Source: Uruburuella testudinis
GTDB lineage: Bacteria; Pseudomonadota; Gammaproteobacteria; Burkholderiales; Neisseriaceae
Assembly (NCBI RefSeq): GCF_022870865.1
Contig: NZ_CP091508.1
Coordinates: 1,488,001 to 1,552,000 of the forward strand
DNA: 64,000 bases
Reading direction: 5' to 3'
Shown: piece after piece, positions 1-64,000 of the stretch
How the letters are laid out: each line of letters opens with the position of its first letter
How positions within the stretch are numbered: position 1 is the first letter of the stretch
The notes under the pieces: generated by a model
What the model saw: only the letters and a program-made list of their open reading frames with translations
Database searches by the model: none
Told to the model about the DNA's origin: nothing
Program-made: the position numbers and the translations under genes

Positions 1-1642
<1,642 letters not shown>

Positions 1643-2050
1643 TTGTAAATATGGGTGGTAGATGTTTTTGTTTTTTATAGGAAAACCGTAAATTTTCTCT
1701 GGCGGCCGGCTGAGTTTTCTTCAACTAATGTTTGGTAAAATATGTAAAGCAAGATAAAATGGGAAAGAATACAGGTTTTTTGATAAGTGTTTGTTATGCC
1801 CATTCACAAAAATAAGTTAACCAGGCGGCGGGCCGAAGACAGGATACCCTAGAGTGCCCAAGCATGGGCCGGTTGACTTGGTGCTTCAGCGCCTTAGCGA
1901 AACCGGTTTTCTTCGAGCTCAGGCAAGCCAACGCCGTTAGATTGTTTTTGTGAATGGGTATGATACGGCTGCGGCATGATGCAGGCCGGCAATACGGGCA
2001 GGGCTGTTGCCAGCCTTTTCTGCGGTTATATATCAATCAATGCGGGCGGC
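1643..2050. other. Gene-free spacer between hemF and the APE-like operon
   Basis: About 400 bases without a supported gene. AT-rich sequence at 1665-1795 could hold the promoter of the APE-like operon (for example TAAAAT at 1736-1741), but no convincing -35/-10 pair is obvious. The rest is the palindromic repeat at 1796-1963. No uptake-sequence hairpin follows hemF here, so where hemF transcripts end is unclear. Confidence 0.5.
1796..1963. repeat. Palindromic intergenic repeat, family 1, long copy
   Basis: A 168-bp element whose ends are inverted repeats of each other: ATGCCCATTCACAAAAATAA on the left, and TGTTTTTGTGAATGGGTAT on the right. The inside carries GGCGGCGGGCCGAAGACAGG near the left and CAAGCCAACGCCGTTAG near the right, the same core as the perfect copy at 14642-14747. 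The centre is longer and diverged. It is non-coding and looks like a miniature inverted-repeat element inserted between hemF and the APE-like operon. Confidence 0.75.
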
Positions 2051-2800
2051 ATGGATAATCTTTATTTTTCTTTCAGTGTGGCCGCTTGGCGTGCGGTCGG
2101 CAGCCGTATGGCAGACGAGGGGCAGTGGCGCGCCTGGGCGGCCGATGCGGCTTGTGCCGATAACTTGCCCGATTACAAGCCGGCGTTGCCGTTTTTACCG
2201 GCCATGCAGCGGCGGCGCTTGGGTGTGCCGGCGCGCTTGGTGCTCGATGCGGCTTGGAATTTGGCCGGGCAGTTTCCCGATGCGCCTTTGGTTTATGTTT
2301 CGCACGACGGCGAAATCAACCGCAGCTTCGAGCTGTGGCTAAGTTTGTTGCGCGAGCATACGGTGTCGCCGACTTCGTTTGGTTTGTCGGTGCACAATGC
2401 GCTGGCCGGGCAGTGGTCGATGTTGCGCGGCGATATGAGCGAACATACCGCATTGGCGGTGTGTGGCGACGGTTTGGAACATGCTTTGGCCGAAGCCTAT
2501 GCTTTATTGCAGGAAGGTGCGCCGCGGGTGCTGGTGGTGTCGGCAGACGAGCCTTTGCAAGCCGATTATGCGGCGGATGCCGTGCGCGCGCCGTGGCCGT
2601 ATGCGCTGGCCATGGTGGTGATGCGCGGAGATGAGTACCGTTTGTCGCTGATGCCGTCTGAAACGGTTTCAGACGGCCTGATGAATCATTATTGGGGCGC
2701 ACTCGATTGGATACGGTTTATGTGTTCAGACGGCCTTGAGCATGTGCAAAATTACGGCAAGCGCCGTTGGCTGTGGCAGAAACAAGATGCGCAGGCTTAA
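2051..2800 (+). CDS. Ketosynthase-like chain-length factor (APE type, ApeC-like)
   Basis: A 249-residue protein resembling the N-terminal half of beta-ketoacyl synthases (the Ketoacyl-synt_2 type found in aryl-polyene clusters). Visible landmarks are LVYVSHDGEINRSFELWLSL, then SPTSFGLSVHNALAGQWSML and a DEP-containing strand. In true ketosynthases the catalytic cysteine falls in an A-C-[ST] context; here the equivalent region carries no such cysteine, as expected for a chain-length factor that pairs with an active ketosynthase. The start at 2051 (MDNLYFSFSV) is where the family similarity begins. It is the first gene of a tightly packed operon; its stop overlaps the next start by 14 bp. Two uptake sequences lie inside the coding region. 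Its presumed ketosynthase partner is not in this window. Confidence 0.82.
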   Translation: MDNLYFSFSVAAWRAVGSRMADEGQWRAWAADAACADNLPDYKPALPFLPAMQRRRLGVPARLVLDAAWNLAGQFPDAPLVYVSHDGEINRSFELWLSLLREHTVSPTSFGLSVHNALAGQWSMLRGDMSEHTALAVCGDGLEHALAEAYALLQEGAPRVLVVSADEPLQADYAADAVRAPWPYALAMVVMRGDEYRLSLMPSETVSDGLMNHYWGALDWIRFMCSDGLEHVQNYGKRRWLWQKQDAQA

Positions 2801-3545
2801 TTATCTGCGCCGCCTGCTGGCAACGGCGTTTGGCTTTGTGTTGTTCGGCGTGGCCGGTGTGTTGTTCAAGCCGGTGCTGCTGCCTTACACGCTCAAAAGC
2901 ACGCGCGGCGATGTGGCGCGGCAGTTGCAGGCGCGGCGGCTGGTGGGCGCAATCTGGCGCTTTTTTGTGCGCTATCTGTTGGGGGCGGGCGTGTTGAGCG
3001 TGAAGTTTAACGGCTTGGAAAAATTAGGCAGGCCGGGGCAGCTGGTGTTGGCCAACCATCCTTCGCTGCTGGATGTGGTATTGCTGCTCAGCCATGTGCC
3101 GCAGCTCAACTGCATCGTTAAAAAAGATTTGCTGCACAATCCGGCCATGAAAAGCCCGATTCTCGCCTGCGGTTTTATTCCCAACGATGAATCGCTGGAG
3201 ATGATGGACGAAGTGGATGCGGTGCTCAAGGGCGGGCAGAGCCTGCTGATTTTCCCCGAGGGCACGCGCACAGGGTGGGACGGGCAGGTGAAACTGCACC
3301 GCGGCGCTGTTTCCATCGGCTTGCGCAGCGCGGCGGTCATCACGCCGGTGGTGATTAAAATGACCCCGCCGAATTTCAAAAAAGGCCAGCCGTGGTATAA
3401 AATTCCGCCGCACAAAGTGCATTACGAAATCACTGTGGGCGATGATATCGCCCCGCAAAGCTGGCTCGCCGAAAAGCCGCTGCCGATTGCCGCGCGGCGT
3501 TTGAACGAACATCTGCAAAACTATTTTACACGGGAAACAACATGA
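2787..3545 (+). CDS. PlsC-type lysophospholipid acyltransferase (ApeD-like)
   Basis: A 252-residue membrane-associated acyltransferase of the PlsC/1-acylglycerol-3-phosphate family. It has an N-terminal hydrophobic anchor (about residues 10-35), the catalytic NHPSLLD motif (NHx4D, near residue 90) and FPEGTR (near residue 155) for substrate binding. In aryl-polyene clusters such an enzyme lies between the chain-length factor and the two ACPs and is thought to help attach the polyene to a lipid anchor. The start at 2787 overlaps the end of the upstream gene and its own end overlaps the first ACP by ATGA, so translation is probably coupled. Confidence 0.88.
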   Translation: MRRLNYLRRLLATAFGFVLFGVAGVLFKPVLLPYTLKSTRGDVARQLQARRLVGAIWRFFVRYLLGAGVLSVKFNGLEKLGRPGQLVLANHPSLLDVVLLLSHVPQLNCIVKKDLLHNPAMKSPILACGFIPNDESLEMMDEVDAVLKGGQSLLIFPEGTRTGWDGQVKLHRGAVSIGLRSAAVITPVVIKMTPPNFKKGQPWYKIPPHKVHYEITVGDDIAPQSWLAEKPLPIAARRLNEHLQNYFTRETT

Positions 3546-3799
3546 ATTTAGAAAGCCAAATCAAACAATTAATCATCGACAGCCTGGGGCTGGAAGACAT
3601 CACAGAAGCCGATATCGAAACCGATGCGCCGCTGTTCGGCGACAACGGCCTCGGCTTGGATTCGGTTGATGCGCTGGAGCTGGGGCTGGCGGTGCAAAAA
3701 ACCTTCGGTTTCCAAATGGACGGCGAAAAAGAAAACCTGCGCGACCACTTTGCCAGCGTGCAGACTCTGGCCGATTTTATCCGCAGCAAGCAGGCATAA
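3542..3799 (+). CDS. Acyl carrier protein 1 of the APE-like operon
   Basis: An 85-residue acyl carrier protein. The 4'-phosphopantetheine attachment serine is in GLGLDSVDALEL, about residue 40. The acidic, short, helical composition is typical. The start overlaps the previous stop (ATGA at 3542-3545). Aryl-polyene clusters carry two ACPs side by side (ApeE and ApeF), and this is the first of such a pair; the growing polyene chain would be carried on one or both. Confidence 0.92.
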   Translation: MNLESQIKQLIIDSLGLEDITEADIETDAPLFGDNGLGLDSVDALELGLAVQKTFGFQMDGEKENLRDHFASVQTLADFIRSKQA

Positions 3800-3809
3800 G
3801 GAGCGAGTG

Positions 3810-4064
3810 ATGACTGAGAACGAAATCCGCCAAATCCTCACCGATGCGCTGGTCAACCTGTTTGAAATCGAGCCGGAACGCATCACGCCTGAGACCAATC
3901 TTTATGAAGACTTGGAAATCGACAGCATCGATGCCATTGATTTAATCGACTACATCAAACGCCAAACCGGCCGCAAGCTGTTGGCGGAAGATTTCCGCAG
4001 CGTGCGCACCGTAGAAGACGTGGTGCAGGCGGTGTTGCGCAAAGATGCGGCGGCGGCCGAATAA
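3810..4064 (+). CDS. Acyl carrier protein 2 of the APE-like operon
   Basis: An 84-residue acyl carrier protein with the attachment serine in EDLEIDSIDAIDL (near residue 38). The start at 3810 is preceded by a clear AAGGAG at 3798-3803, ten bases after the stop of the first ACP. It differs clearly from ACP 1 in sequence, so the pair is old rather than a recent duplication. The next gene begins on the base after its stop codon. Confidence 0.92.
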   Translation: MTENEIRQILTDALVNLFEIEPERITPETNLYEDLEIDSIDAIDLIDYIKRQTGRKLLAEDFRSVRTVEDVVQAVLRKDAAAAE

Positions 4065-4604
4065 GTGCGCCTCGCCGGGCAGATATTGTTGGCGCTGTTG
4101 AGCGCGGCCTATCCCTTGTTGTGGTATTTCGGCCGCGACAACGGCGCTTTTTACTGGCTCGCCGCGCTGATGTGCGGCTTGTGGCTGCTGCGTGCGGCCA
4201 TGCAGCGCCGGCGCGGGCAGCGCATCGTGGCGCTGATATTGGCGGCTTTTTTCGCCGCCGTATTGCTGCTGCGGCTGCCGCAGAGCATGTATTGGTATCC
4301 CGTGTGGGTAAATCTGCTGATGTTGGCGTTGTTCGGCGGCAGTCTGCCGGCAAAACAAAGCCTGATTGAGCGTCTCGCCCGTTTGCAACACCCTGATTTG
4401 CCGCCCGAAGGCGTGCGCTACACCCGCCGTGTGACGCAGATTTGGTGCGTGTTTTTTATTTTAAACGGCGCGATTGCTGCGTTGTTGGCGTGGCGGCAAC
4501 TGCATGATTGGTGGATGATTTACACCGGTATAATTGCTTATGTATTGATGGGGTTGCTGATGGGCGGCGAGTGGGTTTATCGGAAAGTGGTGTTGAAACT
4601 TTAA
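4065..4604 (+). CDS. Polytopic inner-membrane protein of APE clusters (COG4648-like)
   Basis: A 179-residue very hydrophobic protein with about five membrane segments (ILLALLSAAYPLLWYFG at the start, then FYWLAALMCGLWLL, ALILAAFFAAVLLL, VNLLMLALFGG, and two near the end). It starts with GTG directly abutting the stop of ACP 2, which supports co-translation. A protein of this length and profile sits in the same place, after the two ACPs and before the ligase, in described aryl-polyene clusters; its exact role is not established. Confidence 0.78.
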   Translation: MRLAGQILLALLSAAYPLLWYFGRDNGAFYWLAALMCGLWLLRAAMQRRRGQRIVALILAAFFAAVLLLRLPQSMYWYPVWVNLLMLALFGGSLPAKQSLIERLARLQHPDLPPEGVRYTRRVTQIWCVFFILNGAIAALLAWRQLHDWWMIYTGIIAYVLMGLLMGGEWVYRKVVLKL

Positions 4605-4611
4605 TGCGGCT

Positions 4612-4698
4612 CTACAAGGCAGCAGCTTGGATAATTCGTTTTAGGATCCTGTCTGCGGCTTGCTGCCTTGTATTACTTCTTTCTTCCATTCTGCTATA
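4612..4698. repeat. Correia-like repeat fragment inside the APE-like operon
   Basis: An imperfect copy of the element at 20276-20360 and 24655-24730. It shares the right half CTGCGGCTTGCTGCCTTGTA then TTACTTCTTTCTTCCATTC and ends CTGCTATA, while the left end is worn. It lies in the only sizeable gap (140 bp) of the first part of the operon, between the membrane protein and the ligase gene. Confidence 0.65.
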
Positions 4699-4744
4699 GA
4701 GCCACTCATCTGATTGATAACTGAAAGTCAAAATAGTAACTTCC

Positions 4745-6487
4745 ATGTCCAAACTCACTGAAATCCTCTCTCCCGACCTGAATCCAAACGACTTAATCGC
4801 CGTCAATCCTGATTGGAAACGCGCCGATTTCAACCGTGCCGCCGATTACCTGTCTGGCCGTCTGAAAGCAGCAGGCGTGCGCACGGCGGCGCTGTGGTTT
4901 GATGATGCGGCATGGTTTGCTTGTGCAGTGTTGGCGGCGTGGCATGCCGGGGTGCGGGTGGTGTTGCCGTCGAATTTGGCGGCGGAAAATATTGCCTGGG
5001 CAAATGGCGCAGCGGATGTGTGGCTGGCAGATGCGGCATCTCAAACATTGGCGGGCGTTTCAGACGGCCTTAGCGTATGGGCGATAGATGAATTAATAAA
5101 AACCATGCCGTCTGAATACCAAACTGATGCGCAAAATTGGCGTTTGCATGAAAACGCCGAGGCATGGTTGAAAACATCCGGCTCCGGCGGCGCAGCGCAA
5201 GTGGTGGTGAAAACCTTGGCGCAGATGCAGGCAGAAGCGGCGGCGCTGGCGGATTTTCTGCCGTTTGCCGATTGCGGTGAGGTCGGGCGCACGGTAGCGG
5301 TGGGCAGCGTCAGCCCGCAGCATCTATACGGCTTTACCTTCCGCTTTGCCGTGTCGCTGGTGGCGGGGTGGCCGATGGCGCGCGAGCAATATGTTTACCC
5401 CGAAACGCTGCTGGCGGCCACGGCGGCGCATAAAAATGTGGTGTGGATGACCAGCCCGGCGCTGCTCAACCGCATGGGCGAAGCGCGCAACTGGGCGGCG
5501 GTGCGGCCGCTGTTGCGCGGTATTTTGTCGGCGGGCGGTGCATTGCCCGAAGCCACAGCGGCATTGTTGGCGCATCATGCGGTGATGCCGTCTGAAATTT
5601 ACGGCAGCACCGAAACCGGCGTGATTGCGCAGCGCAGCGGCAGCGGTTTGTGGCGGCCGTTTGCCGCGGTGGAAATCGGCCAGAATGCAGAGGGGGCATT
5701 GTGGGCACAGTCGCCGTGGAGCGGCGGCCGTCAGCAAACTGCCGATATGATTGAAACGCAAAACGGCGGTTTTATCCTGCTCGGGCGCAGCGACCGTATC
5801 ATCAAATTTGAAGACAAACGTGTATCGTTGGTGCAAATCGAGCATGATTTGCTGGCACATCGGTGGGTGGCCGATGCCTGTTGCGGCCTGCATCCGCAAT
5901 ACAAACGCCTGGCTGCCTGGCTGGCATTAAACGCAGCGGGCATCAATGCCTTGCGCGAACAAGGCCGCGCTGCCGTTGTGGCAGCATTGAAAAAACATTT
6001 GGCGCAAACGCAAGACCCCATCGCCGTGCCGCGCTATTGGCGTTTTGCCGCAGAGTTGCCGCGCAATGCCCAAGCCAAAATCGCTGCCGCTGATTTTCAG
6101 ACGGCCTTTACCCAAACCCAAACCGCGCCTGAATGGCCGTTTGAAATGGTGCAAACTGCCGCCAACGAATGGCAGATATACAGCCGCGTGCCGCTGGATT
6201 TGGTGTATTTCGGCGGCCATTTTGCCACGTTTCCGCTGGTGCCCGGCGTGGTCGAGCTGCAATGGGTGCGAGATTTGGCGGCGCGTTTCGTGTGGGGGCG
6301 GCAAAGCATTGTGCGGGTGGAAAATCTCAAATATCAGCAGTTTTTGCGTCCGCACGATGAAATCCGCGTGCAGTTGAACTACGATGCCGATAAAAACAAA
6401 CTCACGTTTAAGCTGGAAAACGGGGCAGCAGTGTGCGCATCGGGGCGGTTGGTGTTTGGCAGGTTTGAGCGGCAAGAGGCCGTCTGA
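4745..6487 (+). CDS. Acyl/aryl-CoA ligase fused to a hot-dog dehydratase (ApeH-ApeI fusion)
   Basis: A 580-residue two-domain protein. Residues ~1-450 are an AMP-dependent ligase: SGSGGA near residue 145 at the nucleotide-binding position, IYGSTETGVIAQRSGSG near 285, and GRSDRIIKFEDKRVSLVQIE near 350. The C-terminal ~120 residues (from FEMVQTAANEWQIYSRVPLD) resemble a FabA/FabZ-type 3-hydroxyacyl-ACP dehydratase, with YFGGHFATFPLVPGVVELQW containing the family's H-x-F-P-x-x-P-x-x-P-G-V-like pattern. In the pathway the ligase would load the aryl starter (4-hydroxybenzoate or similar) and the dehydratase would create the conjugated double bonds. In the E. coli-type cluster these are two genes (apeH, apeI); here they are one. 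Confidence 0.86.
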   Translation: MSKLTEILSPDLNPNDLIAVNPDWKRADFNRAADYLSGRLKAAGVRTAALWFDDAAWFACAVLAAWHAGVRVVLPSNLAAENIAWANGAADVWLADAASQTLAGVSDGLSVWAIDELIKTMPSEYQTDAQNWRLHENAEAWLKTSGSGGAAQVVVKTLAQMQAEAAALADFLPFADCGEVGRTVAVGSVSPQHLYGFTFRFAVSLVAGWPMAREQYVYPETLLAATAAHKNVVWMTSPALLNRMGEARNWAAVRPLLRGILSAGGALPEATAALLAHHAVMPSEIYGSTETGVIAQRSGSGLWRPFAAVEIGQNAEGALWAQSPWSGGRQQTADMIETQNGGFILLGRSDRIIKFEDKRVSLVQIEHDLLAHRWVADACCGLHPQYKRLAAWLALNAAGINALREQGRAAVVAALKKHLAQTQDPIAVPRYWRFAAELPRNAQAKIAAADFQTAFTQTQTAPEWPFEMVQTAANEWQIYSRVPLDLVYFGGHFATFPLVPGVVELQWVRDLAARFVWGRQSIVRVENLKYQQFLRPHDEIRVQLNYDADKNKLTFKLENGAAVCASGRLVFGRFERQEAV

Positions 6488-6497
6488 AATATCGGGT

Positions 6498-7232
6498 ATG
6501 GACAACAAAATGAAAACATTAGCGCTGATTCCCCACTACCGCCACACCGCCACGGTCGGCAAAGTGGCCGCCGCCATGCGCGGTTTCGGTTTGGATGTAT
6601 TGATTGTGGATGACGGCTCGGGCGCAGACTGCAAGCCGGTATTAGATAATTTGGCCGGTTCAGACGGCATCAATGTGCTTTACCGCACGGCTAACGGCGG
6701 TAAGGGCGCCGCGGTAAAAAGCGGTTTGAAATATGCCGAACAACACGGCTACACGCATGTTTTGCAGGTGGATGCCGATGCCCAACACCATTTGCCCGAT
6801 GCGCAAAAGCTGATGCAGGCCGCCGCCGCCGAACCGCAGGCGCTGATATGCGGCTGGCCGCAATATGGCAGCGATGCCCCGAAATCACGCCTGTATGGCC
6901 GCAAAATCACCGATTTTTGGAACATGGTCAACACCGGTTCCACCGACATCAAAGACGGCATGTGCGGTTTCAGGCTCTATCCCGCAGCATCGGCGCTGGC
7001 GGTGGTGCGCGAAGAAAACGTGGGCGGGCGCATGGATTTCGACACCGAAATCCTCATCCGCCTGTATTGGCGCGGCGTGGCCGTGCGCTGGATTAAAACA
7101 CCGGTGCGCTATACTTCAGACGGTATTTCGCATTTTGATGCATGGGGCGATAATGTGCGCATCAGCAAAATGCACGCGCGGCTGTTTTTCGAAATGCTGG
7201 CGCGGCGGCTGAGCGGGCGTTGGCGGCGGTAA
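6498..7232 (+). CDS. Family 2 glycosyltransferase (APE-type)
   Basis: A 244-residue GT-A fold glycosyltransferase of the dolichyl-phosphate-mannose-synthase-like kind. It has LIVDDGSGADC near residue 34 and the metal-binding VDADAQH near residue 90, with a basic tail but no obvious membrane helices. The start at 6498 lies 10 bp after the ligase-dehydratase stop. In E. coli-type APE clusters a glycosyltransferase domain is joined to an acyltransferase (ApeJ); here the two are separate neighbouring genes. It probably glycosylates the polyene anchor; the sugar cannot be inferred. Confidence 0.85.
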   Translation: MDNKMKTLALIPHYRHTATVGKVAAAMRGFGLDVLIVDDGSGADCKPVLDNLAGSDGINVLYRTANGGKGAAVKSGLKYAEQHGYTHVLQVDADAQHHLPDAQKLMQAAAAEPQALICGWPQYGSDAPKSRLYGRKITDFWNMVNTGSTDIKDGMCGFRLYPAASALAVVREENVGGRMDFDTEILIRLYWRGVAVRWIKTPVRYTSDGISHFDAWGDNVRISKMHARLFFEMLARRLSGRWRR

Positions 7233-7478
7233 GGCCGTCTGAAAAATGTTTGCCGATATGAGCCGAATCATGAAAAAAGACAACGGATAAATATTCAAAC
7301 CATCTTGTGCGGCTTGGCTGCTTGCCGCTGAGCGCCGCTGCCTGAATCATGCCGAAGCCTTGCAGCAGCTCGCGCCGTGTGGCGGGCAGTGAATCATCGG
7401 ATGAAGATCATCCGTATTTTAGGGAAAACATGCTGATTATATATTTTAAGCATCTCGTTGATGAGGCCGTCTGAACGC

Positions 7479-8411
7479 ATGAATGCAAAAGCCAACCACT
7501 GGGCGGTACAGCAAGAGCGCGGCAACCGCCTGTTTCTCGGCCTCACCACGCTGATGGTGCGCCATTTGCCGCCGTGGCTGATGAACCCGTGCATCTGGTT
7601 TGTGGTGCTGTATTTCTATATAACCGCGCCCAAGCCGCGCCGCCATATTGCCCGTTATCAAGAGCGGCTGCGTGCGGCCTTTCCCGATGCGCCGCTGCCG
7701 CGCCGCCTGCCGGTGTTGCAGCAGTTTACCGCATTCGGGCAGGCGGTGTGCGACCGCTTTGCCGTGTGGCAGCACAAAATCAGCTATCAAGATTTGCAAC
7801 TGCACGACCCAGATGATGTGTATGCCGATATGGACAACCCCGGCGGGCGCGGGCAGATTTTTGTGTGTTCGCACTTGGGCAATGTTGAAATCTGCCGTGC
7901 GTTGGTATCGCACCATCAGGGGTTTAGGCTGAATGTGTTGGTACACAGCCGCCATGCCGAAGCGTTTAATGAAGCACTGATAAAAGCCGGTGCCGACCGC
8001 ATCCAATTGATTCAGGTGGCCGATTTGGATGCCGCGCTGATGATGGATTTAAACGCGCGTATCGAAGCGGGCGAATGGCTGGCCGTTGCTGCCGACCGCG
8101 TGCCGGTGCGCGGCGAGAAAACCGTGGCGGTAGAATTTTTGGGAGCACAGACCCGGCTGCCGCAAGGGGCGTGGCTGCTGGCGGGATTATTGAAAACGCG
8201 GGTGAACACGCTGTTTTGCATCAAAAAAAACGGGCGTTACCATTTGAAGCTGAATCGTTTTCTCAACAGCACCGATTGGCCGCGCGGCAAGCGCACCGCT
8301 GCCGTGGCCGCCGCCGCGCAAGCATTTGCCGACCGCCTGGCCGAAGAGTGTGCCGCCGCGCCTTTGCAATGGTTTAATTTTTACGATTTTTGGAATGACC
8401 ACAATGGCTAA
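7479..8411 (+). CDS. LpxL/HtrB-type lipid acyltransferase (APE-type)
   Basis: A 310-residue acyltransferase of the lauroyl/myristoyl (LpxL/LpxM) superfamily. A hydrophobic N-terminal region (WLMNPCIWFVVLYFYITAP) anchors it, followed by VCSHLGNVEICRAL with the catalytic H-x4-[DE]-like motif near residue 137, and AADRVPVR near 205. The start at 7479 avoids translating the uptake sequence just upstream (7463-7474). A 246-bp gap separates it from the glycosyltransferase, so it may have its own promoter, but I see no strong one. The likely role is acylation of the lipid anchor that holds the aryl polyene in the outer membrane. Confidence 0.85.
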   Translation: MNAKANHWAVQQERGNRLFLGLTTLMVRHLPPWLMNPCIWFVVLYFYITAPKPRRHIARYQERLRAAFPDAPLPRRLPVLQQFTAFGQAVCDRFAVWQHKISYQDLQLHDPDDVYADMDNPGGRGQIFVCSHLGNVEICRALVSHHQGFRLNVLVHSRHAEAFNEALIKAGADRIQLIQVADLDAALMMDLNARIEAGEWLAVAADRVPVRGEKTVAVEFLGAQTRLPQGAWLLAGLLKTRVNTLFCIKKNGRYHLKLNRFLNSTDWPRGKRTAAVAAAAQAFADRLAEECAAAPLQWFNFYDFWNDHNG

Positions 8412-8862
8412 ACACGTTTATTGCCGCCACCGCACCGAAATCGAAGTGCCGTTTTTTGATGTCGATGCCATGCACATCGTTTGGCACGGCCATTATGTGA
8501 AATATCTTGAAATCGCCCGCTGCGCTTTTTTGGCAGAAATCGGCTACGACTACAATGAGATGGGGCGGCAAGGCTACAGTTGGCCGGTGGTGCAGCTCAA
8601 TTTGAAATATGTAAAACCCGCCCGCTTCGGCCAGAAAATCTATGTGGATTTGGCGGTGGTGGAAATCGACAGCTGCCTGCGCATCGACTACACCATCAGT
8701 GATGCCGTAAGCGGCCAAAAGCTGACCAAAGCCTCAACCACACAGGTGGCGGTGGCGCTGGAAAACGGCGAGATGCAGTTTCAAACCCCGGCAAGCTGGC
8801 TGGCGGCGGTAAAGCACTACACAGGTTTTCAGGCGCTTGATGCTGCTTTATCCCCATTCTGA
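8395..8862 (+). CDS. Hot-dog acyl-CoA thioesterase, YbgC/4-hydroxybenzoyl-CoA type (ApeK-like)
   Basis: A 155-residue hot-dog fold thioesterase. The family motif with its catalytic aspartate is visible as FFDVDAMHIVWHGHYVKYLE about residue 20. It overlaps the end of the acyltransferase gene by 17 bp (another ATG at 8404 is possible). In aryl-polyene clusters a thioesterase of this kind (ApeK) follows the ligase/acyltransferase block and removes stalled or finished chains from the carrier. It is the last gene of the block here; the genes that normally follow it are missing and the strand switches to the sulfur genes. Confidence 0.87.
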   Translation: MTTMAKHVYCRHRTEIEVPFFDVDAMHIVWHGHYVKYLEIARCAFLAEIGYDYNEMGRQGYSWPVVQLNLKYVKPARFGQKIYVDLAVVEIDSCLRIDYTISDAVSGQKLTKASTTQVAVALENGEMQFQTPASWLAAVKHYTGFQALDAALSPF

Positions 8863-9030
8863 CCCTTCCCCGTCGGCAAGAGAAGGGAATAGAATTCAGA
8901 CGGCCTTTGTCTCATCTTAAATCAATGCAGGCGGCTGATGCCTATAATGGAATGAGGAAAGCAGTATCGCTCACGGATTATCTTATCCCGAATGCACATT
9001 CGCTTACTGTTGTGAGCAGCTGCTCAAGGT

Positions 9031-10098
9031 TTATTTTTTCGGGCTCAGCTGATCAACCAGGCCGCCGTCGGCAAAGTATTTTTTCATAATATCGCTCCAG
9101 GGGCCGAAGGTGTCGGTGGGGCGGAAGGTGGCGATTTGCGGAAAATCATTGCTGTGTTTGGCCAAAACTTCGGGGTTGCGCGGGCGCAGATAGAGTTTGG
9201 CGGCCAGCTCTTGCGCCGGTTCGCTCCACAGATATTGCAGGTATTCGGTGGCAGCTTCGCGGGTGCCTTTTTTATCGGTCACGCTGTCGACCACAGCTAC
9301 GGGGCTTTCGGAAAGAATGGTGTAGCTCGGATACACGATTTCAAACTGGTCGGGGGCGAGCACGCGGCTGACGTGGTTGGCTTCGTTTTCAAAGGTAATC
9401 AGCACATCGCCGATGTTGCGTTGGGTAAAGGTGGTGGTGGCTGCGCGGCCGCCGTTTTCAAACACCGGCACATTGGCCAGCAGCTTGCGGGCAAATTCGT
9501 TGGCTTGGTTTTCATCGCCGTTGTGGGCATTGAGCGCGTAGCCGTAAGCGCCCAAAAAGGCATAGCGGCCGTTGCCGGTGGTTTTCGGGTTGGCAATCAC
9601 GATTTTCAAATTGTCTTTGGTTAAATCGGCCCAGTCGCGCACTTGCTGCGGGTTGCCTTTGCGCACCAGAAAGACGGTGGTGCTGGTAAACGGCACGGCG
9701 TTATCGGGCAGGCGTGTGCTCCAGTTGTCGGCCACCAGGCCTTTTTGTTCTAATAATTCGATGTCGGAAAGCTGGTTCATGGTGACCACATCGGCCTGCA
9801 AACCATTGGCTACGGCCAGCGCCTGCTTGCTCGAACCGCCGTGCGACTGTTGGATTTCGATGCTGCTGCCGGGGTGTTTGGCGGCGTATTCTTTGGCAAA
9901 TAGCGGATTGTAGTCTTTATAAAAATCGCGCGCCACATCGTAAGACACGTTGAGCAGTTTGACGGTGCCGGCGGCTGCGGTGGTGCTGTCGGAAGCGGAT
10001 TGGGCGGTGGCGGCGGATTTGTCGGCCGGCGAGCAGGCGGCGAGTGCCAGCACGGTGCCGAACAAGGCGGCAAATGAAAGCGGACGGGGAGCAGGCAT
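9031..10098 (-). CDS. sbp: Periplasmic sulfate/thiosulfate-binding lipoprotein
   Basis: A 355-residue substrate-binding protein of the sulfate ABC importer. The N-terminal signal peptide ends in the lipobox LAAC (cysteine near residue 22), so it should be a lipoprotein. Landmarks are LLNVSYDVARDFYKDYNPLF, SHGGSSKQALAV, DVVTMNQLSDIE and NPKTTGNGRYAFLGAYGYAL, all characteristic of Sbp/CysP. The permease and ATPase genes are not adjacent, so it is an orphan binding-protein gene here. It is preceded by the same promoter-like element as cysI, cysJ and cysN (10141-10207), which supports sulfur-responsive control. Confidence 0.93.
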   Translation of the reverse strand: MPAPRPLSFAALFGTVLALAACSPADKSAATAQSASDSTTAAAGTVKLLNVSYDVARDFYKDYNPLFAKEYAAKHPGSSIEIQQSHGGSSKQALAVANGLQADVVTMNQLSDIELLEQKGLVADNWSTRLPDNAVPFTSTTVFLVRKGNPQQVRDWADLTKDNLKIVIANPKTTGNGRYAFLGAYGYALNAHNGDENQANEFARKLLANVPVFENGGRAATTTFTQRNIGDVLITFENEANHVSRVLAPDQFEIVYPSYTILSESPVAVVDSVTDKKGTREAATEYLQYLWSEPAQELAAKLYLRPRNPEVLAKHSNDFPQIATFRPTDTFGPWSDIMKKYFADGGLVDQLSPKK

Positions 10099-10140
10099 GA
10101 TGCGTTCCTTGTGGATAAGGTAATGAAGTTTAATGGTTAT

Positions 10141-10207
10141 ACTTTACCGAGGCCGTCTGAAAAAGAGAAAGAATGCTTGGTTGTATGCAAATACGGTTTG
10201 GTTATAT
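10141..10207 (-). promoter_or_regulatory. Shared sulfur-gene promoter element, sbp copy
   Basis: On the minus strand the element reads ATATAACCAAAC, then ACAACCAAGCATTCTTT, a T-rich run, an uptake sequence and TAAAGT, ending 42 bp before the sbp start. It is the most diverged of four copies (GGTAAAGT rather than TTTAAAGT), but the order and spacing are the same. The likely -10 is TAAAGT at 10141-10146; the -35 is weak, as expected for an activated promoter. Confidence 0.75.
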
Positions 10208-10342
10208 GGTTTGCGGGTAAATACCGCTCGTGTGGGTTTTTGAGCATTTTTCCCAAAAAAGGGCATCCTGACTCTCTCCCGCAAAGGCGGGGGAATGGTG
10301 CAGCTGAATATTCAAGTTTATGATATTCAAGCGCATGATGTT

Positions 10343-10407
10343 GATATTCATGCACAAAAATAATCTGACGGTGGCTTGCCCGATCGGCTTGTTTTTATGA
10401 ATGGGCA
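10343..10407. repeat. Short degenerate family 1 repeat
   Basis: ATTCATGCACAAAAATAATC on the left and GTTTTTATGAATGGGCAT on the right are imperfect inverted ends of the family 1 element, with only ~25 bases between. It lies between the sbp promoter and the end of cysI. Confidence 0.6.
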
Positions 10408-10426
10408 TTATTTGAATTTTATGATA

Positions 10427-10460
10427 AAGGCCGTCTGAACAATCGATTTCAGACGGCCTT
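10427..10460. terminator. Inverted uptake-sequence hairpin downstream of cysI
   Basis: AAGGCCGTCTGAA and TTCAGACGGCCTT face each other over an 8-base loop. It lies 55 bp past the cysI stop on the minus strand and probably ends that transcript. Confidence 0.75.
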
Positions 10461-10515
10461 ATCTATATTAAGCCCTAAACAAGGGTGTTTCTAACGGTAT
10501 CTTGTCTGTTCAAAA

Positions 10516-12291
10516 TCAGGCTTCTGCCAGCCAAAAATCCCTCGGTGCATCGAGCACGGGTTTCACAATGCCGGTGCGCACGGCAAAATCACCGAAGCCT
10601 TCGCCGGCGGTGCGGTGTTGCGCCCAGTCGGCAAACCAGTTGTCGAAAATCTGCAAAATTTCGTCTTCGGTGATGTTTTCTTGAAACAGGCGCGGAATGC
10701 GGGTGCCTTCGCGGTTGCCGCCGGCGTAGAGGTTGTAGCGGCCGACGGCTTTGCCGACCAGGCCGATTTCGGCCAGCATGGCGCGGCCGCAGCCGTTGGG
10801 GCAGCCGGTGATGCGCAATACGGTGTGCTCTTGCGACAAGCCGTGTCGGGCAAACAAGGCATCGATTTTGTCGGCAAACTGCGGCAGAAAACGTTCGGCT
10901 TCGGCCATCGCCAGCGGGCAGGTGGGCAGCGACACGCAGGCCATTGAATTTTCGCGCTGCGGGGTAACGGCATCGCTGATCAGGCCGTGGGCGCGGGCGA
11001 TTTGCTCGATTTCATCTTTTTGTGCGGGCGGCACGTTGGCGACAATCAGGTTTTGGTTGGCGGTGAGGCGGAAGTCGCCCTGATGCACTTTGGCGATTTC
11101 GCGCATGCCGGTTTTCAGGGCGCGGTCGGGATAGTCGAGCAGGCGGCCGTTTTCGATAAAGAGGGTAAGGTGCCAGTTGCCGTCTTCGCCCTGCACCCAG
11201 CCGATGCGGTCGCCGCGAGTGGTGAATTGATACGGGCGGATGGGGCCGAATGCGGCATCCATGCGTTTTTCCACTTCTTCGATAAACACTTGCGTGCCCA
11301 CGCGCTCGAGGGTGTAGCGGGTTTTGGCGGCTTTGCGGTCGCTGCGGTTGCCCCAGTCGCGCTGCACCGAAACCACGGCGGCGGCGCAGTCGAGCACTTT
11401 ATCCAGCCCGATAAAGCCGAATTCGCGGGCGGTGTTGGGGTAGGTGGCGTGGTTGCCGTGCTCCATCGAAAGGCCGCCGCCCACCAAGACGTTGAAGCCG
11501 GCGAGTTTGCCGTTTTCTTCGATGGCGACAAAGTTCAAATCGTTGGCGTGCAAATCGACATCGTTGTGCGGGGGAATCACCACGGTGGTTTTGAATTTGC
11601 GCGGCAGATAGTTTTTGCCGAGCACAGGTTCGGTGCTGTCGCCGCTTTTCACGCTTTCTTTCAGCGGTGTGGCTTCGGCGAATTGTTCGGTGGAATGCAG
11701 TTTTTCGCCGTCGAGCCAGATTTCGGCGTAGGCCAGCGTTTTCGGCAGCAGGTGTTCGCTGATTTTTTTGGCCCACTCGTAGGCTTCGCGGTGCAGCGAT
11801 GATTCTACGGGATTGCTGGTGCACAATACGTTGCGGTTGACATCGCCGGCGGTGGCGATGGAATCCAGTCCCAATTCGTTGAGCCATTGGTGCATCGGTT
11901 TGATGTGGTCTTTGAGCACGCCGTGAAATTGGAAGGTTTGGCGGTTGGTGAGGCGGATGGAGCCGTAAAGCGTTTGCTCGGTGGCGAATTGGTCGATGCC
12001 GAGCCATTGTTTGGGCTGGATGATGCCGCCGGGCAGACGGCAGCGCAGCATCACGTTTTTCAGCGGCTCCAGCTTTTGTTCTACGCGTTCGGCGCGGATG
12101 TCGCGGTCGTCTTGCTCATACATGCCGTGAAAGCGGATAAGTTGGAAATTGTCGCCGCGAAAACCGCCGGAAAGGCCGTCTGAAAGATCATCGCTGATGC
12201 TGCCTTCGAGATAATGGCTGTCGCCTTTGAGGCGTTCGTTGTCGGCAAGCGGCGCATCGGGCAGCTTGGCGCGCGGGTCGGTGGTGGTCAT
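10516..12291 (-). CDS. cysI: Sulfite reductase hemoprotein (beta) subunit
   Basis: A 591-residue assimilatory sulfite reductase subunit that reduces sulfite to sulfide on a siroheme-[4Fe-4S] centre, with CysJ as electron donor. The four cluster cysteines are visible as CVSLPTC (C-x5-C) near residue 445 and CPNGC (C-x3-C) near residue 490. The sulfite/nitrite reductase repeats [11 protein letters not shown] and [13 protein letters not shown] are both present. The length is normal for CysI. It is encoded downstream of cysJ but the two are separated by 190 bp, including a terminator-like hairpin and a separate promoter element, so they are probably transcribed independently although both respond to sulfur status. 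Confidence 0.96.
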
Positions 12292-12328
12292 GGGCGTTCC
12301 TTGGGTGAATACGTTTTAATATGGCATT

Positions 12329-12396
12329 ACTTTAAACAGGCCGTCTGAAAAAGGGAAAGAATGCTTGGTTATCTTTAAATACGATTGGGTTATATG
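12329..12396 (-). promoter_or_regulatory. Shared sulfur-gene promoter element, cysI copy
   Basis: Same 68-bp arrangement as the other copies. On the minus strand ATAACC occurs twice, 21 bp apart (about two helical turns), followed by AAGCATTCTTTCCCTTTTTC, an uptake sequence and TAAAGT (12329-12334). The element ends 37 bp before the cysI start codon. Confidence 0.8.
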
Positions 12397-12449
12397 CGTT
12401 CAGACGGCCTCTGTATCTTTTTTATGCCGGATGCCGAATAGGTTTTAAA

Positions 12450-12476
12450 GGCCGTCTGAAGCTTTTTCAGACGGCC
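12450..12476. terminator. Inverted uptake-sequence hairpin downstream of cysJ
   Basis: GGCCGTCTGAA, a short AGCTTTTTC-containing centre and TTCAGACGGCC form a hairpin six bases past the cysJ stop. It should separate cysJ from cysI transcription. Confidence 0.75.
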
Positions 12477-12482
12477 AAACCA

Positions 12483-14276
12483 TCAATACACATCGCGCTG
12501 GTAGCGTTTGTCTTCGCGCATTTCGTTAAGATAATCTTCGGCATCGTCGCGGCTTAAATTGCCTTTGTCGGCAATGATGTCGAGCAAGGTGTTTTCGACA
12601 TCTCGGGCCATGCGGGTGCCGTCGCCGCACACATAGATATGCGCGCCTTGTTGCAGCCATGCCCATACTTCGGCAGCGGCGGCAGCGAGTTTGTGCTGCA
12701 CATACACTTTTTCTGCACCTTGGCGGCTCCAGGCCAAATCGGCGCGGGTGAGCAGGCCGTCTTTGCGGTACTGCAGCCATTCGGCCTGATAGAGAAAATC
12801 ATCGGTGAATTTCTGATTGCCGAACACGAGCCAGTTTTTGCCGTTGTCGCCGTTGGCCTCGCGCTGCTGCATAAAGGCGCGGAAAGGGGCGATGCCGGTG
12901 CCGGCGCCAATCATGATGATGGGTGTGTCGCCGTTGGCAGGCAGGCGGAATTGCGGATTGGGCTCGACAAACACGCGCACTTCGCCGCCTTCTTCCAAGG
13001 CGCCGCCGATATAGCCGGAAGCCGCGCCGGTGTAGCGGTTGCCGTGGTGTTCGAACTGCACCACGCCCACGGTGAGATGCACTTCTTCGCCGGCTTCGTC
13101 TTGCGCCGAGGCAATCGAATACAGGCGCGGGGTTTGCGGGCGGAAGAGGCCGAACAGGGTTTGTGCATCCAAGGGGTGCGGATATTCGGCAAACACGCCC
13201 ACCGGCGGCGTGGCGGCCAGATACACATCCAGCGCTTCATGGTTTTCTACGGTGGCCTGCAAATCGGCGTTGCCGCTCAAGGCCGCGTATTGCTGCACCA
13301 GCGCGGGCGTGTTTTGGGTGATGTCGGCATGGTGGGCGAGCGCTTCACGGACGGCGGTTTCGCGGCCGTCTGCAAGTTTGACGGTTTCGTTGCCGTTTAA
13401 TTGGTGCAGGGCGAGAATTTCGTCTACCAGCGCGACGGCATTAACCGGCCAGATGCCGAGTGCGTCACCGGTTTGATAGCGGATGCCGGAGCCGGCCAAG
13501 TCGATTTCGATGTGTTCGACATCTTTTTCGGCATGGCGTGCGGTGATTTTCTGGCGCACCGACAGGCTGGCGGCAAACGGTTTTTCTTTGCTGTAAAGCT
13601 GGGCTGCGGGGGCGGCGGCAGGGGGGGGCGTGGTGAGGCCGTCTGAAACGGGGACGCTGCTTTGGGCGCACAGTTTGCCGACCACCGCGGCGGCGCTGTC
13701 GATCCAGGTATTGGCGGCGGCTTGGAAATCCAAGTCGCAAATGCCCAAATCGTGTAAACGGGTGGCGCCGAGTTTGGCCAATTGTGCATCAAAATCTTTG
13801 CCTGCCTGACAAAAATCGGGATAGCTGGAATCGCCCAAACCCAGCACGGCAAAGCTCAGTTTGCCCAAATCGGGCGCTTTTTTGCCGAACAGGAATTTAT
13901 GCAGCGGCAAGGCTTCTTCGGGCGGCTCGCCTTCGCCTTGGGTGGAAGTGACCAGCAACACGATATCTTCTTCGGGCAGCGTTTTACTTTTGAAATCTGC
14001 CGCCGCCACCAGCCGCGCGTTGATGCCGGCGCCCTCCAGTTTGACCAGTAAATCTGAAGCCACGCGGCGGGCGTTGCCGGTTTGCGATGCGGATAATATG
14101 GTAACGCGGCGGGCAGGTGCGGCGGCTGTTGCCGCAGCGGGCAGGGTGTCGGCCAAGCCCGTTGCTGCGCTGCCGCTCTGGCTTTGTGCCCAACAATAGC
14201 CCGACAGCCAGGCAAGCTGGGTGGGGGAAAGTACGGCGAGTGAGGCGGCGATTTCGGGCGGCAGCGGTTGGGTCAT
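12483..14276 (-). CDS. cysJ: Sulfite reductase flavoprotein (alpha) subunit
   Basis: A 597-residue NADPH-dependent flavoprotein that passes electrons from NADPH through FAD and FMN to CysI. Residues ~55-200 form the flavodoxin domain (ILSASQTGNARRVA, then STQGEGEPPEEA, then LGLGDSSYPDFC). Next come the FAD region (RLYSIASAQDE) and the NADPH-binding region (MIGAGTGIAPFRAFMQQR, VFGNQKFTDDFLYQ, HIYVCGDGTRMARDV), and the C-terminus ends YQRDVY as CysJ proteins do. Its promoter element is 168 bp upstream instead of ~38 because a Correia-like repeat lies in the leader (14317-14424). Confidence 0.96.
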   Translation of the reverse strand: MTQPLPPEIAASLAVLSPTQLAWLSGYCWAQSQSGSAATGLADTLPAAATAAAPARRVTILSASQTGNARRVASDLLVKLEGAGINARLVAAADFKSKTLPEEDIVLLVTSTQGEGEPPEEALPLHKFLFGKKAPDLGKLSFAVLGLGDSSYPDFCQAGKDFDAQLAKLGATRLHDLGICDLDFQAAANTWIDSAAAVVGKLCAQSSVPVSDGLTTPPPAAAPAAQLYSKEKPFAASLSVRQKITARHAEKDVEHIEIDLAGSGIRYQTGDALGIWPVNAVALVDEILALHQLNGNETVKLADGRETAVREALAHHADITQNTPALVQQYAALSGNADLQATVENHEALDVYLAATPPVGVFAEYPHPLDAQTLFGLFRPQTPRLYSIASAQDEAGEEVHLTVGVVQFEHHGNRYTGAASGYIGGALEEGGEVRVFVEPNPQFRLPANGDTPIIMIGAGTGIAPFRAFMQQREANGDNGKNWLVFGNQKFTDDFLYQAEWLQYRKDGLLTRADLAWSRQGAEKVYVQHKLAAAAAEVWAWLQQGAHIYVCGDGTRMARDVENTLLDIIADKGNLSRDDAEDYLNEMREDKRYQRDVY

Positions 14277-14316
14277 GGCGGTTCCTTGTTTGGATAGATA
14301 CGGCGCGTGCAGGCGC

Positions 14317-14424
14317 TATGGTGAAATGAATCAAAAAGTGCTACGGCCTTGCTGCGTAGGATTTTGTCATGGCTGTATTGCCTGCGGCTTGCCGCCTGGT
14401 ATCCACTTTTTTCATTCCACTATA
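14317..14424. repeat. Correia-like miniature element in the cysJ leader
   Basis: A 108-bp element with inverted ends TATGGTGAAATGAA and TTCATTCCACTATA. The inside has CTACGGCCTTGCTGCG and CTGCGGCTTGCCGCC, close to the core of neisserial Correia repeats, and the length falls in the short Correia class (about 104-108 bp). It sits between the shared promoter element and the cysJ start, exactly where the cysI and cysN leaders have no such sequence. It therefore probably inserted there. Confidence 0.78.
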
Positions 14425-14443
14425 TTGTGATTGGTTTGCTGCT

Positions 14444-14511
14444 ACTTTAAACAGGCCGTCTGAAAAAAGGAAAGAATGCTTGGTTATCATCAAATGCAAT
14501 TTTGTTATATG
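14444..14511 (-). promoter_or_regulatory. Shared sulfur-gene promoter element, cysJ copy
   Basis: The same 68-bp element as before cysI and cysN. On the minus strand: ATATAACAAAAT, ATAACCAAGCATTCTTTCC, uptake sequence, TTTAAAGT. The -10-like TAAAGT is at 14444-14449. The distance to the start codon (167 bp) is extended by the repeat at 14317-14424. Confidence 0.8.
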
Positions 14512-14516
14512 CAAAC

Positions 14517-14550
14517 AGGCCGTCTGAAATATATTGCTTTCAGACGGCCT
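14517..14550. terminator. Inverted uptake-sequence hairpin upstream of the cysJ promoter
   Basis: AGGCCGTCTGAA and TTCAGACGGCCT face each other, with short GCAAACA/TGTTTGC arms extending the stem. It probably stops transcription entering from the lysR-type gene at 14812-15723. Confidence 0.7.
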
Positions 14551-14641
14551 GTTTGCATATCGATTGATAAAATCACCGGTTGGCCGGTTTGCTTTCGGCG
14601 GATGGGTGTGCCTTAAAAAATTTTCCAAAAACAATCAGCTG

Positions 14642-14747
14642 ATACCCATTCACGAAAGTAAGCTAACAAGGCGGCGAGCCGAAGACAGGACACCCTAGCA
14701 CGGCAAGGCGAGCCAACGCTGTTAGCTTACTTTCGTGAATGGGTATG
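14642..14747. repeat. Intact palindromic miniature element, family 1
   Basis: A 106-bp element whose first 26 and last 26 bases are perfect inverted repeats of each other (14642-14667 against 14722-14747; they begin ATACCCATTCACGAAAG). The 54-bp centre contains AAGGCGGCGAGCCGAAGACA, GGACACCCTAG and CGGCAAGGCGAGCCAACGC, resembling the Correia-element core. It is flanked by TGA on both sides as a possible short target duplication. It is the best-preserved member of the family in the window. Confidence 0.85.
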
Positions 14748-14811
14748 AGTTGCCGGAGCCCTTTGGTTGCCCCCTATAAAAGGCTTCAGGCGGGCTGCGG
14801 TCAGATTATTT

Positions 14812-15723
14812 TTATGAATGGGTTTGAAAACGTTTGCCGATGATTTCTACCAATAAATCAAACACCACTTTTACCCGTGTCGGCGTGATGACCCGTTGCG
14901 GGCGGTAAAGGTATACCGGCCAGTGGATTTTGGGAATCTCGGCGAAGATTTCCACCAGGCTGCCGTTGGCAAGATGAGGGTCGGCCATCCAGTCGAGCTG
15001 GTGGGAGAATGCGCGCCCGGCCAGGGCTGCCTGCAAGGCGGTGTCGATATCGCTGGCGATAAAAACAGGTTTGGCCGGTGTGAATTGCAGGTTGTCGTTG
15101 ATAAACCAGGTCCAGATGCGGCCGGTATTGTTGTCGAGCACGCCGGTGAGCGGGAAGTTTTTTTGCAGGTCGGTGAGGCTTTTCGGGTGGCCGGTTTGCG
15201 CCAACAGCGCGGGGGCAACTACGATTTTTTCGCTGGTTTCGCCGACTTTGCGGGCAATCAGGCGGCTGTCGGCAAGCTGGCCGATGCGCACGCCGATGTC
15301 GATTTGTGCTTCTACCACGTTCAGGCGCACGGTGTCTGAGCGCCAGTCGAGAATCAGGCTGGGATAGGGGGTGAGTGATTGCAGCAGCTCGGCCAGAATG
15401 CCGCCGCTATCGGGCATGTCGGGCGCGGTGATGCGCACCAGGCCGGCCATTTCATCGGTGTGGCGGCGTTTGGCGGGGGTAAACAGGCGCTCGCTTTCTT
15501 CTAATAATTGCTGGGCTTGCGGCAAGAATTGCCCGCCGAAATCAGTGAGCTTGATTTGACGGGTGTTGCGCTGGAACAGCGGTTCGCCCAAGTGGTCTTC
15601 CAGATCGGCGATGATGCGGGTAATCACCGGCGGCGATACGGCCAGGCGGTTGGCGGTTTCTTTGAATTGCAGGGTTTCGGCGGTGATGCAGAATACTTTC
15701 AGCGCTTCGAGTTTATTGAGCAT
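14812..15723 (-). CDS. LysR-family transcriptional regulator
   Basis: A 303-residue regulator. Residues 1-60 are the LysR helix-turn-helix (FKETANRLAVSPPVITRIIA, then DLEDHLGEPLFQRNTRQIKL), and the rest is the periplasmic-binding-like effector domain. It is divergently transcribed from an acetyltransferase gene, with a 99-bp AT-rich spacer that holds a perfect inverted repeat (15741-15761), so it probably controls that gene and itself. It is not CysB: the sequence is of the CrgA/GbpR-like group with an Arg/Lys-rich end, despite lying next to cys genes. Confidence 0.88.
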   Translation of the reverse strand: MLNKLEALKVFCITAETLQFKETANRLAVSPPVITRIIADLEDHLGEPLFQRNTRQIKLTDFGGQFLPQAQQLLEESERLFTPAKRRHTDEMAGLVRITAPDMPDSGGILAELLQSLTPYPSLILDWRSDTVRLNVVEAQIDIGVRIGQLADSRLIARKVGETSEKIVVAPALLAQTGHPKSLTDLQKNFPLTGVLDNNTGRIWTWFINDNLQFTPAKPVFIASDIDTALQAALAGRAFSHQLDWMADPHLANGSLVEIFAEIPKIHWPVYLYRPQRVITPTRVKVVFDLLVEIIGKRFQTHS

Positions 15724-15740
15724 GGTTTCTTTTGGGGAAA

Positions 15741-15761
15741 TTATTAAATTGTGATTAATAA
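15741..15761. promoter_or_regulatory. Likely LysR operator
   Basis: TTATTAA-N7-TTAATAA, a perfect 7-7-7 inverted repeat containing the T-N11-A pattern of LysR binding sites. It lies 18 bp upstream of the regulator start and 62 bp upstream of the acetyltransferase start, suited to dual control of the divergent pair. Confidence 0.6.
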
Positions 15762-15822
15762 ATTTACATGAAATTATTTTTATTTTAGCATAAGTTTTTT
15801 AATGTATAGCGAGTGTTGTGAT

Positions 15823-16374
15823 ATGAATCATGCTTTTCCGATTAATGAGCTTATTCCCGCCGGCAGCCCTGTGTATGATGAGATTCACCGCATTGTGGAT
15901 GAAAATACGCCGCATATTGCCAAGCTGGGCAGCGGCCCGCGCAGCGCGGCGGAAATTTGTGCGCTGCTGTCGCAAATCACGCAAACGCCTGTTGATGAAA
16001 GTTTGCGGGTGAATCTGCCGCTTTACAGCGATTTCGGCCGCCATTTGCGTATCGGCAAAAATGTGTTTATCAATACCTGCGTGGTGTTGGTAGATTTGGG
16101 CGGCATTACGTTGGAAGACAATGTGCTGCTCGGGCCGTGTGCCAATATCATTACGGTCAACCACCCCGCTGATCCGGCACAGCGGCGGGGGCTGATTTTA
16201 AAACCGGTGGTTATCCGCAAAAACGCCTGGATTGGGGCGGGTGCCACGATTTTGCCGGGGGTAACGGTGGGGGAAAATGCCATTGTGGCCGCCGGTGCGG
16301 TGGTGAGTAAAGATGTGCCGCCCAATACGGTTGTGGGCGGTGTGCCGGCCAAAATCATCAAATCTGCGCTTTGA
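15823..16374 (+). CDS. Hexapeptide-repeat sugar O-acetyltransferase (maltose acetyltransferase type)
   Basis: A 183-residue left-handed beta-helix acetyltransferase. The hexapeptide pattern is visible in LPLYSDFGRHLRIGKNVFIN, ITLEDNVLLGPCANIITVNH, and AWIGAGATILPGVTVGENAI followed by VAAGAVVSKDVPPNTVVGGV. The Asn-His in ITVNHP corresponds to the catalytic histidine region of maltose/galactoside acetyltransferases. A start at 15802 is also open, but the family begins near MNHAFPINELI, so 15823 is preferred. It is divergent from the LysR gene, whose binding site lies between. Confidence 0.85.
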   Translation: MNHAFPINELIPAGSPVYDEIHRIVDENTPHIAKLGSGPRSAAEICALLSQITQTPVDESLRVNLPLYSDFGRHLRIGKNVFINTCVVLVDLGGITLEDNVLLGPCANIITVNHPADPAQRRGLILKPVVIRKNAWIGAGATILPGVTVGENAIVAAGAVVSKDVPPNTVVGGVPAKIIKSAL

Positions 16375-16460
16375 TTTCAGGCTTTCAGACGGCCATTTGC
16401 TTTATGCCGCCGGATAAAGCCGTTAGAATAAACGCTTTATTTCTGTCGGGGTAACCAAGC

Positions 16461-18245
16461 TTGAAAAACAACATCAGGCTGCTCTTGGCCGGCCTGCTGC
16501 TGGCCGCGCTGGCTTACAGCTTTTGGTATAGCGCGCCGTGGTTGCAGCTGTGTTACGGCCTGGCCTTATTTTTATTCGGCATGCAGTGCATTGAAGAGGG
16601 GTTGCACAATGCCGCCGGCGGCACGCTTGAGCGCATGATGGCCAAAAGCACCGCCACGCCGGCAAAAGGCCTGCTGTTTGGGATGGGGGCGACGTTTATA
16701 CTGCAATCGAGCACTTTGGTGTCGTTGCTGACCATTGCGTTTTTGAGCACCGGCCTCATCAGTTTGGCCGGTGGTATTGCGGTTATTTTGGGCACCAATC
16801 TGGGCGCAACCAGCGGCATTTGGCTGCTGGCCGCTGCGGGGCAGAGCATCAGCCTGAGCCCGGCGGCGGTGCCGATGCTGGTGTTTGGCATTCTGGCCGG
16901 TTTTTTTAAAGGCAGAGCCAAACCGGTGGGGCGGGTGTTGGTGGGCATTGCGCTGATTTTTATCGGTATTGATGCGATTAAAGACGGCTTTCAAACCGTG
17001 GGCAGCCAAGTGGATTTGGCTGCGATACAGGTGAGCGGCATTGCCGAAGTGGCCATTTTCAGCGGCATCGGCCTGTTGCTGACGATTGTGCTGCAATCTT
17101 CACATGCCACGCTGATTCTGACTTTGGCCGCCTTGGCCGGCGGGCAGATCAGCTTGGCGCAGGGCTTTGCCATTGCCATCGGCTCTAATGTCGGCTCCAG
17201 CATTTCTACGGCTTTTGTGGGCATGCTCGGCAGCGAACGCAGCGGCCGCCGCCTGGCGCTGGCACATTTGCTGTTTAATGTGGTTACGGCGGCGTTGTCG
17301 CTGCTGATGTGGCTGCCGCTTACGCGGCTGGTGGTTTGGTTGGCGGCCGGAGTCGGTTTGAATCCTCTATTGCAATTGGCGCTGTTTCACACGTTGTTTA
17401 ACCTGTTGGGTTTGGCGGTGTTTTGGCGGCTGCAAGGCATGTTGGCAGCGCTGCTGCAACGGTGGCTGCCCGATAAAGCCGGCGAAGACAAGCTGTTGCC
17501 GGGCAGCAGCCGGCAAGTGCGTGCCCGCTATTTAAGCGGCAACGTGCTGCGTTCGGGCGATACGGCCATACGCGCGGTGTTTCAGGAAATCCGCCATTTG
17601 AGCGCGCTGAGTTTGGAGGCCATCTGCCATGTGTTGTTTATTCCTGCCGAGCGGCTTTATCAGCATGATGAAGCGCAAAATCCCGAGCTGCCTTTGCCCG
17701 CAGCGCCGTTGGAATTGGATGCCCAACAGATTTACGAGCGCCAAATCAAACCTTTATACAGCGAGCTGCTCGACTTTATCAGCAAAATGGATATTGACGG
17801 CGCACAACAGCAGCAACAGCTTGCCGCCGCGCATATGGCGGTATCGCAGCTGATGGAGATTGTGAAAGACAGCAAACACCTGCAAAAAAATATGCAGCTT
17901 TACTTGCAACAGCCCGAATCATCGCTCTACCGTGATTATTTGCGCTTGCGCAGGCATTTGTTTAAAACCTTGTGTCTGTTCCGCCGCATTGCTGCCATGC
18001 CCGCAAAAAGTGCCGAATGGATGGATGAACTGGGCAAGCTGGAACACCACATCGGCACGCTGGAAACCTTTCGCGGCCGGGTAATGGTAAAACTGCGCAG
18101 CGGCGAAATCGACGGCTGGCAGACATCATCGCTGATGAACGACAGCAATTACGCCCGCCGGATCGGCTTGGGCGTGACCGAGGTTTTGCATATTGCTGCT
18201 TTGGAGCTGCCCAAAGGGGCGCGGGTGTTGCCGGAGGACATGTGA
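16461..18245 (+). CDS. Na+/phosphate cotransporter family protein with PhoU-like tail
   Basis: A 594-residue inner-membrane protein. The first ~330 residues carry about nine membrane helices with the duplicated NptA/PNaS signature: GATFILQSSTLVSLLTIA and, about 140 residues later, LLTIVLQSSHATLILTLA. Each is followed by a glycine-rich segment (GTNLGATSG, GSNVGSSIS). The C-terminal ~250 residues are soluble, helical and PhoU-like. Translation starts at TTG (16461), where the signal-like helix begins. The gene stands alone and is followed by a repeat and a two-way terminator. The substrate is presumably phosphate with sodium. Confidence 0.88.
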   Translation: MKNNIRLLLAGLLLAALAYSFWYSAPWLQLCYGLALFLFGMQCIEEGLHNAAGGTLERMMAKSTATPAKGLLFGMGATFILQSSTLVSLLTIAFLSTGLISLAGGIAVILGTNLGATSGIWLLAAAGQSISLSPAAVPMLVFGILAGFFKGRAKPVGRVLVGIALIFIGIDAIKDGFQTVGSQVDLAAIQVSGIAEVAIFSGIGLLLTIVLQSSHATLILTLAALAGGQISLAQGFAIAIGSNVGSSISTAFVGMLGSERSGRRLALAHLLFNVVTAALSLLMWLPLTRLVVWLAAGVGLNPLLQLALFHTLFNLLGLAVFWRLQGMLAALLQRWLPDKAGEDKLLPGSSRQVRARYLSGNVLRSGDTAIRAVFQEIRHLSALSLEAICHVLFIPAERLYQHDEAQNPELPLPAAPLELDAQQIYERQIKPLYSELLDFISKMDIDGAQQQQQLAAAHMAVSQLMEIVKDSKHLQKNMQLYLQQPESSLYRDYLRLRRHLFKTLCLFRRIAAMPAKSAEWMDELGKLEHHIGTLETFRGRVMVKLRSGEIDGWQTSSLMNDSNYARRIGLGVTEVLHIAALELPKGARVLPEDM

Positions 18246-18249
18246 TATT

Positions 18250-18372
18250 TATGCACAAAAATCACTTAACAGCGTTGATTCGCCTGAGCTGGAAGAAGCA
18301 CCAAGCCAACCAACTCCATACGTGTATACTGTTTTCGGCTCGCCGCTTTGTCAGCTGACTTTTGTGCATGAG
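18250..18372. repeat. Family 1/Correia-like intermediate repeat
   Basis: Inverted ends TATGCACAAAAATCACTTAA and AGCTGACTTTTGTGCATGA enclose AACAGCGTTGATTCGCCTGA on one side, and GTATACTGTTTTCGGCTCGC with CGCTTTGTCAGC on the other. Both halves match the core of the 14642-14747 element in reverse orientation, and the GTATACTG-TTTTCGGC-TCGCCGC part is close to the Correia core. It starts five bases after the stop of the phosphate transporter. Confidence 0.7.
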
Positions 18373-18417
18373 TCTGATGCAGTGCACCGGCAACAATAAT
18401 GGATTCTGTAAAAAATA

Positions 18418-18450
18418 AAGGCCGTCTGAAACTTTGTTTCAGACGGCCTT
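18418..18450. terminator. Bidirectional uptake-sequence terminator
   Basis: AAGGCCGTCTGAAA and TTTCAGACGGCCTT form a strong hairpin between two converging genes (the Na/phosphate transporter and glyA). Confidence 0.85.
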
Positions 18451-18468
18451 GATGATTACGGGCGGTGT

Positions 18469-19719
18469 TTATGCGCCGTAAACCGGGTTTTTGGCACACA
18501 GGGCGGTGGCGGCTTCTGCAACGCGCGCCAGTGTGGCTTCATCTTGCGGGTTTTCCAGCACATCGGCAACCAGATTGGCCAGCGCGCGGGCATCGGCTTC
18601 GTTGAAACCGCGGGTGGTCATGGCGGCGGTGCCGATGCGGATGCCGGAGGTAACAAACGGTTTTTCCGGGTCGTTGGGGATAGCGTTTTTGTTGACGGTG
18701 ATGTGCGCTTTGCCCAAAGCTTCTTCAGCAGCTTTACCGGTGATGTTTTTGCTGCGCAAGTCAACCAAAAATACATGGCTCTCGGTGCGGCCGGAAATGA
18801 TGCGCAGGCCGCGTTTTACCAGCTCTTCGGCCATGGCGGCGGCATTGGTTTTCACCTGCTTGGCGTAGTCTTTGAATTCAGGTTGCAGCGCTTCTTTGAA
18901 AGCCACCGCTTTGGCCGCAATCACGTGCATCAGCGGGCCGCCTTGCAGGCTGGGGAAGATGGCGGAATTGAGGGCTTTTTCGTGAGTGTTGTCGCGACAC
19001 AAAATCACGCCGCCGCGCGGGCCGCGCAGGGTTTTGTGGGTGGTGGTGGTGGTAAAGTCGGCAAACGGCACCGGATTGGGGTATTCGCCGCCCGCCACCA
19101 AGCCGGCGTAGTGCGCCATATCGACAAACAGATACGCGCCTACTTTATCGGCGATTTCGCGGAATTTCGCCCAGTCGATTTGCAGGGCATAGGCAGAGGC
19201 GCCGGCTACAATCATTTTCGGTTTGTGTTCCAAGGCCAGGCGTTCTACTTCGGCGTAATCCAGCACTTCGTTTTCATCGAGGCCATAGGTAACGGCGTTG
19301 TAGAGCTTGCCGGAAATATTGACCGATGCGCCGTGGGTGAGGTGGCCGCCGTGGGCGAGGCTCATGCCGAGAATGGTGTCGCCCGGTTTCAACACGCTGG
19401 CGTATACGGCTTGGTTGGCTTGTGAGCCGGAGTGGGGCTGTACGTTGGCGTATTCGGCGCCGAAGAGTTTTTTCACGCGGTCGATGGCCAGCTGCTCGGC
19501 GACATCAACGTGTTCGCAGCCGCCGTAGTAGCGTTTGCCCGGATAACCTTCGGCGTATTTGTTGGTCAGCTGGCTGCCTTGGGCTTCCATAACGGCGCAG
19601 CTGACGTAGTTTTCAGAAGCAATCAGCTCAACGTGGTCTTGCTGGCGCTCGACTTCGGCGGCAATGGCTGCGGCCAGCTCGGGGTCGTAGTTTTCGATGG
19701 TAACGCTTTTTGAGAACAT
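18469..19719 (-). CDS. glyA: Serine hydroxymethyltransferase
   Basis: A 416-residue PLP enzyme that interconverts serine and glycine with tetrahydrofolate, the main source of one-carbon units. The PLP-lysine region is visible as [17 protein letters not shown] near residue 225. Other landmarks are [10 protein letters not shown] near residue 30, [15 protein letters not shown] and [14 protein letters not shown] [10 protein letters not shown]. The start at 19719 (MFSKSV) matches the normal length; the frame remains open for 53 further codons upstream but that stretch contains uptake sequence and lacks similarity. AGGAACC lies in front of the start. Confidence 0.97.
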
Positions 19720-19758
19720 GCTCGGGTTCCTTTGAACAGGTGGTGTGACAGGGCAGGT

Positions 19759-19794
19759 TTCAGACGGCCTGTATAACACCGCAGGCCGTCTGAA
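19759..19794. repeat. Inverted uptake-sequence pair upstream of glyA
   Basis: TTCAGACGGCCT and AGGCCGTCTGAA separated by 12 bases, in the 5' leader region of glyA. It could fold as an attenuator-like hairpin or simply end transcription from the right; no T-tract is evident. Confidence 0.6.
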
Positions 19795-19891
19795 TCGGTT
19801 AAGCAGGGTGGTATTGTAACTGAATTCTACGCGCTGCGCGTATGAAAAAGGCTGGGCTTTATTGTTAACAAAATTCATTCACGCGGCAGGG

Positions 19892-20242
19892 TTATTTGAA
19901 TAGGTCGTCTTGTTGCAGATGATGGTCGATGGCGGCAATCAGTTTTTCCAAATCATATTCGGCTTGCGCCGAGCGCAGGCTGTCTGCCACGCCGGCGAGC
20001 GCCATGGCATCGAGTTTTTTACGGGCGATGGCTTGCGCTTCTTCACGGAAACGCAGCAGTTTGTCGGGCTGTGCGGGCGCTTCGGGGGCTGCCAGTGCAT
20101 AAAGCGGTTCGCTGTTGAGGCTGAAGCCGATATCGGCGCGCTTGGGGCGCCATTCGGGATCGTTGGTTTGCAGCCAGTGGTTGCGCCCTTCCAGTTTGAC
20201 AAACTGCCCGTTGATGCCGCTGATGTGGTGGAATTTTTTCAT
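19892..20242 (-). CDS. Conserved small protein of unknown function
   Basis: A 116-residue soluble protein starting MKKFHHISGINGQFVKLEGR. I do not recognise a named family. The first half is rich in short strands (HWLQTNDPEWRPKRADIGFS), the second is helical and charged (residues ~60-116, ending HHLQQDDLFK). The start at 20242 is chosen because AGGAG lies 9-13 bp before it. It lies 172 bp upstream of glyA on the same strand and may share transcription, although the uptake pair between them argues for separation. Codon use is like its neighbours. Confidence 0.7.
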   Translation of the reverse strand: MKKFHHISGINGQFVKLEGRNHWLQTNDPEWRPKRADIGFSLNSEPLYALAAPEAPAQPDKLLRFREEAQAIARKKLDAMALAGVADSLRSAQAEYDLEKLIAAIDHHLQQDDLFK

Positions 20243-20275
20243 GGTATCAGGCTCCTGGGGCATTCCGGTCATTCA

Positions 20276-20360
20276 TACAGTGAAATGAATAAATGAAGTG
20301 CTGCGGCGTTGGCTGTCTACTGCTTGCTGCTTTGTATTACTTCTTTCTTCATTCCGCTAT
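20276..20360. repeat. Correia-like repeat, short copy
   Basis: Ends TACAGTGAAATGAA and TTCATTCCGCTAT; inside, GTGCTGCGGCGTTGGCTGTC, TACTGCTTGCTGCTTTG and TATTACTTCTTTC. It is very close to the copy at 24655-24730. Confidence 0.75.
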
Positions 20361-20436
20361 CATCATCTTTTTAAGGCGGCAGATGCATTTTCAGGGGCAA
20401 AATACACCTGTCAATCGAATGGGCAGAATGCCTGCT

Positions 20437-21186
20437 TCAGCTTTTTGAGCCGGTGCGGGTCAGCCAGCCCATTTCTTGCAACAGCGGGATATTTTTCGGC
20501 GCGTAGGTGTTGCTGTAATAGCGGGCGAATTTTTCGCGGTAGGGCAGTTTTTCACGGGCTTCGCCGAAGGCGGTCATGGTTTGTTCGTATTGTGCCAGGC
20601 CGTCTGAAAGGGTGGTGTCATCGGGATAGCGGTTTTCGCTGTAGACGGTGTGTTCGGGCAGACGCGGTTTGAGCGCCATTTCGATATCGGGTGTGCCGAT
20701 GCAGAGGCCGACAATCGGAAAGGTGTTGGCCGGCAGTGCCAATAATTCGACCAGCTGCGGTGCGATGGTGCGGATGCCGCCGGTAAAACAGGTGGCATAG
20801 CCCAGGCTTTCGGCGGCGACAACGGCGTTTTGGGCGGCCAGCGCGGTGTCGGTTACGGCGGTAATCAGGCTGTCGGGCTCACCGGCAGCGGTAAAGCTGC
20901 CGCCGGCGGCAAGGCTGGCGAGGCCGGCGCGGTGCAGGTCGGCAATAAAAATCAGATAGGTGCTGCATGTGCCGATTTGCGGGTTGCCCGGTTGCATTGC
21001 GGTGATTTGTGCGCGCAATTCGGGGTTGCTGATGTTGATGATGCTGTAGTGTTGGCCGTTCATCCATGAAGGTGCCCGGCGGGCGCAGTCGATAATGGTT
21101 TGCAGGTCGGCGGCGGGCAGTGTCAGCCCGCTTTTGAAATGGCGGTAGGTGCGGTGGTTTTGTAGGGTTTCGACGGTGTGGTTCAT
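20437..21186 (-). CDS. NfsA-type nitroreductase / FMN oxidoreductase
   Basis: A 249-residue nitroreductase-fold flavoprotein. Residues 10-40 contain HRTYRHFKSGLTLP then CARRAPSWMNGQHYSIINI, the FMN-binding start of the NfsA/FRP subgroup. A central AAQNAVVAAESLGYATCFTG and PIVGLCIGTPD follow, then a C-terminal segment ending with a helical YYSNTYAPKN. Such enzymes use NAD(P)H to reduce quinones, nitroaromatics or flavins; the physiological substrate cannot be read from sequence. It is monocistronic. Confidence 0.85.
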   Translation of the reverse strand: MNHTVETLQNHRTYRHFKSGLTLPAADLQTIIDCARRAPSWMNGQHYSIINISNPELRAQITAMQPGNPQIGTCSTYLIFIADLHRAGLASLAAGGSFTAAGEPDSLITAVTDTALAAQNAVVAAESLGYATCFTGGIRTIAPQLVELLALPANTFPIVGLCIGTPDIEMALKPRLPEHTVYSENRYPDDTTLSDGLAQYEQTMTAFGEAREKLPYREKFARYYSNTYAPKNIPLLQEMGWLTRTGSKS

Positions 21187-21602
21187 GGCAAGGCTCCTAT
21201 TTGGCGGATGCTTGGATTGTATGCGCCTGCGGTGCAGACGTCTAGCTTTTGCGGGCTTTTGTGCTGTGTCAAAAAAGCATTCGGGCCGTCTGAATAAGGC
21301 TGGCTAAAATGCATGGCTTTGTTATAATGAAACTACAGTAACATCCATTTAAAAAAATAATCCGACTGCTTTCGGTTCGCTGCTTTATTTGGCCGGATTT
21401 GCTTTTTGAATAGGCATAAGAATAGATTTGGCCGACCGGTTACAGGCCGGCATCAGGGTTTGCCGATGTTGATTGACGGGTGTGTTTTTCTTGAAAACGC
21501 ATGTGTTTTTGGGGAAACCGCCCGATAAACAATGTTAAGCAAGCGCTCGCGAAACAATCGCCAGATTGTGTGGTATTTTTATTAATCAAAGAGGATAAAA
21601 CA
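21187..21602. other. Intergenic region with a degenerate repeat
   Basis: Over 400 bases without a supported gene. It contains a single GGCCGTCTGAA at 21284-21294 and a sequence at 21345-21420 (AAAAAAATAATCCGACTG ... TTTGAATAGGCATA) that looks like a worn family 1 repeat. TTGTTATAATG at 21320-21330 resembles an extended -10 box on the plus strand. The promoter for the DUF465 gene probably lies at 21500-21590. Confidence 0.45.
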
Positions 21603-21827
21603 ATGTTTCCTGAATATCGTGAACTGATTGCAAAACTGAGACAAGAAGACAACCATTTCGCCCGTTTGTTTGACGAGCATAATGAGCTGGACGATAAAAT
21701 CACCGGCCTGACCAACAGCCCCGTAACCGGCGGTTTGGATGAAATTGAGGAATTGAAAAAACAAAAATTATTTTTAAAAGATCAGTTGTATGTGATTTTG
21801 CAAAAGGCCGCAGCTGAAGGCAAATAA
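21603..21827 (+). CDS. YdcH-like small coiled-coil protein (DUF465)
   Basis: A 74-residue, highly charged helical protein: FPEYRELIAKLRQEDNHFAR then LFDEHNELDDKITGL, and ELKKQKLFLKDQLYVILQKA. This is the DUF465/YdcH pattern, with an initial R-x-L-I-x-x-L and an H-x-x-L-D-x-x-I heptad region. Its function is not established. AGAGGATAAAACA at 21590-21602 is a convincing ribosome binding site for the start at 21603. A strong terminator follows 22 bp downstream. Confidence 0.85.
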   Translation: MFPEYRELIAKLRQEDNHFARLFDEHNELDDKITGLTNSPVTGGLDEIEELKKQKLFLKDQLYVILQKAAAEGK

Positions 21828-21848
21828 ACGCAGCAGCAACGATAAAGC

Positions 21849-21890
21849 AGGCCGTCTGAAAGTTTTCAGACGGCCTGCTTTATTTTGCCG
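21849..21890. terminator. Uptake-sequence hairpin with T-tract
   Basis: AGGCCGTCTGAAAG and TTTTCAGACGGCCT form a near-loopless hairpin followed by GCTTTATTTT. It lies between converging genes and probably works in both directions. Confidence 0.85.
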
Positions 21891-21891
21891 G

Positions 21892-23910
21892 TTATTTTTC
21901 GGCAGATTTGGCGTTTTTGACCACTTGTGTCGGCGCTTCGATGGGGAAAAACAAATTCAGCGGATTGGCGCGGATTTGCGCCCAAACGCTTTTCAGCAGC
22001 GCCGGCATGCTGTCGATACGGGTATCGCGCGAGCGCAGTGCGACAAACAGCGCCAACATAAAGCTCACCCACAGGTTGACCAGGCCGATCAGCACCACGC
22101 CGAGCAGGCCGAGCATGAAGGCGGCAAGGCCGATGTGGCCGCTGATGGCGGCGTAGCCGAGATTGGCCGATGAGAAGGCCACGTGGCGGATGTCGAGCGG
22201 CAGGTTGAGCAGGTGGCCGAACCAACCGGTCATGCCCAGCAGCATGCCGAACATAAAGTTGCCGGCCAGCGAGCCGTAATGGTGGTGCAGATAGCCGGCA
22301 AACCACACGCGCAGGCGGGCGGGCATGATTTTTTTCAGCACCGGGTGCACGGTGAGCCTGCGGCGCAGATCGAGATAGTCGGCACGGTTGTCGAAAAAGC
22401 CCGAGATAATGCCCGAGCAAAACAGCCACAGCCCGGCAATGGCGGCATACCACAAGGTGGGTTGGGTAAAGGGTTGCAGCGATTTGAGCTGATAGGCGGT
22501 GTTGTCGGCGCTGAGCAGCGGGGCGCCGGTGTGGCCGGCAAACACAAATGCAATCAGTGCGGCAAGCAAGATGGCCACGCTCACATTGCCGAACACGGCC
22601 ACGCTTTGCGAGCGCGCCACATCAATCAGCAGGGTGGCCAGGCGGTTGTTGACCACACGGCCTTTGTCGTTGCGCTCGACTTCTTCGGCGAAGCTGGCGG
22701 CGGTCATGGCCGGTTGCTTGGTGGCCACGGTGAAATGCAGCATGTGGATCAGCATAAAGCCCAAGCCGTAGTTGAGGCCGGCCAGCAGTGAAGTGGTGAA
22801 TTCGCTGAAACCCATGTTGCCGATATGGATTTTGTTGAGCGCCATCAGGGCAATCAGCACGCCGCCGCCCACGGCCGAGCGCAGCATGCCCCAATATTCG
22901 CTGCGGTTGCGGGTGATGTAGTGTTCGCCGTGGTCGCTGGTGTTTTCACTGATGCTTTTGGCCAGCATTTTGATGCTGCGACGGCGCAGCAGGCTGGTGC
23001 TGTGCTGTTCGACGGCGGCCAGGGTCATGGTGTTGAGCAATACGATGGTTTGGCGCTGGCGCAGGGTTTCATCATCGCTGGTTTGAATGTCGAGCAGGCG
23101 TTTGAGGCGTTCGAGCGTTTGTTGCAGGCGCTCGAGCAGGTGCGCCACTTTTACTGATGAGCCGGCGCCGGCACCGGTGCCTTTGCGACGCAAACGGGTG
23201 ACTTTGTTTTGGCATTGCTCCAGCATCACTTCGATATGGGCGGTGTCGTAAGGCTGAGTTTGGCCGGGCATGCGGTAGTGCGCCACCAATACGGCCACTT
23301 CGCGCTGCAAGGCCACAAAGGCGGAATCTACATCGAGCAGCTTCGGTTCGATACGGATAAAGTCAGGCTCCAGCTCTTCGGCGGCCACCCAGATGGCCAG
23401 CATTTCCAAAGCATGCAGCCGCGCTTGGGTGATTTGGCGGGATGCGGCCTGCACGCTTTCTTCGCCGGCACAGCTGCTCAAGAGGCCGTAGAGGTTGAGC
23501 CATTGGCGCAGGCTCAGTGTTTGCAGCCATGTTTCGTCATGATGCGAGCGGAAAAGGTATAAAAACACATCTTTAAGGTTGTTTAATTCTTTATATGAGG
23601 GGATGAAGCGCTCATAAATGCGGATGGCCACCTCACGCCCGAAACCATTGCGGGAAAACACGCCCAGCCCCACTAATGCGGGGTAAACGTGGATTTTTGA
23701 GAGCCAGAAGTGAAAACGGGTACCGAATGTATGGCAAAGTTCGGGGTTTTCGGTGAGTAGTTCGAGCAGCATGTCGAAACGTTCGGCGGCATGGCGCGAG
23801 CCGCCCTTGCGGATAAAGTGCACCAAGGCATCGAGCAGGGCGACGAAATTGCCGGTTTCAAGCTGTTCTTGCAGGGCGGTGTGAAGATTGCGTGGTGTGA
23901 TTTTGATCAT
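21892..23910 (-). CDS. 'Site-specific recombinase' family membrane protein (COG4389/Gcr-like)
   Basis: A 672-residue protein. The N-terminal ~330 residues are soluble and helical (leucine-rich, RKGGSRHAAERFDMLLELL near residue 33). The C-terminal half has six or more membrane helices (MLRSAVGGGVLIALMALNK, LGFMLIHMLHFTVA, FGNVSVAILLAALIAFVFAG and others). This matches the family annotated as 'site-specific recombinase' in Neisseria and other beta-proteobacteria (PF10136). No integrase or resolvase catalytic motif is visible, and a polytopic membrane protein is unlikely to be a recombinase, so the family name should not be taken as function. Confidence 0.82.
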   Translation of the reverse strand: MIKITPRNLHTALQEQLETGNFVALLDALVHFIRKGGSRHAAERFDMLLELLTENPELCHTFGTRFHFWLSKIHVYPALVGLGVFSRNGFGREVAIRIYERFIPSYKELNNLKDVFLYLFRSHHDETWLQTLSLRQWLNLYGLLSSCAGEESVQAASRQITQARLHALEMLAIWVAAEELEPDFIRIEPKLLDVDSAFVALQREVAVLVAHYRMPGQTQPYDTAHIEVMLEQCQNKVTRLRRKGTGAGAGSSVKVAHLLERLQQTLERLKRLLDIQTSDDETLRQRQTIVLLNTMTLAAVEQHSTSLLRRRSIKMLAKSISENTSDHGEHYITRNRSEYWGMLRSAVGGGVLIALMALNKIHIGNMGFSEFTTSLLAGLNYGLGFMLIHMLHFTVATKQPAMTAASFAEEVERNDKGRVVNNRLATLLIDVARSQSVAVFGNVSVAILLAALIAFVFAGHTGAPLLSADNTAYQLKSLQPFTQPTLWYAAIAGLWLFCSGIISGFFDNRADYLDLRRRLTVHPVLKKIMPARLRVWFAGYLHHHYGSLAGNFMFGMLLGMTGWFGHLLNLPLDIRHVAFSSANLGYAAISGHIGLAAFMLGLLGVVLIGLVNLWVSFMLALFVALRSRDTRIDSMPALLKSVWAQIRANPLNLFFPIEAPTQVVKNAKSAEK

Positions 23911-24031
23911 TCTGTTTCTTTATTACAAGGCAATTTCCATTATATAGGGGTTTTTAAGCAAAATTACAGTTTTTATGCGAACCTTTGCCGGCGGCCGGTT
24001 TTCAGACGGCCTCAGGGCCCTAAGGACACCC

Positions 24032-24586
24032 TTAGCGTGCGCCATTCAAATACTGTTGCTGAAAATAGGCCAATGCCTGATGAAAGCTGCTGAATATGGG
24101 GTGGGCGTCATCATACATCATCAAATTGAAAGGCAGCGCGAAATCTTCGATGCCGGTGTAGGCAAAGCGCTTGTCGGGTGCGCTTTGGCCGAAATCGAAG
24201 CCTTGGTATTTTTCGGTTTGATCGGCATCGTTATCGGTATAAACCAATACGGTTTTGCCCAGCGCGGCGGCATAACCGCATTCGTAGGCGGTGCCGCAAT
24301 CGGGCTCGTTGCTGCGAAAAGGCGAAAGGTTGGCGATAACGGCATCGCAGCTGCGTATCATGGCTTCGTTGGCGCGGCGGATAATCAGGGCGTTGCGGCG
24401 TTTGGCGCCGGCATCGGCGGCCGGGTCGAGGGTGAGTTCGTTATCGGTGGGAATCAGCAGCTCGAAATGCAGGCTGTTGCCGGAAAGGGCGGCGGCTTGT
24501 TGTTTCATGGCGGTAAAAACGGTGTTGCGTGTGTTTTCGGGCAGAAAGACATCGCCGCCGGCGCAGTAGATTTTGAAGGTGTGCAC
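24032..24586 (-). CDS. Nucleoside 2-deoxyribosyltransferase family protein
   Basis: A 184-residue enzyme of the nucleoside 2-deoxyribosyltransferase fold (MazG-neighbour/PF05014 type). It starts with GTG at 24586 (VHTFKIYCAGGDVFLPENTR), supported by AGGAG about 8 bp upstream. The catalytic region is visible as CDAVIANLSPFRSNEPDCGT followed by AYECGYAAALGKTVLVYTD, where the D-x-G-T-x-x-E motif holds the nucleophilic glutamate. It would transfer deoxyribose between bases or hydrolyse deoxynucleosides or their monophosphates; which one is unclear. An inverted-repeat remnant (CTAAGGACACCCTTA) lies directly after the stop. Confidence 0.82.
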   Translation of the reverse strand: MHTFKIYCAGGDVFLPENTRNTVFTAMKQQAAALSGNSLHFELLIPTDNELTLDPAADAGAKRRNALIIRRANEAMIRSCDAVIANLSPFRSNEPDCGTAYECGYAAALGKTVLVYTDNDADQTEKYQGFDFGQSAPDKRFAYTGIEDFALPFNLMMYDDAHPIFSSFHQALAYFQQQYLNGAR

Positions 24587-24654
24587 GGATTGGCTCCTGA
24601 ATATGTGGGGGTTTTGACGGTAGGCAGGCAAGCTTGAGTATTCCTTGAGTATTC

Positions 24655-24730
24655 ATGGTGGAATGAATAAAAAGTGCTGCGGTGTTGCTGCTTTGCTGAT
24701 TTGTATTACTTCTTTCTTCATTCCTGTATA
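24655..24730. repeat. Correia-like repeat, short copy
   Basis: Ends ATGGTGGAATGAATAAAAAG and TTCTTTCTTCATTCCTGTATA, inside GTGCTGCGGTGTTGCTGC and TTTGCTGATTTGTATTAC. It is 76 bp long, the shortest of the set, and lies upstream of the deoxyribosyltransferase gene. Confidence 0.75.
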
Positions 24731-24811
24731 TTTTAAGGCTTTTTTAGACACTGTTGTTGTGCGCTTGGATTTTACTCTGCCCGCGGCCTCATTGTGTAAG
24801 TATACAAGATG

Positions 24812-24849
24812 AGGCCGTCTGAAAAAGCAGTTGCGGTTTCAGACGGCCT
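24812..24849. terminator. Uptake-sequence hairpin
   Basis: AGGCCGTCTGAA ... TTCAGACGGCCT with a 14-base loop, followed by TGATTTTATT. It lies after cysN on the minus strand, beyond a short repeat. Confidence 0.7.
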
Positions 24850-24890
24850 GATTTTATTGTGCAAACGGATAGGATGCGGTTTGGTCGGTT

Positions 24891-24928
24891 ATACCCATTC
24901 GCAAAAATAATCTAACGGCATGGGTATG
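24891..24928. repeat. Collapsed family 1 repeat
   Basis: ATACCCATTCGCAAAAATAA then TCTAACGGCATGGGTAT: the left terminal repeat is kept but the core and most of the right end are deleted, leaving 38 bp. It lies 17 bp past the cysN stop. Confidence 0.6.
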
Positions 24929-24944
24929 AATCGGGATGGGCCGT

Positions 24945-26255
24945 TCAGATTTCAAAAGTGCTTTGGCTGCTGCCGCTGCGTATCATGCCGGCGGCCACGG
25001 TGTGGTGGGTGGCCTCGTCGATGAGGATAAAGGCGCCGGTGGCGGGGTTGTCGGCATAGGTGGTGGCGGTGAGCGGCTGTTGGGTTTTCAGGCTCACGCT
25101 GCCGATGTCGTTGAGGGCGAGCTGATGGGCAGACTGCACGTGGCTGAGGGTGTGTACGTCCCACACATAGGCGATTTCGCTGATTTTGACGGCGCTGGTC
25201 TGTGTGCCTTGTTTGAGCAGGTATTTGCGCCGCAAATTGAGCGGAGTTTCGTCAAACCAGCATAAGGCCGCCTGAAAATCTTGGCCGGGGCGGGTGGGGT
25301 TGTCGGCAGCGAGAATGCTGTCGCCGCGCGAAATGTCGATGTCGGTGTCGAGTGTCAGGGTCAGCGTTTCGCCGGCTTGGGCTTCCCGGGTTTCGCCCCC
25401 GGCGTTGTAGATGGCGCTGATACGGGCGTGTTTGCCGGAAGGTTGTATCACGATTTCTTCGCCTGCTTTCAGACGGCCTGATTCGAGGCGGCCTTGGTAG
25501 CCGCGAAAATCGTTGCTGCTGCTGCCGTCTTGACGGGCAACACGCTGCACGGGAAAGTGTGCGGGCAGGTCGGCACGGCCGGTGCCGGCCACGGGCAGGG
25601 TTTCTAAAAGCGGCAGTAGCGGCAGGCCGTCGTACCAAGGCGTGTGTGCGCTGGTGTTGACGATGTTGTCGCCTTGCAGGGCGCTGATGGGCAGATAGCG
25701 GATGTCGGCTTTGAGGCCGATTTGTGCGGCCAGCGCGGCATAGGCTTCGGTGATGGCGCGGTATTTGCTTTCGTTGAAATCGAGCAGGTCAAGCTTGTTG
25801 ACCGCCACAATCACGCTGGGGCAGCCGAGCAGTTTTAAGATGGCGCTGTGGCGCTTGGTTTGCGGCAGCAGGGTGGCGGGCGTGGTGGAAAAATCAACAC
25901 GGGCGGCATCGATTAATACGATGGCGGCATCGGCGGTGGAAGCGCCGGTAACCATGTTGCGGGTGTATTGCTCGTGGCCGGGGGTGTCGGCAATGATGAA
26001 TTTGCGTTTGGCGGTGGCGAAATAGCGGTAGGCCACGTCGATGGTGATGCCTTGTTCGCGCTCGGCGGCCAAGCCGTCGGTGAGGCTGGCAAAATCGATA
26101 TTGCGGCCGCTTTCGGCATCGCGGTTGAGTTTGTCGAGCTGGTCGGCAAGCAGGGTTTTGCTGTCGTAGAGCAGCCGGCCGATTAGGGTGGATTTGCCGT
26201 CGTCGACGCTGCCGGCGGTAATGAAGCGGAGCACGGGGGCGGTGGTTGCAGACAT
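24945..26255 (-). CDS. cysN: Sulfate adenylyltransferase subunit 1 (GTPase)
   Basis: A 436-residue GTPase that activates the CysD sulfurylase to make adenosine 5'-phosphosulfate from ATP and sulfate. The P-loop GSVDDGKSTLIGRLLYD is at residues ~14-30, the G3 motif DTPGHEQYTRNM near 95, and NKLD near 150, all as in CysN/EF-Tu-like GTPases. No CysC kinase domain is fused. The partner cysD is not adjacent: upstream lie an unrelated small gene and upp. That is unusual, because cysD and cysN are normally one operon. Its promoter matches those of cysI, cysJ and sbp. Confidence 0.95.
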   Translation of the reverse strand: MSATTAPVLRFITAGSVDDGKSTLIGRLLYDSKTLLADQLDKLNRDAESGRNIDFASLTDGLAAEREQGITIDVAYRYFATAKRKFIIADTPGHEQYTRNMVTGASTADAAIVLIDAARVDFSTTPATLLPQTKRHSAILKLLGCPSVIVAVNKLDLLDFNESKYRAITEAYAALAAQIGLKADIRYLPISALQGDNIVNTSAHTPWYDGLPLLPLLETLPVAGTGRADLPAHFPVQRVARQDGSSSNDFRGYQGRLESGRLKAGEEIVIQPSGKHARISAIYNAGGETREAQAGETLTLTLDTDIDISRGDSILAADNPTRPGQDFQAALCWFDETPLNLRRKYLLKQGTQTSAVKISEIAYVWDVHTLSHVQSAHQLALNDIGSVSLKTQQPLTATTYADNPATGAFILIDEATHHTVAAGMIRSGSSQSTFEI

Positions 26256-26292
26256 GGGTGTTCCTTTGTTCGGAGGGCGTTTGGATGGCGTT

Positions 26293-26360
26293 ACTTTAAC
26301 GAGGCCGTCTGAAAAAAGGAAAGAATGCTTGGTTGTAATGAAATGCGCTTTGGTTATATG
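26293..26360 (-). promoter_or_regulatory. Shared sulfur-gene promoter element, cysN copy
   Basis: On the minus strand: ATATAACCAAAG, then ACAACCAAGCATTCTTTCC, T-run, uptake sequence, GTTAAAGT. The -10-like TAAAGT is at 26293-26298. The element ends 37 bp before the start codon, the same distance as for cysI. Confidence 0.8.
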
Positions 26361-26645
26361 GCGTGTGCGGGTATTGCGTGAGTTTGGGGTAAGATAATCC
26401 ATGAGATATAAATTATTCACGATTTTACCCCTCAACCCTCCCTGTTGGGACGGGGGAGGGAGCGGAATGATGCAGCATCAAAACCGAATGCTGTCGGACA
26501 AAGCTTGATGTTCGGCAACTCCCGAGCTTATGTTGGTTCCGCAAGCCGGATGGGCGGAGAGCCGAAGATGCCGAACACGGTATGATGATGCGGTTCGGCA
26601 CCGTCGGCCTGCTTTGATGCGCGGGCGTGGAAACGGCGGTTTGTT

Positions 26646-26963
26646 TCAGGCCGGTAGCGGGTGCAGATGGTAATCGAGGTTTTCGTTTTGCACTTGCAGC
26701 AGCAGGTCGATATTCGGGTGTTTGCCCGGATGGCGGCGGGCATCGGCCACGTGTTCGGCAAACCATTCCAGCCCGCGGGCGGCAGATTCGGCATTTAAGG
26801 CGCCGTTGAATTCGGCTGCCAATGCGTGATAGAGTTTGAGCGAACCGAGTTTTCCGGGCGCGGCCGGGATGTGGTGCAGCATATTGCCTTCGGCATCGCA
26901 TACGTTTAAACCGCTCAAGTGGTCGATGGCGGGCATGGCGGCGAGGTTGTCTTGAAAGCTCAT
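26646..26963 (-). CDS. Conserved hypothetical protein (possibly DUF2322 family)
   Basis: A 105-residue soluble protein, MSFQDNLAAMPAIDHLSGLN at the start and NIDLLLQVQNENLDYHLHPL near the end. I believe this is the DUF2322 family seen in Neisseria and relatives, but I cannot verify that. No catalytic motif is evident; several histidines cluster at the C-terminus. It lies upstream of cysN on the same strand but is separated from it by ~390 bp holding the cysN promoter and a GC-rich hairpin (CCCTCCCTGTTGGGACGGG near 26439). Confidence 0.7.
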   Translation of the reverse strand: MSFQDNLAAMPAIDHLSGLNVCDAEGNMLHHIPAAPGKLGSLKLYHALAAEFNGALNAESAARGLEWFAEHVADARRHPGKHPNIDLLLQVQNENLDYHLHPLPA

Positions 26964-26992
26964 GGGAATCCTGTGGGTGATATGAATGAATC

Positions 26993-27024
26993 AGGCCGTC
27001 TGAAAAAAGTGGTTCAGACGGCCT
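26993..27024. terminator. Uptake-sequence hairpin downstream of upp
   Basis: AGGCCGTCTGAA and TTCAGACGGCCT with an 8-base loop. It lies 10 bp past the upp stop on the minus strand. Confidence 0.8.
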
Positions 27025-27034
27025 TTAGATGCAA

Positions 27035-27661
27035 TCAGCGGGTGCCGAAAATTTTGTCGCCCGCATCGCCCAAGCCGGGGATGATGTAGCCGTGTGCATC
27101 AAGGTGGCTGTCGAGCGCGGCGGTGTAGATGGTCACATCGGGGTGGGCGTTGTTAACGGCTTTTACGCCTTCGGGCGCGGCTACGAGCACCAGCACTTTG
27201 ATGTTTTGGCAGCCTTTGCTTTTGAGCAGGTCGATGGTGGCGTTAACCGAGCCGCCGGTGGCCAGCATGGGGTCGAGAATGAGGGCGGGGCGCTGGTTCA
27301 TGCTGTCGACCAGTTTTTCAAAATAGGATACCGGTTGCAGGGTTTCTTCATCGCGTTGCAGGCCGACCACGCTGATTTTGGCGGTGGGAATCAAATCGAG
27401 CACGCCGTCGAGCATGCCCAGGCCGGCGCGTAAAATCGGCACCACGGTAAGGGTTTTGCCTTTGATGCGTTGGCCTTCGATGTCGCCGCACCAGCCGTCG
27501 AGAATGTAGTTTTCGGTTTCAAAATCGCGGCTGGCTTCATAAGCCATCAGGCGTGCCAGCTCTTTGGTGAGGGTGCGGAATTTGTAGGTGCTGCATTCGG
27601 CTTCGCGCATCAGAGTGAGTTTGTGTTTGACCAGCGGGTGTTCGATAATGGTGATATTCAT
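27035..27661 (-). CDS. upp: Uracil phosphoribosyltransferase
   Basis: A 208-residue enzyme of pyrimidine salvage that joins uracil and PRPP to give UMP. The length is typical. Landmarks are [13 protein letters not shown] near the N-terminus, [19 protein letters not shown], the PRPP-binding loop region [20 protein letters not shown] near residue 130, and the uracil-binding C-terminus [16 protein letters not shown]. It forms a single gene ended by an uptake-sequence terminator. Confidence 0.97.
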
Positions 27662-27771
27662 GATGAGTGCTTTCGGTGGGGCGCGTGTTTCAGACGGCCG
27701 GTATGATTGAATCCGGCGTTATTATAAAGGTTTTGACGGCGGCTTGTGAATGCTTTCAGACGGCCATATAC

Positions 27772-27802
27772 AAAAAACCCTGCATCGGGCAGGGTTTTTT
27801 TT
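27772..27802. terminator. Rho-independent terminator downstream of grxD
   Basis: AAAAACCCTGC-ATCGG-GCAGGGTTTTT: a GC stem with A-run on one side and T-run on the other, so it works on both strands. It begins 11 bp past the grxD stop. Confidence 0.9.
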
Positions 27803-27813
27803 AGGTGTTGCGC

Positions 27814-28122
27814 TCAGGCTTTCAGGGCGTCTTGCAGTTCGCCTGCTTCATACATTTCCATCAGAATGTCGGAGCCGCCGATAAATTCGCCGTTTACATA
27901 AAGCTGCGGAATGGTCGGCCAGTCGCTGTATTCTTTGATGCCTTGGCGCACTTCGTCGTTTTCCAATACGTTAACGGTTACAAAATCTTCACAGCCGGCC
28001 GCTTGCAGCAGCTGCACGGCGCGTGATGAAAAACCGCACTGCGGAAACTGTTTGGTGCCTTTCATAAACAATACCACGCGGTGGGTGGTAACCACTTCTT
28101 TGATTTGCTCTTGAATGCTCAT
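27814..28122 (-). CDS. grxD: Monothiol glutaredoxin, Grx4 type
   Basis: A 102-residue monothiol glutaredoxin with the signature CGFS active site ([16 protein letters not shown] near residue 30), plus [19 protein letters not shown] that binds glutathione. Proteins of this type carry or deliver [2Fe-2S] clusters. The start at 28122 ([11 protein letters not shown]) has AAAGGATC upstream. The frame is open further upstream, but that part overlaps the repeat at 28204-28370. Confidence 0.95.
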
Positions 28123-28203
28123 GTGTTGATCCTTTAATGATATCGGGTTCGGTTCGGGAAGTAATATAAGGCTGTTTGAGGGCAGATGCAATAGTTCGGA
28201 AAG

Positions 28204-28370
28204 CCTAGGGTGTCCTGACAATTCATATATCATCATCTTTTTTGTGCTAAAAGCACATCTGCTGCGTTAAAAAGCCTCGCAAGATGTCCAATCTTGCTGT
28301 GTTTTTTGCCTTGCATCTGCATTTCCAGGAACAAAAATCCCCTCATAAACGACACATCAGGAAACCCTAG
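28204..28370. repeat. Palindromic intergenic repeat, family 2, long copy
   Basis: A 167-bp element with inverted ends CTAGGGTGTCCTGA and TCAGGAAACCCTAG. Inside are AAAGCACATCTGCTGCGTTA, AAAAGCCTCGCAAGATGTCC, a complementary GCAAGATGTCCAATCTTGC hairpin, TTGCATCTGCATTTCC and CCCCTCATAAACGAC. A near twin is at 58597-58763. Its right terminal repeat supplies the TAG stop codon of the rsmB-like gene. Confidence 0.82.
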
Positions 28371-29629
28371 CCTTGTTTTTCAAACACGGCGGCGAAAAAA
28401 CCGTCGGTTTGATGTTGTGCCACATTCATTTGCAGGTAGTGGCCGGTGTTGAGGGGCACTTTGGCGGCGGAGAGCAATTCGGCGCAATCCAGCTGCACCC
28501 AGCCGGGGTGGTTGGCCAGAAAACGTTCGGCCTGCTGCTCGTTTTCCTGCGGCAGGATGCTGCATGTGGCATATACCAGACGGCCGCCGTTTTTAACCAG
28601 CTTGGCCGCTTCGGCCAGAATGCTTGCCTGCTGTTGTTGCAGGGCGGCGAGGGTGGCGGGCGATTGGCGGTATTTCAAATCGGGATTGCGGCGCAGGGTG
28701 CCGAGGCCGGAGCAGGGCGCGTCGACCAATACGCGGTCGGCTTTGCCGTGCAGACGGGCGATGCGGCTGTCGTGCTCGTTGTCGATGCGTTGCGGATGAA
28801 TGGTGGTAACACCGGCGCGGGTCATGCGCGGTTTGAGGTTGGCCAGGCGTTTTTCTGCAATGTCAAACGCGTAGATGCGGCCTTTGTTGGCCATCATGGC
28901 GGCCACGGCGAGGGTTTTGCCGCCGGCGCCGGCACAAAAGTCGACCACGATTTCGCCGCGCTTGGCGCCCAGCAGCAAGGCCAGCAGCTGGCTGCCTTCG
29001 TCTTGCACTTCGAGGGTGCCGTCGAGAAACAGCGGGTGTTTGTTGAGCGCGATTTTGTCTTGAAAACGGATGCCCCACGGTGAATAGGGCGTGGCTTCGG
29101 CAGCCAGGCCTTCGGCGTGTAATTGCGCCAGCACTTTGTCGCGTTTGCCGTTGAGGGTGTTAACGCGCACATCAAGCGGGGCGGGGCGGTTGACGCTGCG
29201 GCCGAAGGCGAGAATATCGCTTTCGCTTTGTTGCGCGGCGGTTAATGTGTCGATCAACCATTGCGGCAGCTCGGCGGCGGTGTTGAGGCCGTCTGAAAAC
29301 TCGCTTTTGCGGGCTTTGAGCTGGCTGAGAAAGGTTTTGTCTTCCTCTTCGAGCAGCGCTTCAATGCGGCTGATGTTGACGCTGCGGCCGAGCACCAGCG
29401 CGGCCAGCGCGGCTTTTTTTGCTTGCACGTGCGGGCGGCGCAGGGCGGCGGCGATTTTTTGATAATGGCGCAGGGCGGCGAAAGCGGTTTCGGCGATTTC
29501 GTGGCGGTCTTGGCGGCCGAGCTTGCTGTGCGCGCGGAAATAGGCAGAGAGTACGGCATCGGCAGGCTGTTTGAAAGTCAGCATGTCGGCCAATACGGCG
29601 GTGGTGTGTTCGAGCTGGTTGGGGGTCAT
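28367..29629 (-). CDS. RsmB/NOP-family rRNA cytosine-C5 methyltransferase
   Basis: A 420-residue class I methyltransferase of the RsmB/Sun (Nol1/Nop2) family. Residues ~1-150 are helical, ~180-420 form the SAM-dependent domain: VVDFCAGAGGKTLAVAA (SAM binding), VLVDAPCSGLGTLRRNPDL (first catalytic-region cysteine) and VYATCSILPQENEQQ (second cysteine). It probably methylates 16S rRNA, likely C967 as RsmB does, although the N-terminal NusB-like part is not clear-cut. The start at 29629 is MTPNQLEHTT. The stop TAG lies within the terminal repeat of a family 2 element, suggesting the original C-terminus was cut or extended by it. Confidence 0.88.
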   Translation of the reverse strand: MTPNQLEHTTAVLADMLTFKQPADAVLSAYFRAHSKLGRQDRHEIAETAFAALRHYQKIAAALRRPHVQAKKAALAALVLGRSVNISRIEALLEEEDKTFLSQLKARKSEFSDGLNTAAELPQWLIDTLTAAQQSESDILAFGRSVNRPAPLDVRVNTLNGKRDKVLAQLHAEGLAAEATPYSPWGIRFQDKIALNKHPLFLDGTLEVQDEGSQLLALLLGAKRGEIVVDFCAGAGGKTLAVAAMMANKGRIYAFDIAEKRLANLKPRMTRAGVTTIHPQRIDNEHDSRIARLHGKADRVLVDAPCSGLGTLRRNPDLKYRQSPATLAALQQQQASILAEAAKLVKNGGRLVYATCSILPQENEQQAERFLANHPGWVQLDCAELLSAAKVPLNTGHYLQMNVAQHQTDGFFAAVFEKQG

Positions 29630-29742
29630 AATCAATATGTCGGGTGGAATTGCCGCCATTATACGCGATATTGGGGCGGTAAAGATTTTATACCCGTTTA
29701 AAACAGGCTGCCCGGCGGCGTTGCGCTTTGCCGGACTTTGGG

Positions 29743-29848
29743 CTTAGGGTGTCCTGATGTGTCGTTTATGAGGGGATTTTTTTTGCCTTGCATCTGCACT
29801 TTTATCGCAAAAAATCTGAATAATTCTGAATTGTCAGGACACCCTAGG
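29743..29848. repeat. Palindromic intergenic repeat, family 2
   Basis: Ends TTAGGGTGTCCTGATG and AATTGTCAGGACACCCTAGG are inverted repeats. The inside has GTCGTTTATGAGGGGATTTT and TTGCCTTGCATCTGCA as in the other members but in the opposite orientation. It is 106 bp long, the same size as the intact family 1 element. Confidence 0.8.
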
Positions 29849-29907
29849 TTATTTTGTGGACGGGCATTGCCTCATTATTGGGTGGTTTTGATGACTGGGC
29901 AACCGAC

Positions 29908-29945
29908 AGGCCGTCTGAAAACTTTATTCAGACGGCCTGTTGGTT
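29908..29945. terminator. Uptake-sequence hairpin downstream of the DUF3108 gene
   Basis: AGGCCGTCTGAA and TTCAGACGGCCT with a 7-base loop and GTTGGTTT after it. It lies ~20 bp past the DUF3108 stop. Confidence 0.8.
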
Positions 29946-29963
29946 TGAACGCTGTATCTTCGG

Positions 29964-30635
29964 TCAGGGTTTGACGGTTTGACCGTTGATTTTCACGCTG
30001 GTGAGTTTTAAATCGTAGTTTTTGCCGTCGTCGCTGTAGCTGATTTGGGCGGGAATGTTGCCGAAAGCCGGGGCGAAGGCATAGGTAACGGTGTCGCCGC
30101 CGCGGCGGACGCGGTATTGGTTGACGGCGGTGCGGCCGCCGGCCACGCTGACTTGGCTGCTGCCGATGCGTTGGAGGGCGCCGACGTTATACAGCTTTTT
30201 GCCGTTGGTGATTTTCAGGCCGCCGGGCAGTTTGGCATCGTTGGCAGCCAATTGCCAGGCGAGGGTAAATAAATCCATGGTGGGGCCGGATACGTTTTCG
30301 GTTGTTTGAGCGCCGGTGCGGCCGTAGGTGACTTTGCCGCCGCTGAATTTGGCTTCGGCATAGGTTTTGCCGCCGCGGATGTCTTTATAATAAGTGGGGC
30401 GCAGGCTGTTGCCGGAAATGGTGCCGCCCGATTCAAAGCGAATGCGGTAAAGCGGCACTTTGATGTTGGAGACGATTTTGTAGCTGTTGCCGCTGCGGGT
30501 GAAGGTCATGGTGGCGGGAATGCCGTAGCTGCCCGAATATTGCAGCTCGGCCGATTGCGGCAAGTCGGCGGCGAATGCGGGGGCGGCCGCTAAGGCTGCG
30601 GCGGCGAGGATGGTGTGCAAAATGGTTTTTTTCAT
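29964..30635 (-). CDS. Exported DUF3108-type protein
   Basis: A 223-residue protein with a clean Sec signal peptide (MKKTILHTILAAAALAAAPA, then FAAD; cleavage near residue 22). The mature part is rich in beta-strands: ELQYSGSYGIPATMTFTRSG, YRIRFESGGTISGNSLRPTY and DTVTYAFAPAFGNIPAQISY, the DUF3108 pattern of periplasmic proteins. Function unknown. The start at 30635 is preferred to the ATG at 30638 because AAAGGAAAATG gives the better distance. It starts 37 bp after the purN stop on the same strand, so it is probably in an operon with purN. Confidence 0.82.
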   Translation of the reverse strand: MKKTILHTILAAAALAAAPAFAADLPQSAELQYSGSYGIPATMTFTRSGNSYKIVSNIKVPLYRIRFESGGTISGNSLRPTYYKDIRGGKTYAEAKFSGGKVTYGRTGAQTTENVSGPTMDLFTLAWQLAANDAKLPGGLKITNGKKLYNVGALQRIGSSQVSVAGGRTAVNQYRVRRGGDTVTYAFAPAFGNIPAQISYSDDGKNYDLKLTSVKINGQTVKP

Positions 30636-30672
30636 CATTTTCCTTTCTTTGTCCGGTTTATCTTTGCCGGGT

Positions 30673-31305
30673 TTAGGCGAGCAGTTCGGATGTGCCGGCG
30701 CGGTGTTCGGCATTGATAACGCGGTTGCCTTTGATTTTCAGACGGCCTGCTACAAAATCAGCCACGGCGCGGGGAAATAATTGGTGTTCCACTTTCAATA
30801 CCCGCGCGGCAACATCATCGGCGCTGTCGTTATCCGCTACCGGCACTGCGCCTTGGGCGATGATGGGCCCGCAGTCAAGCTCGGGGGTAACAAAATGGAT
30901 GGTGCAGCCGGCAATGCGGCAGCCTGCTTCGATGGCGCGTTCGTGGGTGTGCAGTCCGGTAAAGGCGGGCAGCAGCGAGGGGTGGATGTTGATCAGGCGG
31001 CCTTGGTAATGGCGGCAGAATTCGAGGGTGAGAATGCGCATAAAGCCGGCCAATACCACCAAATCGGGCTGGTAGGCATCGATTTTCTGCATCATGGCTT
31101 GGTCGAAAGCGGTGCGGTCGGCAAAATGGCGATGGTCGAGCGCATCGGTGGCAATGCCGCGCTCAGCCGCCCAGGCCAGGCCTGCGGCTTCGGTGCGGTT
31201 GCTTAATACTGCGGCGATACGCGCGCCGGGAATGTCGGTTTCAACAATGGCCTGCATATTGCTGCCGCGGCCGGAAATCAGAATAACGATGTTTTGGGTG
31301 TGCAT
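30673..31305 (-). CDS. purN: Phosphoribosylglycinamide formyltransferase
   Basis: A 210-residue enzyme that transfers a formyl group from 10-formyltetrahydrofolate to GAR, the third step of purine synthesis. Landmarks are VILISGRGSNMQAIV at the start (phosphate loop), LAGFMRIL, INIHPSLLPAFTGLHTHERA (with the catalytic N-x-H) and HFVTPELDCGPIIAQGAVPV (with the catalytic aspartate). The length is normal. The DUF3108 gene follows on the same strand. Confidence 0.96.
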   Translation of the reverse strand: MHTQNIVILISGRGSNMQAIVETDIPGARIAAVLSNRTEAAGLAWAAERGIATDALDHRHFADRTAFDQAMMQKIDAYQPDLVVLAGFMRILTLEFCRHYQGRLINIHPSLLPAFTGLHTHERAIEAGCRIAGCTIHFVTPELDCGPIIAQGAVPVADNDSADDVAARVLKVEHQLFPRAVADFVAGRLKIKGNRVINAEHRAGTSELLA

Positions 31306-31497
31306 GCAAAAGTCTCTGGCGTTTTCATGGGTTTCCGCCCCGTTATCGTGCAGCCGGTTGTGGTGCCGGCGCCGGTATCGGCGGCTTGCGGAAATGTTTT
31401 AATAAAATAAACGGCAAAATGTGCTGAAACAAGCAAATTAGCTTAATTTAACCGCGTTTTAAATGATTTGCAGGCTTTATTGTAACCAAATTCAGTA

Positions 31498-31529
31498 AGG
31501 CCGTCTGAAACAATTGTTCAGACGGCCTG
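31498..31529. terminator. Uptake-sequence hairpin downstream of argO
   Basis: AGGCCGTCTGAA and TTCAGACGGCCT with a CAATTG-centred 8-base loop, about 35 bp past the argO stop. Confidence 0.8.
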
Positions 31530-31564
31530 ATGCCGTTTAAAAATAAGTCCAACGGAATGCGGGA

Positions 31565-32197
31565 TCAGGCCGGAAAGAGTGTCAGCCACGCCGATTTGAG
31601 CAGGCCGTAAGCGAGGTAAAACATCATCACTGCAATCAGTCCGTCTAAAATCTGCCACACCCGCTCACGGCTGAATAAGGGCAGCAACAGTCGCGAGCCG
31701 TAGCCGATACCGGCAAACCAAATGCCCGAAGCCATAATCGCGCCGATAAAAAAACTGATTTTGCCGGCCTGCCCGAAACGGGCGGCGCTGCCGCCGATGA
31801 GCATGACGGTATCAACATAAACATGCGGGTTCAGCAGGGTAAGCGCCAGCGTGGTTGCAGCGGTTTTGTAGGCAGAAACCGGTGTGGCGGCTGCGGCGGA
31901 TACGTTCATGTGACCGCCGCCGCGCCAGGCGCGCTTAAGGCTGAGCATGCCGTAAACCAGCAGAAAAACGCCGCCGGCCAGCGAGAGCCATGCCGCGGCG
32001 CGGGTGTTGTCGGAGAGCAGCAGCGCCACGCCGAAAATGCCGCAGCCCATCAGCACCACATCGCACAGCCAGCACAGCAGCACCACAATGCCGGTATTTT
32101 GTTTTAATAAGCCCTGTTTCAATACAAAAGCATTTTGGGCGCCGATGGCAATAATCAGGCTGCCTGAAATCATCAGGCCGTTAAAAAAAGCATTCAT
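31565..32197 (-). CDS. argO: LysE/ArgO-type amino acid exporter
   Basis: A 210-residue inner-membrane exporter with about six hydrophobic helices. The family's opening GSLIIAIGAQNAFVLKQGLL is present, and the central LTLLNPHVYVDTVMLIGG matches the NPH-x-Y-x-D motif of LysE/ArgO. It exports basic amino acids such as arginine or lysine. It is divergent from an ArgP-like LysR regulator 152 bp away, the standard arrangement for lysE/lysG and argO/argP pairs. Confidence 0.88.
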   Translation of the reverse strand: MNAFFNGLMISGSLIIAIGAQNAFVLKQGLLKQNTGIVVLLCWLCDVVLMGCGIFGVALLLSDNTRAAAWLSLAGGVFLLVYGMLSLKRAWRGGGHMNVSAAAATPVSAYKTAATTLALTLLNPHVYVDTVMLIGGSAARFGQAGKISFFIGAIMASGIWFAGIGYGSRLLLPLFSRERVWQILDGLIAVMMFYLAYGLLKSAWLTLFPA

Positions 32198-32349
32198 GAT
32201 AAAATCCTGGTTGGGGTGAAACGGCACTGCCTGCTCCGGCAGCGCCGTATTTCATGTGTGTATGGCGCACATTATCGGCGCCCGGCCGGTGTTGTGCCAG
32301 CAGATGAAGTTTTTTTCAGGCCGTCTGAAAAATATTCAGGAAACAGTGA

Positions 32350-33246
32350 ATGAATTGGGATTTCAAACAATGGTCGGCGCTGGCCGCGGCGGCCGACTGC
32401 GGCAGCTTCGAACAGGCGGCGGTGCAGCTTAATATCACGGCCTCGGCGGTGTCCAAACGCATTCGCGATTTGGAAGAAACGGCAGGCGCACTGCTGATAA
32501 CACGGGCGCGGCCGTGCCGTCCGACGGCGCAAGGGCAGCAGCTGCTGCGTTATTGGCGCCAGGTGGTGAGCTTGCAGCAGGCGCTGGCGCATGAGCTGCA
32601 ACAACGGCCGCCGGTGCTTTCGTTGGCGGCCAATCATGATTCGCTCGATACCTGGCTGCTGCCGGTGTTGGCTGAAGCTGCGGCCGACGGCGGGTTGCTG
32701 CTGGATATTCAGGTCGAAGATCAAGACCATACCCGCGCATTGCTGGCCGAAGGGCGGGTGATGGCGGCGGTGAGCAGCGAAGCCGAAACTCTGCGCGGCT
32801 GCGAGGTGCATGCTTTGGGCGGGTTGCGCTACCGCCTGATGGCTGCCCCGGCTTTTGCTGCCCGTTATTTTTCAGACGGCCTCACCCCGGCAGCTTTGCG
32901 GCGCGCGCCTTTGCTGGTGTTTAACCGTAAAGACGATTTGCAGGCTGATTTTCTGCGCCGGCATTTGCAGGCCGATGCGGCCATGTGTCCGACTCATTAT
33001 GTGCCTTCTTCACACGCTTTTCTTCAGGCCGTGCGCATGGGGCTGGGTTATGGGATGTTGTTTGAACAGCAGCTGCAAAGCGAGCAGATAAAGGCCGGCG
33101 AGCTGCTGGATCTGTGCCCGCAATATTTTATAGATGTGCCCTTGTTTTGGCATTGCTGGCAGGCGCAGCCGCCCAAGCTGCAAAGTTTGCGCAAAGCAGT
33201 GCAGCGCTCGGCGGCGGTGCATCTGACGGCTGTGCAGAGCGGCTGA
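32350..33246 (+). CDS. argP: ArgP/LysG-type LysR regulator
   Basis: A 298-residue LysR regulator. Residues 1-65 contain the HTH (FEQAAVQLNITASAVSKRIR then DLEETAGALLITRARPCRPT), typical of the ArgP/IciA subgroup, with PVLSLAANHDSLDTWLLPVL starting the effector domain. It is divergent from argO, which it probably activates in response to arginine or lysine. The intergenic 32198-32349 holds an uptake sequence at 32320-32331 and a GCGCC/GGCGC pair around 32242-32282 but no obvious perfect operator. A terminator follows at 33301-33331. Confidence 0.87.
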   Translation: MNWDFKQWSALAAAADCGSFEQAAVQLNITASAVSKRIRDLEETAGALLITRARPCRPTAQGQQLLRYWRQVVSLQQALAHELQQRPPVLSLAANHDSLDTWLLPVLAEAAADGGLLLDIQVEDQDHTRALLAEGRVMAAVSSEAETLRGCEVHALGGLRYRLMAAPAFAARYFSDGLTPAALRRAPLLVFNRKDDLQADFLRRHLQADAAMCPTHYVPSSHAFLQAVRMGLGYGMLFEQQLQSEQIKAGELLDLCPQYFIDVPLFWHCWQAQPPKLQSLRKAVQRSAAVHLTAVQSG

Positions 33247-33300
33247 TGCTGTTGAGGCGCGGTGTTTGGAGCATTGGCGCGGCAAATATCAAACTTGTGA

Positions 33301-33331
33301 AAAAGCCGCCTCAAACGGGCGGCTTGCTTTT
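33301..33331 (+). terminator. Rho-independent terminator after argP
   Basis: AAAAGCCGCC-TCAAAC-GGGCGGCTT with TGCTTTT after it, 55 bp past the argP stop. Confidence 0.8.
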
Positions 33332-33351
33332 GAAATTTTTAAACTTTCAGT

Positions 33352-33420
33352 CTAAGGGTGTTCTGATGTCGTTTATGAGGGCAAAATACACCCGCAAATC
33401 GAATGACCAGGAACTCCTAA
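33352..33420. repeat. Shortened family 2 repeat
   Basis: TCTAAGGGTGTTCTGATGTC, TTTATGAGGGCAAAATACAC, then ATCGAATGACCAGGAACTCC and TAA. It is a 69-bp deletion derivative of the family 2 element, ending one base before the grcA stop codon. Confidence 0.65.
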
Positions 33421-33421
33421 G

Positions 33422-33808
33422 TTACAGGCTGTCGGTAAAGGTGCGGGTAATCACATCGCGCTGTTGTTCGGGCGTGAGTGAATTGAAGCGCACGGCATAG
33501 CCGGATACGCGGATGGTGAGCTGCGGGTATTTGTCGGGATTGACAATGGCTTCTTCCAGCGTTTCACGGGTCAGCACATTCACATTCAGGTGCTGGCCGC
33601 CTTCCACTTTCGGGCGGGCGTTAATATCGAGCGGAATTTCTTTAAAAGACACATCGCCCAATGCGGCGAGGGCGAGCACGTCGTCTTCTTTGAATTCGCC
33701 GCCTTTGGCGCACAGGCAGCGCACTTCTTGGGTTTCATCATCAAGCAGCCAAAACGAATGCAGCAAATCGGCGTTGGCGGTTTCGGTGATTTGAATACCT
33801 TTAATCAT
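33422..33808 (-). CDS. grcA: Autonomous glycyl radical cofactor
   Basis: A 128-residue protein resembling the C-terminal end of pyruvate formate-lyase (YfiD/GrcA). The glycyl-radical loop is visible as [20 protein letters not shown] near residue 100; Gly in VSGYAV is the radical site. GrcA replaces a damaged glycyl domain of pyruvate formate-lyase under oxygen exposure. Here it is the last expressed unit before the repeats and has a classic FNR-type promoter directly upstream (33860-33900), consistent with oxygen-limited expression. Confidence 0.93.
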
Positions 33809-33859
33809 CTTTCTCTTTCCTTTCTATGGCTTATACAAAAAAATCATCAGTTGTATGAA

Positions 33860-33900
33860 ATTGTATACCCGGCGGATGAATCGTGTTTGATGTAAATCAA
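33860..33900 (-). promoter_or_regulatory. FNR-dependent promoter of grcA
   Basis: A perfect FNR box TTGAT-GTAA-ATCAA occupies 33887-33900. On the minus strand a -10 hexamer TACAAT lies at 33860-33865. The box centre (33893.5) falls about 41 bp from the predicted start of transcription near 33853, the class II activator position. No other -35 is needed or visible. Confidence 0.85.
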
Positions 33901-33950
33901 ATTACGAAAGCCTACAGCGCGGAAATGAAGGTTGGGTATCAGGCCGGCGG

Positions 33951-34161
33951 ATTCGTATTTCAAGTGCAACAACCGCAGATTTCGTTTTCAGCATCAATAG
34001 TTATGTGCTGTTACAGTGGCATTATCAAGAACAAGCGGCTTCGCCGTGCCTGTCGGCATTCTTGACAATGCCACTGTAACAGCAACCTGGTCTTCATGCT
34101 GAAAACAAGGAAACATAAGCCTTAGCTCGCATAATGTAAGCGCTGCACTTGAAATGCGAAT
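33951..34161. repeat. Large imperfect palindrome with terminal inverted repeats
   Basis: A 211-bp element. The outer 18 bases (ATTCGTATTTCAAGTGCA at 33951-33968, TGCACTTGAAATGCGAAT at 34144-34161) match as inverted repeats at 17 of 18 positions. Nested inside are GTTTTCAGCAT/ATGCTGAAAAC, and near the centre a 25-bp inverted pair (34007-34031 against 34059-34083) with two mismatches at most. It contains no gene and looks like a non-autonomous mobile element (MITE). I do not recognise the parent insertion sequence. Confidence 0.72.
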
Positions 34162-34388
34162 GTAAGGCCGTCTGAAAAAGCGGGCGGAGAGGGCGGAGAA
34201 ATATCTGCAAGGGCCGGCGCCGCGATTACCATGTTGCCGAAAGAGTGCCTGATTTGCGCTAAATCAAAATGCTTGTATGATGAAGATGCTGTTTTGATAA
34301 TATCAAATCAAATTGTATGGAATATAAAATTTATTCTTGAATATCAAGAATGTTATATTTCAATTTGATATAAATGTTTGGAGGGTTC

Positions 34389-35141
34389 ATGCAAAACCGT
34401 ATTTTGTTGGGCATGCTGGCTGCCGCTTGGTGTGCCGCTGCTGCTGCGGCTCCTCATGCTGCGCAACATTGGTCTTATCAAGGCAACGAAAGCCCGGCGC
34501 ATTGGGGCGGGCTTTCTGAAGCCTATGCACTTTGCCGCAGCGGTAAAAACCAGTCGCCGGTCGATTTGGCCAAGGCCTTGCACAGCAGCGTGGATACAGT
34601 GGCGTTTGGTTATCTGCCGCAGCGCTACGAAGTGGAAAACAACGGCCACACGGTTGAGGCCAAGCCGCAAGGCCGGGAGCAGACGCTGGCTATCGGCGGC
34701 AAGCAGTTTGTATTGAAACAATTTCATTTCCATACACCGAGCGAACACACTTTTAAAGGCCGCCATTTTCCGATGGAGGCGCATTTTGTACATCAAACTG
34801 CCGATGGCGAGTTGGCGGTGGTGGCGGTAATGTTTGAAGAAGGGCGGGCCAATCCTGCGCTTGCCCCTTTGTTGGCTGACAAGCTCAAACCGGGTCAATC
34901 GGCGGATTTAGCGCAAGCTTTGGATATTATGCCGTTGTTTCCGGCCAACCGCGCCCATTTCCGCCTAAACGGCTCGCTAACCACGCCGCCGTGCAGCGAA
35001 GGGGTTTATTGGGTGGTGATGGAAACGCCGGTAAGCGCCGCCAAGGCGCAAATCGCCGCCATGCACGATATCATCGGCTATGCCAACAACCGCCCGTTGC
35101 AGCCTTTGAATGCGCGTGTGGTGGTGGAAGAGGCGGAATAA
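34389..35141 (+). CDS. Periplasmic alpha-carbonic anhydrase
   Basis: A 250-residue enzyme that hydrates CO2 to bicarbonate. The first ~24 residues are a Sec signal peptide (MQNRILLGMLAAAWCAAAAA), so it acts in the periplasm. The alpha-class zinc site is visible: QFHFHTPSEH supplies two of the histidines and EAHFVHQ the third. Other landmarks are GKNQSPVDL near residue 58 and GSLTTPPCSEGVYWVV near 195. The length is normal for the bacterial family. The start at 34389 has GGAGGG 4-9 bp upstream. No neighbour suggests an operon. Confidence 0.95.
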   Translation: MQNRILLGMLAAAWCAAAAAAPHAAQHWSYQGNESPAHWGGLSEAYALCRSGKNQSPVDLAKALHSSVDTVAFGYLPQRYEVENNGHTVEAKPQGREQTLAIGGKQFVLKQFHFHTPSEHTFKGRHFPMEAHFVHQTADGELAVVAVMFEEGRANPALAPLLADKLKPGQSADLAQALDIMPLFPANRAHFRLNGSLTTPPCSEGVYWVVMETPVSAAKAQIAAMHDIIGYANNRPLQPLNARVVVEEAE

Positions 35142-35187
35142 CGGCAGGATAACGTTGAGCATTCGGTTGACGGGTATTTTGCCTCTG

Positions 35188-36042
35188 AAAAGGTCAGCGC
35201 GTTGGCGGTCAGCTCGGTGGGGTTGTGGCTGCCGGCATCAAGGCGCTGGCGGCGGTGTGTTGCAGGCGGATATCGCCCGCGGTCGATTGCAGAGTGAGGT
35301 TGCCGCCGGCGCTGAGGGTGTTGCGCCGGCTGTCGGCATAGCTTTGGTTTTGGCTGGCATTGGCGGTTTTAAAGCCGACGCCGGCTTCGGCTTTGGCCAA
35401 TACCGCACCCTGCTGCAAATCATCAGGGTTGACGGCCACGCCGTTTTTAAGGGCATCGGCGGCAACTTTGGTATTGCGGGCGGCGGCATCGGTGACTTTG
35501 CCGACCGCATCGTAAAGCTGATAGCCCTGTGCGGCGGCGGCCATGCCCTGTAGGGCGCGGGTGCGGTCGCCGGCGTTGCTGTCGACGGCATCTTCAACGG
35601 CATAGGCCAGCTCGATCAGCGGCGAAGACACTTTGGCAAAGGTGCCGATTTTAACGTCGCGCTCGGATTGGTGGCTGCTGCCGCGGTTGTAATCGTCGAG
35701 AATGTCGATATTGTTAGCGGTGATGTTGATGTCTTTGGCCGCCGCCACGTCGGCGACTTGTTGAGTATAGCCGGCACCGGCCTGCATATTGACGTTGCCG
35801 CCAAGACTGCCGACTTGTGATTTGACTTGCTCGACTTGGCTGCTGTGGCTGTCTTGACGGTTTTTCATCCAACCGCTGAAATATTCGGTGTCGGAGATTT
35901 GCGCCGAGCCGATGCCGCTGCCCACTTGGGTTTCACTGAGGGATTGGCGGTTTTGGCCGGACAGGATATTGATGTTGCCGGCCGCATTGAGGTTGAGATT
36001 GTTTTGGGCAACGACGGTGCTGCCGATCACATCAATATCGCG
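35188..36042 (-). pseudogene. Mosaic fragment of the tpsA/cdiA gene
   Basis: Most of this stretch (about 35255-36042) is nearly identical in DNA to cdiA at 48615-49401. It encodes the same LSETQVGSGIGSAQISDTEY to TLSAGGNLTLQSTAGDIRLQ region. It has no signal peptide, no toxin end and no start of its own. The left edge is a patchwork of three short cdiA pieces: 35190-35210 matches 38440 onward, 35211-35240 matches 48390 onward, and 35243 onward matches 48604 onward. It is the exhausted end of the cassette array, not an independent gene. Confidence 0.8.
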
Positions 36043-36072
36043 CCCACCTTACGGCTTGCTAAATTTGTTCGA

Positions 36073-36486
36073 TTATTTCATAATACTTAACAATAAGTTG
36101 GTATCATCTATGAAATTAATCAATAAATTCCTAATAATATTTACATTTTTTGTTGTGAATTTACTTGAGTAATAGTGCCCCCCTATAATCACCTCCTTTC
36201 TATCATATTCCTCATTCTCAATCCAGTTTTTTACATCTATATCACCATCATCTGCATATATACTCAATAGCGGTAAATAAATTCCTGAATCATATTCTAC
36301 AGTAAGTTCAAAAATTCCAGTTTCAGGTTCAGGAACAATACTAATTTTTATTACCCCTCTAGTATATTCCAATGTTTTTATTAGTATTTCATTAATAATT
36401 TCTTTTGTTGGATTTGTAAAAACTGGAAATTGTATTCGTTCATTTGCCAATGAAATTCCATATCCACCAAAACTTAATTTTTTCAT
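36073..36486 (-). CDS. Probable immunity protein for the deaminase-type toxin
   Basis: A 137-residue soluble acidic protein starting MKKLSFGGYGISLANERIQF. It begins at 36486, overlapping the toxin stop by ATGA, the tight coupling seen in toxin-immunity pairs. It contains IKISIVPEPETGIFELTVEY and EYDRKEVIIGGHYYSSKFTT, alternating strands and helices, and its DNA is strikingly AT-rich compared with the housekeeping genes. I do not recognise a named immunity family with certainty. The role is inferred from position and size. Confidence 0.7.
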   Translation of the reverse strand: MKKLSFGGYGISLANERIQFPVFTNPTKEIINEILIKTLEYTRGVIKISIVPEPETGIFELTVEYDSGIYLPLLSIYADDGDIDVKNWIENEEYDRKEVIIGGHYYSSKFTTKNVNIIRNLLINFIDDTNLLLSIMK

Positions 36487-38975
36487 TTTTTTTCCTTTAT
36501 TGATTTCATACCTGGTTGCCAATAATAACTTTTTGTCTTGCCAGTTAGATTATCTATCGCTTTAATTGTTAATGTTTTCAAGCCTGCAATTTCGGCGGCT
36601 ACCGCAATATCTCCTTTGCAATAGCTACAAACATCTTTACCTATAACTTCCATACTCATGCTGGCATTTTTAGTTTTACCAGCATTATAAGCTTGCTGTA
36701 TGACCCCAATTTCAGCGTGAGAATCTGCTAATGTATTATTAGGTCTATTTTTTCCATCCTTTGCAATTTTTGCGTTAACTCTATCTGCAATTAAAGTATG
36801 TGTTCTGGGAGAGTTAATTTTTGCAGTTTGATTAACATCGTAAAAGTAATCTTTCCCAATAGATCCTTTCGCACTTACTTGAACAGGTTGATCATTTCTG
36901 ATAGGTAGAATGGACTGAGGTTTGCTACTTCGTATATTTGCCATTTTACCTCCAGCCGTCATTTCTGTTTGAAAACGCGCCTCCTCAAGTGTTTTGCCAT
37001 CCTCAACAGCCCATTGTTGCTGTACCTTAACAAAACCCGTATCACCGTTGTGTATGACCAGGTTTGAGGTCGGCAGCCAGTCTCTTTGTTCTGCCCGAAG
37101 AAATTCAGATCTATCATACGAGGGGAGCACGGATACGATACCCTGCATTTTACTTGCAATGGTATACAGAAGGCCTCGTTCTTCACTTCCTTTTGGCAGT
37201 TTGGCTGCGGCAGCTTCCATTTTTCGGCTGTCAGCTTCGTATTCTCGCTTCAGATTTGCCAATGCCTTTTCTTTGATTGCATGGCTCATATTACTTTGTC
37301 GTATTTTTTGCTCTTCTTGGATAAAGTACTCAATACTATGGGCACCGGATTGCTTAGTAAGTCTATCCAACAGCGCAATTTCTGTTTTAGACAACCAACC
37401 TTTTTGTTTGGCAGTTTGAGAATGTAACCAGTTATTCTCAACCGCATTCTGCGCCACCACACCGCCAATTTGCGCATTCAACCCGGAATCACCGCCTATA
37501 CCGCCTACAAATGCGCCCACCGCCGCACTCAAATCACGGATGGTGGTTTTTTGCTCCTCTGAAAGCAGGTTCGGATGATTGGCTGCTTCTTTGCCGGCCA
37601 GAACTTCTGTGATGACTTTGGCTGTGGCTTCCGCACCTGCGCCCGCCGCGGCACCTGCACCGAAATCGCCGCCGTTGCCCGCGGCTACGATGCCTGCCAG
37701 CAGGGCATGGCTTAACAGTTGTGCCGTTTCATTCGGGTTGCTGCCGTTTTGGCCGAAGGTTTGGCCGATGGTTTCGGCGGCGTAGGGGGAGAGGGTGTTG
37801 GCGGCCGTCTGAAGGCCGTTCTGCCCGCCGAGGGCGCCGGTGACAACGGTGGAAACGGCATTGAGCGCGCGGGCTTTGCTGCCGCCGATGCCCCAATCTT
37901 TGGCGGATTGTTGAGCCTGATTGTATTGTTGTACGGCGGCTTCGATTTGAGCGGCATCGTTGTTTTTGATGGCCGTCTGAAGCTGTTCGTAGGCCTGTTG
38001 TTGCGCTTTCTGCGCTTCCGCCGCCATATTCCCGCTAAACGTGCGCACGGCTGAGGTGATGTCGGCGGTGGCGGATGCTGCGGCCTGCTGGTTGTGCAGA
38101 ATCTGTTGGATATCGGGCAGGGCAGCCAGTTTTTGATGGGCGGTTTCGGTGTCGCTGTTGATGCCCAATGCTTGGGTGGTGGTTTCTTGACCGCCGATAT
38201 TCAGACGGCCTGCGCTTAAAGTAGCACGGGTCATGCTGCTGTCGCTGCCGCTGTCATATTGGGGCAGGGTCGGGCTGTAGCCGGGGCCTTGGCTGATGCT
38301 TTGGCCGGCTACGGCGGATGCTTGGCCGAGGGGGCTTTGTTGGAAGGCTTCGCTGCTGCTGAGCCCGCCGCCGTAGCCGCCGCTCAACCCCACATTCGTT
38401 GCTTTGTAGCTGCTGTGGTTTTGAATATCTTCAAAGGTCAGCGCGTTGGCGGTCAGCCCGTTATTCTCTTTCGCCGCGGTCGAGGCAATCGCGCCGCCTT
38501 TGAGCTGCACGCTGCCGGCGTTGATGTGGTAGCCGCCGTCGCCGGCAAACAGGCCGGATTGGGTGTGGACGGTATTGCTGCTGCCCGAAGCTTTGCTTTG
38601 GTTGAAATTGCCGGAAGCTTCCCAGGCGCTGCCGAGGGCGATTTGTATTCTGGCACCGGCGCCGCTTTGTTTGCTGGTTTGCGACAGCGTATCTTGCACG
38701 CTTTCGATATTCAGACGGCCTTTAACATCGGTATCGATGCGGTTGGCGGTGACGGTGGCGCCGCGTAAAGTGGTGTCGCCTTGGCTGTTGAGGCGGATGT
38801 GGTCGGCTTCAAGGGTGATGTGGCTTTCGGCAAGGTAATAATTTTTGCCTTTTCTATCACTGACCTCGCCGTAAATATAGACGCCGACGCAAAAATAAGA
38901 AATGCCGTTTGAAAAGATTGTTTTCAGACTGCTTGATTTCATTGAAGTAAAGATGAAATAAAGCCGTGTGGCCAA
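36483..38975 (-). CDS. Displaced CdiA tail cassette with deaminase-type toxin
   Basis: An 830-residue frame that lacks signal peptide and secretion domain. From about 38820 downwards it follows cdiA closely (HIRLNSQGDTTLRGATVTAN onwards, through the AVENN pretoxin motif). After VENN comes a linker (WLHSQTAKQKGWLSKTEIAL to ARFQTEM) shared with the 43675-45789 cassette. The last ~150 residues are new: a cytidine-deaminase-like zinc site with HAEIGVIQQA near residue 753 and KDVCSYCKGDI near 783 (HAE ... CxxC). This suggests a nucleic-acid or nucleotide deaminase toxin. The first ~50 residues (MATRLYFIFT...) are not cdiA-like and probably not a real N-terminus. Confidence 0.8.
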   Translation of the reverse strand: MATRLYFIFTSMKSSSLKTIFSNGISYFCVGVYIYGEVSDRKGKNYYLAESHITLEADHIRLNSQGDTTLRGATVTANRIDTDVKGRLNIESVQDTLSQTSKQSGAGARIQIALGSAWEASGNFNQSKASGSSNTVHTQSGLFAGDGGYHINAGSVQLKGGAIASTAAKENNGLTANALTFEDIQNHSSYKATNVGLSGGYGGGLSSSEAFQQSPLGQASAVAGQSISQGPGYSPTLPQYDSGSDSSMTRATLSAGRLNIGGQETTTQALGINSDTETAHQKLAALPDIQQILHNQQAAASATADITSAVRTFSGNMAAEAQKAQQQAYEQLQTAIKNNDAAQIEAAVQQYNQAQQSAKDWGIGGSKARALNAVSTVVTGALGGQNGLQTAANTLSPYAAETIGQTFGQNGSNPNETAQLLSHALLAGIVAAGNGGDFGAGAAAGAGAEATAKVITEVLAGKEAANHPNLLSEEQKTTIRDLSAAVGAFVGGIGGDSGLNAQIGGVVAQNAVENNWLHSQTAKQKGWLSKTEIALLDRLTKQSGAHSIEYFIQEEQKIRQSNMSHAIKEKALANLKREYEADSRKMEAAAAKLPKGSEERGLLYTIASKMQGIVSVLPSYDRSEFLRAEQRDWLPTSNLVIHNGDTGFVKVQQQWAVEDGKTLEEARFQTEMTAGGKMANIRSSKPQSILPIRNDQPVQVSAKGSIGKDYFYDVNQTAKINSPRTHTLIADRVNAKIAKDGKNRPNNTLADSHAEIGVIQQAYNAGKTKNASMSMEVIGKDVCSYCKGDIAVAAEIAGLKTLTIKAIDNLTGKTKSYYWQPGMKSIKEKK

Positions 38976-39005
38976 TAAGTGTCCACCCTATGTCCGTTTC
39001 GCTTG

Positions 39006-39491
39006 TTAGATTTCATTAAGAAAATCGGGATTTTCAAATAATTTGTAGATAAAGCTTTGAATTGAAACTGCTAATGGAGTTTCCATATCCCATATCCAAT
39101 ATACTGGCTGTTTAGGCTTATCTACATCTCGTATATCAAAACAAATAAAATACTCACTAAATCTTTCAAAAAAAGGTATTTGATATGGCTCAAGAGTAAA
39201 TTCAGGAGATACTTGTTCAGACTCTCCCGTCAATATATCTACAATAGATAACGGATCCATAATGCGATTATCTGACCCTGTGCGTATACTCTCACTTTTA
39301 CTAATAGTAAGAAAGCCATAACCAATTTCGTTCCAGAAATTTGATAAATCGGACGGTATCGTAATATGTTTTGTTAATTCTAGAAAGTCATTTTCTGGAA
39401 CTTTAAAAAACAAATTTTTATTTACCATAATCGGTATATATTCATCACTATCTTTCATAATGATTGAAGCATTTTTTATTAGTTCAAACAT
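39006..39491 (-). CDS. SMI1/KNR4 (SUKH)-type immunity protein
   Basis: A 161-residue soluble protein. FLELTKHITIPSDLSNFWNE then IGYGFLTI is the typical SUKH-family start (a helix, P-x-D-L-x-x-F, then G-x-G-x-L), and YFICFDIRDVDKPKQPVYWI with W-D fits the rest of the fold. SUKH proteins often protect against secreted nuclease toxins. It starts 11 bp after the HNH-type cassette stop, so it is its probable immunity partner. Confidence 0.8.
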   Translation of the reverse strand: MFELIKNASIIMKDSDEYIPIMVNKNLFFKVPENDFLELTKHITIPSDLSNFWNEIGYGFLTISKSESIRTGSDNRIMDPLSIVDILTGESEQVSPEFTLEPYQIPFFERFSEYFICFDIRDVDKPKQPVYWIWDMETPLAVSIQSFIYKLFENPDFLNEI

Positions 39492-39502
39492 TTATCTAAT
39501 CC

Positions 39503-40646
39503 TTATTTTCTCTGAATATTTCTTAATGGACCATCCCAGCGATGAATACCCCCTTGGTGTTGGTCCGGGTATCTTGCAGGAGTGATATTTTGCCAAATAT
39601 TACCACCATTATTTTCCAAAGGCTGAATATGATGTACATCATATTTGGAGCCTACTCGTTTTATGATTCTTCCAGTTTTTGAAGATATCACAGGCTCAGT
39701 ATAGGTTGGCCATTTTAGCCCCGTATTTACTTCCCACTTTTTAATTAAACTTTCCCTCTTTCTATTAAACTCAGTTCGTCTCTGATGAAGTGTTTGTGAT
39801 GACGGTGTAAATACACCATTAGCCCTAATATAATCAGTTAATCCTATTCTCTGAGAAAATTCAATTTTATACCCAGTTTGAGCTTGAATGTCATTTAAAT
39901 ACTCCCTGATGTTAAGTGCTCTGTTAACAACTTGGCCAGGGGTACTATAACTCTGATAAATGCCATTAAATCTGGCAACATATTCAGCCTGACTCCTTCC
40001 TCTCGGCTGTGTTCTTAAAAATTCAGCAAATGCTCTCATTTGAGCAACTTCAGCAGAGGTAACAATTCCCCTGCCTTCGGAGTCTACATTTCTAGCTGTT
40101 GGAAATCCGTTGAAATTAGGAATAAATGAGCGGACTTGAGCAAATTGAAGATTGTACGCAGCAATGTTGAGGTCATTGCGTATTAATTGTGGCGTTCTAA
40201 ACCCGCGCCCAGCCTGGTTGTTTTCAGCAGCATTCTGCCCAATCACTCCCGAAATCTGCGCATTCAACGCCGCACCGCCGTTTCCGGTCGCGCCGACGAT
40301 GGAGGCAATCACACCGGTAGTCGATTTGATTTCGTCTTTAATGTGTTCAGGCAACAGGTTGGGGTTGAATTCACCCGTTTGCGGGTCGATGGCGGTGTAG
40401 CCGTCGTTATATTGCTGGCTCAGATATTGCGCGGCTTTTTCGGCTGTAACCGCTGCCGATCCGCCGCTTAATGGGTCGCCGCTGTTAATATAGCTTAAGG
40501 TTGCGCCCAAGAGGAAGTGGCCGACCATTTGTGCGGCTTCGTTTTGGTTTTCTCCGTGGCCGAAGGTGTTGCCGATGGCGGCTGCGGCGTAGGGAGACAG
40601 GGTGTTGGCGGAGGTTTGCAGATTGGTTTGGCCGCCGAGAATAAGG
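39503..40646 (-). CDS. Displaced CdiA tail cassette with HNH-type nuclease toxin
   Basis: The frame enters from cdiA-like sequence at about 40646 (LGGQTNLQT then ANTLSPYAAAAIGNTFGHGE), without start, signal or secretion domain; the first ATG is at 40528. The pretoxin motif is AENN instead of VENN. The tail (~220 residues) ends with a metal-nuclease pattern, KYDVHHIQPLENNGGNIWQN followed by DQHQGGIHRWDG, typical of HNH/endonuclease VII-like toxins (D-HH, N, then H). It is followed at once by a SUKH-type immunity gene. It is probably a silent donor unless recombined into cdiA. Confidence 0.8.
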
Positions 40647-40648
40647 CC

Positions 40649-40948
40649 TTAATCTTCCTCACTCCAATATGGTAAATTATCCCATCCCAATAAAAAGAAT
40701 AATGATGAAGCTATAAAAATAATTCCCATCTGTTTTAAACTAGATAAATCTATTCTGCCAATTAGAAAAATTATTAGTAAAAATTCTAATTGGAATATTA
40801 TAAAAATAAATATATTAGCTATAATTAATTGACTTTTATTTCTTATTTTAAAAAACTTTTTAATTAGAAATAAATTAAAATATACTATAGCTGGAATTAA
40901 AAGAGCTATTCCGTATAAAGTTCGTCTATTTTCTTTAAATTTAATCAT
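40649..40948 (-). CDS. Small membrane immunity-like protein
   Basis: A 99-residue protein with three clear membrane helices: TLYGIALLIPAIVYFNLFLI, LIIANIFIFIIFQLEFLLII with FLIG, and MGIIFIASSLFFLLGW. Short, very AT-rich, and placed 8 bp after the cassette at 40957-42063. Immunity proteins against membrane-acting toxins are themselves membrane proteins, so this fits a partner of an ionophore-type CdiA tail. No homologous family is recognised. Confidence 0.68.
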   Translation of the reverse strand: MIKFKENRRTLYGIALLIPAIVYFNLFLIKKFFKIRNKSQLIIANIFIFIIFQLEFLLIIFLIGRIDLSSLKQMGIIFIASSLFFLLGWDNLPYWSEED

Positions 40949-40956
40949 AAAAATAC

Positions 40957-42063
40957 CTATTTTTTCTGTATATTCTTTCTCATATCTGGAACTTCTATAA
41001 GAATGATATCTCTTTTTTCTAGAAACTTTGATGCAGTCCCACTACCTGCTTTTCCCACACCATATTGAATATATAGAGATGGAATAATAAGGCTATTCTT
41101 CATTATTTTATTTGCTTTTAAATCATCACTTCTTACATTAGACCATTTGAACATACTTTCAGAAGCCTTGCTTAAGCCTTTACCAACTAAAATCCCTAAA
41201 CTTGCATCATAAGATAAATCAGATACTTTATATGGCTTACCTTCTATAATTACTGTAGTAATAACACCTTGGCCAACAGAAGATAAAGCAGCAATAGCAT
41301 AAGATTTTCCTCCAATTGCTACAATAGGCAGTGCTAAAGAACCGTATACTAGATTTTCAACACCTGTATGTTGTCTTAAGCCATATCCTTGCAGATATTT
41401 ATTAACTTCTTTATTAGCTTCTTCAATTGTTTTTCCACTTTCCAATTGTTGCTTGTAAAGTGATACAGCTCCTTTTAAGGATTCAACTCCTACATTTCCT
41501 CCCATCAAAGATTCGTATCCACTTAATTGGTTATTCTCAACCGCATTCTGCCCAATCACCCCGGCAATCTGCGTATTGAGCGCTGCACCGCCATCACCGG
41601 TTGCACCCACCAAAGCCGCAATCACGCCCGTGGTGGATTTGATTTCGTCTTTCACGCTTTCGGGCAGCAGATTCGGATTGAATTCGCCCGTAACCGGGTC
41701 TCTTGCGGTTTGGCCGTCGTCGTATTGCCGGCTCAGATATATTGCGGCTTTTTCAGCGGCTACGGCTGCGCTGCCGCCACTGAGTGCATTCCCGCCGTTG
41801 ATGTAGGCCAGGGTTGCGCCTAAGGCGAAATGGCTGACTGCTTGGGCGACTTCGTTTTTGTCGGCGCCGTGGCCGAATTGTCGGCCGATGGCGGCGGAGG
41901 CGTAGGGGGCGAGGGTGTTGGCGGCAACCTGTATATCGGTTTGGTCACCGAGCGCGCCGGTAATCAGGGCGGAGGCGGCATTTAATGCGCAGCTGTTGCT
42001 GCCGCCGATGCCCCAGTCGCGGGCTTTATTATAGGCCGTCTGAAAGTTTTCGCTGTTGTTCAA
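40957..42063 (-). CDS. Displaced CdiA tail cassette, possible membrane-acting toxin
   Basis: A 368-residue frame. The first ~180 residues follow cdiA (DWGIGGSNSCALNAASALIT then LLPESVKDEIKSTTGVIAAL, ending at AVENN). The tail of ~185 residues is unlike the others and carries hydrophobic stretches such as LVYGSLALPIVAIGGKSYAI with AALSSVGQGVITTVI. This and its membrane-protein partner suggest a pore-forming or ionophore toxin, but no active-site motif is evident. The end (RDIILIEVPDMRKNIQKK) is basic. The cassette has no start signal of its own; the sequence upstream (42064-42078) breaks off cdiA homology. Confidence 0.68.
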   Translation of the reverse strand: MNNSENFQTAYNKARDWGIGGSNSCALNAASALITGALGDQTDIQVAANTLAPYASAAIGRQFGHGADKNEVAQAVSHFALGATLAYINGGNALSGGSAAVAAEKAAIYLSRQYDDGQTARDPVTGEFNPNLLPESVKDEIKSTTGVIAALVGATGDGGAALNTQIAGVIGQNAVENNQLSGYESLMGGNVGVESLKGAVSLYKQQLESGKTIEEANKEVNKYLQGYGLRQHTGVENLVYGSLALPIVAIGGKSYAIAALSSVGQGVITTVIIEGKPYKVSDLSYDASLGILVGKGLSKASESMFKWSNVRSDDLKANKIMKNSLIIPSLYIQYGVGKAGSGTASKFLEKRDIILIEVPDMRKNIQKK

Positions 42064-42078
42064 TAGGAAATTGGTTTC

Positions 42079-42456
42079 TCAGCTTCGTGAGTAATTGAAA
42101 TCATAATGCTCAAATTTTATATCTTCCATAAATAAAGACGATAATAAAACTTTTATTCTTTCAAATCTATCATAAATATCAGCTTCTGTATTTTTACAAT
42201 TTACTGAATTAATTGAAAATAGTTGCCAATTTGGAACCATTAGTAATTCTACTATTCTCATAATTCCAATCAAAATATCTTGAGGTAGAAATTTTTCTTC
42301 ATTATATTTTTTTGATATTTCTAACAAATCCTGTTCTAATTTCCAATATTCATTATCATCCCATGCACCATAATCTAGCCATTTTCCAATAAAAGAATCC
42401 TCATTGTATTCTGTATAGTAAGTTATATTTCTATAAAAATCCTTGAAATTGCTCAT
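42079..42456 (-). CDS. Probable immunity protein for the Ntox21-like toxin
   Basis: A 125-residue soluble acidic protein starting MSNFKDFYRNITYYTEYNED; another ATG four codons earlier is possible, but GGAG at the right distance favours 42456. It begins one base after the toxin stop. FIGKWLDYGAWDDNEYWKLE is reminiscent of the Imm41-type immunity family, which I would want checked. The AT-rich coding sequence and lack of uptake sequences suggest horizontal origin. Confidence 0.72.
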   Translation of the reverse strand: MSNFKDFYRNITYYTEYNEDSFIGKWLDYGAWDDNEYWKLEQDLLEISKKYNEEKFLPQDILIGIMRIVELLMVPNWQLFSINSVNCKNTEADIYDRFERIKVLLSSLFMEDIKFEHYDFNYSRS

Positions 42457-42457
42457 A

Positions 42458-43285
42458 TTAGTCTCCAATTTTCTTTAAATTTAAATCAAAAGTTCCATTT
42501 CGAGTATTTTTTGAATTCAATTTTTCAGGGCTAGAGGCTTCCTTCCATGCTCCACCAATATGGCCATCAACGTCTCTTGTTATATAGCTATTATCTTTTT
42601 TAAAAATTACGGCACCTGATTTAGTTCTGAAATTAGTTTTTATATATCCAAGAGATTTTGCTGCTTTAGCAGCCTCTGTATCAGTTTTAAATACAGGCCC
42701 GGAAAATTTTCTAGTGGTCGCGCTATCTTTAGCCTTCCACTGATTGCCAACCTTAGATTTCCCAATACTCCCAATCATCCCCACTGATGCATACATTGCC
42801 GCTTTTGCATGGTCGATAACTTCTTTATCGTTCATGCCGCGGAAATCAAGAACTTTGCCCAGTACGCCGTTACGGTAGCCGTCTGCGGTTCGTTTCAGGA
42901 ATGCAGGGTCTCGTTCAACAATCAATTGGTCAAGATTGTTTCTCAAATCTTGTCGGGTAATTTCATCACGGCAAATTTGATTACTGCCACAGATTAAGTG
43001 TAAAGCTTCTTTACCCGGTTTGGAGGGGTCGATGCCGGGATAATTGTCGCTTTCAGTGATGACTGCCCAGTCTCCTGATTGCGCTTTACCAATCTCATTA
43101 GCACAGGCTGTTGTTTGCGGATTAGTCGTGCAAATGTCAATGAGTTTGGCTCGTTGGTAGGCATCAAGGGCAGCAAAAGTATTTTTAACATCGATACAAG
43201 CCTTATGTTCCGATATTTGAAGGCTGAGAGTTTTTTTAGTTACTGTGAAATTCCACACTTGCGTTAATGAATAGGCTATTTTCAC
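42458..43285 (-). CDS. Displaced CdiA tail cassette, Ntox21-like toxin
   Basis: A 275-residue frame without the VENN motif or the common cdiA pretoxin part; the N-terminal half is cysteine-containing (HKACIDVKNTF, TTNPQTTACANEIG, LICGSNQICRDEI). The last ~80 residues (VFKTDTEAAKAAKSLGYIKT then GAVIFKKDNSYITRDVDGHI and GGAWKEA, ending NGTFDLNLKKIGD) strongly resemble the Ntox21 family of toxins. A member of that family from Klebsiella CdiA is a tRNA-cleaving BECR-fold RNase, to my knowledge. No signal or start signal is present. The immunity gene follows with one base between. Confidence 0.75.
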   Translation of the reverse strand: MKIAYSLTQVWNFTVTKKTLSLQISEHKACIDVKNTFAALDAYQRAKLIDICTTNPQTTACANEIGKAQSGDWAVITESDNYPGIDPSKPGKEALHLICGSNQICRDEITRQDLRNNLDQLIVERDPAFLKRTADGYRNGVLGKVLDFRGMNDKEVIDHAKAAMYASVGMIGSIGKSKVGNQWKAKDSATTRKFSGPVFKTDTEAAKAAKSLGYIKTNFRTKSGAVIFKKDNSYITRDVDGHIGGAWKEASSPEKLNSKNTRNGTFDLNLKKIGD

Positions 43286-43312
43286 CCACCCATAAAGAAG
43301 GGCATTTAATTT

Positions 43313-43672
43313 CTAAATATTTTCAAAATTTATCCAGTCATTAATATATTTTAACGATATGTGATCTAAATTATTTTTAATTAATGGCCAAGAGTTGTTT
43401 TCTTTTGAGTAGTTATACATGGATTCTAATAGTCCAGTAGCAATATAGTTTTTAAGAACTTCTTCTCCATTTGACATGCCATCTTTAATGTAAGCAAATA
43501 TATATATACGATCATTTTTGGAAAGTTCTGATAGGTTTATTGCTATTGTTCTACCTATTTCACCAAAAAGCATTACTGGTAAATCATCTCCCCATTCATC
43601 AATGAAATTGTTAATTGCAAGTGATATTTGAGATATGGTTTTAATTTTTTTTAAAAATTGATCGTGATTCAT
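43313..43672 (-). CDS. Probable immunity protein for the GSTADA-type toxin
   Basis: A 119-residue soluble acidic protein (MNHDQFLKKIKTISQISLAI, then WGDDLPVMLFGEIGRTIAIN and LLESMYNYSKENNSW). It begins two bases after the toxin stop at 43675, the spacing expected for a cassette immunity gene. No named family is recognised with confidence. The DNA is AT-rich, as in the other immunity genes here. Confidence 0.72.
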   Translation of the reverse strand: MNHDQFLKKIKTISQISLAINNFIDEWGDDLPVMLFGEIGRTIAINLSELSKNDRIYIFAYIKDGMSNGEEVLKNYIATGLLESMYNYSKENNSWPLIKNNLDHISLKYINDWINFENI

Positions 43673-43674
43673 TT

Positions 43675-45789
43675 TTATTTTCCTTTAAGTGCATTTTGAA
43701 GATCGCGTAATATGTTCTTGGCAGTTGACTGATCGCTAAATGATGCTTCAGGATTTTTTGCTAACCATCTTTCTAATGCTACAGAATAATTTTTAGCTTT
43801 TTCGCTATGTTCTCTACCACCAACCTTGGTATTATTTTTAAGTTCATAACGAACCGCATCAGCTGTACTTCCACTACCTATTTTTGCATTGTCTCGATAT
43901 AAATCATTAACAATTTTTTTAAGGGTGGGATCTTTTACTATAGGTTTAGACATTTTGGTAGTTAACTGGTCAGCTAAATTTCTGCCACTTACGCTATCGG
44001 CTTTCCCCTCAGAGGTACTGTATTTTACTTGGTTATTTACTTTGATATCTTTGGTACTACTCGGCAATTTTGATTTGGATACCGTATTCGTGGAGCCTTT
44101 TAGATTTCCTCCATGGCCAGCAACGGGCATTTCCGTTTGAAAACGTGCCTCCTCAGCGGTTTTGCCATCCTTAACTGCCCATTGCCTTTGAACAGCAGTA
44201 AATCCGGTATCGCCACTATGAATAATCGGGTTTGATGTTGCCAGCCAATCTCGTTGCTCCGACCGAATAAACTCTGATTTTTCATACGGCGGAATGATAG
44301 ATACAATCCCCTGTATTTTTCGGGCAATATCAAACAATATCTCCCGTTCTTTACTTCCTTTCGGAAGTTTGGCAGCAGCCGCTTCCATTTTTCGGCTGTC
44401 GGCTTCGTATTCTCGTTTCAGATTAGCTAAAGCTTTTTCTTTATCAGTACTAATCATCCTGCTTTGACGAATTTTCTGCTCTTCTTGAATAAAATACTCA
44501 ATACTCTTTGCACCTGATTGCTTGGCAAGTTTATCCAGCAGTGTAATTTCCGTTTGGGACAGCCAGCCTTTTTGTTTGGCAGTTTGGGAATGCAGCCAGT
44601 TATTCTCCACCGCATTCTGCCCAATCACTCCCGAAATCTGCGCATTCAACGCCGCACCGTTATCTCCCGTTGCACCCACCAAAGCCGCAATCACGCCCGT
44701 GGTGGATTTGATTTCGTCTTTCACGCTTTCGGGTAATAGGTTGGCATTAAACTCGCCCGTTTGCGGGTCGATGGCAGTTTGACCGTCGTCGTATTGCCGG
44801 CTCAGATATGTTGCGGCTTTTTCGGCTGCAACCGCTGCCGATCCGCCGCTTAACGGGTCGCCGCTGTTAATATAGCTTAAGGTTGCGCCCAAGAGGAAGT
44901 GGCCGACCATTTGTGCGGCTTCGTTTTGGTTTTCTCCGTGGCCGAAGGTGTTGCCGATGGCGGCTGCGGCGTAGGGAGACAGGGCGTTGGCGGCGGTTTG
45001 CAGGTTGGTTTGGCCGCCGAGTATGCCGGTGAGCAGGATGGTGCCTGCGTTCACTGCGCGGGATTTGCTGCCGCCTATGCCCCAGTTTTTGGCTTCGGTG
45101 TCGGCATTGCGGTAGGCTTCGGATTCGCTGCTTAAGACGGTTTGGCGTTCGATGTCGCTCAGTTGGCTGAAAGCTTCGTAACTGCCGTCATTTTGGGCTT
45201 TCAGACGGCCTTCGTATTCCGCTTCGGCTTTAGCCCGCTCTTCGGCTGCTGCCTGTTGGCGGTTGCCGCTGAAGGTACGCGTTGCGGATACGATGTCTGC
45301 TGTTGCTTTCGCTACAATCTGCTGCTTCTCGGTAATCGCGGCTAAATCGGGCAGGGCGTTGACTGCTCTGTGGGCGCTGCTGCTGTCGCTGTTGATGCCC
45401 AATGCTTGGGTGGTGGTTTCTTGACCGCCGATATTCAGACGGCCTGCGCTGAGGGTGGCACGGGTAATGCTGCTGTCGCTGCCGCTTTCATATTGGGGCA
45501 GGGTCGGGCTGTAGCCGGGGCCTTGGCTTATGCTTTGGCCGGCTACGGCGGATGCTTGGCCGAGGGGGCTTTGTTGGAAGGCTTCGCTGCTGCTGAGCCC
45601 GCCGCCGTAGCCGCCGCTCAACCCCACATTCGTTGCTTTGTAGCTGCTGTGGTTTTGAATGTCTTCAAAGGTCAGCGCGTTGGCGGTCAGCCCGTTATTC
45701 TCTTTTGCCGCGGTTGAGGCAATCGCGCCGCCTTTAAGGTGCATGCTGCCGGCGTTGATGTGGTAGCCGCCGTCGCCAGCAAACAGGCC
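43675..45789 (-). CDS. Displaced CdiA tail cassette, GSTADA-type toxin
   Basis: Frame of ~705 residues that begins inside cdiA homology (about 45789, GDGGYHINAGS) and follows it to the AVENN motif; the first ATG is at 45744. After VENN comes the linker shared with the deaminase cassette (WLHSQTAKQKGWLSQTEITL to ARFQTEM). The final ~150 residues include KDPTLKKIVNDLYRDNAKIG and SGSTADAVRYELKNNTKVGG, then REHSEKAKNYSVALERWL and KNILRDLQNALKG. I have seen this GSTADA/VGG-x-x-H-S-x-K tail in other filamentous-haemagglutinin ends but cannot name its activity. Its conserved histidine and charged residues fit an enzyme. Confidence 0.75.
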   Translation of the reverse strand, partial: GLFAGDGGYHINAGSMHLKGGAIASTAAKENNGLTANALTFEDIQNHSSYKATNVGLSGGYGGGLSSSEAFQQSPLGQASAVAGQSISQGPGYSPTLPQYESGSDSSITRATLSAGRLNIGGQETTTQALGINSDSSSAHRAVNALPDLAAITEKQQIVAKATADIVSATRTFSGNRQQAAAEERAKAEAEYEGRLKAQNDGSYEAFSQLSDIERQTVLSSESEAYRNADTEAKNWGIGGSKSRAVNAGTILLTGILGGQTNLQTAANALSPYAAAAIGNTFGHGENQNEAAQMVGHFLLGATLSYINSGDPLSGGSAAVAAEKAATYLSRQYDDGQTAIDPQTGEFNANLLPESVKDEIKSTTGVIAALVGATGDNGAALNAQISGVIGQNAVENNWLHSQTAKQKGWLSQTEITLLDKLAKQSGAKSIEYFIQEEQKIRQSRMISTDKEKALANLKREYEADSRKMEAAAAKLPKGSKEREILFDIARKIQGIVSIIPPYEKSEFIRSEQRDWLATSNPIIHSGDTGFTAVQRQWAVKDGKTAEEARFQTEMPVAGHGGNLKGSTNTVSKSKLPSSTKDIKVNNQVKYSTSEGKADSVSGRNLADQLTTKMSKPIVKDPTLKKIVNDLYRDNAKIGSGSTADAVRYELKNNTKVGGREHSEKAKNYSVALERWLAKNPEASFSDQSTAKNILRDLQNALKGK

Positions 45790-45822
45790 AGTGATTCGTT
45801 ATTGATTGCCATCGAATTCCCT

Positions 45823-46080
45823 TTAAAACTCTGCTAATAAAAAAATTTTATTAGATACAGACTTTTTGATGTTTTTATCAGTTTCTAGGCCTAAATCATT
45901 TTCTTCAATTTCTGTTAATAGTTGAAAAATTTCTTCTTCGCTTGCATTGGCATGTAATAAAGTTAAGATTTTTTTTGCATAAGTTAAGTATTCGTCTTTA
46001 AGTTGTGGGTTCTCGTTTATCATAATTGGATCCCAATGATTAAATAGTATGCTATTAATTTCATTTAGAATATTTTTCAT
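45823..46080 (-). CDS. Immunity protein of the cdiA toxin (DUF1871-like)
   Basis: An 85-residue acidic protein starting MKNILNEINSILFNHWDPIM. Its start overlaps the cdiA stop by ATGA (46077-46080), so the two are translationally coupled. The pattern N-x-W-D-P-I, then KDEYLTYAKKILTLL and TEIEENDLGL resembles the DUF1871 family, small helical proteins. As the first gene after cdiA it should neutralise the expressed BECR-like tail. The cassette at 43675-45789 follows after only 33 bp of unrelated sequence. Confidence 0.8.
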   Translation of the reverse strand: MKNILNEINSILFNHWDPIMINENPQLKDEYLTYAKKILTLLHANASEEEIFQLLTEIEENDLGLETDKNIKKSVSNKIFLLAEF

Positions 46081-49000
46081 TTTACTCTGTCCAAAATATT
46101 GTGGATATTCTTATCAAAATATGACTTTCCATATGTTGTAACTAGCTGCCCATTTTTATTGATTACTACCGCTGCGTCTTGTGAGAGAAATAAAAATCCT
46201 CCATTACTTTGTTTGAGAATTAAACTAGGGTTTTGTACGGTGTCTATAACTTGGCTTGAAGTTACTCCTCGCTCTATTTTTCTATCAATATAATGTTTTC
46301 TTAACCCTGAAATTTGTATATTGGGATTTTTAATTACTACTCCTAACTTGCCAAAATTTTGCCCATGCAATTGTAACTCTTTTTCCTTCTGAGCTAACTG
46401 CCTAAAATTATTCGGCAATTTTTCAGCATTTCTCGCCAATTCCAGCAGCTCCTTGGCTGCCTTCAAATCCCCCGTTTCTTTGGCAGCCTGGTAAGCTTTC
46501 CTAAAGTCACCTATGTATCGTACTTTTTCTGCCTGTTTCAAACCCGGCATGGCAAAAATGGTAGCGATAGCGTACTCGGAAACCGTATCCGCTTCTTTAA
46601 AATCACGAATAGTACCGACAACTGACAAATCCCCCAAAAACTGAGCAACTGCATGGGTAAGCTTGGTGTTGGCTGCAATTTGCTCGGGCGTATAGCCGCT
46701 AGCCATCAACACGGCGGCATCAGTAGAACTGTATTCCTGATTATGAGCATTTTTGGCTTCTTGGCTCATACCGTATTGCTGAAGATAGCCAACGCTTAAT
46801 CCGCCCATGGCTATTGTGGCTTCCCGTTTCAAATTCAGGCATTGGGTGGATTGGGCATTCTGGCAAGCAGTTAAAAGGCGCAAGTCTCTTGCGACATCAA
46901 GGGCTTTTAACTTATCTCTTTCTGCACAGGCTTGTGTCAAGCCGGCTCCTCCATTACAGGCTTTTCCCAGCTGGATTAGGCGCTCGACTTCAGGAGACGA
47001 AAGCCAGTTATTCTCGACCGCATTCTGCCCGACCACACCGCCACGCTGGATATCTGCCGCTGAGCCGCCGGAGAGGCCTGAAGCCAATGCGCCCACTGCC
47101 GCACTCAAATCACGGATGGTGGTTTTTTGCTCCTCTGAAAGCAGGTTCGGATGGTTGGCTGCTTCTTTGCCGGCCAGAACTTCGGTGATAACTTTGGCAG
47201 TCACTTCCGCACCTGCGCCCGCCGCGGCACCTGCGCCGAAATCGCCGCCGTTGCCCGCGGCTAGAATGCCTGCCAGCAGGGCATGGCTTAACAGTTGTGC
47301 CGTTTCATTCGGGTTGCTGCCGTTTTGGCCGAAGGTTTGGCCGATGGTTTCGGCGGCGTAGGGGGCGAGGGCGTTGGTGGCCGTCTGAAGGCCGTTCTGC
47401 CCGCCGAGGGCGCCGGTGACAACGGTGGAAACGGCATTGAGCGCGCGGGCTTTGCTGCCGCCGATGCCCCAATCTTTGGCGGATTGTTGAGCCTGATTGT
47501 ATTGTTGTACGGCGGCTTCGATTTGAGCGGCATCGTTGTTTTTGATGGCCGTCTGAAGCTGTTCGTAGGCCTGTTGTTGTGTTTTCTGCGCCTCTGCCGC
47601 CATATTGCCGCTGAACGTGCGTACGGCTGAGGTAATGTCGGCGGTGGCGGATGCTGCGGCCTGCTGGTTGCGCAGAATCTGTTGGATATCGGGCAGCTCG
47701 GCGAGTTTCTGATGGGCGGTTTCGGTGTTGCTGTGGATGCCCAGTGCTTCTACTGTGGTTTGCTCGCCGCCGATATTCAGACGGCCTGCGCTTAAAGTAG
47801 CGCGGGTGGTGCTGCTGTCGCCGCCGCTTTCATATTGCGGCAGGGTCGGGCTGTAGCTCGGGCCTTGGCTCATACCTTGGCCGGCCGTGGCGGAGGCTTG
47901 GCCGAGGCTGCTTTGTTGGAAGGTTTCGCCGCTGCTGAGGCTGCCGCCGTAGCTGCCGCTGAGGGAAACGCTGAAGGCGTTATAGCTGCTGTGGTTTTGA
48001 ATGTCTTCAAAGGTCAGTGCGCCGGTGGTCAGCCCGTTATTCTCTTTCGCCGCGGTCGAGGCAATCGCGCCGCCTTTGAGCTGCACGCTGCCGGCGTTGA
48101 TGTGATAACCGCCGTCGCCGGCAAACAGGCCGGATTGGGTGTGGACTGTATTGCTGCTGCCCGAGGCTTTGCTTTGGTTGAAATTGCCGGAAGCTTCCCA
48201 GGCGCTGCCGAGGGCGATTTGTATACGTGCACCGGCGCCGCTTTGTTTGCTTTCTTGCGACAGCGTATCTTGCACGCTTTCGATGTTCAGACGGCCTTTA
48301 ACATCGGCATCGATGCGGTTGGCGGTGGCGGTGGCGCCGCGTAAAGTGGTGTCGCCCCGGCTGTTGAGGCGGATGTGGCCGGCGTTCAGCTCGGTGGGGT
48401 TGTAGCTGCCGGCATCGAGGCGGTGGCGGCCTTTGGTGGCGCCGGCTTCGGCGTAAACATAGATGCCGGTTTGCGCGCCCACTGAGGCGCCGACGCCGAC
48501 GGAAGCGCCGAAGCTGCTGTTTTTGCCGTCGCTGTGTTGGCTGCTGCGGCCGGATTCGAGGCTGATGTCTTTTGCCGAATCGAGGCTGAGGGTGCCGCCC
48601 GCGCTGGCGGCGGTGTGTTGCAGGCGGATATCGCCCGCGGTCGATTGCAGAGTGAGGTTGCCGCCGGCGCTGAGGGTGTTGCGCCGGCTGTCGGCATAGC
48701 TTTGGTTTTGGCTGGCATTGGCGGTTTTAAAGCCGACGCCGGCTTCGGCTTTGGCCAATACCGCACCCTGCTGCAAATCATCAGGGTTGACGGCCACGCC
48801 GTTTTTAAGGGCATCGGCGGCAACTTTGGTATTGCGGGCGGCGGCATCGGTGACTTTGCCGACCGCATCGTAAAGCTGATAGCCCTGTGCGGCGGCGGCC
48901 ATGCCCTGTAGGGCGCGGGTGCGGTCGCCGGCGTTGCTGTCGACGGCATCTTCAACGGCATAGGCCAGCTCGATCAGCGGCGAAGACACTTTGGCAAAGG

Positions 49001-52000
49001 TGCCGATTTTAACGTCGCGCTCGGATTGGTGGCTGCTGCCGCGGTTGTAATCGTCGAGAATGTCGATATTGTTAGCGGTGATGTTGATGTCTTTGGCCGC
49101 CGCCACGTCGGCGACTTGTTGAGTATAGCCGGCACCGGCCTGCATATTGACGTTGCCGCCAAGACTGCCGACTTGTGATTTGACTTGCTCGACTTGGCTG
49201 CTGTGGCTGTCTTGACGGTTTTTCATCCAACCGCTGAAATATTCGGTGTCGGAGATTTGCGCCGAGCCGATGCCGCTGCCCACTTGGGTTTCACTGAGAG
49301 ATTGGCGGTTTTGGCCGGACAGGATAGTGATGTTGTCGGCTGCATTGAGGCTGAGGGTGTTTTGGGCAACGATGGTGCTGCCGATCACATCAATATCGCG
49401 CCCGCTTTGCAGCGCCGCCGCCCCGCCGACGGAAAGGCTGCTGCCGGTGAGGTGGTTCAACGCGCCTTCACCTTGGCCGCGCTCGTTGAAACTGCCCAGC
49501 GGCATCAGGTGGTCGCGGTTGTCGATGCTCAAACCGCTGCGGCGGCTTTGGGCGCTTTGGTTTTGACCGTCGGCGGCAAAGCCGAGGCGGATGCTGTCGC
49601 GGGCGGAGAGCAGCGCATCGCCCTCGGCGCTGATTTGCGCGCCTTCGCTGCGGATGCCGCCTTCGGTGGCGATAATGTTCAGGTGTTGACCCGCCGCCAA
49701 TTCGCTCACCACCGCTTGGGTGCGGCTGTTGTTTTGTTCGGCAGATGATTTGCTGCGCCCGCCGCTGACCACCAACGGCGTCATCGCCGCCTGAGCGGCT
49801 TTGAGGGCCGCCAGATCGCGGGCAAACCAAGTGCCCACGGCGCTGCCGCTGTTTTGGCTGCCGGCCATGGATTGGTCGTAAGCGGTTTTGGCGGCGGCAA
49901 TGGGGTTGTAGGTGACCCCGATGCTGAGGCCGCTCTGCTTGCTTTGCTGCTCGCTGCGGCTGCTGTCGGTGATATACGCCGCATCAAGGTTGACTGCGCG
50001 GCCTTGCAGGTTTAAATCGCCGCCGGTATTCAGACGGCCTGCGCTGATGTTGAGCGCGTCGCCTGCGAGGAGTGCGGTGTTGCCTGTGCTGCTGCCGATT
50101 CGGCTGAGGGTGAGGCTTTGGCTTGTGCCGTCTTGTTGCAGGCTGTGGCGGGATTTGCTGTAGCCGACGGCAGCAACGCCGTTTGCAAGCGAGGCAGTGA
50201 AACCGGAGCGCTTACGCTCGTGAAACTCATGATCCGAATACGCATTCTCAGCCGCGGTGATGTTGACATCATTGCCGGCCGTCAACACCGTGAGGCCGTC
50301 TGAAACCACCCGGCTGCCGCGCACATTTACATCCTGCCCGGCACGAACCACCACTTCCTTACCCTCGATGCTGCTGCCGACCGCTTCATCATGTTGGCGG
50401 CGGTATTGGTCGAGCGAGGTTGTTTTAGAAACCATGCTGCGTGATTCGTTGTACAGCGAGTCGTCTAAATCCAGCGTTTGCCGGCCTTCGCTGATGTCGA
50501 CATTGCGGCCGGAGAGGGTGGTGCGGCCGCCGTCGCCGGCAATGCTGCCTTGGCGGATGGTCAAATCATCTTTGGCCGAAATCAGAATATCGCCCGCCGC
50601 ACCGATAACGGTGCCGGCTTCCGAAGTTTGGGCAACGTGGCGGTGGTTGCGGTCGGAGAGTTCACCCTGTTTGCTGTGGGATGAAAGCTTGGCGGTGCCT
50701 AAATCGATGTGGCCGTCTGAAACGATTTGCGTTTGGCCGTTGGCGGCTTCGTTGCGCAGATTGGCGGCGACGAAATCGATATTTTCGTTGGCTTTGAGGC
50801 TTAAGCGGCCGTCTGAAGCGTTGTTGACATACAAAGCGGCGACGCGGTCGATTTGGGTTTGGCCGTTGCGCTCATCGCCGCCGGTGGCGGTGGTGGAGGC
50901 GATGCGGAGGCGGTCGGCTTCGACGGCGAGGAGGGTGTCGGCGGAAACGGTGCCGCCTTCGATATGGACATCATCGGCGCGCAACCCGACCTTGCCGCCT
51001 TGGATAAGGCCGCTGTTTTTAATATCGGTTGCGGATAAGTCGACCACTTTGCGTCCGGCCAGCGTGCCGCTGTTGATGATGCTGCCCGCGCTGTCCATCG
51101 CCAGCTTGTCGGCACTAATCAAACCGCCGTGGGCCGTGAGGTCATCAGGTTTAACGGTAAGATAGACTTTAGGCGCCAATACTTCGACGGTGCTGCCGTC
51201 AATCAGGGTGAGGGTTTGGGTTTCCAACCAAACGATGTCGCTGGTCAAACGGGCGATTTGTTCGGCGGAAAGCTTGATGCCGGGGCTGAGTTGCTGCTCG
51301 CGGGCAAAGGTAATGCCGGCGCTCATCAGGGCTTGGTATTGCGCTTCGTCGCTTTGGTAGCCGTCGAGACGGCGGTAGCCGGTGAGGCGGGCAATTTGCT
51401 CGTTTATCAGCTTTTGCTCGTAATAGCCGTCGCCCAAGCGCTTGTGTATATTGTTGGGGTCGATATTGAGGGCGTTGAGCATGTAATCGCTGCCCAGCCA
51501 TTGCTTGTTGTTGGTAAAGGCGGGGTCGGTTTCCACCCAATAGGCGGGGTTGGCCGGGTTGACGGTGTAGAGGCCGGAGGCGGGCAGCTTGGTGTCGGTG
51601 TTTAGGGTGTTGATGGGGGCAGTGCTGCTGCCGCCGCCGGTTACGGTGCTTGGGCGGGTTATGGCTTGGGCGGCGGTTTTTTCAGGTGGGGGTAGGGCGT
51701 TGCCGTATTCCTTCACTTCGGCCGTCTTAAGCTCAAAGTCGGGATGGCTATCCGGCGGGCTGGGAATGTGGCCGCTTTCTTTGTCGAATTCGATATGCCG
51801 GTCGCCTCTGAAACCGTGTTTGTCGTAACTGCCGCGCCGCAGCATGCCGGTGTTGACGGTGCGGACGGTGTCTTTGTCTGCCTCGTTCCGGATATTTCCC
51901 TTACCTAAAATCGCACCGCCGCTCAGTATCATACTGTTGTGGTTTAGCCAATTGCCTTCGGCTTGCAGGTTGCCGCCGACCAGAATGTGGGCCGGGCGGT

Positions 52001-54989
52001 TGTCGATGATTTGCTGCTTATAAACGTTTTGAACGTAATCGGCTTGGTAATATTGCTCGACTGCGTATTTGTGCAGCCATTGTTCGGGGCGGCCGTCGTG
52101 GTAGATAAAGCCGAAATCATGTTTTTCTTTGCGGGTGACGCCGTCTTCGCCTACCGTAAAGAATGGCTCGGCTTCTCCGGCTTTGGTATAGGAAACAATA
52201 TGCTTGCTGCTGTCTAAATATTCGCGGGTGCGGAAATGGTTGTTTAGGTTTTGCAAGGATTTAACGCCGATTCGCGCGTCTGCGCCGGCTTCAATCGTGG
52301 CGCCGGCATTCACCAAACGATCAGCCAAACCCTGCGCCTGATGGCTCTCGTTTAATTCGAGGCCGATATTCAAACTGCCTTCAGAGGAAAGCTTCGCGCC
52401 TTCCTGATTGGTGATGTCTTTGGCTCCAATCGCCAAATGCTCGCGCGCGGCAACGGTTGCCGCTTTGGTTTCGCCGTTAACCGTTTCTTCCCGGTTCACC
52501 AGCTTAGCCGCTTCAATGCCGACCCAATCACCGTATACGCGCCCCGTACCGATATTCGATACGGTGCCGCCTGCTTCCAGCAGGGTGAGGCCGTTGCTGT
52601 TGATGAGGCCGCGGTTGGTGATGTTGTTGGCTTGAAGGTGCGTGTCGCTGCCGGATTGGATTTGACCCGTATCCGTATTGTTGATGCGCCTGGCTTCCAG
52701 CCGCACAAAGCGGCCGCCTGCCAAGGTGTGGCTGTTGTTGATGTCGCCTTCGCTGCTTAAGCGCAAGCCTTGCCCGGCGCGAATGTCTTGTTCGGCGCTG
52801 AAGCTGTCTTTGAGGTTGAGCGACAGATTCTGATTGGCCGCCAGCGCGCCTTGTTTGGCTAAGGTTTTGGCTTGCAGATCGAGGTTTTGCCCGGCAAGGA
52901 TTTCGCCGGAAGCGTTGTTCAGCGCTAAGGTTTGCTGGTTGCCGTCATGGATTTTGACGTCTTTGGCCGAGCTGATGAGGCCGCTTTGGTTGTTGAGGCC
53001 GTCTGAAACCTTGAGTTCGGTTGCCTCATCGCTGCGGATTTTGCCTTGATGGTTGTTAAGCTCGGTTGCTTCGACTTTCAGACGGCCTGTGTCGATTTGG
53101 CCGTTTTGGTTGTCGAGGGTTTGCACGGCACGGATGAGGGCATCTGGTGCGGCGGTTTGGCCGCTTCGGTTATTGAAATTTTGGCTGTTGATGCGGAGGC
53201 TGCCGGCCGATTGCAGTGTGCCGTTTTGGTTGCTCAGCGTTTGGGCGCGGAGGATGAGGCCGTCTGAAGATAAGAGACTGCCGCTGCGGTTGTTGAGCGT
53301 GTCAACCGCGATGTCGGCGCTGCCGCTGCGGATGCTGCCGTTTTGGTTGTTTAGCAGGCTGCCTTGTGCGCTCAGGCGGTGAAGGTTTAAAACCCCCTGA
53401 TTGTGCAAACTGCGGCGGCTGCTCAAAGCGACGTCGCCGTTGGCTGTGATTCGGCCGCGGTTGTCGAGGCCGTCTGAAACGGCGATGCGGCCGGCGGCCA
53501 ATGTTAACGGTGCAGCGGCGGGCGCGGTTTGGGTGCTGCCGTTACCGGCCGCGGTGGTGGGGGCAGGGGTGTTGCTGCTGTGATTGTTATTGCCGCTGCT
53601 GTTGTCGTTATCGTTATCGTTGTTGCCGCTGTCGGCCGGTGTGGCGCCGATTAAGCCGCTGCTGTGGTTGCGTATGCTGCCGGCACTGACGGCCAGAGCC
53701 TGCAAACCGGTTTGGGTAATCGTGCCGCTGTTGTTCAGACGGCCGGTTTCGATGTCGAACCGGGCGGCGTTGATGCGGCCGCTGTTGTTCAGATGGCCTG
53801 AATTGCGGATATCCAGCCCGCCGGCAGCGGCCAGCAAACCGCTGTTGTTGAAAGAGGCCGTCTGAATATTGGTGCGCCCTTGCGCGGAAATGCTGCCGCT
53901 GTTATCCAATGCGGTTGCTTTGACGGTAACGGCGGCACTGTCGGCGGCACCTTGGGTGTTGTTTGAGGCCACCATGCTGCCGCTGTTGCCGATGTTGCCG
54001 TCGGCGCTGAGCGTTACCCCGCCGGCAGCGGCAAAGATTTGCCCGGCATTGTGGATACCGACGCCTTTGTCGGTGCTGATTAAGGTAATCTTGCCCGCAT
54101 ACATGCCGCCCAATGCGCCGGTATCAATGGCGACTTTGGCGGTGTCGGCTGCGGGCGGGAGGCCGTCTGCAACAGCCCCGGGCACACCGTCGGCGCCCAT
54201 ATCATGATTACCTGCCGCCACTTGCAAATCATTCGCCCAAATGCCGGCATTCACCGCGGCGGCCTGCGCCAGAATGCGGGTGTAGTCGGCACCGGCGGTA
54301 TCCAAACCCCTGCCCTCTACCGCCACACGGCCGCCGCGCACCCGGAAGCCTTCCAGATGACCGTTGTTTAGCAGCGGTTTGCCTGTGGTGAGGGTGACCC
54401 CCGCCGCATTGATAAAGCCGCCGCCGTTCACCCGAATCCCCGCCGGGTTGGCCATCACCACCTCTGCGCGGCGGCCGGCGACCTCGATATAACCGTTGAG
54501 CAACGACGGATTGGCGCTGTTGACTTGGTTTACAATCACCCGCGCTTCGCCGCCGGCCAGCCACGGATTACCCTGCACCCAACCGCCCAGCTGCGTTTGC
54601 ACGTTGCGGCGGCTGTTGTTGAGCACCGCCCCTTTGCCGTCGACATCGAATTGGCGGTATTGGTTGACCGACACGCCGCCGGCAGAGGGCGTTTGAATAT
54701 TCACCTGCGGCAAACCGTTGGCCGTTTGCAGCACGGTCGGCTGCTGGTTTTGAGGGGCGGATTTGTCGGCGCCAATACCGGCGGCACGGGCAGGAAGCAC
54801 CAGCGCCAACCCCAAAGCCATCATCAATGAGAAACGCCACAGCGGCAACCGGAATGAGGCTGCCGCCGGCTGCGGTACGGCACCGCCGCCGTCTTGCGCA
54901 GACTTGCCCGCGCGGGCGGCGTTTTCAGCAACGGCAACCATGATGCCGCGTTTTTGATTGAAGATGACTTTGTAGAGGGTTTTGTTCAT
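46077..54989 (-). CDS. TpsA/CdiA-type contact-dependent inhibition exoprotein
   Basis: A 2970-residue secreted adhesin-toxin. An extended signal peptide occupies residues 1-~70 (MNKTLYKVIFNQKRGIMVAV, then a hydrophobic LMMALGLALVLPARA). The two-partner secretion domain follows (~75-330), with NSANPSLLNGYIEV and VVMANPAGIRVNG as the recognition motifs. A long filamentous-haemagglutinin repeat body is rich in NNSG/LNNQNG; near residue 455 lies a Asp/Asn/Ser/Gly low-complexity patch. AVENN (near 2657) marks the pretoxin. The tail of ~309 residues ends in HYIDRKIERGVTSSQVIDTV then AAVVINKNGQLVTTY, a pattern of BECR-fold RNases. Upstream is the TpsB transporter; downstream the immunity gene overlaps. 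Confidence 0.93.
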   Translation of the reverse strand: MNKTLYKVIFNQKRGIMVAVAENAARAGKSAQDGGGAVPQPAAASFRLPLWRFSLMMALGLALVLPARAAGIGADKSAPQNQQPTVLQTANGLPQVNIQTPSAGGVSVNQYRQFDVDGKGAVLNNSRRNVQTQLGGWVQGNPWLAGGEARVIVNQVNSANPSLLNGYIEVAGRRAEVVMANPAGIRVNGGGFINAAGVTLTTGKPLLNNGHLEGFRVRGGRVAVEGRGLDTAGADYTRILAQAAAVNAGIWANDLQVAAGNHDMGADGVPGAVADGLPPAADTAKVAIDTGALGGMYAGKITLISTDKGVGIHNAGQIFAAAGGVTLSADGNIGNSGSMVASNNTQGAADSAAVTVKATALDNSGSISAQGRTNIQTASFNNSGLLAAAGGLDIRNSGHLNNSGRINAARFDIETGRLNNSGTITQTGLQALAVSAGSIRNHSSGLIGATPADSGNNDNDNDNSSGNNNHSSNTPAPTTAAGNGSTQTAPAAAPLTLAAGRIAVSDGLDNRGRITANGDVALSSRRSLHNQGVLNLHRLSAQGSLLNNQNGSIRSGSADIAVDTLNNRSGSLLSSDGLILRAQTLSNQNGTLQSAGSLRINSQNFNNRSGQTAAPDALIRAVQTLDNQNGQIDTGRLKVEATELNNHQGKIRSDEATELKVSDGLNNQSGLISSAKDVKIHDGNQQTLALNNASGEILAGQNLDLQAKTLAKQGALAANQNLSLNLKDSFSAEQDIRAGQGLRLSSEGDINNSHTLAGGRFVRLEARRINNTDTGQIQSGSDTHLQANNITNRGLINSNGLTLLEAGGTVSNIGTGRVYGDWVGIEAAKLVNREETVNGETKAATVAAREHLAIGAKDITNQEGAKLSSEGSLNIGLELNESHQAQGLADRLVNAGATIEAGADARIGVKSLQNLNNHFRTREYLDSSKHIVSYTKAGEAEPFFTVGEDGVTRKEKHDFGFIYHDGRPEQWLHKYAVEQYYQADYVQNVYKQQIIDNRPAHILVGGNLQAEGNWLNHNSMILSGGAILGKGNIRNEADKDTVRTVNTGMLRRGSYDKHGFRGDRHIEFDKESGHIPSPPDSHPDFELKTAEVKEYGNALPPPEKTAAQAITRPSTVTGGGSSTAPINTLNTDTKLPASGLYTVNPANPAYWVETDPAFTNNKQWLGSDYMLNALNIDPNNIHKRLGDGYYEQKLINEQIARLTGYRRLDGYQSDEAQYQALMSAGITFAREQQLSPGIKLSAEQIARLTSDIVWLETQTLTLIDGSTVEVLAPKVYLTVKPDDLTAHGGLISADKLAMDSAGSIINSGTLAGRKVVDLSATDIKNSGLIQGGKVGLRADDVHIEGGTVSADTLLAVEADRLRIASTTATGGDERNGQTQIDRVAALYVNNASDGRLSLKANENIDFVAANLRNEAANGQTQIVSDGHIDLGTAKLSSHSKQGELSDRNHRHVAQTSEAGTVIGAAGDILISAKDDLTIRQGSIAGDGGRTTLSGRNVDISEGRQTLDLDDSLYNESRSMVSKTTSLDQYRRQHDEAVGSSIEGKEVVVRAGQDVNVRGSRVVSDGLTVLTAGNDVNITAAENAYSDHEFHERKRSGFTASLANGVAAVGYSKSRHSLQQDGTSQSLTLSRIGSSTGNTALLAGDALNISAGRLNTGGDLNLQGRAVNLDAAYITDSSRSEQQSKQSGLSIGVTYNPIAAAKTAYDQSMAGSQNSGSAVGTWFARDLAALKAAQAAMTPLVVSGGRSKSSAEQNNSRTQAVVSELAAGQHLNIIATEGGIRSEGAQISAEGDALLSARDSIRLGFAADGQNQSAQSRRSGLSIDNRDHLMPLGSFNERGQGEGALNHLTGSSLSVGGAAALQSGRDIDVIGSTIVAQNTLSLNAADNITILSGQNRQSLSETQVGSGIGSAQISDTEYFSGWMKNRQDSHSSQVEQVKSQVGSLGGNVNMQAGAGYTQQVADVAAAKDINITANNIDILDDYNRGSSHQSERDVKIGTFAKVSSPLIELAYAVEDAVDSNAGDRTRALQGMAAAAQGYQLYDAVGKVTDAAARNTKVAADALKNGVAVNPDDLQQGAVLAKAEAGVGFKTANASQNQSYADSRRNTLSAGGNLTLQSTAGDIRLQHTAASAGGTLSLDSAKDISLESGRSSQHSDGKNSSFGASVGVGASVGAQTGIYVYAEAGATKGRHRLDAGSYNPTELNAGHIRLNSRGDTTLRGATATANRIDADVKGRLNIESVQDTLSQESKQSGAGARIQIALGSAWEASGNFNQSKASGSSNTVHTQSGLFAGDGGYHINAGSVQLKGGAIASTAAKENNGLTTGALTFEDIQNHSSYNAFSVSLSGSYGGSLSSGETFQQSSLGQASATAGQGMSQGPSYSPTLPQYESGGDSSTTRATLSAGRLNIGGEQTTVEALGIHSNTETAHQKLAELPDIQQILRNQQAAASATADITSAVRTFSGNMAAEAQKTQQQAYEQLQTAIKNNDAAQIEAAVQQYNQAQQSAKDWGIGGSKARALNAVSTVVTGALGGQNGLQTATNALAPYAAETIGQTFGQNGSNPNETAQLLSHALLAGILAAGNGGDFGAGAAAGAGAEVTAKVITEVLAGKEAANHPNLLSEEQKTTIRDLSAAVGALASGLSGGSAADIQRGGVVGQNAVENNWLSSPEVERLIQLGKACNGGAGLTQACAERDKLKALDVARDLRLLTACQNAQSTQCLNLKREATIAMGGLSVGYLQQYGMSQEAKNAHNQEYSSTDAAVLMASGYTPEQIAANTKLTHAVAQFLGDLSVVGTIRDFKEADTVSEYAIATIFAMPGLKQAEKVRYIGDFRKAYQAAKETGDLKAAKELLELARNAEKLPNNFRQLAQKEKELQLHGQNFGKLGVVIKNPNIQISGLRKHYIDRKIERGVTSSQVIDTVQNPSLILKQSNGGFLFLSQDAAVVINKNGQLVTTYGKSYFDKNIHNILDRVK

Positions 54990-55036
54990 GGCGGTTGACT
55001 GGCGGTAAAAGATGAAATCAAAACGGGCCGGCTGCT

Positions 55037-56821
55037 TTAAAACGAATAATTCAAGCTGAAGCCCAAGACGGTATCGGCCGTCTGAAAGTGGGCGGGCTTT
55101 TTAAAGGGCTTGCCGGCAAAGACGTCGTAATAAAGATTGCCGCCAAGCTTGAACTGCCCTTTGAGGCCGACCACGCCGCCGGCCAGCGTTTGCCCGAGCA
55201 GGTAAGACGCGGAGCGGCCGGATACGTGCCCGACGTCGGCGCCGATGTAGGCCAGATGGCCGGGGCGGTATTGCCAACCCACATCGTTGCGCCAATACCA
55301 GCCGCGCTCGGCCGCCAGCGTGAGTTCGCCGTCAAAGCCGCGCACGCTGTAACGGCCGCCGATGGCGAGTTTGTCTTGCTGCACCAGCGGAGTTTTGTTC
55401 CATTGGGCATGAATGGATGTGTCGTAGGCAAACGCTTGCCTGCCGAGGGTGAAGGGCAGGTTGAAATCGGCATCGGCAGTGATGATTTTCATGCGCGAAG
55501 TGCCCTCGCCAAAAGCTTCTTCCGGCGAGGGCAAGCTGCGGTTGGCACCGGTGCCGCGTTTGTAGGCGGCAGCCAGATTGAGGGTGGCGTTGCCGAGATA
55601 TTCTCTATGACTCAGACCGATTTGCCAACCGGCGGTTTGGCGGCGCTGCACACCGATTTCGGCATCATTGATAAAGCTGTATGACGCCTGTTTCCATAAT
55701 TTCAGCGTGGCGTGGCTTTTGCGGCGGCCATCACGGTAGAGCAGGCGGGTGAGGCCGAGGTCGGTAGTGAAGCGCTCGCCGTTGTAATCGTAGTTTTCAC
55801 TGTCGCCCGCCACCGCTTGATGATAGCGGTAGCGGTTGTGGTTAAACGCCCACAGCCAGTTGCCGAACGGCACGGAATAATGCACGGCCAGCGATTTGCT
55901 GCCGCTGCCGGTGGTGCGGCCGCCGGCATCGGTATAACGGGCTTTATGCCCCAAATCACGGCCGTACGACAGATAAAACAAATCGCTCAGCCCCAGCGGA
56001 TTGTCGGCCGAAAAGGCGACATTGCCCTGATATTTGCCGGTGGCTTTGCTGCCGGAATCGTCGATACCTAATGAGAGGCGGTAAGGCAAAGTTTGCTGTT
56101 GCCAGTGCACCACCACATCGCTTTCATCGGGCGCAGTGCCCGGCACAATTTGGATATCGGCTTCGGCAGTAGGAATACGCTTGAGGTTTTCCAGACCCTG
56201 CTCCAAACCGCGTAAATTCAGGATTTGGCCGTCTGAAACGGGAAATTCGTTTTGAAAAGCAGCAATGCGCCCGGCAGTGCTGCCGGGGCGGTCGGCCCCT
56301 TCGATGCGGAGGGTGCCGATACGGCCGGGAATCACCGTTAACACCAATACGCCCGTTTTTAAGTCTTGCGGCGCCGCCAGAATACGGGTGGTGGTGTAGC
56401 CCTTGGCAATCACGGCATTTTGCGCCAAAGTCATAATATGGTTAATGCCTTGCGCCCCCAAACACATACCCGGCGTAAAACCCGATTCAGCCAGCGCCTG
56501 CTTGAGGGCGAAACGGAAATGTACAGCTTCATCACCCTCAAGGCGGATTTGCCGCACCGCAAAGCAGGGCGATTCGGCTTGCGCTAAAGAAAATGTAGCC
56601 CCCGGTTGTGCCTGTGTTTCATCCAAACGGACATCGGCGTGGGGCTGCATCTGTTGCTGTAAGTGTTGTTGGCGCTGCTGCTCGCGTTGGAACTGCTGTT
56701 GCTGCAAACGCTCGGCCTGTATTTGGGCTTCGGGCGGGATATCTGCGGCGGCCGGATGGGGCGCCAGGGTCATCAGGCAGCATAGGGCAACGGGCTTGAG
56801 GCGCGAAGACATACTTGTCAT
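55037..56821 (-). CDS. TpsB/CdiB-type outer-membrane transporter
   Basis: A 594-residue Omp85-superfamily protein of the FhaC/ShlB type that exports its TpsA partner to the cell surface. It has a signal peptide (SSRLKPVALCCLMTLAPHPA), a Gln-rich linker (QQQQFQREQQRQQHLQQQM), POTRA domains (ACLGAQGINHIM-like stretch near residue 125; VLTVIPGRIGTLRIEG) and a C-terminal beta-barrel. The barrel includes the conserved RYSVRGFDGELTLAAERGWY, carrying the [VIL]-R-G-[YF] motif of loop L6, and ends in LGFSLNYSF with a terminal phenylalanine. The gene ends 47 bp upstream of cdiA, so both are in one operon. A start at 56812 is also possible. Confidence 0.94.
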   Translation of the reverse strand: MTSMSSRLKPVALCCLMTLAPHPAAADIPPEAQIQAERLQQQQFQREQQRQQHLQQQMQPHADVRLDETQAQPGATFSLAQAESPCFAVRQIRLEGDEAVHFRFALKQALAESGFTPGMCLGAQGINHIMTLAQNAVIAKGYTTTRILAAPQDLKTGVLVLTVIPGRIGTLRIEGADRPGSTAGRIAAFQNEFPVSDGQILNLRGLEQGLENLKRIPTAEADIQIVPGTAPDESDVVVHWQQQTLPYRLSLGIDDSGSKATGKYQGNVAFSADNPLGLSDLFYLSYGRDLGHKARYTDAGGRTTGSGSKSLAVHYSVPFGNWLWAFNHNRYRYHQAVAGDSENYDYNGERFTTDLGLTRLLYRDGRRKSHATLKLWKQASYSFINDAEIGVQRRQTAGWQIGLSHREYLGNATLNLAAAYKRGTGANRSLPSPEEAFGEGTSRMKIITADADFNLPFTLGRQAFAYDTSIHAQWNKTPLVQQDKLAIGGRYSVRGFDGELTLAAERGWYWRNDVGWQYRPGHLAYIGADVGHVSGRSASYLLGQTLAGGVVGLKGQFKLGGNLYYDVFAGKPFKKPAHFQTADTVLGFSLNYSF

Positions 56822-56992
56822 ATTTGTTGGGATTGGTTAATAAAGTATTAAGTTATGATATCTAATATTTATGTGACGGTAAAAGGAATGATTACTTTTT
56901 AGGGGATGAAGTGTTGTATTATTGGTTCATAATGAAAGCAGAGGTTGGTTTTCTGCCGGTCTGAAGCCTTGCAAAATACGGTTTTATTGACC

Positions 56993-57050
56993 CGCTCACA
57001 AAATAATCTGACCGCATTGGCTTATTTTTTAAATGAGCATTGTGTTGGAA
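56993..57050. repeat. Worn family 1 repeat
   Basis: CCGCTCACAAAATAATCTGA and CCGCATTGGCTTATTTTTTA followed by AATGAGCATTG: shortened, imperfect inverted ends like those of the family 1 element, with the core lost. Confidence 0.55.
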
Positions 57051-57138
57051 TGTGCCCAAGCATTGTGTGATTCAGGAGCAGATTGATCAGGCAGATTGAA
57101 ATGAATATTTGGTTGGAAAGGCAGTTGGCAAAGATATC

Positions 57139-57170
57139 AGGCCGTCTGAAAATAGCTTCAGACGGCTTTG
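57139..57170. terminator. Uptake-sequence hairpin downstream of ypfJ
   Basis: AGGCCGTCTGAAAA and GCTTCAGACGGCTTT form a hairpin 15 bp past the ypfJ stop; the right arm has one mismatch to the uptake sequence (GGCTTT). Confidence 0.7.
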
Positions 57171-57184
57171 GATTTGAAACGGTT

Positions 57185-58027
57185 TCAGCCGGCGCTGAAG
57201 GTGTTGCATTGGTTGATGTCGCCGCTTTGCAGGCCGCGTTTGAACCAGGCCAGGCGTTCGGCGGATGAGCCGTGAGTGAAGCTGTCGGGCACGGCGTAGC
57301 CTTGCGATTGTTGTTGCAGGCGGTCGTCGCCCACGGCTTCGGCAGCGCTGAAGGCTTCTTCGATATCGCCGCTTTCAAACAGCTGCTCTGATTCGGCATG
57401 GTTGGCCCAGATGCCGGCGAAACAGTCGGCCTGCAATTCGAGTTTCACCGATAAGGCGTTGGCCTGACGGCTGCCGGCGCTTTGTTGGGCTTGGTTGACT
57501 TGCGGCAGGATACCGAGCAGGTTTTGAACGTGGTGGCCGACTTCGTGGGCGATCACGTAGGCAAAAGCGGTGTCGCCGGATGCGCCGAGCTTGTTGCGCA
57601 TGTCTTCATAAAATGAGAGGTCGATATACACTTTGCGGTCGGCCGGGCAATAAAAAGGCCCCATGGCGGCTTGGCCGGTGCCGCAGGCGGTTTGGGTGCC
57701 TGCGGTGTAGAGCACCATGGTGGGCGGGGTGTAGCGGCTGCCGTTGCGGGCGAAATAGTTGCTCCAGGTGGTTTCGGTATCGGCCAGCACCACGCGTGCC
57801 AATTCGTTGAGCTGGGCTTCCTGCTCGCTCGGCAGGGTGCTTTGCCGGGCGGTTTGGGTGCCGACGGCCGGGGTGCCGACAATGCCCGACAGGTCGACGC
57901 CGTAATAGGCGCCGACCAGCAAAATGATGATGCCGAGTATGCCGGTGCTTTTGCCTCCGATGCGGCGGCCGCTTTGGCCGCGGCGGTCTTCTACGTTTGA
58001 GCTTTGGTTGCGTCCTCGCCAGCGCAT
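57185..58027 (-). CDS. ypfJ: YpfJ-type putative neutral zinc metallopeptidase
   Basis: A 280-residue inner-membrane protein. The N-terminal part carries GRRIGGKSTGILGIIILLVG near residue 20-40, a single membrane helix. The zinc-binding HEVGHHVQNLLG (HExxH) lies near residue 165, preceded by GDTAFAYVIA and followed by LELQADCFAGIWAN, which holds the third ligand glutamate/aspartate region. KVYIDLSFYEDM is also characteristic. Proteins of this family are annotated as neutral zinc metallopeptidases, but their substrate is unknown. It is monocistronic. Confidence 0.9.
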   Translation of the reverse strand: MRWRGRNQSSNVEDRRGQSGRRIGGKSTGILGIIILLVGAYYGVDLSGIVGTPAVGTQTARQSTLPSEQEAQLNELARVVLADTETTWSNYFARNGSRYTPPTMVLYTAGTQTACGTGQAAMGPFYCPADRKVYIDLSFYEDMRNKLGASGDTAFAYVIAHEVGHHVQNLLGILPQVNQAQQSAGSRQANALSVKLELQADCFAGIWANHAESEQLFESGDIEEAFSAAEAVGDDRLQQQSQGYAVPDSFTHGSSAERLAWFKRGLQSGDINQCNTFSAG

Positions 58028-58152
58028 AGCGGGTATCCTTTGGTTGAAATCAAACGGTTGGTATTATACGGCAGTTTGTTTGGGTGTGAGTGGGTTTGCA
58101 TCATGCGGCGGGTTTTCGGGCCGGATGGTTGTCGCGTTTTTCAGACGGCCTC

Positions 58153-58168
58153 GGGTGTCCGGACACCC
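58153..58168. repeat. Perfect 16-bp palindrome, fused family 2 ends
   Basis: GGGTGTCC-GGACACCC is a perfect palindrome directly downstream of hslR. It equals the two terminal repeats of the family 2 element joined without any interior, so it may be a deletion remnant; it may also act as a small terminator stem. Confidence 0.6.
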
Positions 58169-58174
58169 TCGGGG

Positions 58175-58576
58175 TTACCAGTCGCCGCGTTTGACTTTGT
58201 CGATTTGGCGGCGGTCGCGTTTGGTGGGGCGGCCGTCGGGGTAGGCGGCGCTGCTGCGGCCGGCTTGGTCGAGCAGTTTTTGTTGTTCGCGCAATTCGGC
58301 GGTTTTCATGTCTTCCTGATAAAGTTGGCGCGCTTCAGGCGCCGGGCGGCGCTGGTGGTTGAGTGCGAGCACTTTGATTTTGTAGGGCAGGGAGTTGAGG
58401 GTAAGGTCGATGATGTCGCCTGTGCCGATGTTTTTGCTGTTTTTCACTTTGTCGCCGTTAACGCGCACACGCCCGAGCTCGATGTGTTTTTGTGCCAGCG
58501 AGCGGGTTTTGAAAAAGCGGGCGGCCCACAGCCATTTGTCGAGCCGCATGGCGGTATCGGTGTCGGATGATTTCAT
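58175..58576 (-). CDS. hslR: S4-domain RNA-binding protein, heat-shock protein 15 type
   Basis: A 133-residue basic protein. Residues ~8-70 form an S4 RNA-binding domain (MRLDKWLWAARFFKTRSLAQ, then HIELGRVRVNGDKVK), followed by a lysine/arginine-rich C-terminal tail (PTKRDRRQIDKVKRGDW). This is the Hsp15/HslR pattern; in E. coli the protein binds free 50S subunits with stalled nascent chains. The start at 58576 is MKSSDTD. A long upstream repeat (58597-58763) abuts the promoter region. Confidence 0.9.
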   Translation of the reverse strand: MKSSDTDTAMRLDKWLWAARFFKTRSLAQKHIELGRVRVNGDKVKNSKNIGTGDIIDLTLNSLPYKIKVLALNHQRRPAPEARQLYQEDMKTAELREQQKLLDQAGRSSAAYPDGRPTKRDRRQIDKVKRGDW

Positions 58577-58596
58577 ATTCGTTTTTTGCGGCACTG

Positions 58597-58763
58597 TAGG
58601 GTATTCTGACCATTCGGTTTATGGGGGGCTTTTTGCCTCTGAAAACGTATCTGCTGGGTTAAAAATGCCTCGCAAGATGTCTGATCTTGCTGCGTTTTTT
58701 TGCCCGGAATCTGCATTTTGGAAGCAAAATCCCCTCGTAAACGACTACATCAAAACACCCTAG
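58597..58763. repeat. Palindromic intergenic repeat, family 2, long copy
   Basis: A 167-bp element with ends TAGGGTATTCTGACCATTCG and CATCAAAACACCCTAG. Inside it has ACGTATCTGCTGGGTTAAAA and CCTCGCAAGATGTCTGATC, a self-complementary GCAAGATGTCTGATCTTGC hairpin, TGGAATCTGCATTT-type sequence and CCCCTCGTAAACGAC. It closely parallels the copy at 28204-28370 in order and length. Confidence 0.82.
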
Positions 58764-59138
58764 TGCGTTGCCGATGGGTGGAAAATCTTATTATAGCGGA
58801 ACTGTTTTGTCTTCTCTATCGCAATGCCGTCTGAAACGGATGCGGTTTGTGTTTGCCGGCTTGCGGGCTATGGCCGATACAGAAAAGCGGCAGGGTTGAT
58901 AGGCAGTATGGTGTTTATTAAAAATATTTGAGGCCGTCTGAAATATAGATATTGATTAATCTGTTGCTTTTTTGTTTTGAATTTACATGCAATTTTAATA
59001 TAAAAATATTTTATTATTAACAATTAAATTTTAGTATGTAAAAAGTAGTTATTAAGTGTTATGATATAACATATTTAAAAATACCGGTGCGGGAATTTTC
59101 CGGTTTGATGAATCATCGGCGAAGGGTCACAATTTATA
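58764..59138. other. AT-rich control region upstream of the TonB receptor
   Basis: About 375 bases without a gene. The stretch 58960-59100 is strongly AT-rich and includes the Zur-type box at 59057-59071. Uptake sequences are at 58824-58834 and 58932-58941. A -10-like TATAAC/TATTTAAAAAT lies next to the box, so bound repressor would cover the promoter. Confidence 0.6.
59057..59071 (+). promoter_or_regulatory. Zur-type operator
   Basis: TGTTATGATATAACA, a perfect inverted repeat (TGTTAT-N3-ATAACA). It matches the core of the zinc-repressor Zur site as known from E. coli and Neisseria. It lies 67 bp before the start codon of the receptor gene, overlapping the likely promoter. This predicts zinc-repressed expression. 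Confidence 0.78.
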
Positions 59139-61529
59139 ATGAGACGTTTAAAACATAACAAAATAGCGCTGAATGTGGCGGCGGCTTTGATGTTGCTGCC
59201 TGTTGCGGTTTATGCGCAAGATGCGGCGGAAACGGCGCTGTTGCCGGAGGTGGAAGTGTTGGGCACGAGAGCGGTATCTTCGGCCAAAGCGAAGTTTATG
59301 GGCACGAAAACGGTGCTGGAAGGGGTGCAGTTGCAGCAAAACCGCGCGCCGACTTTGGGCGGTGTGGTCGAAAAAACGGCGGGTGTGCAAAGCGAGCATT
59401 TCGGGCCGAACTCGGGGCGGCCGGTGGTGCGCAGTTTGTCCGGTTCGCGCGTGCAGGTGCTGGCCAATGATTTGTCGTTGCAGGATGTGGCGGTGATCAG
59501 TGGTAATCTGCCCGCGCAGATTGAGCCGTTTATGGCTGAAAAAATCGAAATTATCAAAGGGCCGGCCAGCGTGCTTTACGGCGGCAGCGCTATCGGCGGC
59601 TCGGTCAATGTTGACGATGGGCGAGTGCCGGTAAAAATCGGCGATAAGCGTTTCAGCGGCAAAATTGATGTGAGCGGAGGCATGAATACCCCCAACACGC
59701 AGATGTTCCGCCTCGACGGCAACAACGGCAGCAATTGGGCGTGGCATATCGATGGTTTGCGGCGGCAGATTTCGTCTTACCGCATTCCGGGGCGCACGAA
59801 GGCAGATGTGTGTTATGACCCTTCTTTGGCAGGCAGCCAAACTGCTCTGCGTGATATGTGTCAGATGAATATGAAACTTACCCGCGGCGGCATCAACCCT
59901 GCATGGTATCCTTATTTAAACAAATATTTTATCGATAACCCCGATGAGCTGGAAAGTGAAATCGACCGCTACCACACCCGGCCGGCCAACCATTGGGGTG
60001 TGCCGAATCCGCCGAATCCGGCTTATGTGCCCGGTTCGCCACCGAATCTGCCTGATATAAAAGGGCCGCTAACCGATATGGTGGCCGTGCCTCACGGCAG
60101 GATTCCAAACAGCCATCTGAAAACCCAATCATTCAGTGCGGGCACGAGCTATATCAGCGAAAAAGGCTATGTCGGTATTGCCGTCAACCGCTACCAAACC
60201 GATTACGGTGTGCCCGGGTTTGCCTACGATGGCGGCTGGAGCAACGGCGTGGTGAAAAATATCGGTTGGAAGCCGGCCAATATCCGCGCCCGGCAAACCC
60301 GTTGGGATGTGCGCGCGGCATTAAACGAGCCGCTGCCCGGCATCGAGCGTATCGGCTTGAGCTTGGGCTATGCCAAGGCTGAAAACGGCGATTATTTGGG
60401 GGAATTTCTGTCTAGCGGTCTCAACAGCACCAGCAAGCAGATGCGGGTGGAAGTGAGCCATGCGCCGCTGGGGCCGTTTTCCGGCACATTCGGCATGGCG
60501 GCAAATCGCCGCATTATCGACAGCAGTGGCGAAGATGCCTATATGCCGAGCGTTAAAAGCCGCGAGCAGGGGTTTTTTGTGCTGGAAAAAGCTAATTTCG
60601 ACCCGGTAAGCATAGAGATGGGCGCACGTTGGGACAGTATCAAACACGACCGCAAGCCTGATGATTACCGCGCCGGGCAAGGCTGGGGAAAATATCACGA
60701 CAAACCGCACCGCTTTGCCCTGCAAAACTACCATGCCGCCCTGCAATGGCACATCAGCGACACTTGGAATGTCAAGCTGCAACGCAGTTGGTCGGAACGC
60801 GCACCGGAGGTAAACGAGCTTTATGCCAGCAACCGCCATCTGGCCACATTATCGGTGGAAGAGGGCAATGCCGGGCAGCAGAAAGAAAAAGCGATCGGCT
60901 GGGAATTGAGCAGCAGCATGGAGAGGCAAAACTGGCAGGCTCAAGCCACTTTATACCGCAACGAATTCCGCAACTACAGCTATTTGGGCTACACGGGGTT
61001 GTCCAGCAGTCTGCCCGGTGCCGAAAGGCTGCTGGTACGCCAATGGCGGCAGCACGACACGACTTTGAGCGGTATGGAGCTGAGCATGCGCTACCGTTTC
61101 TTAAACAATCGCAGCGGCCAATGGTTTGTCGGCGCATTCGGCGACTGGGTGAAAAACCGCCCCAAATACCATGAAAACAGCCCGACACAGAGCTTGGCCG
61201 GCAACTATATGCCCGGTATGCCCACATCACGTTATGGCGGCGAACTTGCTTGGGAACGTTCGGGCTGGCGGGCTGCGGTCGGCGCGGTGCATTACACCCG
61301 TCAGAAAAAAGTGGGCAAAGTGATTGATAACGAGCCCGAGTTACCGGGCTATACTTTGGTGGATGCGCATCTGGCTTATGCCCACAGCAGCCGTTACGGC
61401 GACTGGGAATGGTATCTCGACGGCAAAAACCTGACCAACCGCGAAGCGCGCCCGTTTAACTCGCCGTTGAAATACCTTTCACCCTTGCCGGGGCGCTCGC
61501 TCACAGCCGGGGTGAGGGTAGGCTTTTAG
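59139..61529 (+). CDS. znuD: TonB-dependent outer-membrane receptor, ZnuD-like
   Basis: A 796-residue TonB-dependent receptor. The signal peptide is MRRLKHNKIALNVAAALMLL with PVAVYAQ; cleavage near residue 26. The plug domain includes FGPNSGRPVVRSLSGSRVQV and AEKIEIIKGPASVLYGGSAI, and the C-terminal beta-barrel ends in YLSPLPGRSLTAGVRVGF with a terminal phenylalanine. ZnuD of Neisseria imports zinc (and can bind heme) and is of similar size. Its promoter carries a Zur box, which supports the name. No His-rich HDHD loop is obvious in the first half, although a Pro-rich loop (NHWGVPNPPNPAYVPGSPPN) lies near residue 290. It stands alone. Confidence 0.8.
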   Translation: MRRLKHNKIALNVAAALMLLPVAVYAQDAAETALLPEVEVLGTRAVSSAKAKFMGTKTVLEGVQLQQNRAPTLGGVVEKTAGVQSEHFGPNSGRPVVRSLSGSRVQVLANDLSLQDVAVISGNLPAQIEPFMAEKIEIIKGPASVLYGGSAIGGSVNVDDGRVPVKIGDKRFSGKIDVSGGMNTPNTQMFRLDGNNGSNWAWHIDGLRRQISSYRIPGRTKADVCYDPSLAGSQTALRDMCQMNMKLTRGGINPAWYPYLNKYFIDNPDELESEIDRYHTRPANHWGVPNPPNPAYVPGSPPNLPDIKGPLTDMVAVPHGRIPNSHLKTQSFSAGTSYISEKGYVGIAVNRYQTDYGVPGFAYDGGWSNGVVKNIGWKPANIRARQTRWDVRAALNEPLPGIERIGLSLGYAKAENGDYLGEFLSSGLNSTSKQMRVEVSHAPLGPFSGTFGMAANRRIIDSSGEDAYMPSVKSREQGFFVLEKANFDPVSIEMGARWDSIKHDRKPDDYRAGQGWGKYHDKPHRFALQNYHAALQWHISDTWNVKLQRSWSERAPEVNELYASNRHLATLSVEEGNAGQQKEKAIGWELSSSMERQNWQAQATLYRNEFRNYSYLGYTGLSSSLPGAERLLVRQWRQHDTTLSGMELSMRYRFLNNRSGQWFVGAFGDWVKNRPKYHENSPTQSLAGNYMPGMPTSRYGGELAWERSGWRAAVGAVHYTRQKKVGKVIDNEPELPGYTLVDAHLAYAHSSRYGDWEWYLDGKNLTNREARPFNSPLKYLSPLPGRSLTAGVRVGF

Positions 61530-61591
61530 AAGCGGCTCAAGCGAGGGCGGGCGGCTGTCCGGCAGAGGGGTATCGGCCTGCTCTGCAAGGT

Positions 61592-61666
61592 TTCAGACGG
61601 CCTTGGAAATATTCCTTAAGAAATACAGCAGTTAATAAGCAGAAAAACAACGGCAGGCCGTCTGAA
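61592..61666. repeat. Widely spaced inverted uptake sequences after the receptor gene
   Basis: TTCAGACGGCCT at 61592-61603 and AGGCCGTCTGAA at 61655-61666 are separated by 51 bases. The pair could still form a long-looped hairpin between the receptor gene and accA. It also contains the AT-rich segment that may start the accA promoter. Confidence 0.5.
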
Positions 61667-61767
61667 AACTTGCCGGCCTGCACGATAAAATAGTTCATAA
61701 AAGCTGCCAAAACAGCCATCTTCGAGTATGATAGAGCATAAATCTTACTGACGAGAGCAATCGTGAT

Positions 61768-62727
61768 ATGAAACCTGTTTTTCTGGACTTCGAACAGCCC
61801 ATTGCTGAATTAACCAAAAAAATCGATGAACTGCGCTTTGTGCAGGGCGAGTCCGCCGTGGATATTTCTGATGAAATCACCCGCCTGCAAAAGAAAAGCA
61901 CCGATTTGACCAAATCGATTTTCAGCAAGCTTACCCCTGCACAAGTGTCGCAGGTATCGCGCCATCCGCAGCGCCCCTATACCATGGACTATATCAAAGC
62001 CATTTTTACCGACTTTGAAGAGTTGCACGGCGACCGCCATTTTGCTGACGATAAAGCCATTATCGGCGGCTTGGCACGTTTCAACGGCCAAAGCGTGGTG
62101 GTCATCGGCCATCAGAAAGGCCGCGACACCAAAGAAAAAATCCGCCGCAATTTCGGTATGCCGCGCCCCGAAGGCTACCGTAAAGCCTTGCGCCTGATGG
62201 AAACTGCCGAAAAATTTCATTTGCCGGTGATGACGTTTATCGATACACCGGGTGCCTATCCCGGCATCGGCGCCGAAGAGCGCGGTCAATCGGAAGCCAT
62301 CGGCCGCAACCTTTACGAGCTTACCCGCCTGCGTGTGCCGGTGTTGTGCACCATTATCGGCGAGGGCGGCTCCGGCGGCGCGTTGGCGATTGCCGTGGGC
62401 GACTACGTGAACATGCTGCAATATTCCACTTATTCGGTGATTTCTCCCGAAGGCTGTGCTTCGATTTTGTGGAAAACCGCCGAGAAAGCCGCCGATGCGG
62501 CTCAGGCGCTGGGCATCACGGCTAAGCGCCTGGCCGATTTGGACTTGATCGACCGTGTGATTGAAGAGCCTCTGGGCGGCGCCCACCGCAATCATGTCGA
62601 AATCACCGCTCGGGTAAAAGAAGTATTGACCGAGCAGTTGCGCACCGTGCAGGATATGCCGATGGCCGATTTGCTGACCCGCCGTTTTGACCGCATTATG
62701 GCTTACGGTGAGTTTACTGAAAAATAA
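61768..62727 (+). CDS. accA: Acetyl-CoA carboxylase carboxyltransferase subunit alpha
   Basis: A 319-residue cytosolic subunit that with AccD transfers CO2 from carboxybiotin to acetyl-CoA, the first committed step of fatty-acid synthesis. The length is as expected. Landmarks are [20 protein letters not shown] at the start, [75 protein letters not shown] and [17 protein letters not shown] with the oxyanion-forming glycines. It is followed by a terminator and a repeat; no accD is adjacent. Confidence 0.97.
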
Positions 62728-62750
62728 GCTGATAAAAGCATGATACCGCA

Positions 62751-62783
62751 CAAGCAGGCAGCCTACGGTCTGCTTGTTTTTTT
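62751..62783 (+). terminator. Rho-independent terminator after accA
   Basis: CAAGCAG ... CTGCTTG with a 12-base loop (containing a weaker GCAGCC/GG pair), followed by seven T residues, 24 bp past the accA stop. Confidence 0.82.
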
Positions 62784-62792
62784 GCTTATGGC

Positions 62793-62919
62793 TTAGGGTG
62801 TTCTGACCATTCGATTTACGGATGCTTTTTGCCCCTGGAAACGCATATGCTGCGTTAAAAAGCCTTGCATCTGCATTTTCAGAGTAAACCCCCTCATAAA
62901 CGACATCAGGACACCCTAG
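62793..62919. repeat. Palindromic intergenic repeat, family 2
   Basis: A 127-bp element with ends TTAGGGTGTTCTGACCATTC and CGACATCAGGACACCCTAG. Inside are ACGCATATGCTGCGTTAAAA, GCCTTGCATCTGCATTTTC and CCCCCTCATAAACGAC. Compared with the 167-bp copies it lacks the internal GCAAGATGTC hairpin. Confidence 0.82.
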
Positions 62920-62954
62920 CCGTTGCGGCGGTCTGTTTGACGGAATAAACCGAT

Positions 62955-64000
62955 ATGAATCCAATGACAGCACCACACGAAACCGCGCCTGATCTGCCGG
63001 CCGCGCTGGCGGCTGCCTGGCCGTCTGAAATCGGCGCAGGCAGCGGTATCGAGGTCGGCTTGAGCGGCGGATTGGATTCGGTGGTGTTGCTGCATGTGCT
63101 GGCCGGTTTGCGGGAGCGCTTCGGCTTTGGTTTGCAGGCGGTGCATGTGCATCATGGTTTGAATGCCGCTGCCGATGAGTGGGCGCAATTTTGCCGGACA
63201 TTGTGTGAGCGGCTGGCAGTGCCGCTGCGGCTGGAGAAAGTGCAGGTCGGCACGGCGGGATTGGGCGTGGAAGCAGCCGCCCGAAAAGCGCGTTATCAGG
63301 CATTCGCGGCCAGCCGTTGCGGCGTGTTGGCGTTAGCGCACCACCGCGATGATCAAGTGGAAACGTTTTTACTGGCGGCTTTGCGCGGCGGCGGCCTGCG
63401 GGCGCTGGCGGCGATGCCCGAGTGGCGGCCGTTGAACGGTAAAACCCGTATTTGGCGGCCTTTGCTGGCTTTCCGCCGCGATGAATTGGCTGCTTATGCA
63501 GCGGCGTATGGTTGGGATTTTGTGCAGGATTCGAGCAATGCCGATAATGCATTGTTGAGAAATTGGTTGCGCAACGAAGGCCTGCCGCCGTGGCGCGACA
63601 GATTGCCGCATTTGGATGCGCATATCGTGCACAGTATCGGCGCCCTGCAAGATGAGTTGGCTTTGTTGGAAGAAATCAGCGGGCAAGATTGGCAGGCGGT
63701 TCATCACAACGGCAGCTTTGATGTGTGCCGCTGGCGTGCGCTCAGCGATGTCCGCCGCCGCCAGCAGTTGCTGCGCCTGGCGAAACACCATCATTTAGGC
63801 ATGCCCGGCAGCGCTTCTGTGGCCGATTTCGCACAAACGTTGCTGCATCTTCAGACGGCCTCTGCCCAATGGCATTTACCGCACGGCCATGTTTATGCTT
63901 ACCGCAACCGCCTGTTTGCACAGCCGCATGATTGGCTTTCAGATTGCCCGTGGCTGCCCGAGGGTAAAACAAGCACCGGCCGTCTGAACAATCTCTTAAC
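62955..64000 (+). CDS. tilS: tRNA(Ile)-lysidine synthase, 5' part
   Basis: The first ~348 residues of a protein that continues beyond the window. The PP-loop ATP-binding motif SGGLDSVVLLH is at residue ~38, and HVHHGLNAAADEWAQFC, AARKARYQAFAASRCGVLAL, AHHRDDQVETFLLAALRGGG and VQDSSNADNALLRNWLRN follow in the order of the TilS/MesJ family. The enzyme modifies the anticodon cytidine of tRNA-Ile(CAU) to lysidine so that it reads AUA. The start at 62955 (MNPMTAPHET) lies 35 bp after a family 2 repeat; a second ATG is four codons on. The frame is intact to the last base. Confidence 0.93.
   Translation, partial: MNPMTAPHETAPDLPAALAAAWPSEIGAGSGIEVGLSGGLDSVVLLHVLAGLRERFGFGLQAVHVHHGLNAAADEWAQFCRTLCERLAVPLRLEKVQVGTAGLGVEAAARKARYQAFAASRCGVLALAHHRDDQVETFLLAALRGGGLRALAAMPEWRPLNGKTRIWRPLLAFRRDELAAYAAAYGWDFVQDSSNADNALLRNWLRNEGLPPWRDRLPHLDAHIVHSIGALQDELALLEEISGQDWQAVHHNGSFDVCRWRALSDVRRRQQLLRLAKHHHLGMPGSASVADFAQTLLHLQTASAQWHLPHGHVYAYRNRLFAQPHDWLSDCPWLPEGKTSTGRLNNLL

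What the first reader, a model, noticed from the sequence alone, without database searches (positions are those of the whole stretch)
35188..54989. A store of five alternative toxin tails, each with its immunity gene, behind a single expressed cdiA
Downstream of cdiA (on the minus strand) lie five promoterless, signal-less frames that begin inside cdiA-like DNA and end in five different tails (GSTADA-type, Ntox21-like, membrane-type, HNH, deaminase). Each is followed within 0-11 bp by a small, AT-rich, immunity-like gene. With the resident BECR-like tail and its overlapping immunity gene this gives six toxin-immunity pairs in one locus. TpsA loci with silent cassettes are known in Neisseria; the combination of tails here is what may be new. 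The cdiA-like stretches give ready homology for swapping the tail of the expressed gene.
Basis: partly seen in the sequence, partly recalled or inferred. Interest (0 to 1): 0.75.

Follow-up and report, generated by a model that had tools for sequence, protein, structure and literature searches.

The report
Neisseria store of spare toxin tails
Behind the gene for a large toxin that one bacterium uses against its neighbours lie five spare toxin ends, each with its antidote-like gene; this is a known kind of Neisseria gene store, but this genome also keeps two further stores far from any working copy of the toxin gene.

Summary
The observation largely holds. On the minus strand, tpsB (cdiB), a 2970-aa tpsA (cdiA) and an overlapping immunity-like gene are followed by five 5'-truncated frames with five different tails, each with a small AT-rich gene at most 11 bp on. 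A tail-less tpsA fragment closes the array. The genus is Neisseria. The layout is that of meningococcal TPS islands (tpsC cassettes plus IORFs; PMC3848433), where tail exchange is proven but rare: a new member of a known kind. Corrections: four, not five, cassettes show cdiA DNA homology, only c5 over a long stretch (1385 bp, 90.9%); a second tpsBA with cassettes lies elsewhere in the genome. Support for exchange: the membrane-type pair (c3) sits on full-length TpsA in two other Neisseria genomes, though the other four tails were not seen so; three unrelated tail groups show the same duality; the end fragment is a mosaic of cdiA and a remote array. Most unusual: two arrays far from any TPS domain, one of 30 kb with 13 pre-toxin domains between identical insertion sequences. 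Of 75 pre-toxin domains in 8 single-contig Neisseria genomes, 17 lie over 60 kb from a TPS domain, 16 of them here.

The parts
55037..56821 (-). tpsB/cdiB, outer-membrane transporter, 594 aa
   Evidence: Pfam ShlB 1.2e-103 plus two POTRA families above cut-off
46077..54989 (-). tpsA/cdiA, full length, 2970 aa: ESPR signal, TPS domain, haemagglutinin repeats, PT-VENN, DUF6862 and tail T0
   Evidence: Pfam; TPS domain in own genome
46080..46409 (-). resident toxin tail T0, last 110 aa; family unknown
   Evidence: no toxin family in Pfam; none of 138 candidates scored E <= 0.001; weak relatives in 2 other Neisseria genomes; single-sequence model of the 127-aa stretch 46080-46460, mean pLDDT 49.6
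45823..46080 (-). immunity-like gene I0, 85 aa, overlaps cdiA by 4 bp
   Evidence: position only; 25% GC; no I0 relative beside the two T0 relatives
43675..45798 (-). cassette c1, GSTADA-type tail; 5' arm 95.5% identical to c5 (419 bp) and 82.9% to cdiA (445 columns)
   Evidence: 61 relatives of the tail among 304 candidates, mostly Rhs-type or CDI/FHA-type by Pfam domain or name; AlphaFold model pLDDT 79.6, no PDB match with E <= 0.001
43313..43672 (-). immunity-like gene I1, 119 aa, DUF7674
   Evidence: Pfam 1.6e-7; beside the T1 tail also in G041 and Xanthomonas sp. Leaf148
42458..43312 (-). cassette c2, Ntox21 tail; no VENN and no cdiA DNA homology
   Evidence: Pfam Ntox21 4.3e-30, DUF6862 5e-4 below cut-off
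42079..42456 (-). immunity gene I2, Imm41
   Evidence: Pfam 2.9e-33; beside the T2 tail in G005 and G015
40957..42078 (-). cassette c3, membrane-type tail T3
   Evidence: PT-VENN 3.3e-5; one borderline hydrophobic segment; same tail on full-length TpsA in G001 and G035
40649..40948 (-). immunity-like gene I3, 99 aa, three hydrophobic segments
   Evidence: beside T3 tails in G001, G035, G012 and own array D
39503..40648 (-). cassette c4, HNH-type nuclease tail
   Evidence: Pfam HNH 0.025, below cut-off; PDB 8cm0 Rhs-family protein 2.2e-5 over 30 residues; 75% identical tail in G003
39006..39491 (-). immunity gene I4, SUKH family
   Evidence: Pfam SUKH_6 4.1e-6; 72% identical and adjacent in G003
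36483..38987 (-). cassette c5, deaminase tail; arm 37428-38811 is 90.9% identical to cdiA over 1385 columns
   Evidence: Pfam Deam_C 3.3e-51
36073..36486 (-). immunity-like gene I5, DUF6911
   Evidence: Pfam 5.7e-23 (longer TTG-start form scanned); beside T5 tails in G015, G039 and G070, partial match in G025
35204..36048 (-). tail-less tpsA fragment closing the array; mosaic of cdiA-like and array-B-like DNA
   Evidence: 99.0% to cdiA over 803 bp; site pattern

Best explanation
This is a two-partner-secretion (CDI) island of a Neisseria species, of the tpsB-tpsA-(IORF-tpsC)n type. TpsB would export TpsA, whose tail after the VENN motif is delivered into neighbouring cells, while the overlapping small gene protects the producer (inferred from the family). 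The five truncated frames are tpsC cassettes: they lack the ESPR signal and the TPS domain (shown), so they should not be exported as they stand (inferred). They are earlier or acquired tails kept with their immunity genes (inferred). The immunity genes probably act now as a library against neighbours' toxins (inferred). The tails are raw material that can enter tpsA by homologous recombination in the cdiA-like arms, from the same chromosome or from DNA taken up by transformation (traces of recombination shown here; the event itself shown by others in meningococci).
For: Domain make-up of cdiA and tpsB. 5 of 5 cassettes without ESPR or TPS domain in Pfam. DNA homology to cdiA upstream of VENN in 4 of 5, best c5. 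Tail/immunity pairs adjacent in other genomes for 5 of 5 cassettes. The c3 tail is on frames that carry a TPS domain in G001 (3039 aa) and G035 (1920 aa). 59 tails of 30 aa or more were compared (62 frames from 65 of the 73 places); besides c3, three tail groups occur both on cassettes and on full-length frames. Mosaic end fragment: array-B-like at 7 of 7 informative sites in nt 47-105, cdiA-like at 12 of 12 in nt 340-800 (1 in 50,388 for this order). Uptake sequences AGGCCGTCTGAA: 66 in the window, none in 6379 nt of tails and immunity genes. 4 of 6 small genes have a Shine-Dalgarno-like site, 0 of 5 cassettes. dN/dS between species is 0.10-0.31 for tails T2-T5 and 0.10-0.14 for I1, I2 and I4.
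Against: No two strains of this species could be compared, so no swap at this locus was seen. In 83 Neisseriaceae genomes only T3 of the five stored tails was found on a TpsA frame; T5 relatives in 1451- and 1459-aa frames of two other-genus genomes and a weak T4 match in a 1417-aa frame of G037 were not examined. Relatives of T2 and T5 in other Neisseria sit on MafB-like or HINT-like sequences instead (labels recalled). c2 and c4 share no exact stretch over 11 bp with cdiA. By my test cdiA and tpsB also lack a Shine-Dalgarno-like site, so its absence in cassettes proves little. dS is near saturation in the between-species comparisons, and I3 has dN/dS 0.71. No expression data.
Confidence: 0.88

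Rival explanations
1. The array is chiefly a collection of immunity genes; toxin tails are passengers and swapping is incidental. (This overlaps with the best explanation and differs in emphasis.)
For: Shine-Dalgarno-like sites on 4 of 6 small genes and 0 of 5 cassettes. In G041 the relative of the c1 tail is split over two frames while the I1 relative matches over 115 of 119 residues without a stop. Arenas 2013 favours this use, and Poole 2011 reports that an orphan CdiI is made while the orphan toxin does not appear to be (passages).
Against: Tails T2-T5 are intact and show dN/dS of 0.10-0.31 between species, which passengers would not need unless they are used somewhere; cassette/full-length duality of tails.
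Confidence: 0.4
2. The frames are decaying leftovers of displaced tails without present function.
For: Arms start at irregular points; c2 has no VENN and no cdiA arm; the array ends in a tail-less fragment.
Against: The five tails are open to their stops; tail/immunity adjacency kept in 5 of 5; dN/dS well below 1 for the four tails tested (T1 not tested).
Confidence: 0.08
3. The cassettes are independent toxins translated from internal starts.
For: Each frame holds a possible start codon.
Against: No Shine-Dalgarno-like site at the first start of any of the five (but none at cdiA or tpsB either), no ESPR or TPS domain, no excess of promoter-like sites.
Confidence: 0.04

Closest known systems
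Meningococcal TPS islands with tpsC cassettes and IORFs (Arenas et al. 2013, PMC3848433; abstract, Background, sections 6, 8, 10 and part 1 of 2 of the Discussion read)
   Same: tpsB-tpsA followed by 5'-truncated cassettes with unrelated tails, each with its small gene; similarity upstream of VENN; uptake sequences mostly at the 5' ends of cassettes; the same tail as cassette in one genome and on tpsA in another.
   Different: Another species and tail set; a tail-less fragment closes the array; a second tpsBA of another type; two remote arrays without a TPS domain, one between two identical insertion sequences. (I saw no description of the last in the parts read.)
Orphan cdiA-CT/cdiI modules of CDI loci (Poole et al. 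2011, PMC3150448; passages read)
   Same: Orphan toxin/immunity pairs behind cdiBAI, varying amounts of cdiA DNA before VENN, some orphans interrupted by insertion sequences.
   Different: In the passages read the arrays follow the cdi genes; here two arrays lie hundreds of kb away.
MafB/MafI islands with silent mafB-CT cassettes (Jamet et al. 2015, PMC4287609; passages read)
   Same: Silent C-terminal cassettes with immunity genes in Neisseria; relatives of tails T2 and T5 sit on MafB-like or HINT-like sequences in other genomes (labels recalled).
   Different: The window gene is a TPS/FHA protein, not MafB.
CDI ionophore toxins (PMC11630599; passages read)
   Same: Candidate class for tail T3: partner gene with three hydrophobic segments.
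   Different: No comparison with that family was run; T3 has one borderline hydrophobic segment.

Membership tests
Neisseria TPS island with tpsC/IORF cassettes | tpsB and tpsA directly upstream of the cassettes, same strand | tested here: met
Neisseria TPS island with tpsC/IORF cassettes | cassettes lack the 5' part of tpsA (signal and TPS domain) | tested here: met
   5 of 5 without ESPR or TPS domain
Neisseria TPS island with tpsC/IORF cassettes | cassettes share tpsA sequence upstream of VENN | tested here: met
   4 of 5 cassettes; c2 fails
Neisseria TPS island with tpsC/IORF cassettes | each hypervariable tail keeps its own IORF | tested here: met
   5 of 5 cassettes adjacent elsewhere; the resident pair was not found elsewhere
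Neisseria TPS island with tpsC/IORF cassettes | same tail as cassette in one genome and on tpsA in another | tested here: met
   1 of the 5 stored tails: T3 in G001 and G035; three other tail groups in the genus
Neisseria TPS island with tpsC/IORF cassettes | exchange between strains of one species | not testable with these tools
   one genome per species is held
CDI system with orphan cdiA-CT/cdiI modules | growth inhibition on contact and specific protection | not testable with these tools
   needs experiments
MafB island | MafB-type secreted gene instead of TPS/FHA gene | tested here: not met
   full-length gene has TPS, ESPR and haemagglutinin repeats
CDI ionophore toxins (tail T3) | C-terminal five-helix membrane bundle | not tested
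   no structure model of T3 was made
BECR-type nuclease (resident tail T0) | BECR fold | tested here: inconclusive
   no Pfam match; model pLDDT 49.6

The most novel reading that the evidence does not exclude
The genome runs a two-level store: two secreted TpsA genes with local cassettes, and two remote arrays without a TPS domain (B at 1.019-1.072 Mb, D at 2.404-2.435 Mb) that act as donor banks, as pilS does for pilE. Because the donors are remote, a tail could be copied into tpsA without deleting the immunity genes in between, the drawback noted by Poole et al. for local arrays. Array D, about 30 kb with 13 PT-VENN domains between two identical same-direction insertion sequences, could move as a composite transposon.
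Probability: 0.25. Interest if true: 0.68.

Novelty: new member of a known kind. Interest (0 to 1): 0.42.

Why it matters
It extends the meningococcal tpsA/tpsC model to another Neisseria species and shows tails that sit on a cassette in one genome and on the full-length gene in another. The remote arrays bear on an open question: how a cell can change its toxin tail without losing the immunity genes in between. Strains of this species with and without array D would test that directly.

Tried and rejected
Rejected: MafB island; independent toxins; decay only. A structure match for the c1 tail failed: 0 PDB hits with E <= 0.001. NCBIfam matched none of the tails or immunity genes above its cut-offs. 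PDB sequence searches with the six tails gave nothing firm except a 30-residue Rhs match for c4; c2 matched 4ntq at E 0.23 only (that 4ntq is a 16S rRNA nuclease of Enterobacter cloacae is recalled). The N. weixii array at 996-1012 kb was considered as another remote array and set aside: prophage-like genes adjoin it and a TPS domain lies 47-59 kb away. One dN/dS row (I5 against G039) was out of frame and dropped. Eight of the 73 places were left out and 3 of the 65 tried gave no frame, the window's own cdiA tail among them (it was searched by itself); 3 of 62 frames were too short to compare. The G012 frame at C37:5241 runs off its contig, so whether it is a cassette is open. The 60-kb limit for 'remote' was set after seeing the data; counts at 30, 60 and 100 kb are 24, 17 and 17 of 75, with 16 in this genome each time. 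Paper searches touching cassettes, orphan modules, islands or transposons; among the rows listed I saw no paper that plainly describes a remote tpsC array, but I read few of them and subscription papers are not held. PMC6350997 (search listing and start of abstract only) reports a CDI system on a transposon in Burkholderia.

Full report
What is there. The window is 64 kb of a single-contig 2.95-Mb genome. On the minus strand lie tpsB (55037-56821; ShlB with POTRA domains), a 2970-aa tpsA (46077-54989; ESPR, TPS, haemagglutinin repeats, PT-VENN, DUF6862) and an 85-aa gene overlapping its end. Then come five truncated frames with five unrelated tails, each followed by a small gene of 20-30% GC. 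The order is: GSTADA-type/DUF7674, Ntox21/Imm41, membrane-type/three-segment hydrophobic protein, HNH-type/SUKH, deaminase/DUF6911. The array closes with a tail-less tpsA fragment (35204-36048).

How far the cdiA homology goes. blastn of the array against cdiA: c5 90.9% over 1385 columns up to VENN; c1 82.9% over 445 plus two shorter blocks; c3 blocks of 149 and 63; c4 125 at 70%; c2 none. Cassettes also match each other: c1 and c5 95.5% over 419, c1 and c4 88.3% over 426. So c1 looks like a mosaic. Longest exact matches to cdiA are 35, 11, 20, 11 and 201 bp for c1-c5. In meningococci, laboratory exchange used identities of 5-23 bp within a homologous region (PMC3848433), so short arms do not exclude exchange.

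The pairs are real. For each of the five cassettes, tail and small gene lie next to each other elsewhere: T1/I1 in G041 and Xanthomonas sp. Leaf148; T2/I2 in G005 and G015; T3/I3 in G001, G035, G012 and the own genome; T4/I4 in G003; T5/I5 in G015, G039 and G070, with a partial I5 match in G025. The resident pair has no such support: weak T0 relatives in G020 and G043 have no I0 beside them. In 83 Neisseriaceae genomes, own genome included, the tails were found in 2 (T1), 3 (T0), 4 (T4), 11 (T5), 7 (T2) and 5 (T3) genomes. The T1 tail has 61 relatives among 304 candidates, mostly Rhs-type or CDI/FHA-type proteins.

Evidence for exchange. The T3 tail, a cassette here, is on a full-length frame with a TPS domain in G001 (3039 aa, 52% identity) and G035 (1920 aa, 46%). 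The other four stored tails were not seen on a TpsA frame; long frames with T5 relatives in two genomes of another genus and a weak T4 match in G037 were not examined. Among 59 tails compared from 11 genomes, three other tail groups are both cassette and full-length: a G003 cassette with a G043 full-length gene (47%; a G012 relative runs off its contig); G013 and G021 cassettes with a G021 full-length gene (53% and 64%); G012 and G041 cassettes with a G041 full-length gene (82% and 74%). Inside this genome, the tail region of the second TpsA matches a cassette in array D at 92.2% over 1559 columns, with a dip in the middle and 66-74% in the last three blocks. The 803-bp end fragment of the window array differs from cdiA at 8 sites, all in the first 105 nt; at 7 of these it equals array B, and at 12 later sites it equals cdiA against B. 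If order were random, this pattern has a chance of 1 in 50,388; whether cdiA or the fragment was changed cannot be told.

Beyond the window. The genome has two TPS domains. Locus C (679-692 kb) holds a second tpsBA with DUF637-type pre-toxin and its own cassettes, and its array too ends in a fragment that stops soon after VENN. Array B (1018.9-1024.0 and 1064.0-1072.1 kb) holds cassettes with stretches up to 98.4% identical to the window array, split by a prophage that I call Mu-like from reading its frames (no family search was run); its tails include LHH nuclease and Ntox17. Array D (2404.6-2434.7 kb) holds 13 PT-VENN domains and segments 97.0% and 95.5% identical to C over 2566 and 2392 columns. 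It lies between two identical 1120-bp elements in the same direction, each with one long frame and 27-28-bp inverted ends, taken to be insertion sequences; one further full copy was found in the genome. Neither B nor D has a TPS domain within 300 kb (from the coordinates).

How unusual. TPS domains were found in 21 of 46 genus genomes and PT-VENN in 17 of 46. Eight of the 17 are single-contig. They hold 75 listed PT-VENN domains, of which 17 lie more than 60 kb from a TPS domain: 16 here (3 in B, 13 in D) and one in G043. At 30 kb the count is 24, the extra ones being 2 in G041 and 5 in G042. PT-VENN misses some cassettes (c2 and c4 here), so array sizes are lower bounds.

Function. Mechanism steps inferred from the family: export by TpsB, delivery of the tail after VENN, protection by the adjacent gene. 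Shown by others in meningococci: growth inhibition by TpsA, immunity by the IORF, and rare tail replacement in clinical isolates (PMC3848433). A 2022 review repeats the immunity view (PMC9263626, passages). My sequence evidence fits both uses: tails T2-T5 stay open with dN/dS of 0.10-0.31 between species, dS near saturation, and 4 of 6 small genes have Shine-Dalgarno-like sites against 0 of 5 cassettes. By the same test cdiA and tpsB have none, so this point is weak. Uptake sequences are absent from 6379 nt of tails and immunity genes; at the window's rate this has Poisson probability 0.0014, but their AT-rich make-up alone would lower the expectation.

Verdict. The locus is an ordinary, well-preserved member of a known kind. 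What goes beyond the descriptions I read is the genome-wide arrangement with two remote arrays, one of them framed by insertion sequences. That they serve as donor banks is a hypothesis.

Noticed in passing
G000:C1:2403477-2435910 (loci L113, L105, L106): About 30-kb array of DUF637-type cassettes with 13 PT-VENN domains and no TPS domain, bracketed by two identical same-direction 1120-bp insertion-sequence-like elements.
   Followed up: partly
G000:C1:1018947-1072125 (loci L031, L033, L034): Second remote array, of the window's type, split by a prophage (Mu-like by reading only); tails include LHH nuclease and Ntox17.
   Followed up: partly
G000:C1:679099-692537 (locus L104): Second tpsBA locus with DUF637-type pre-toxin and its own cassettes, also closed by a fragment that stops soon after VENN.
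   Followed up: partly
G042:C1:996748-1021000 (loci L044, L116): In N. weixii too, prophage-like genes similar to those in array B adjoin a cassette array (by reading of frames).
   Followed up: no
locus L060:3588-4372 (G041): A relative of the c1 tail lies in two frames while its immunity gene matches over 115 of 119 residues.
   Followed up: no
loci L107, L108, L111: Relatives of tails T2 and T5 sit behind HINT-like or MafB-like sequences, so toxin modules seem to pass between TpsA and MafB stores (labels recalled, no family search run).
   Followed up: no
G000:C1:2379379-2391333 (locus L114): A 3984-aa autotransporter-like frame lies about 12 kb before array D (judged from its ends only).
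   Followed up: no
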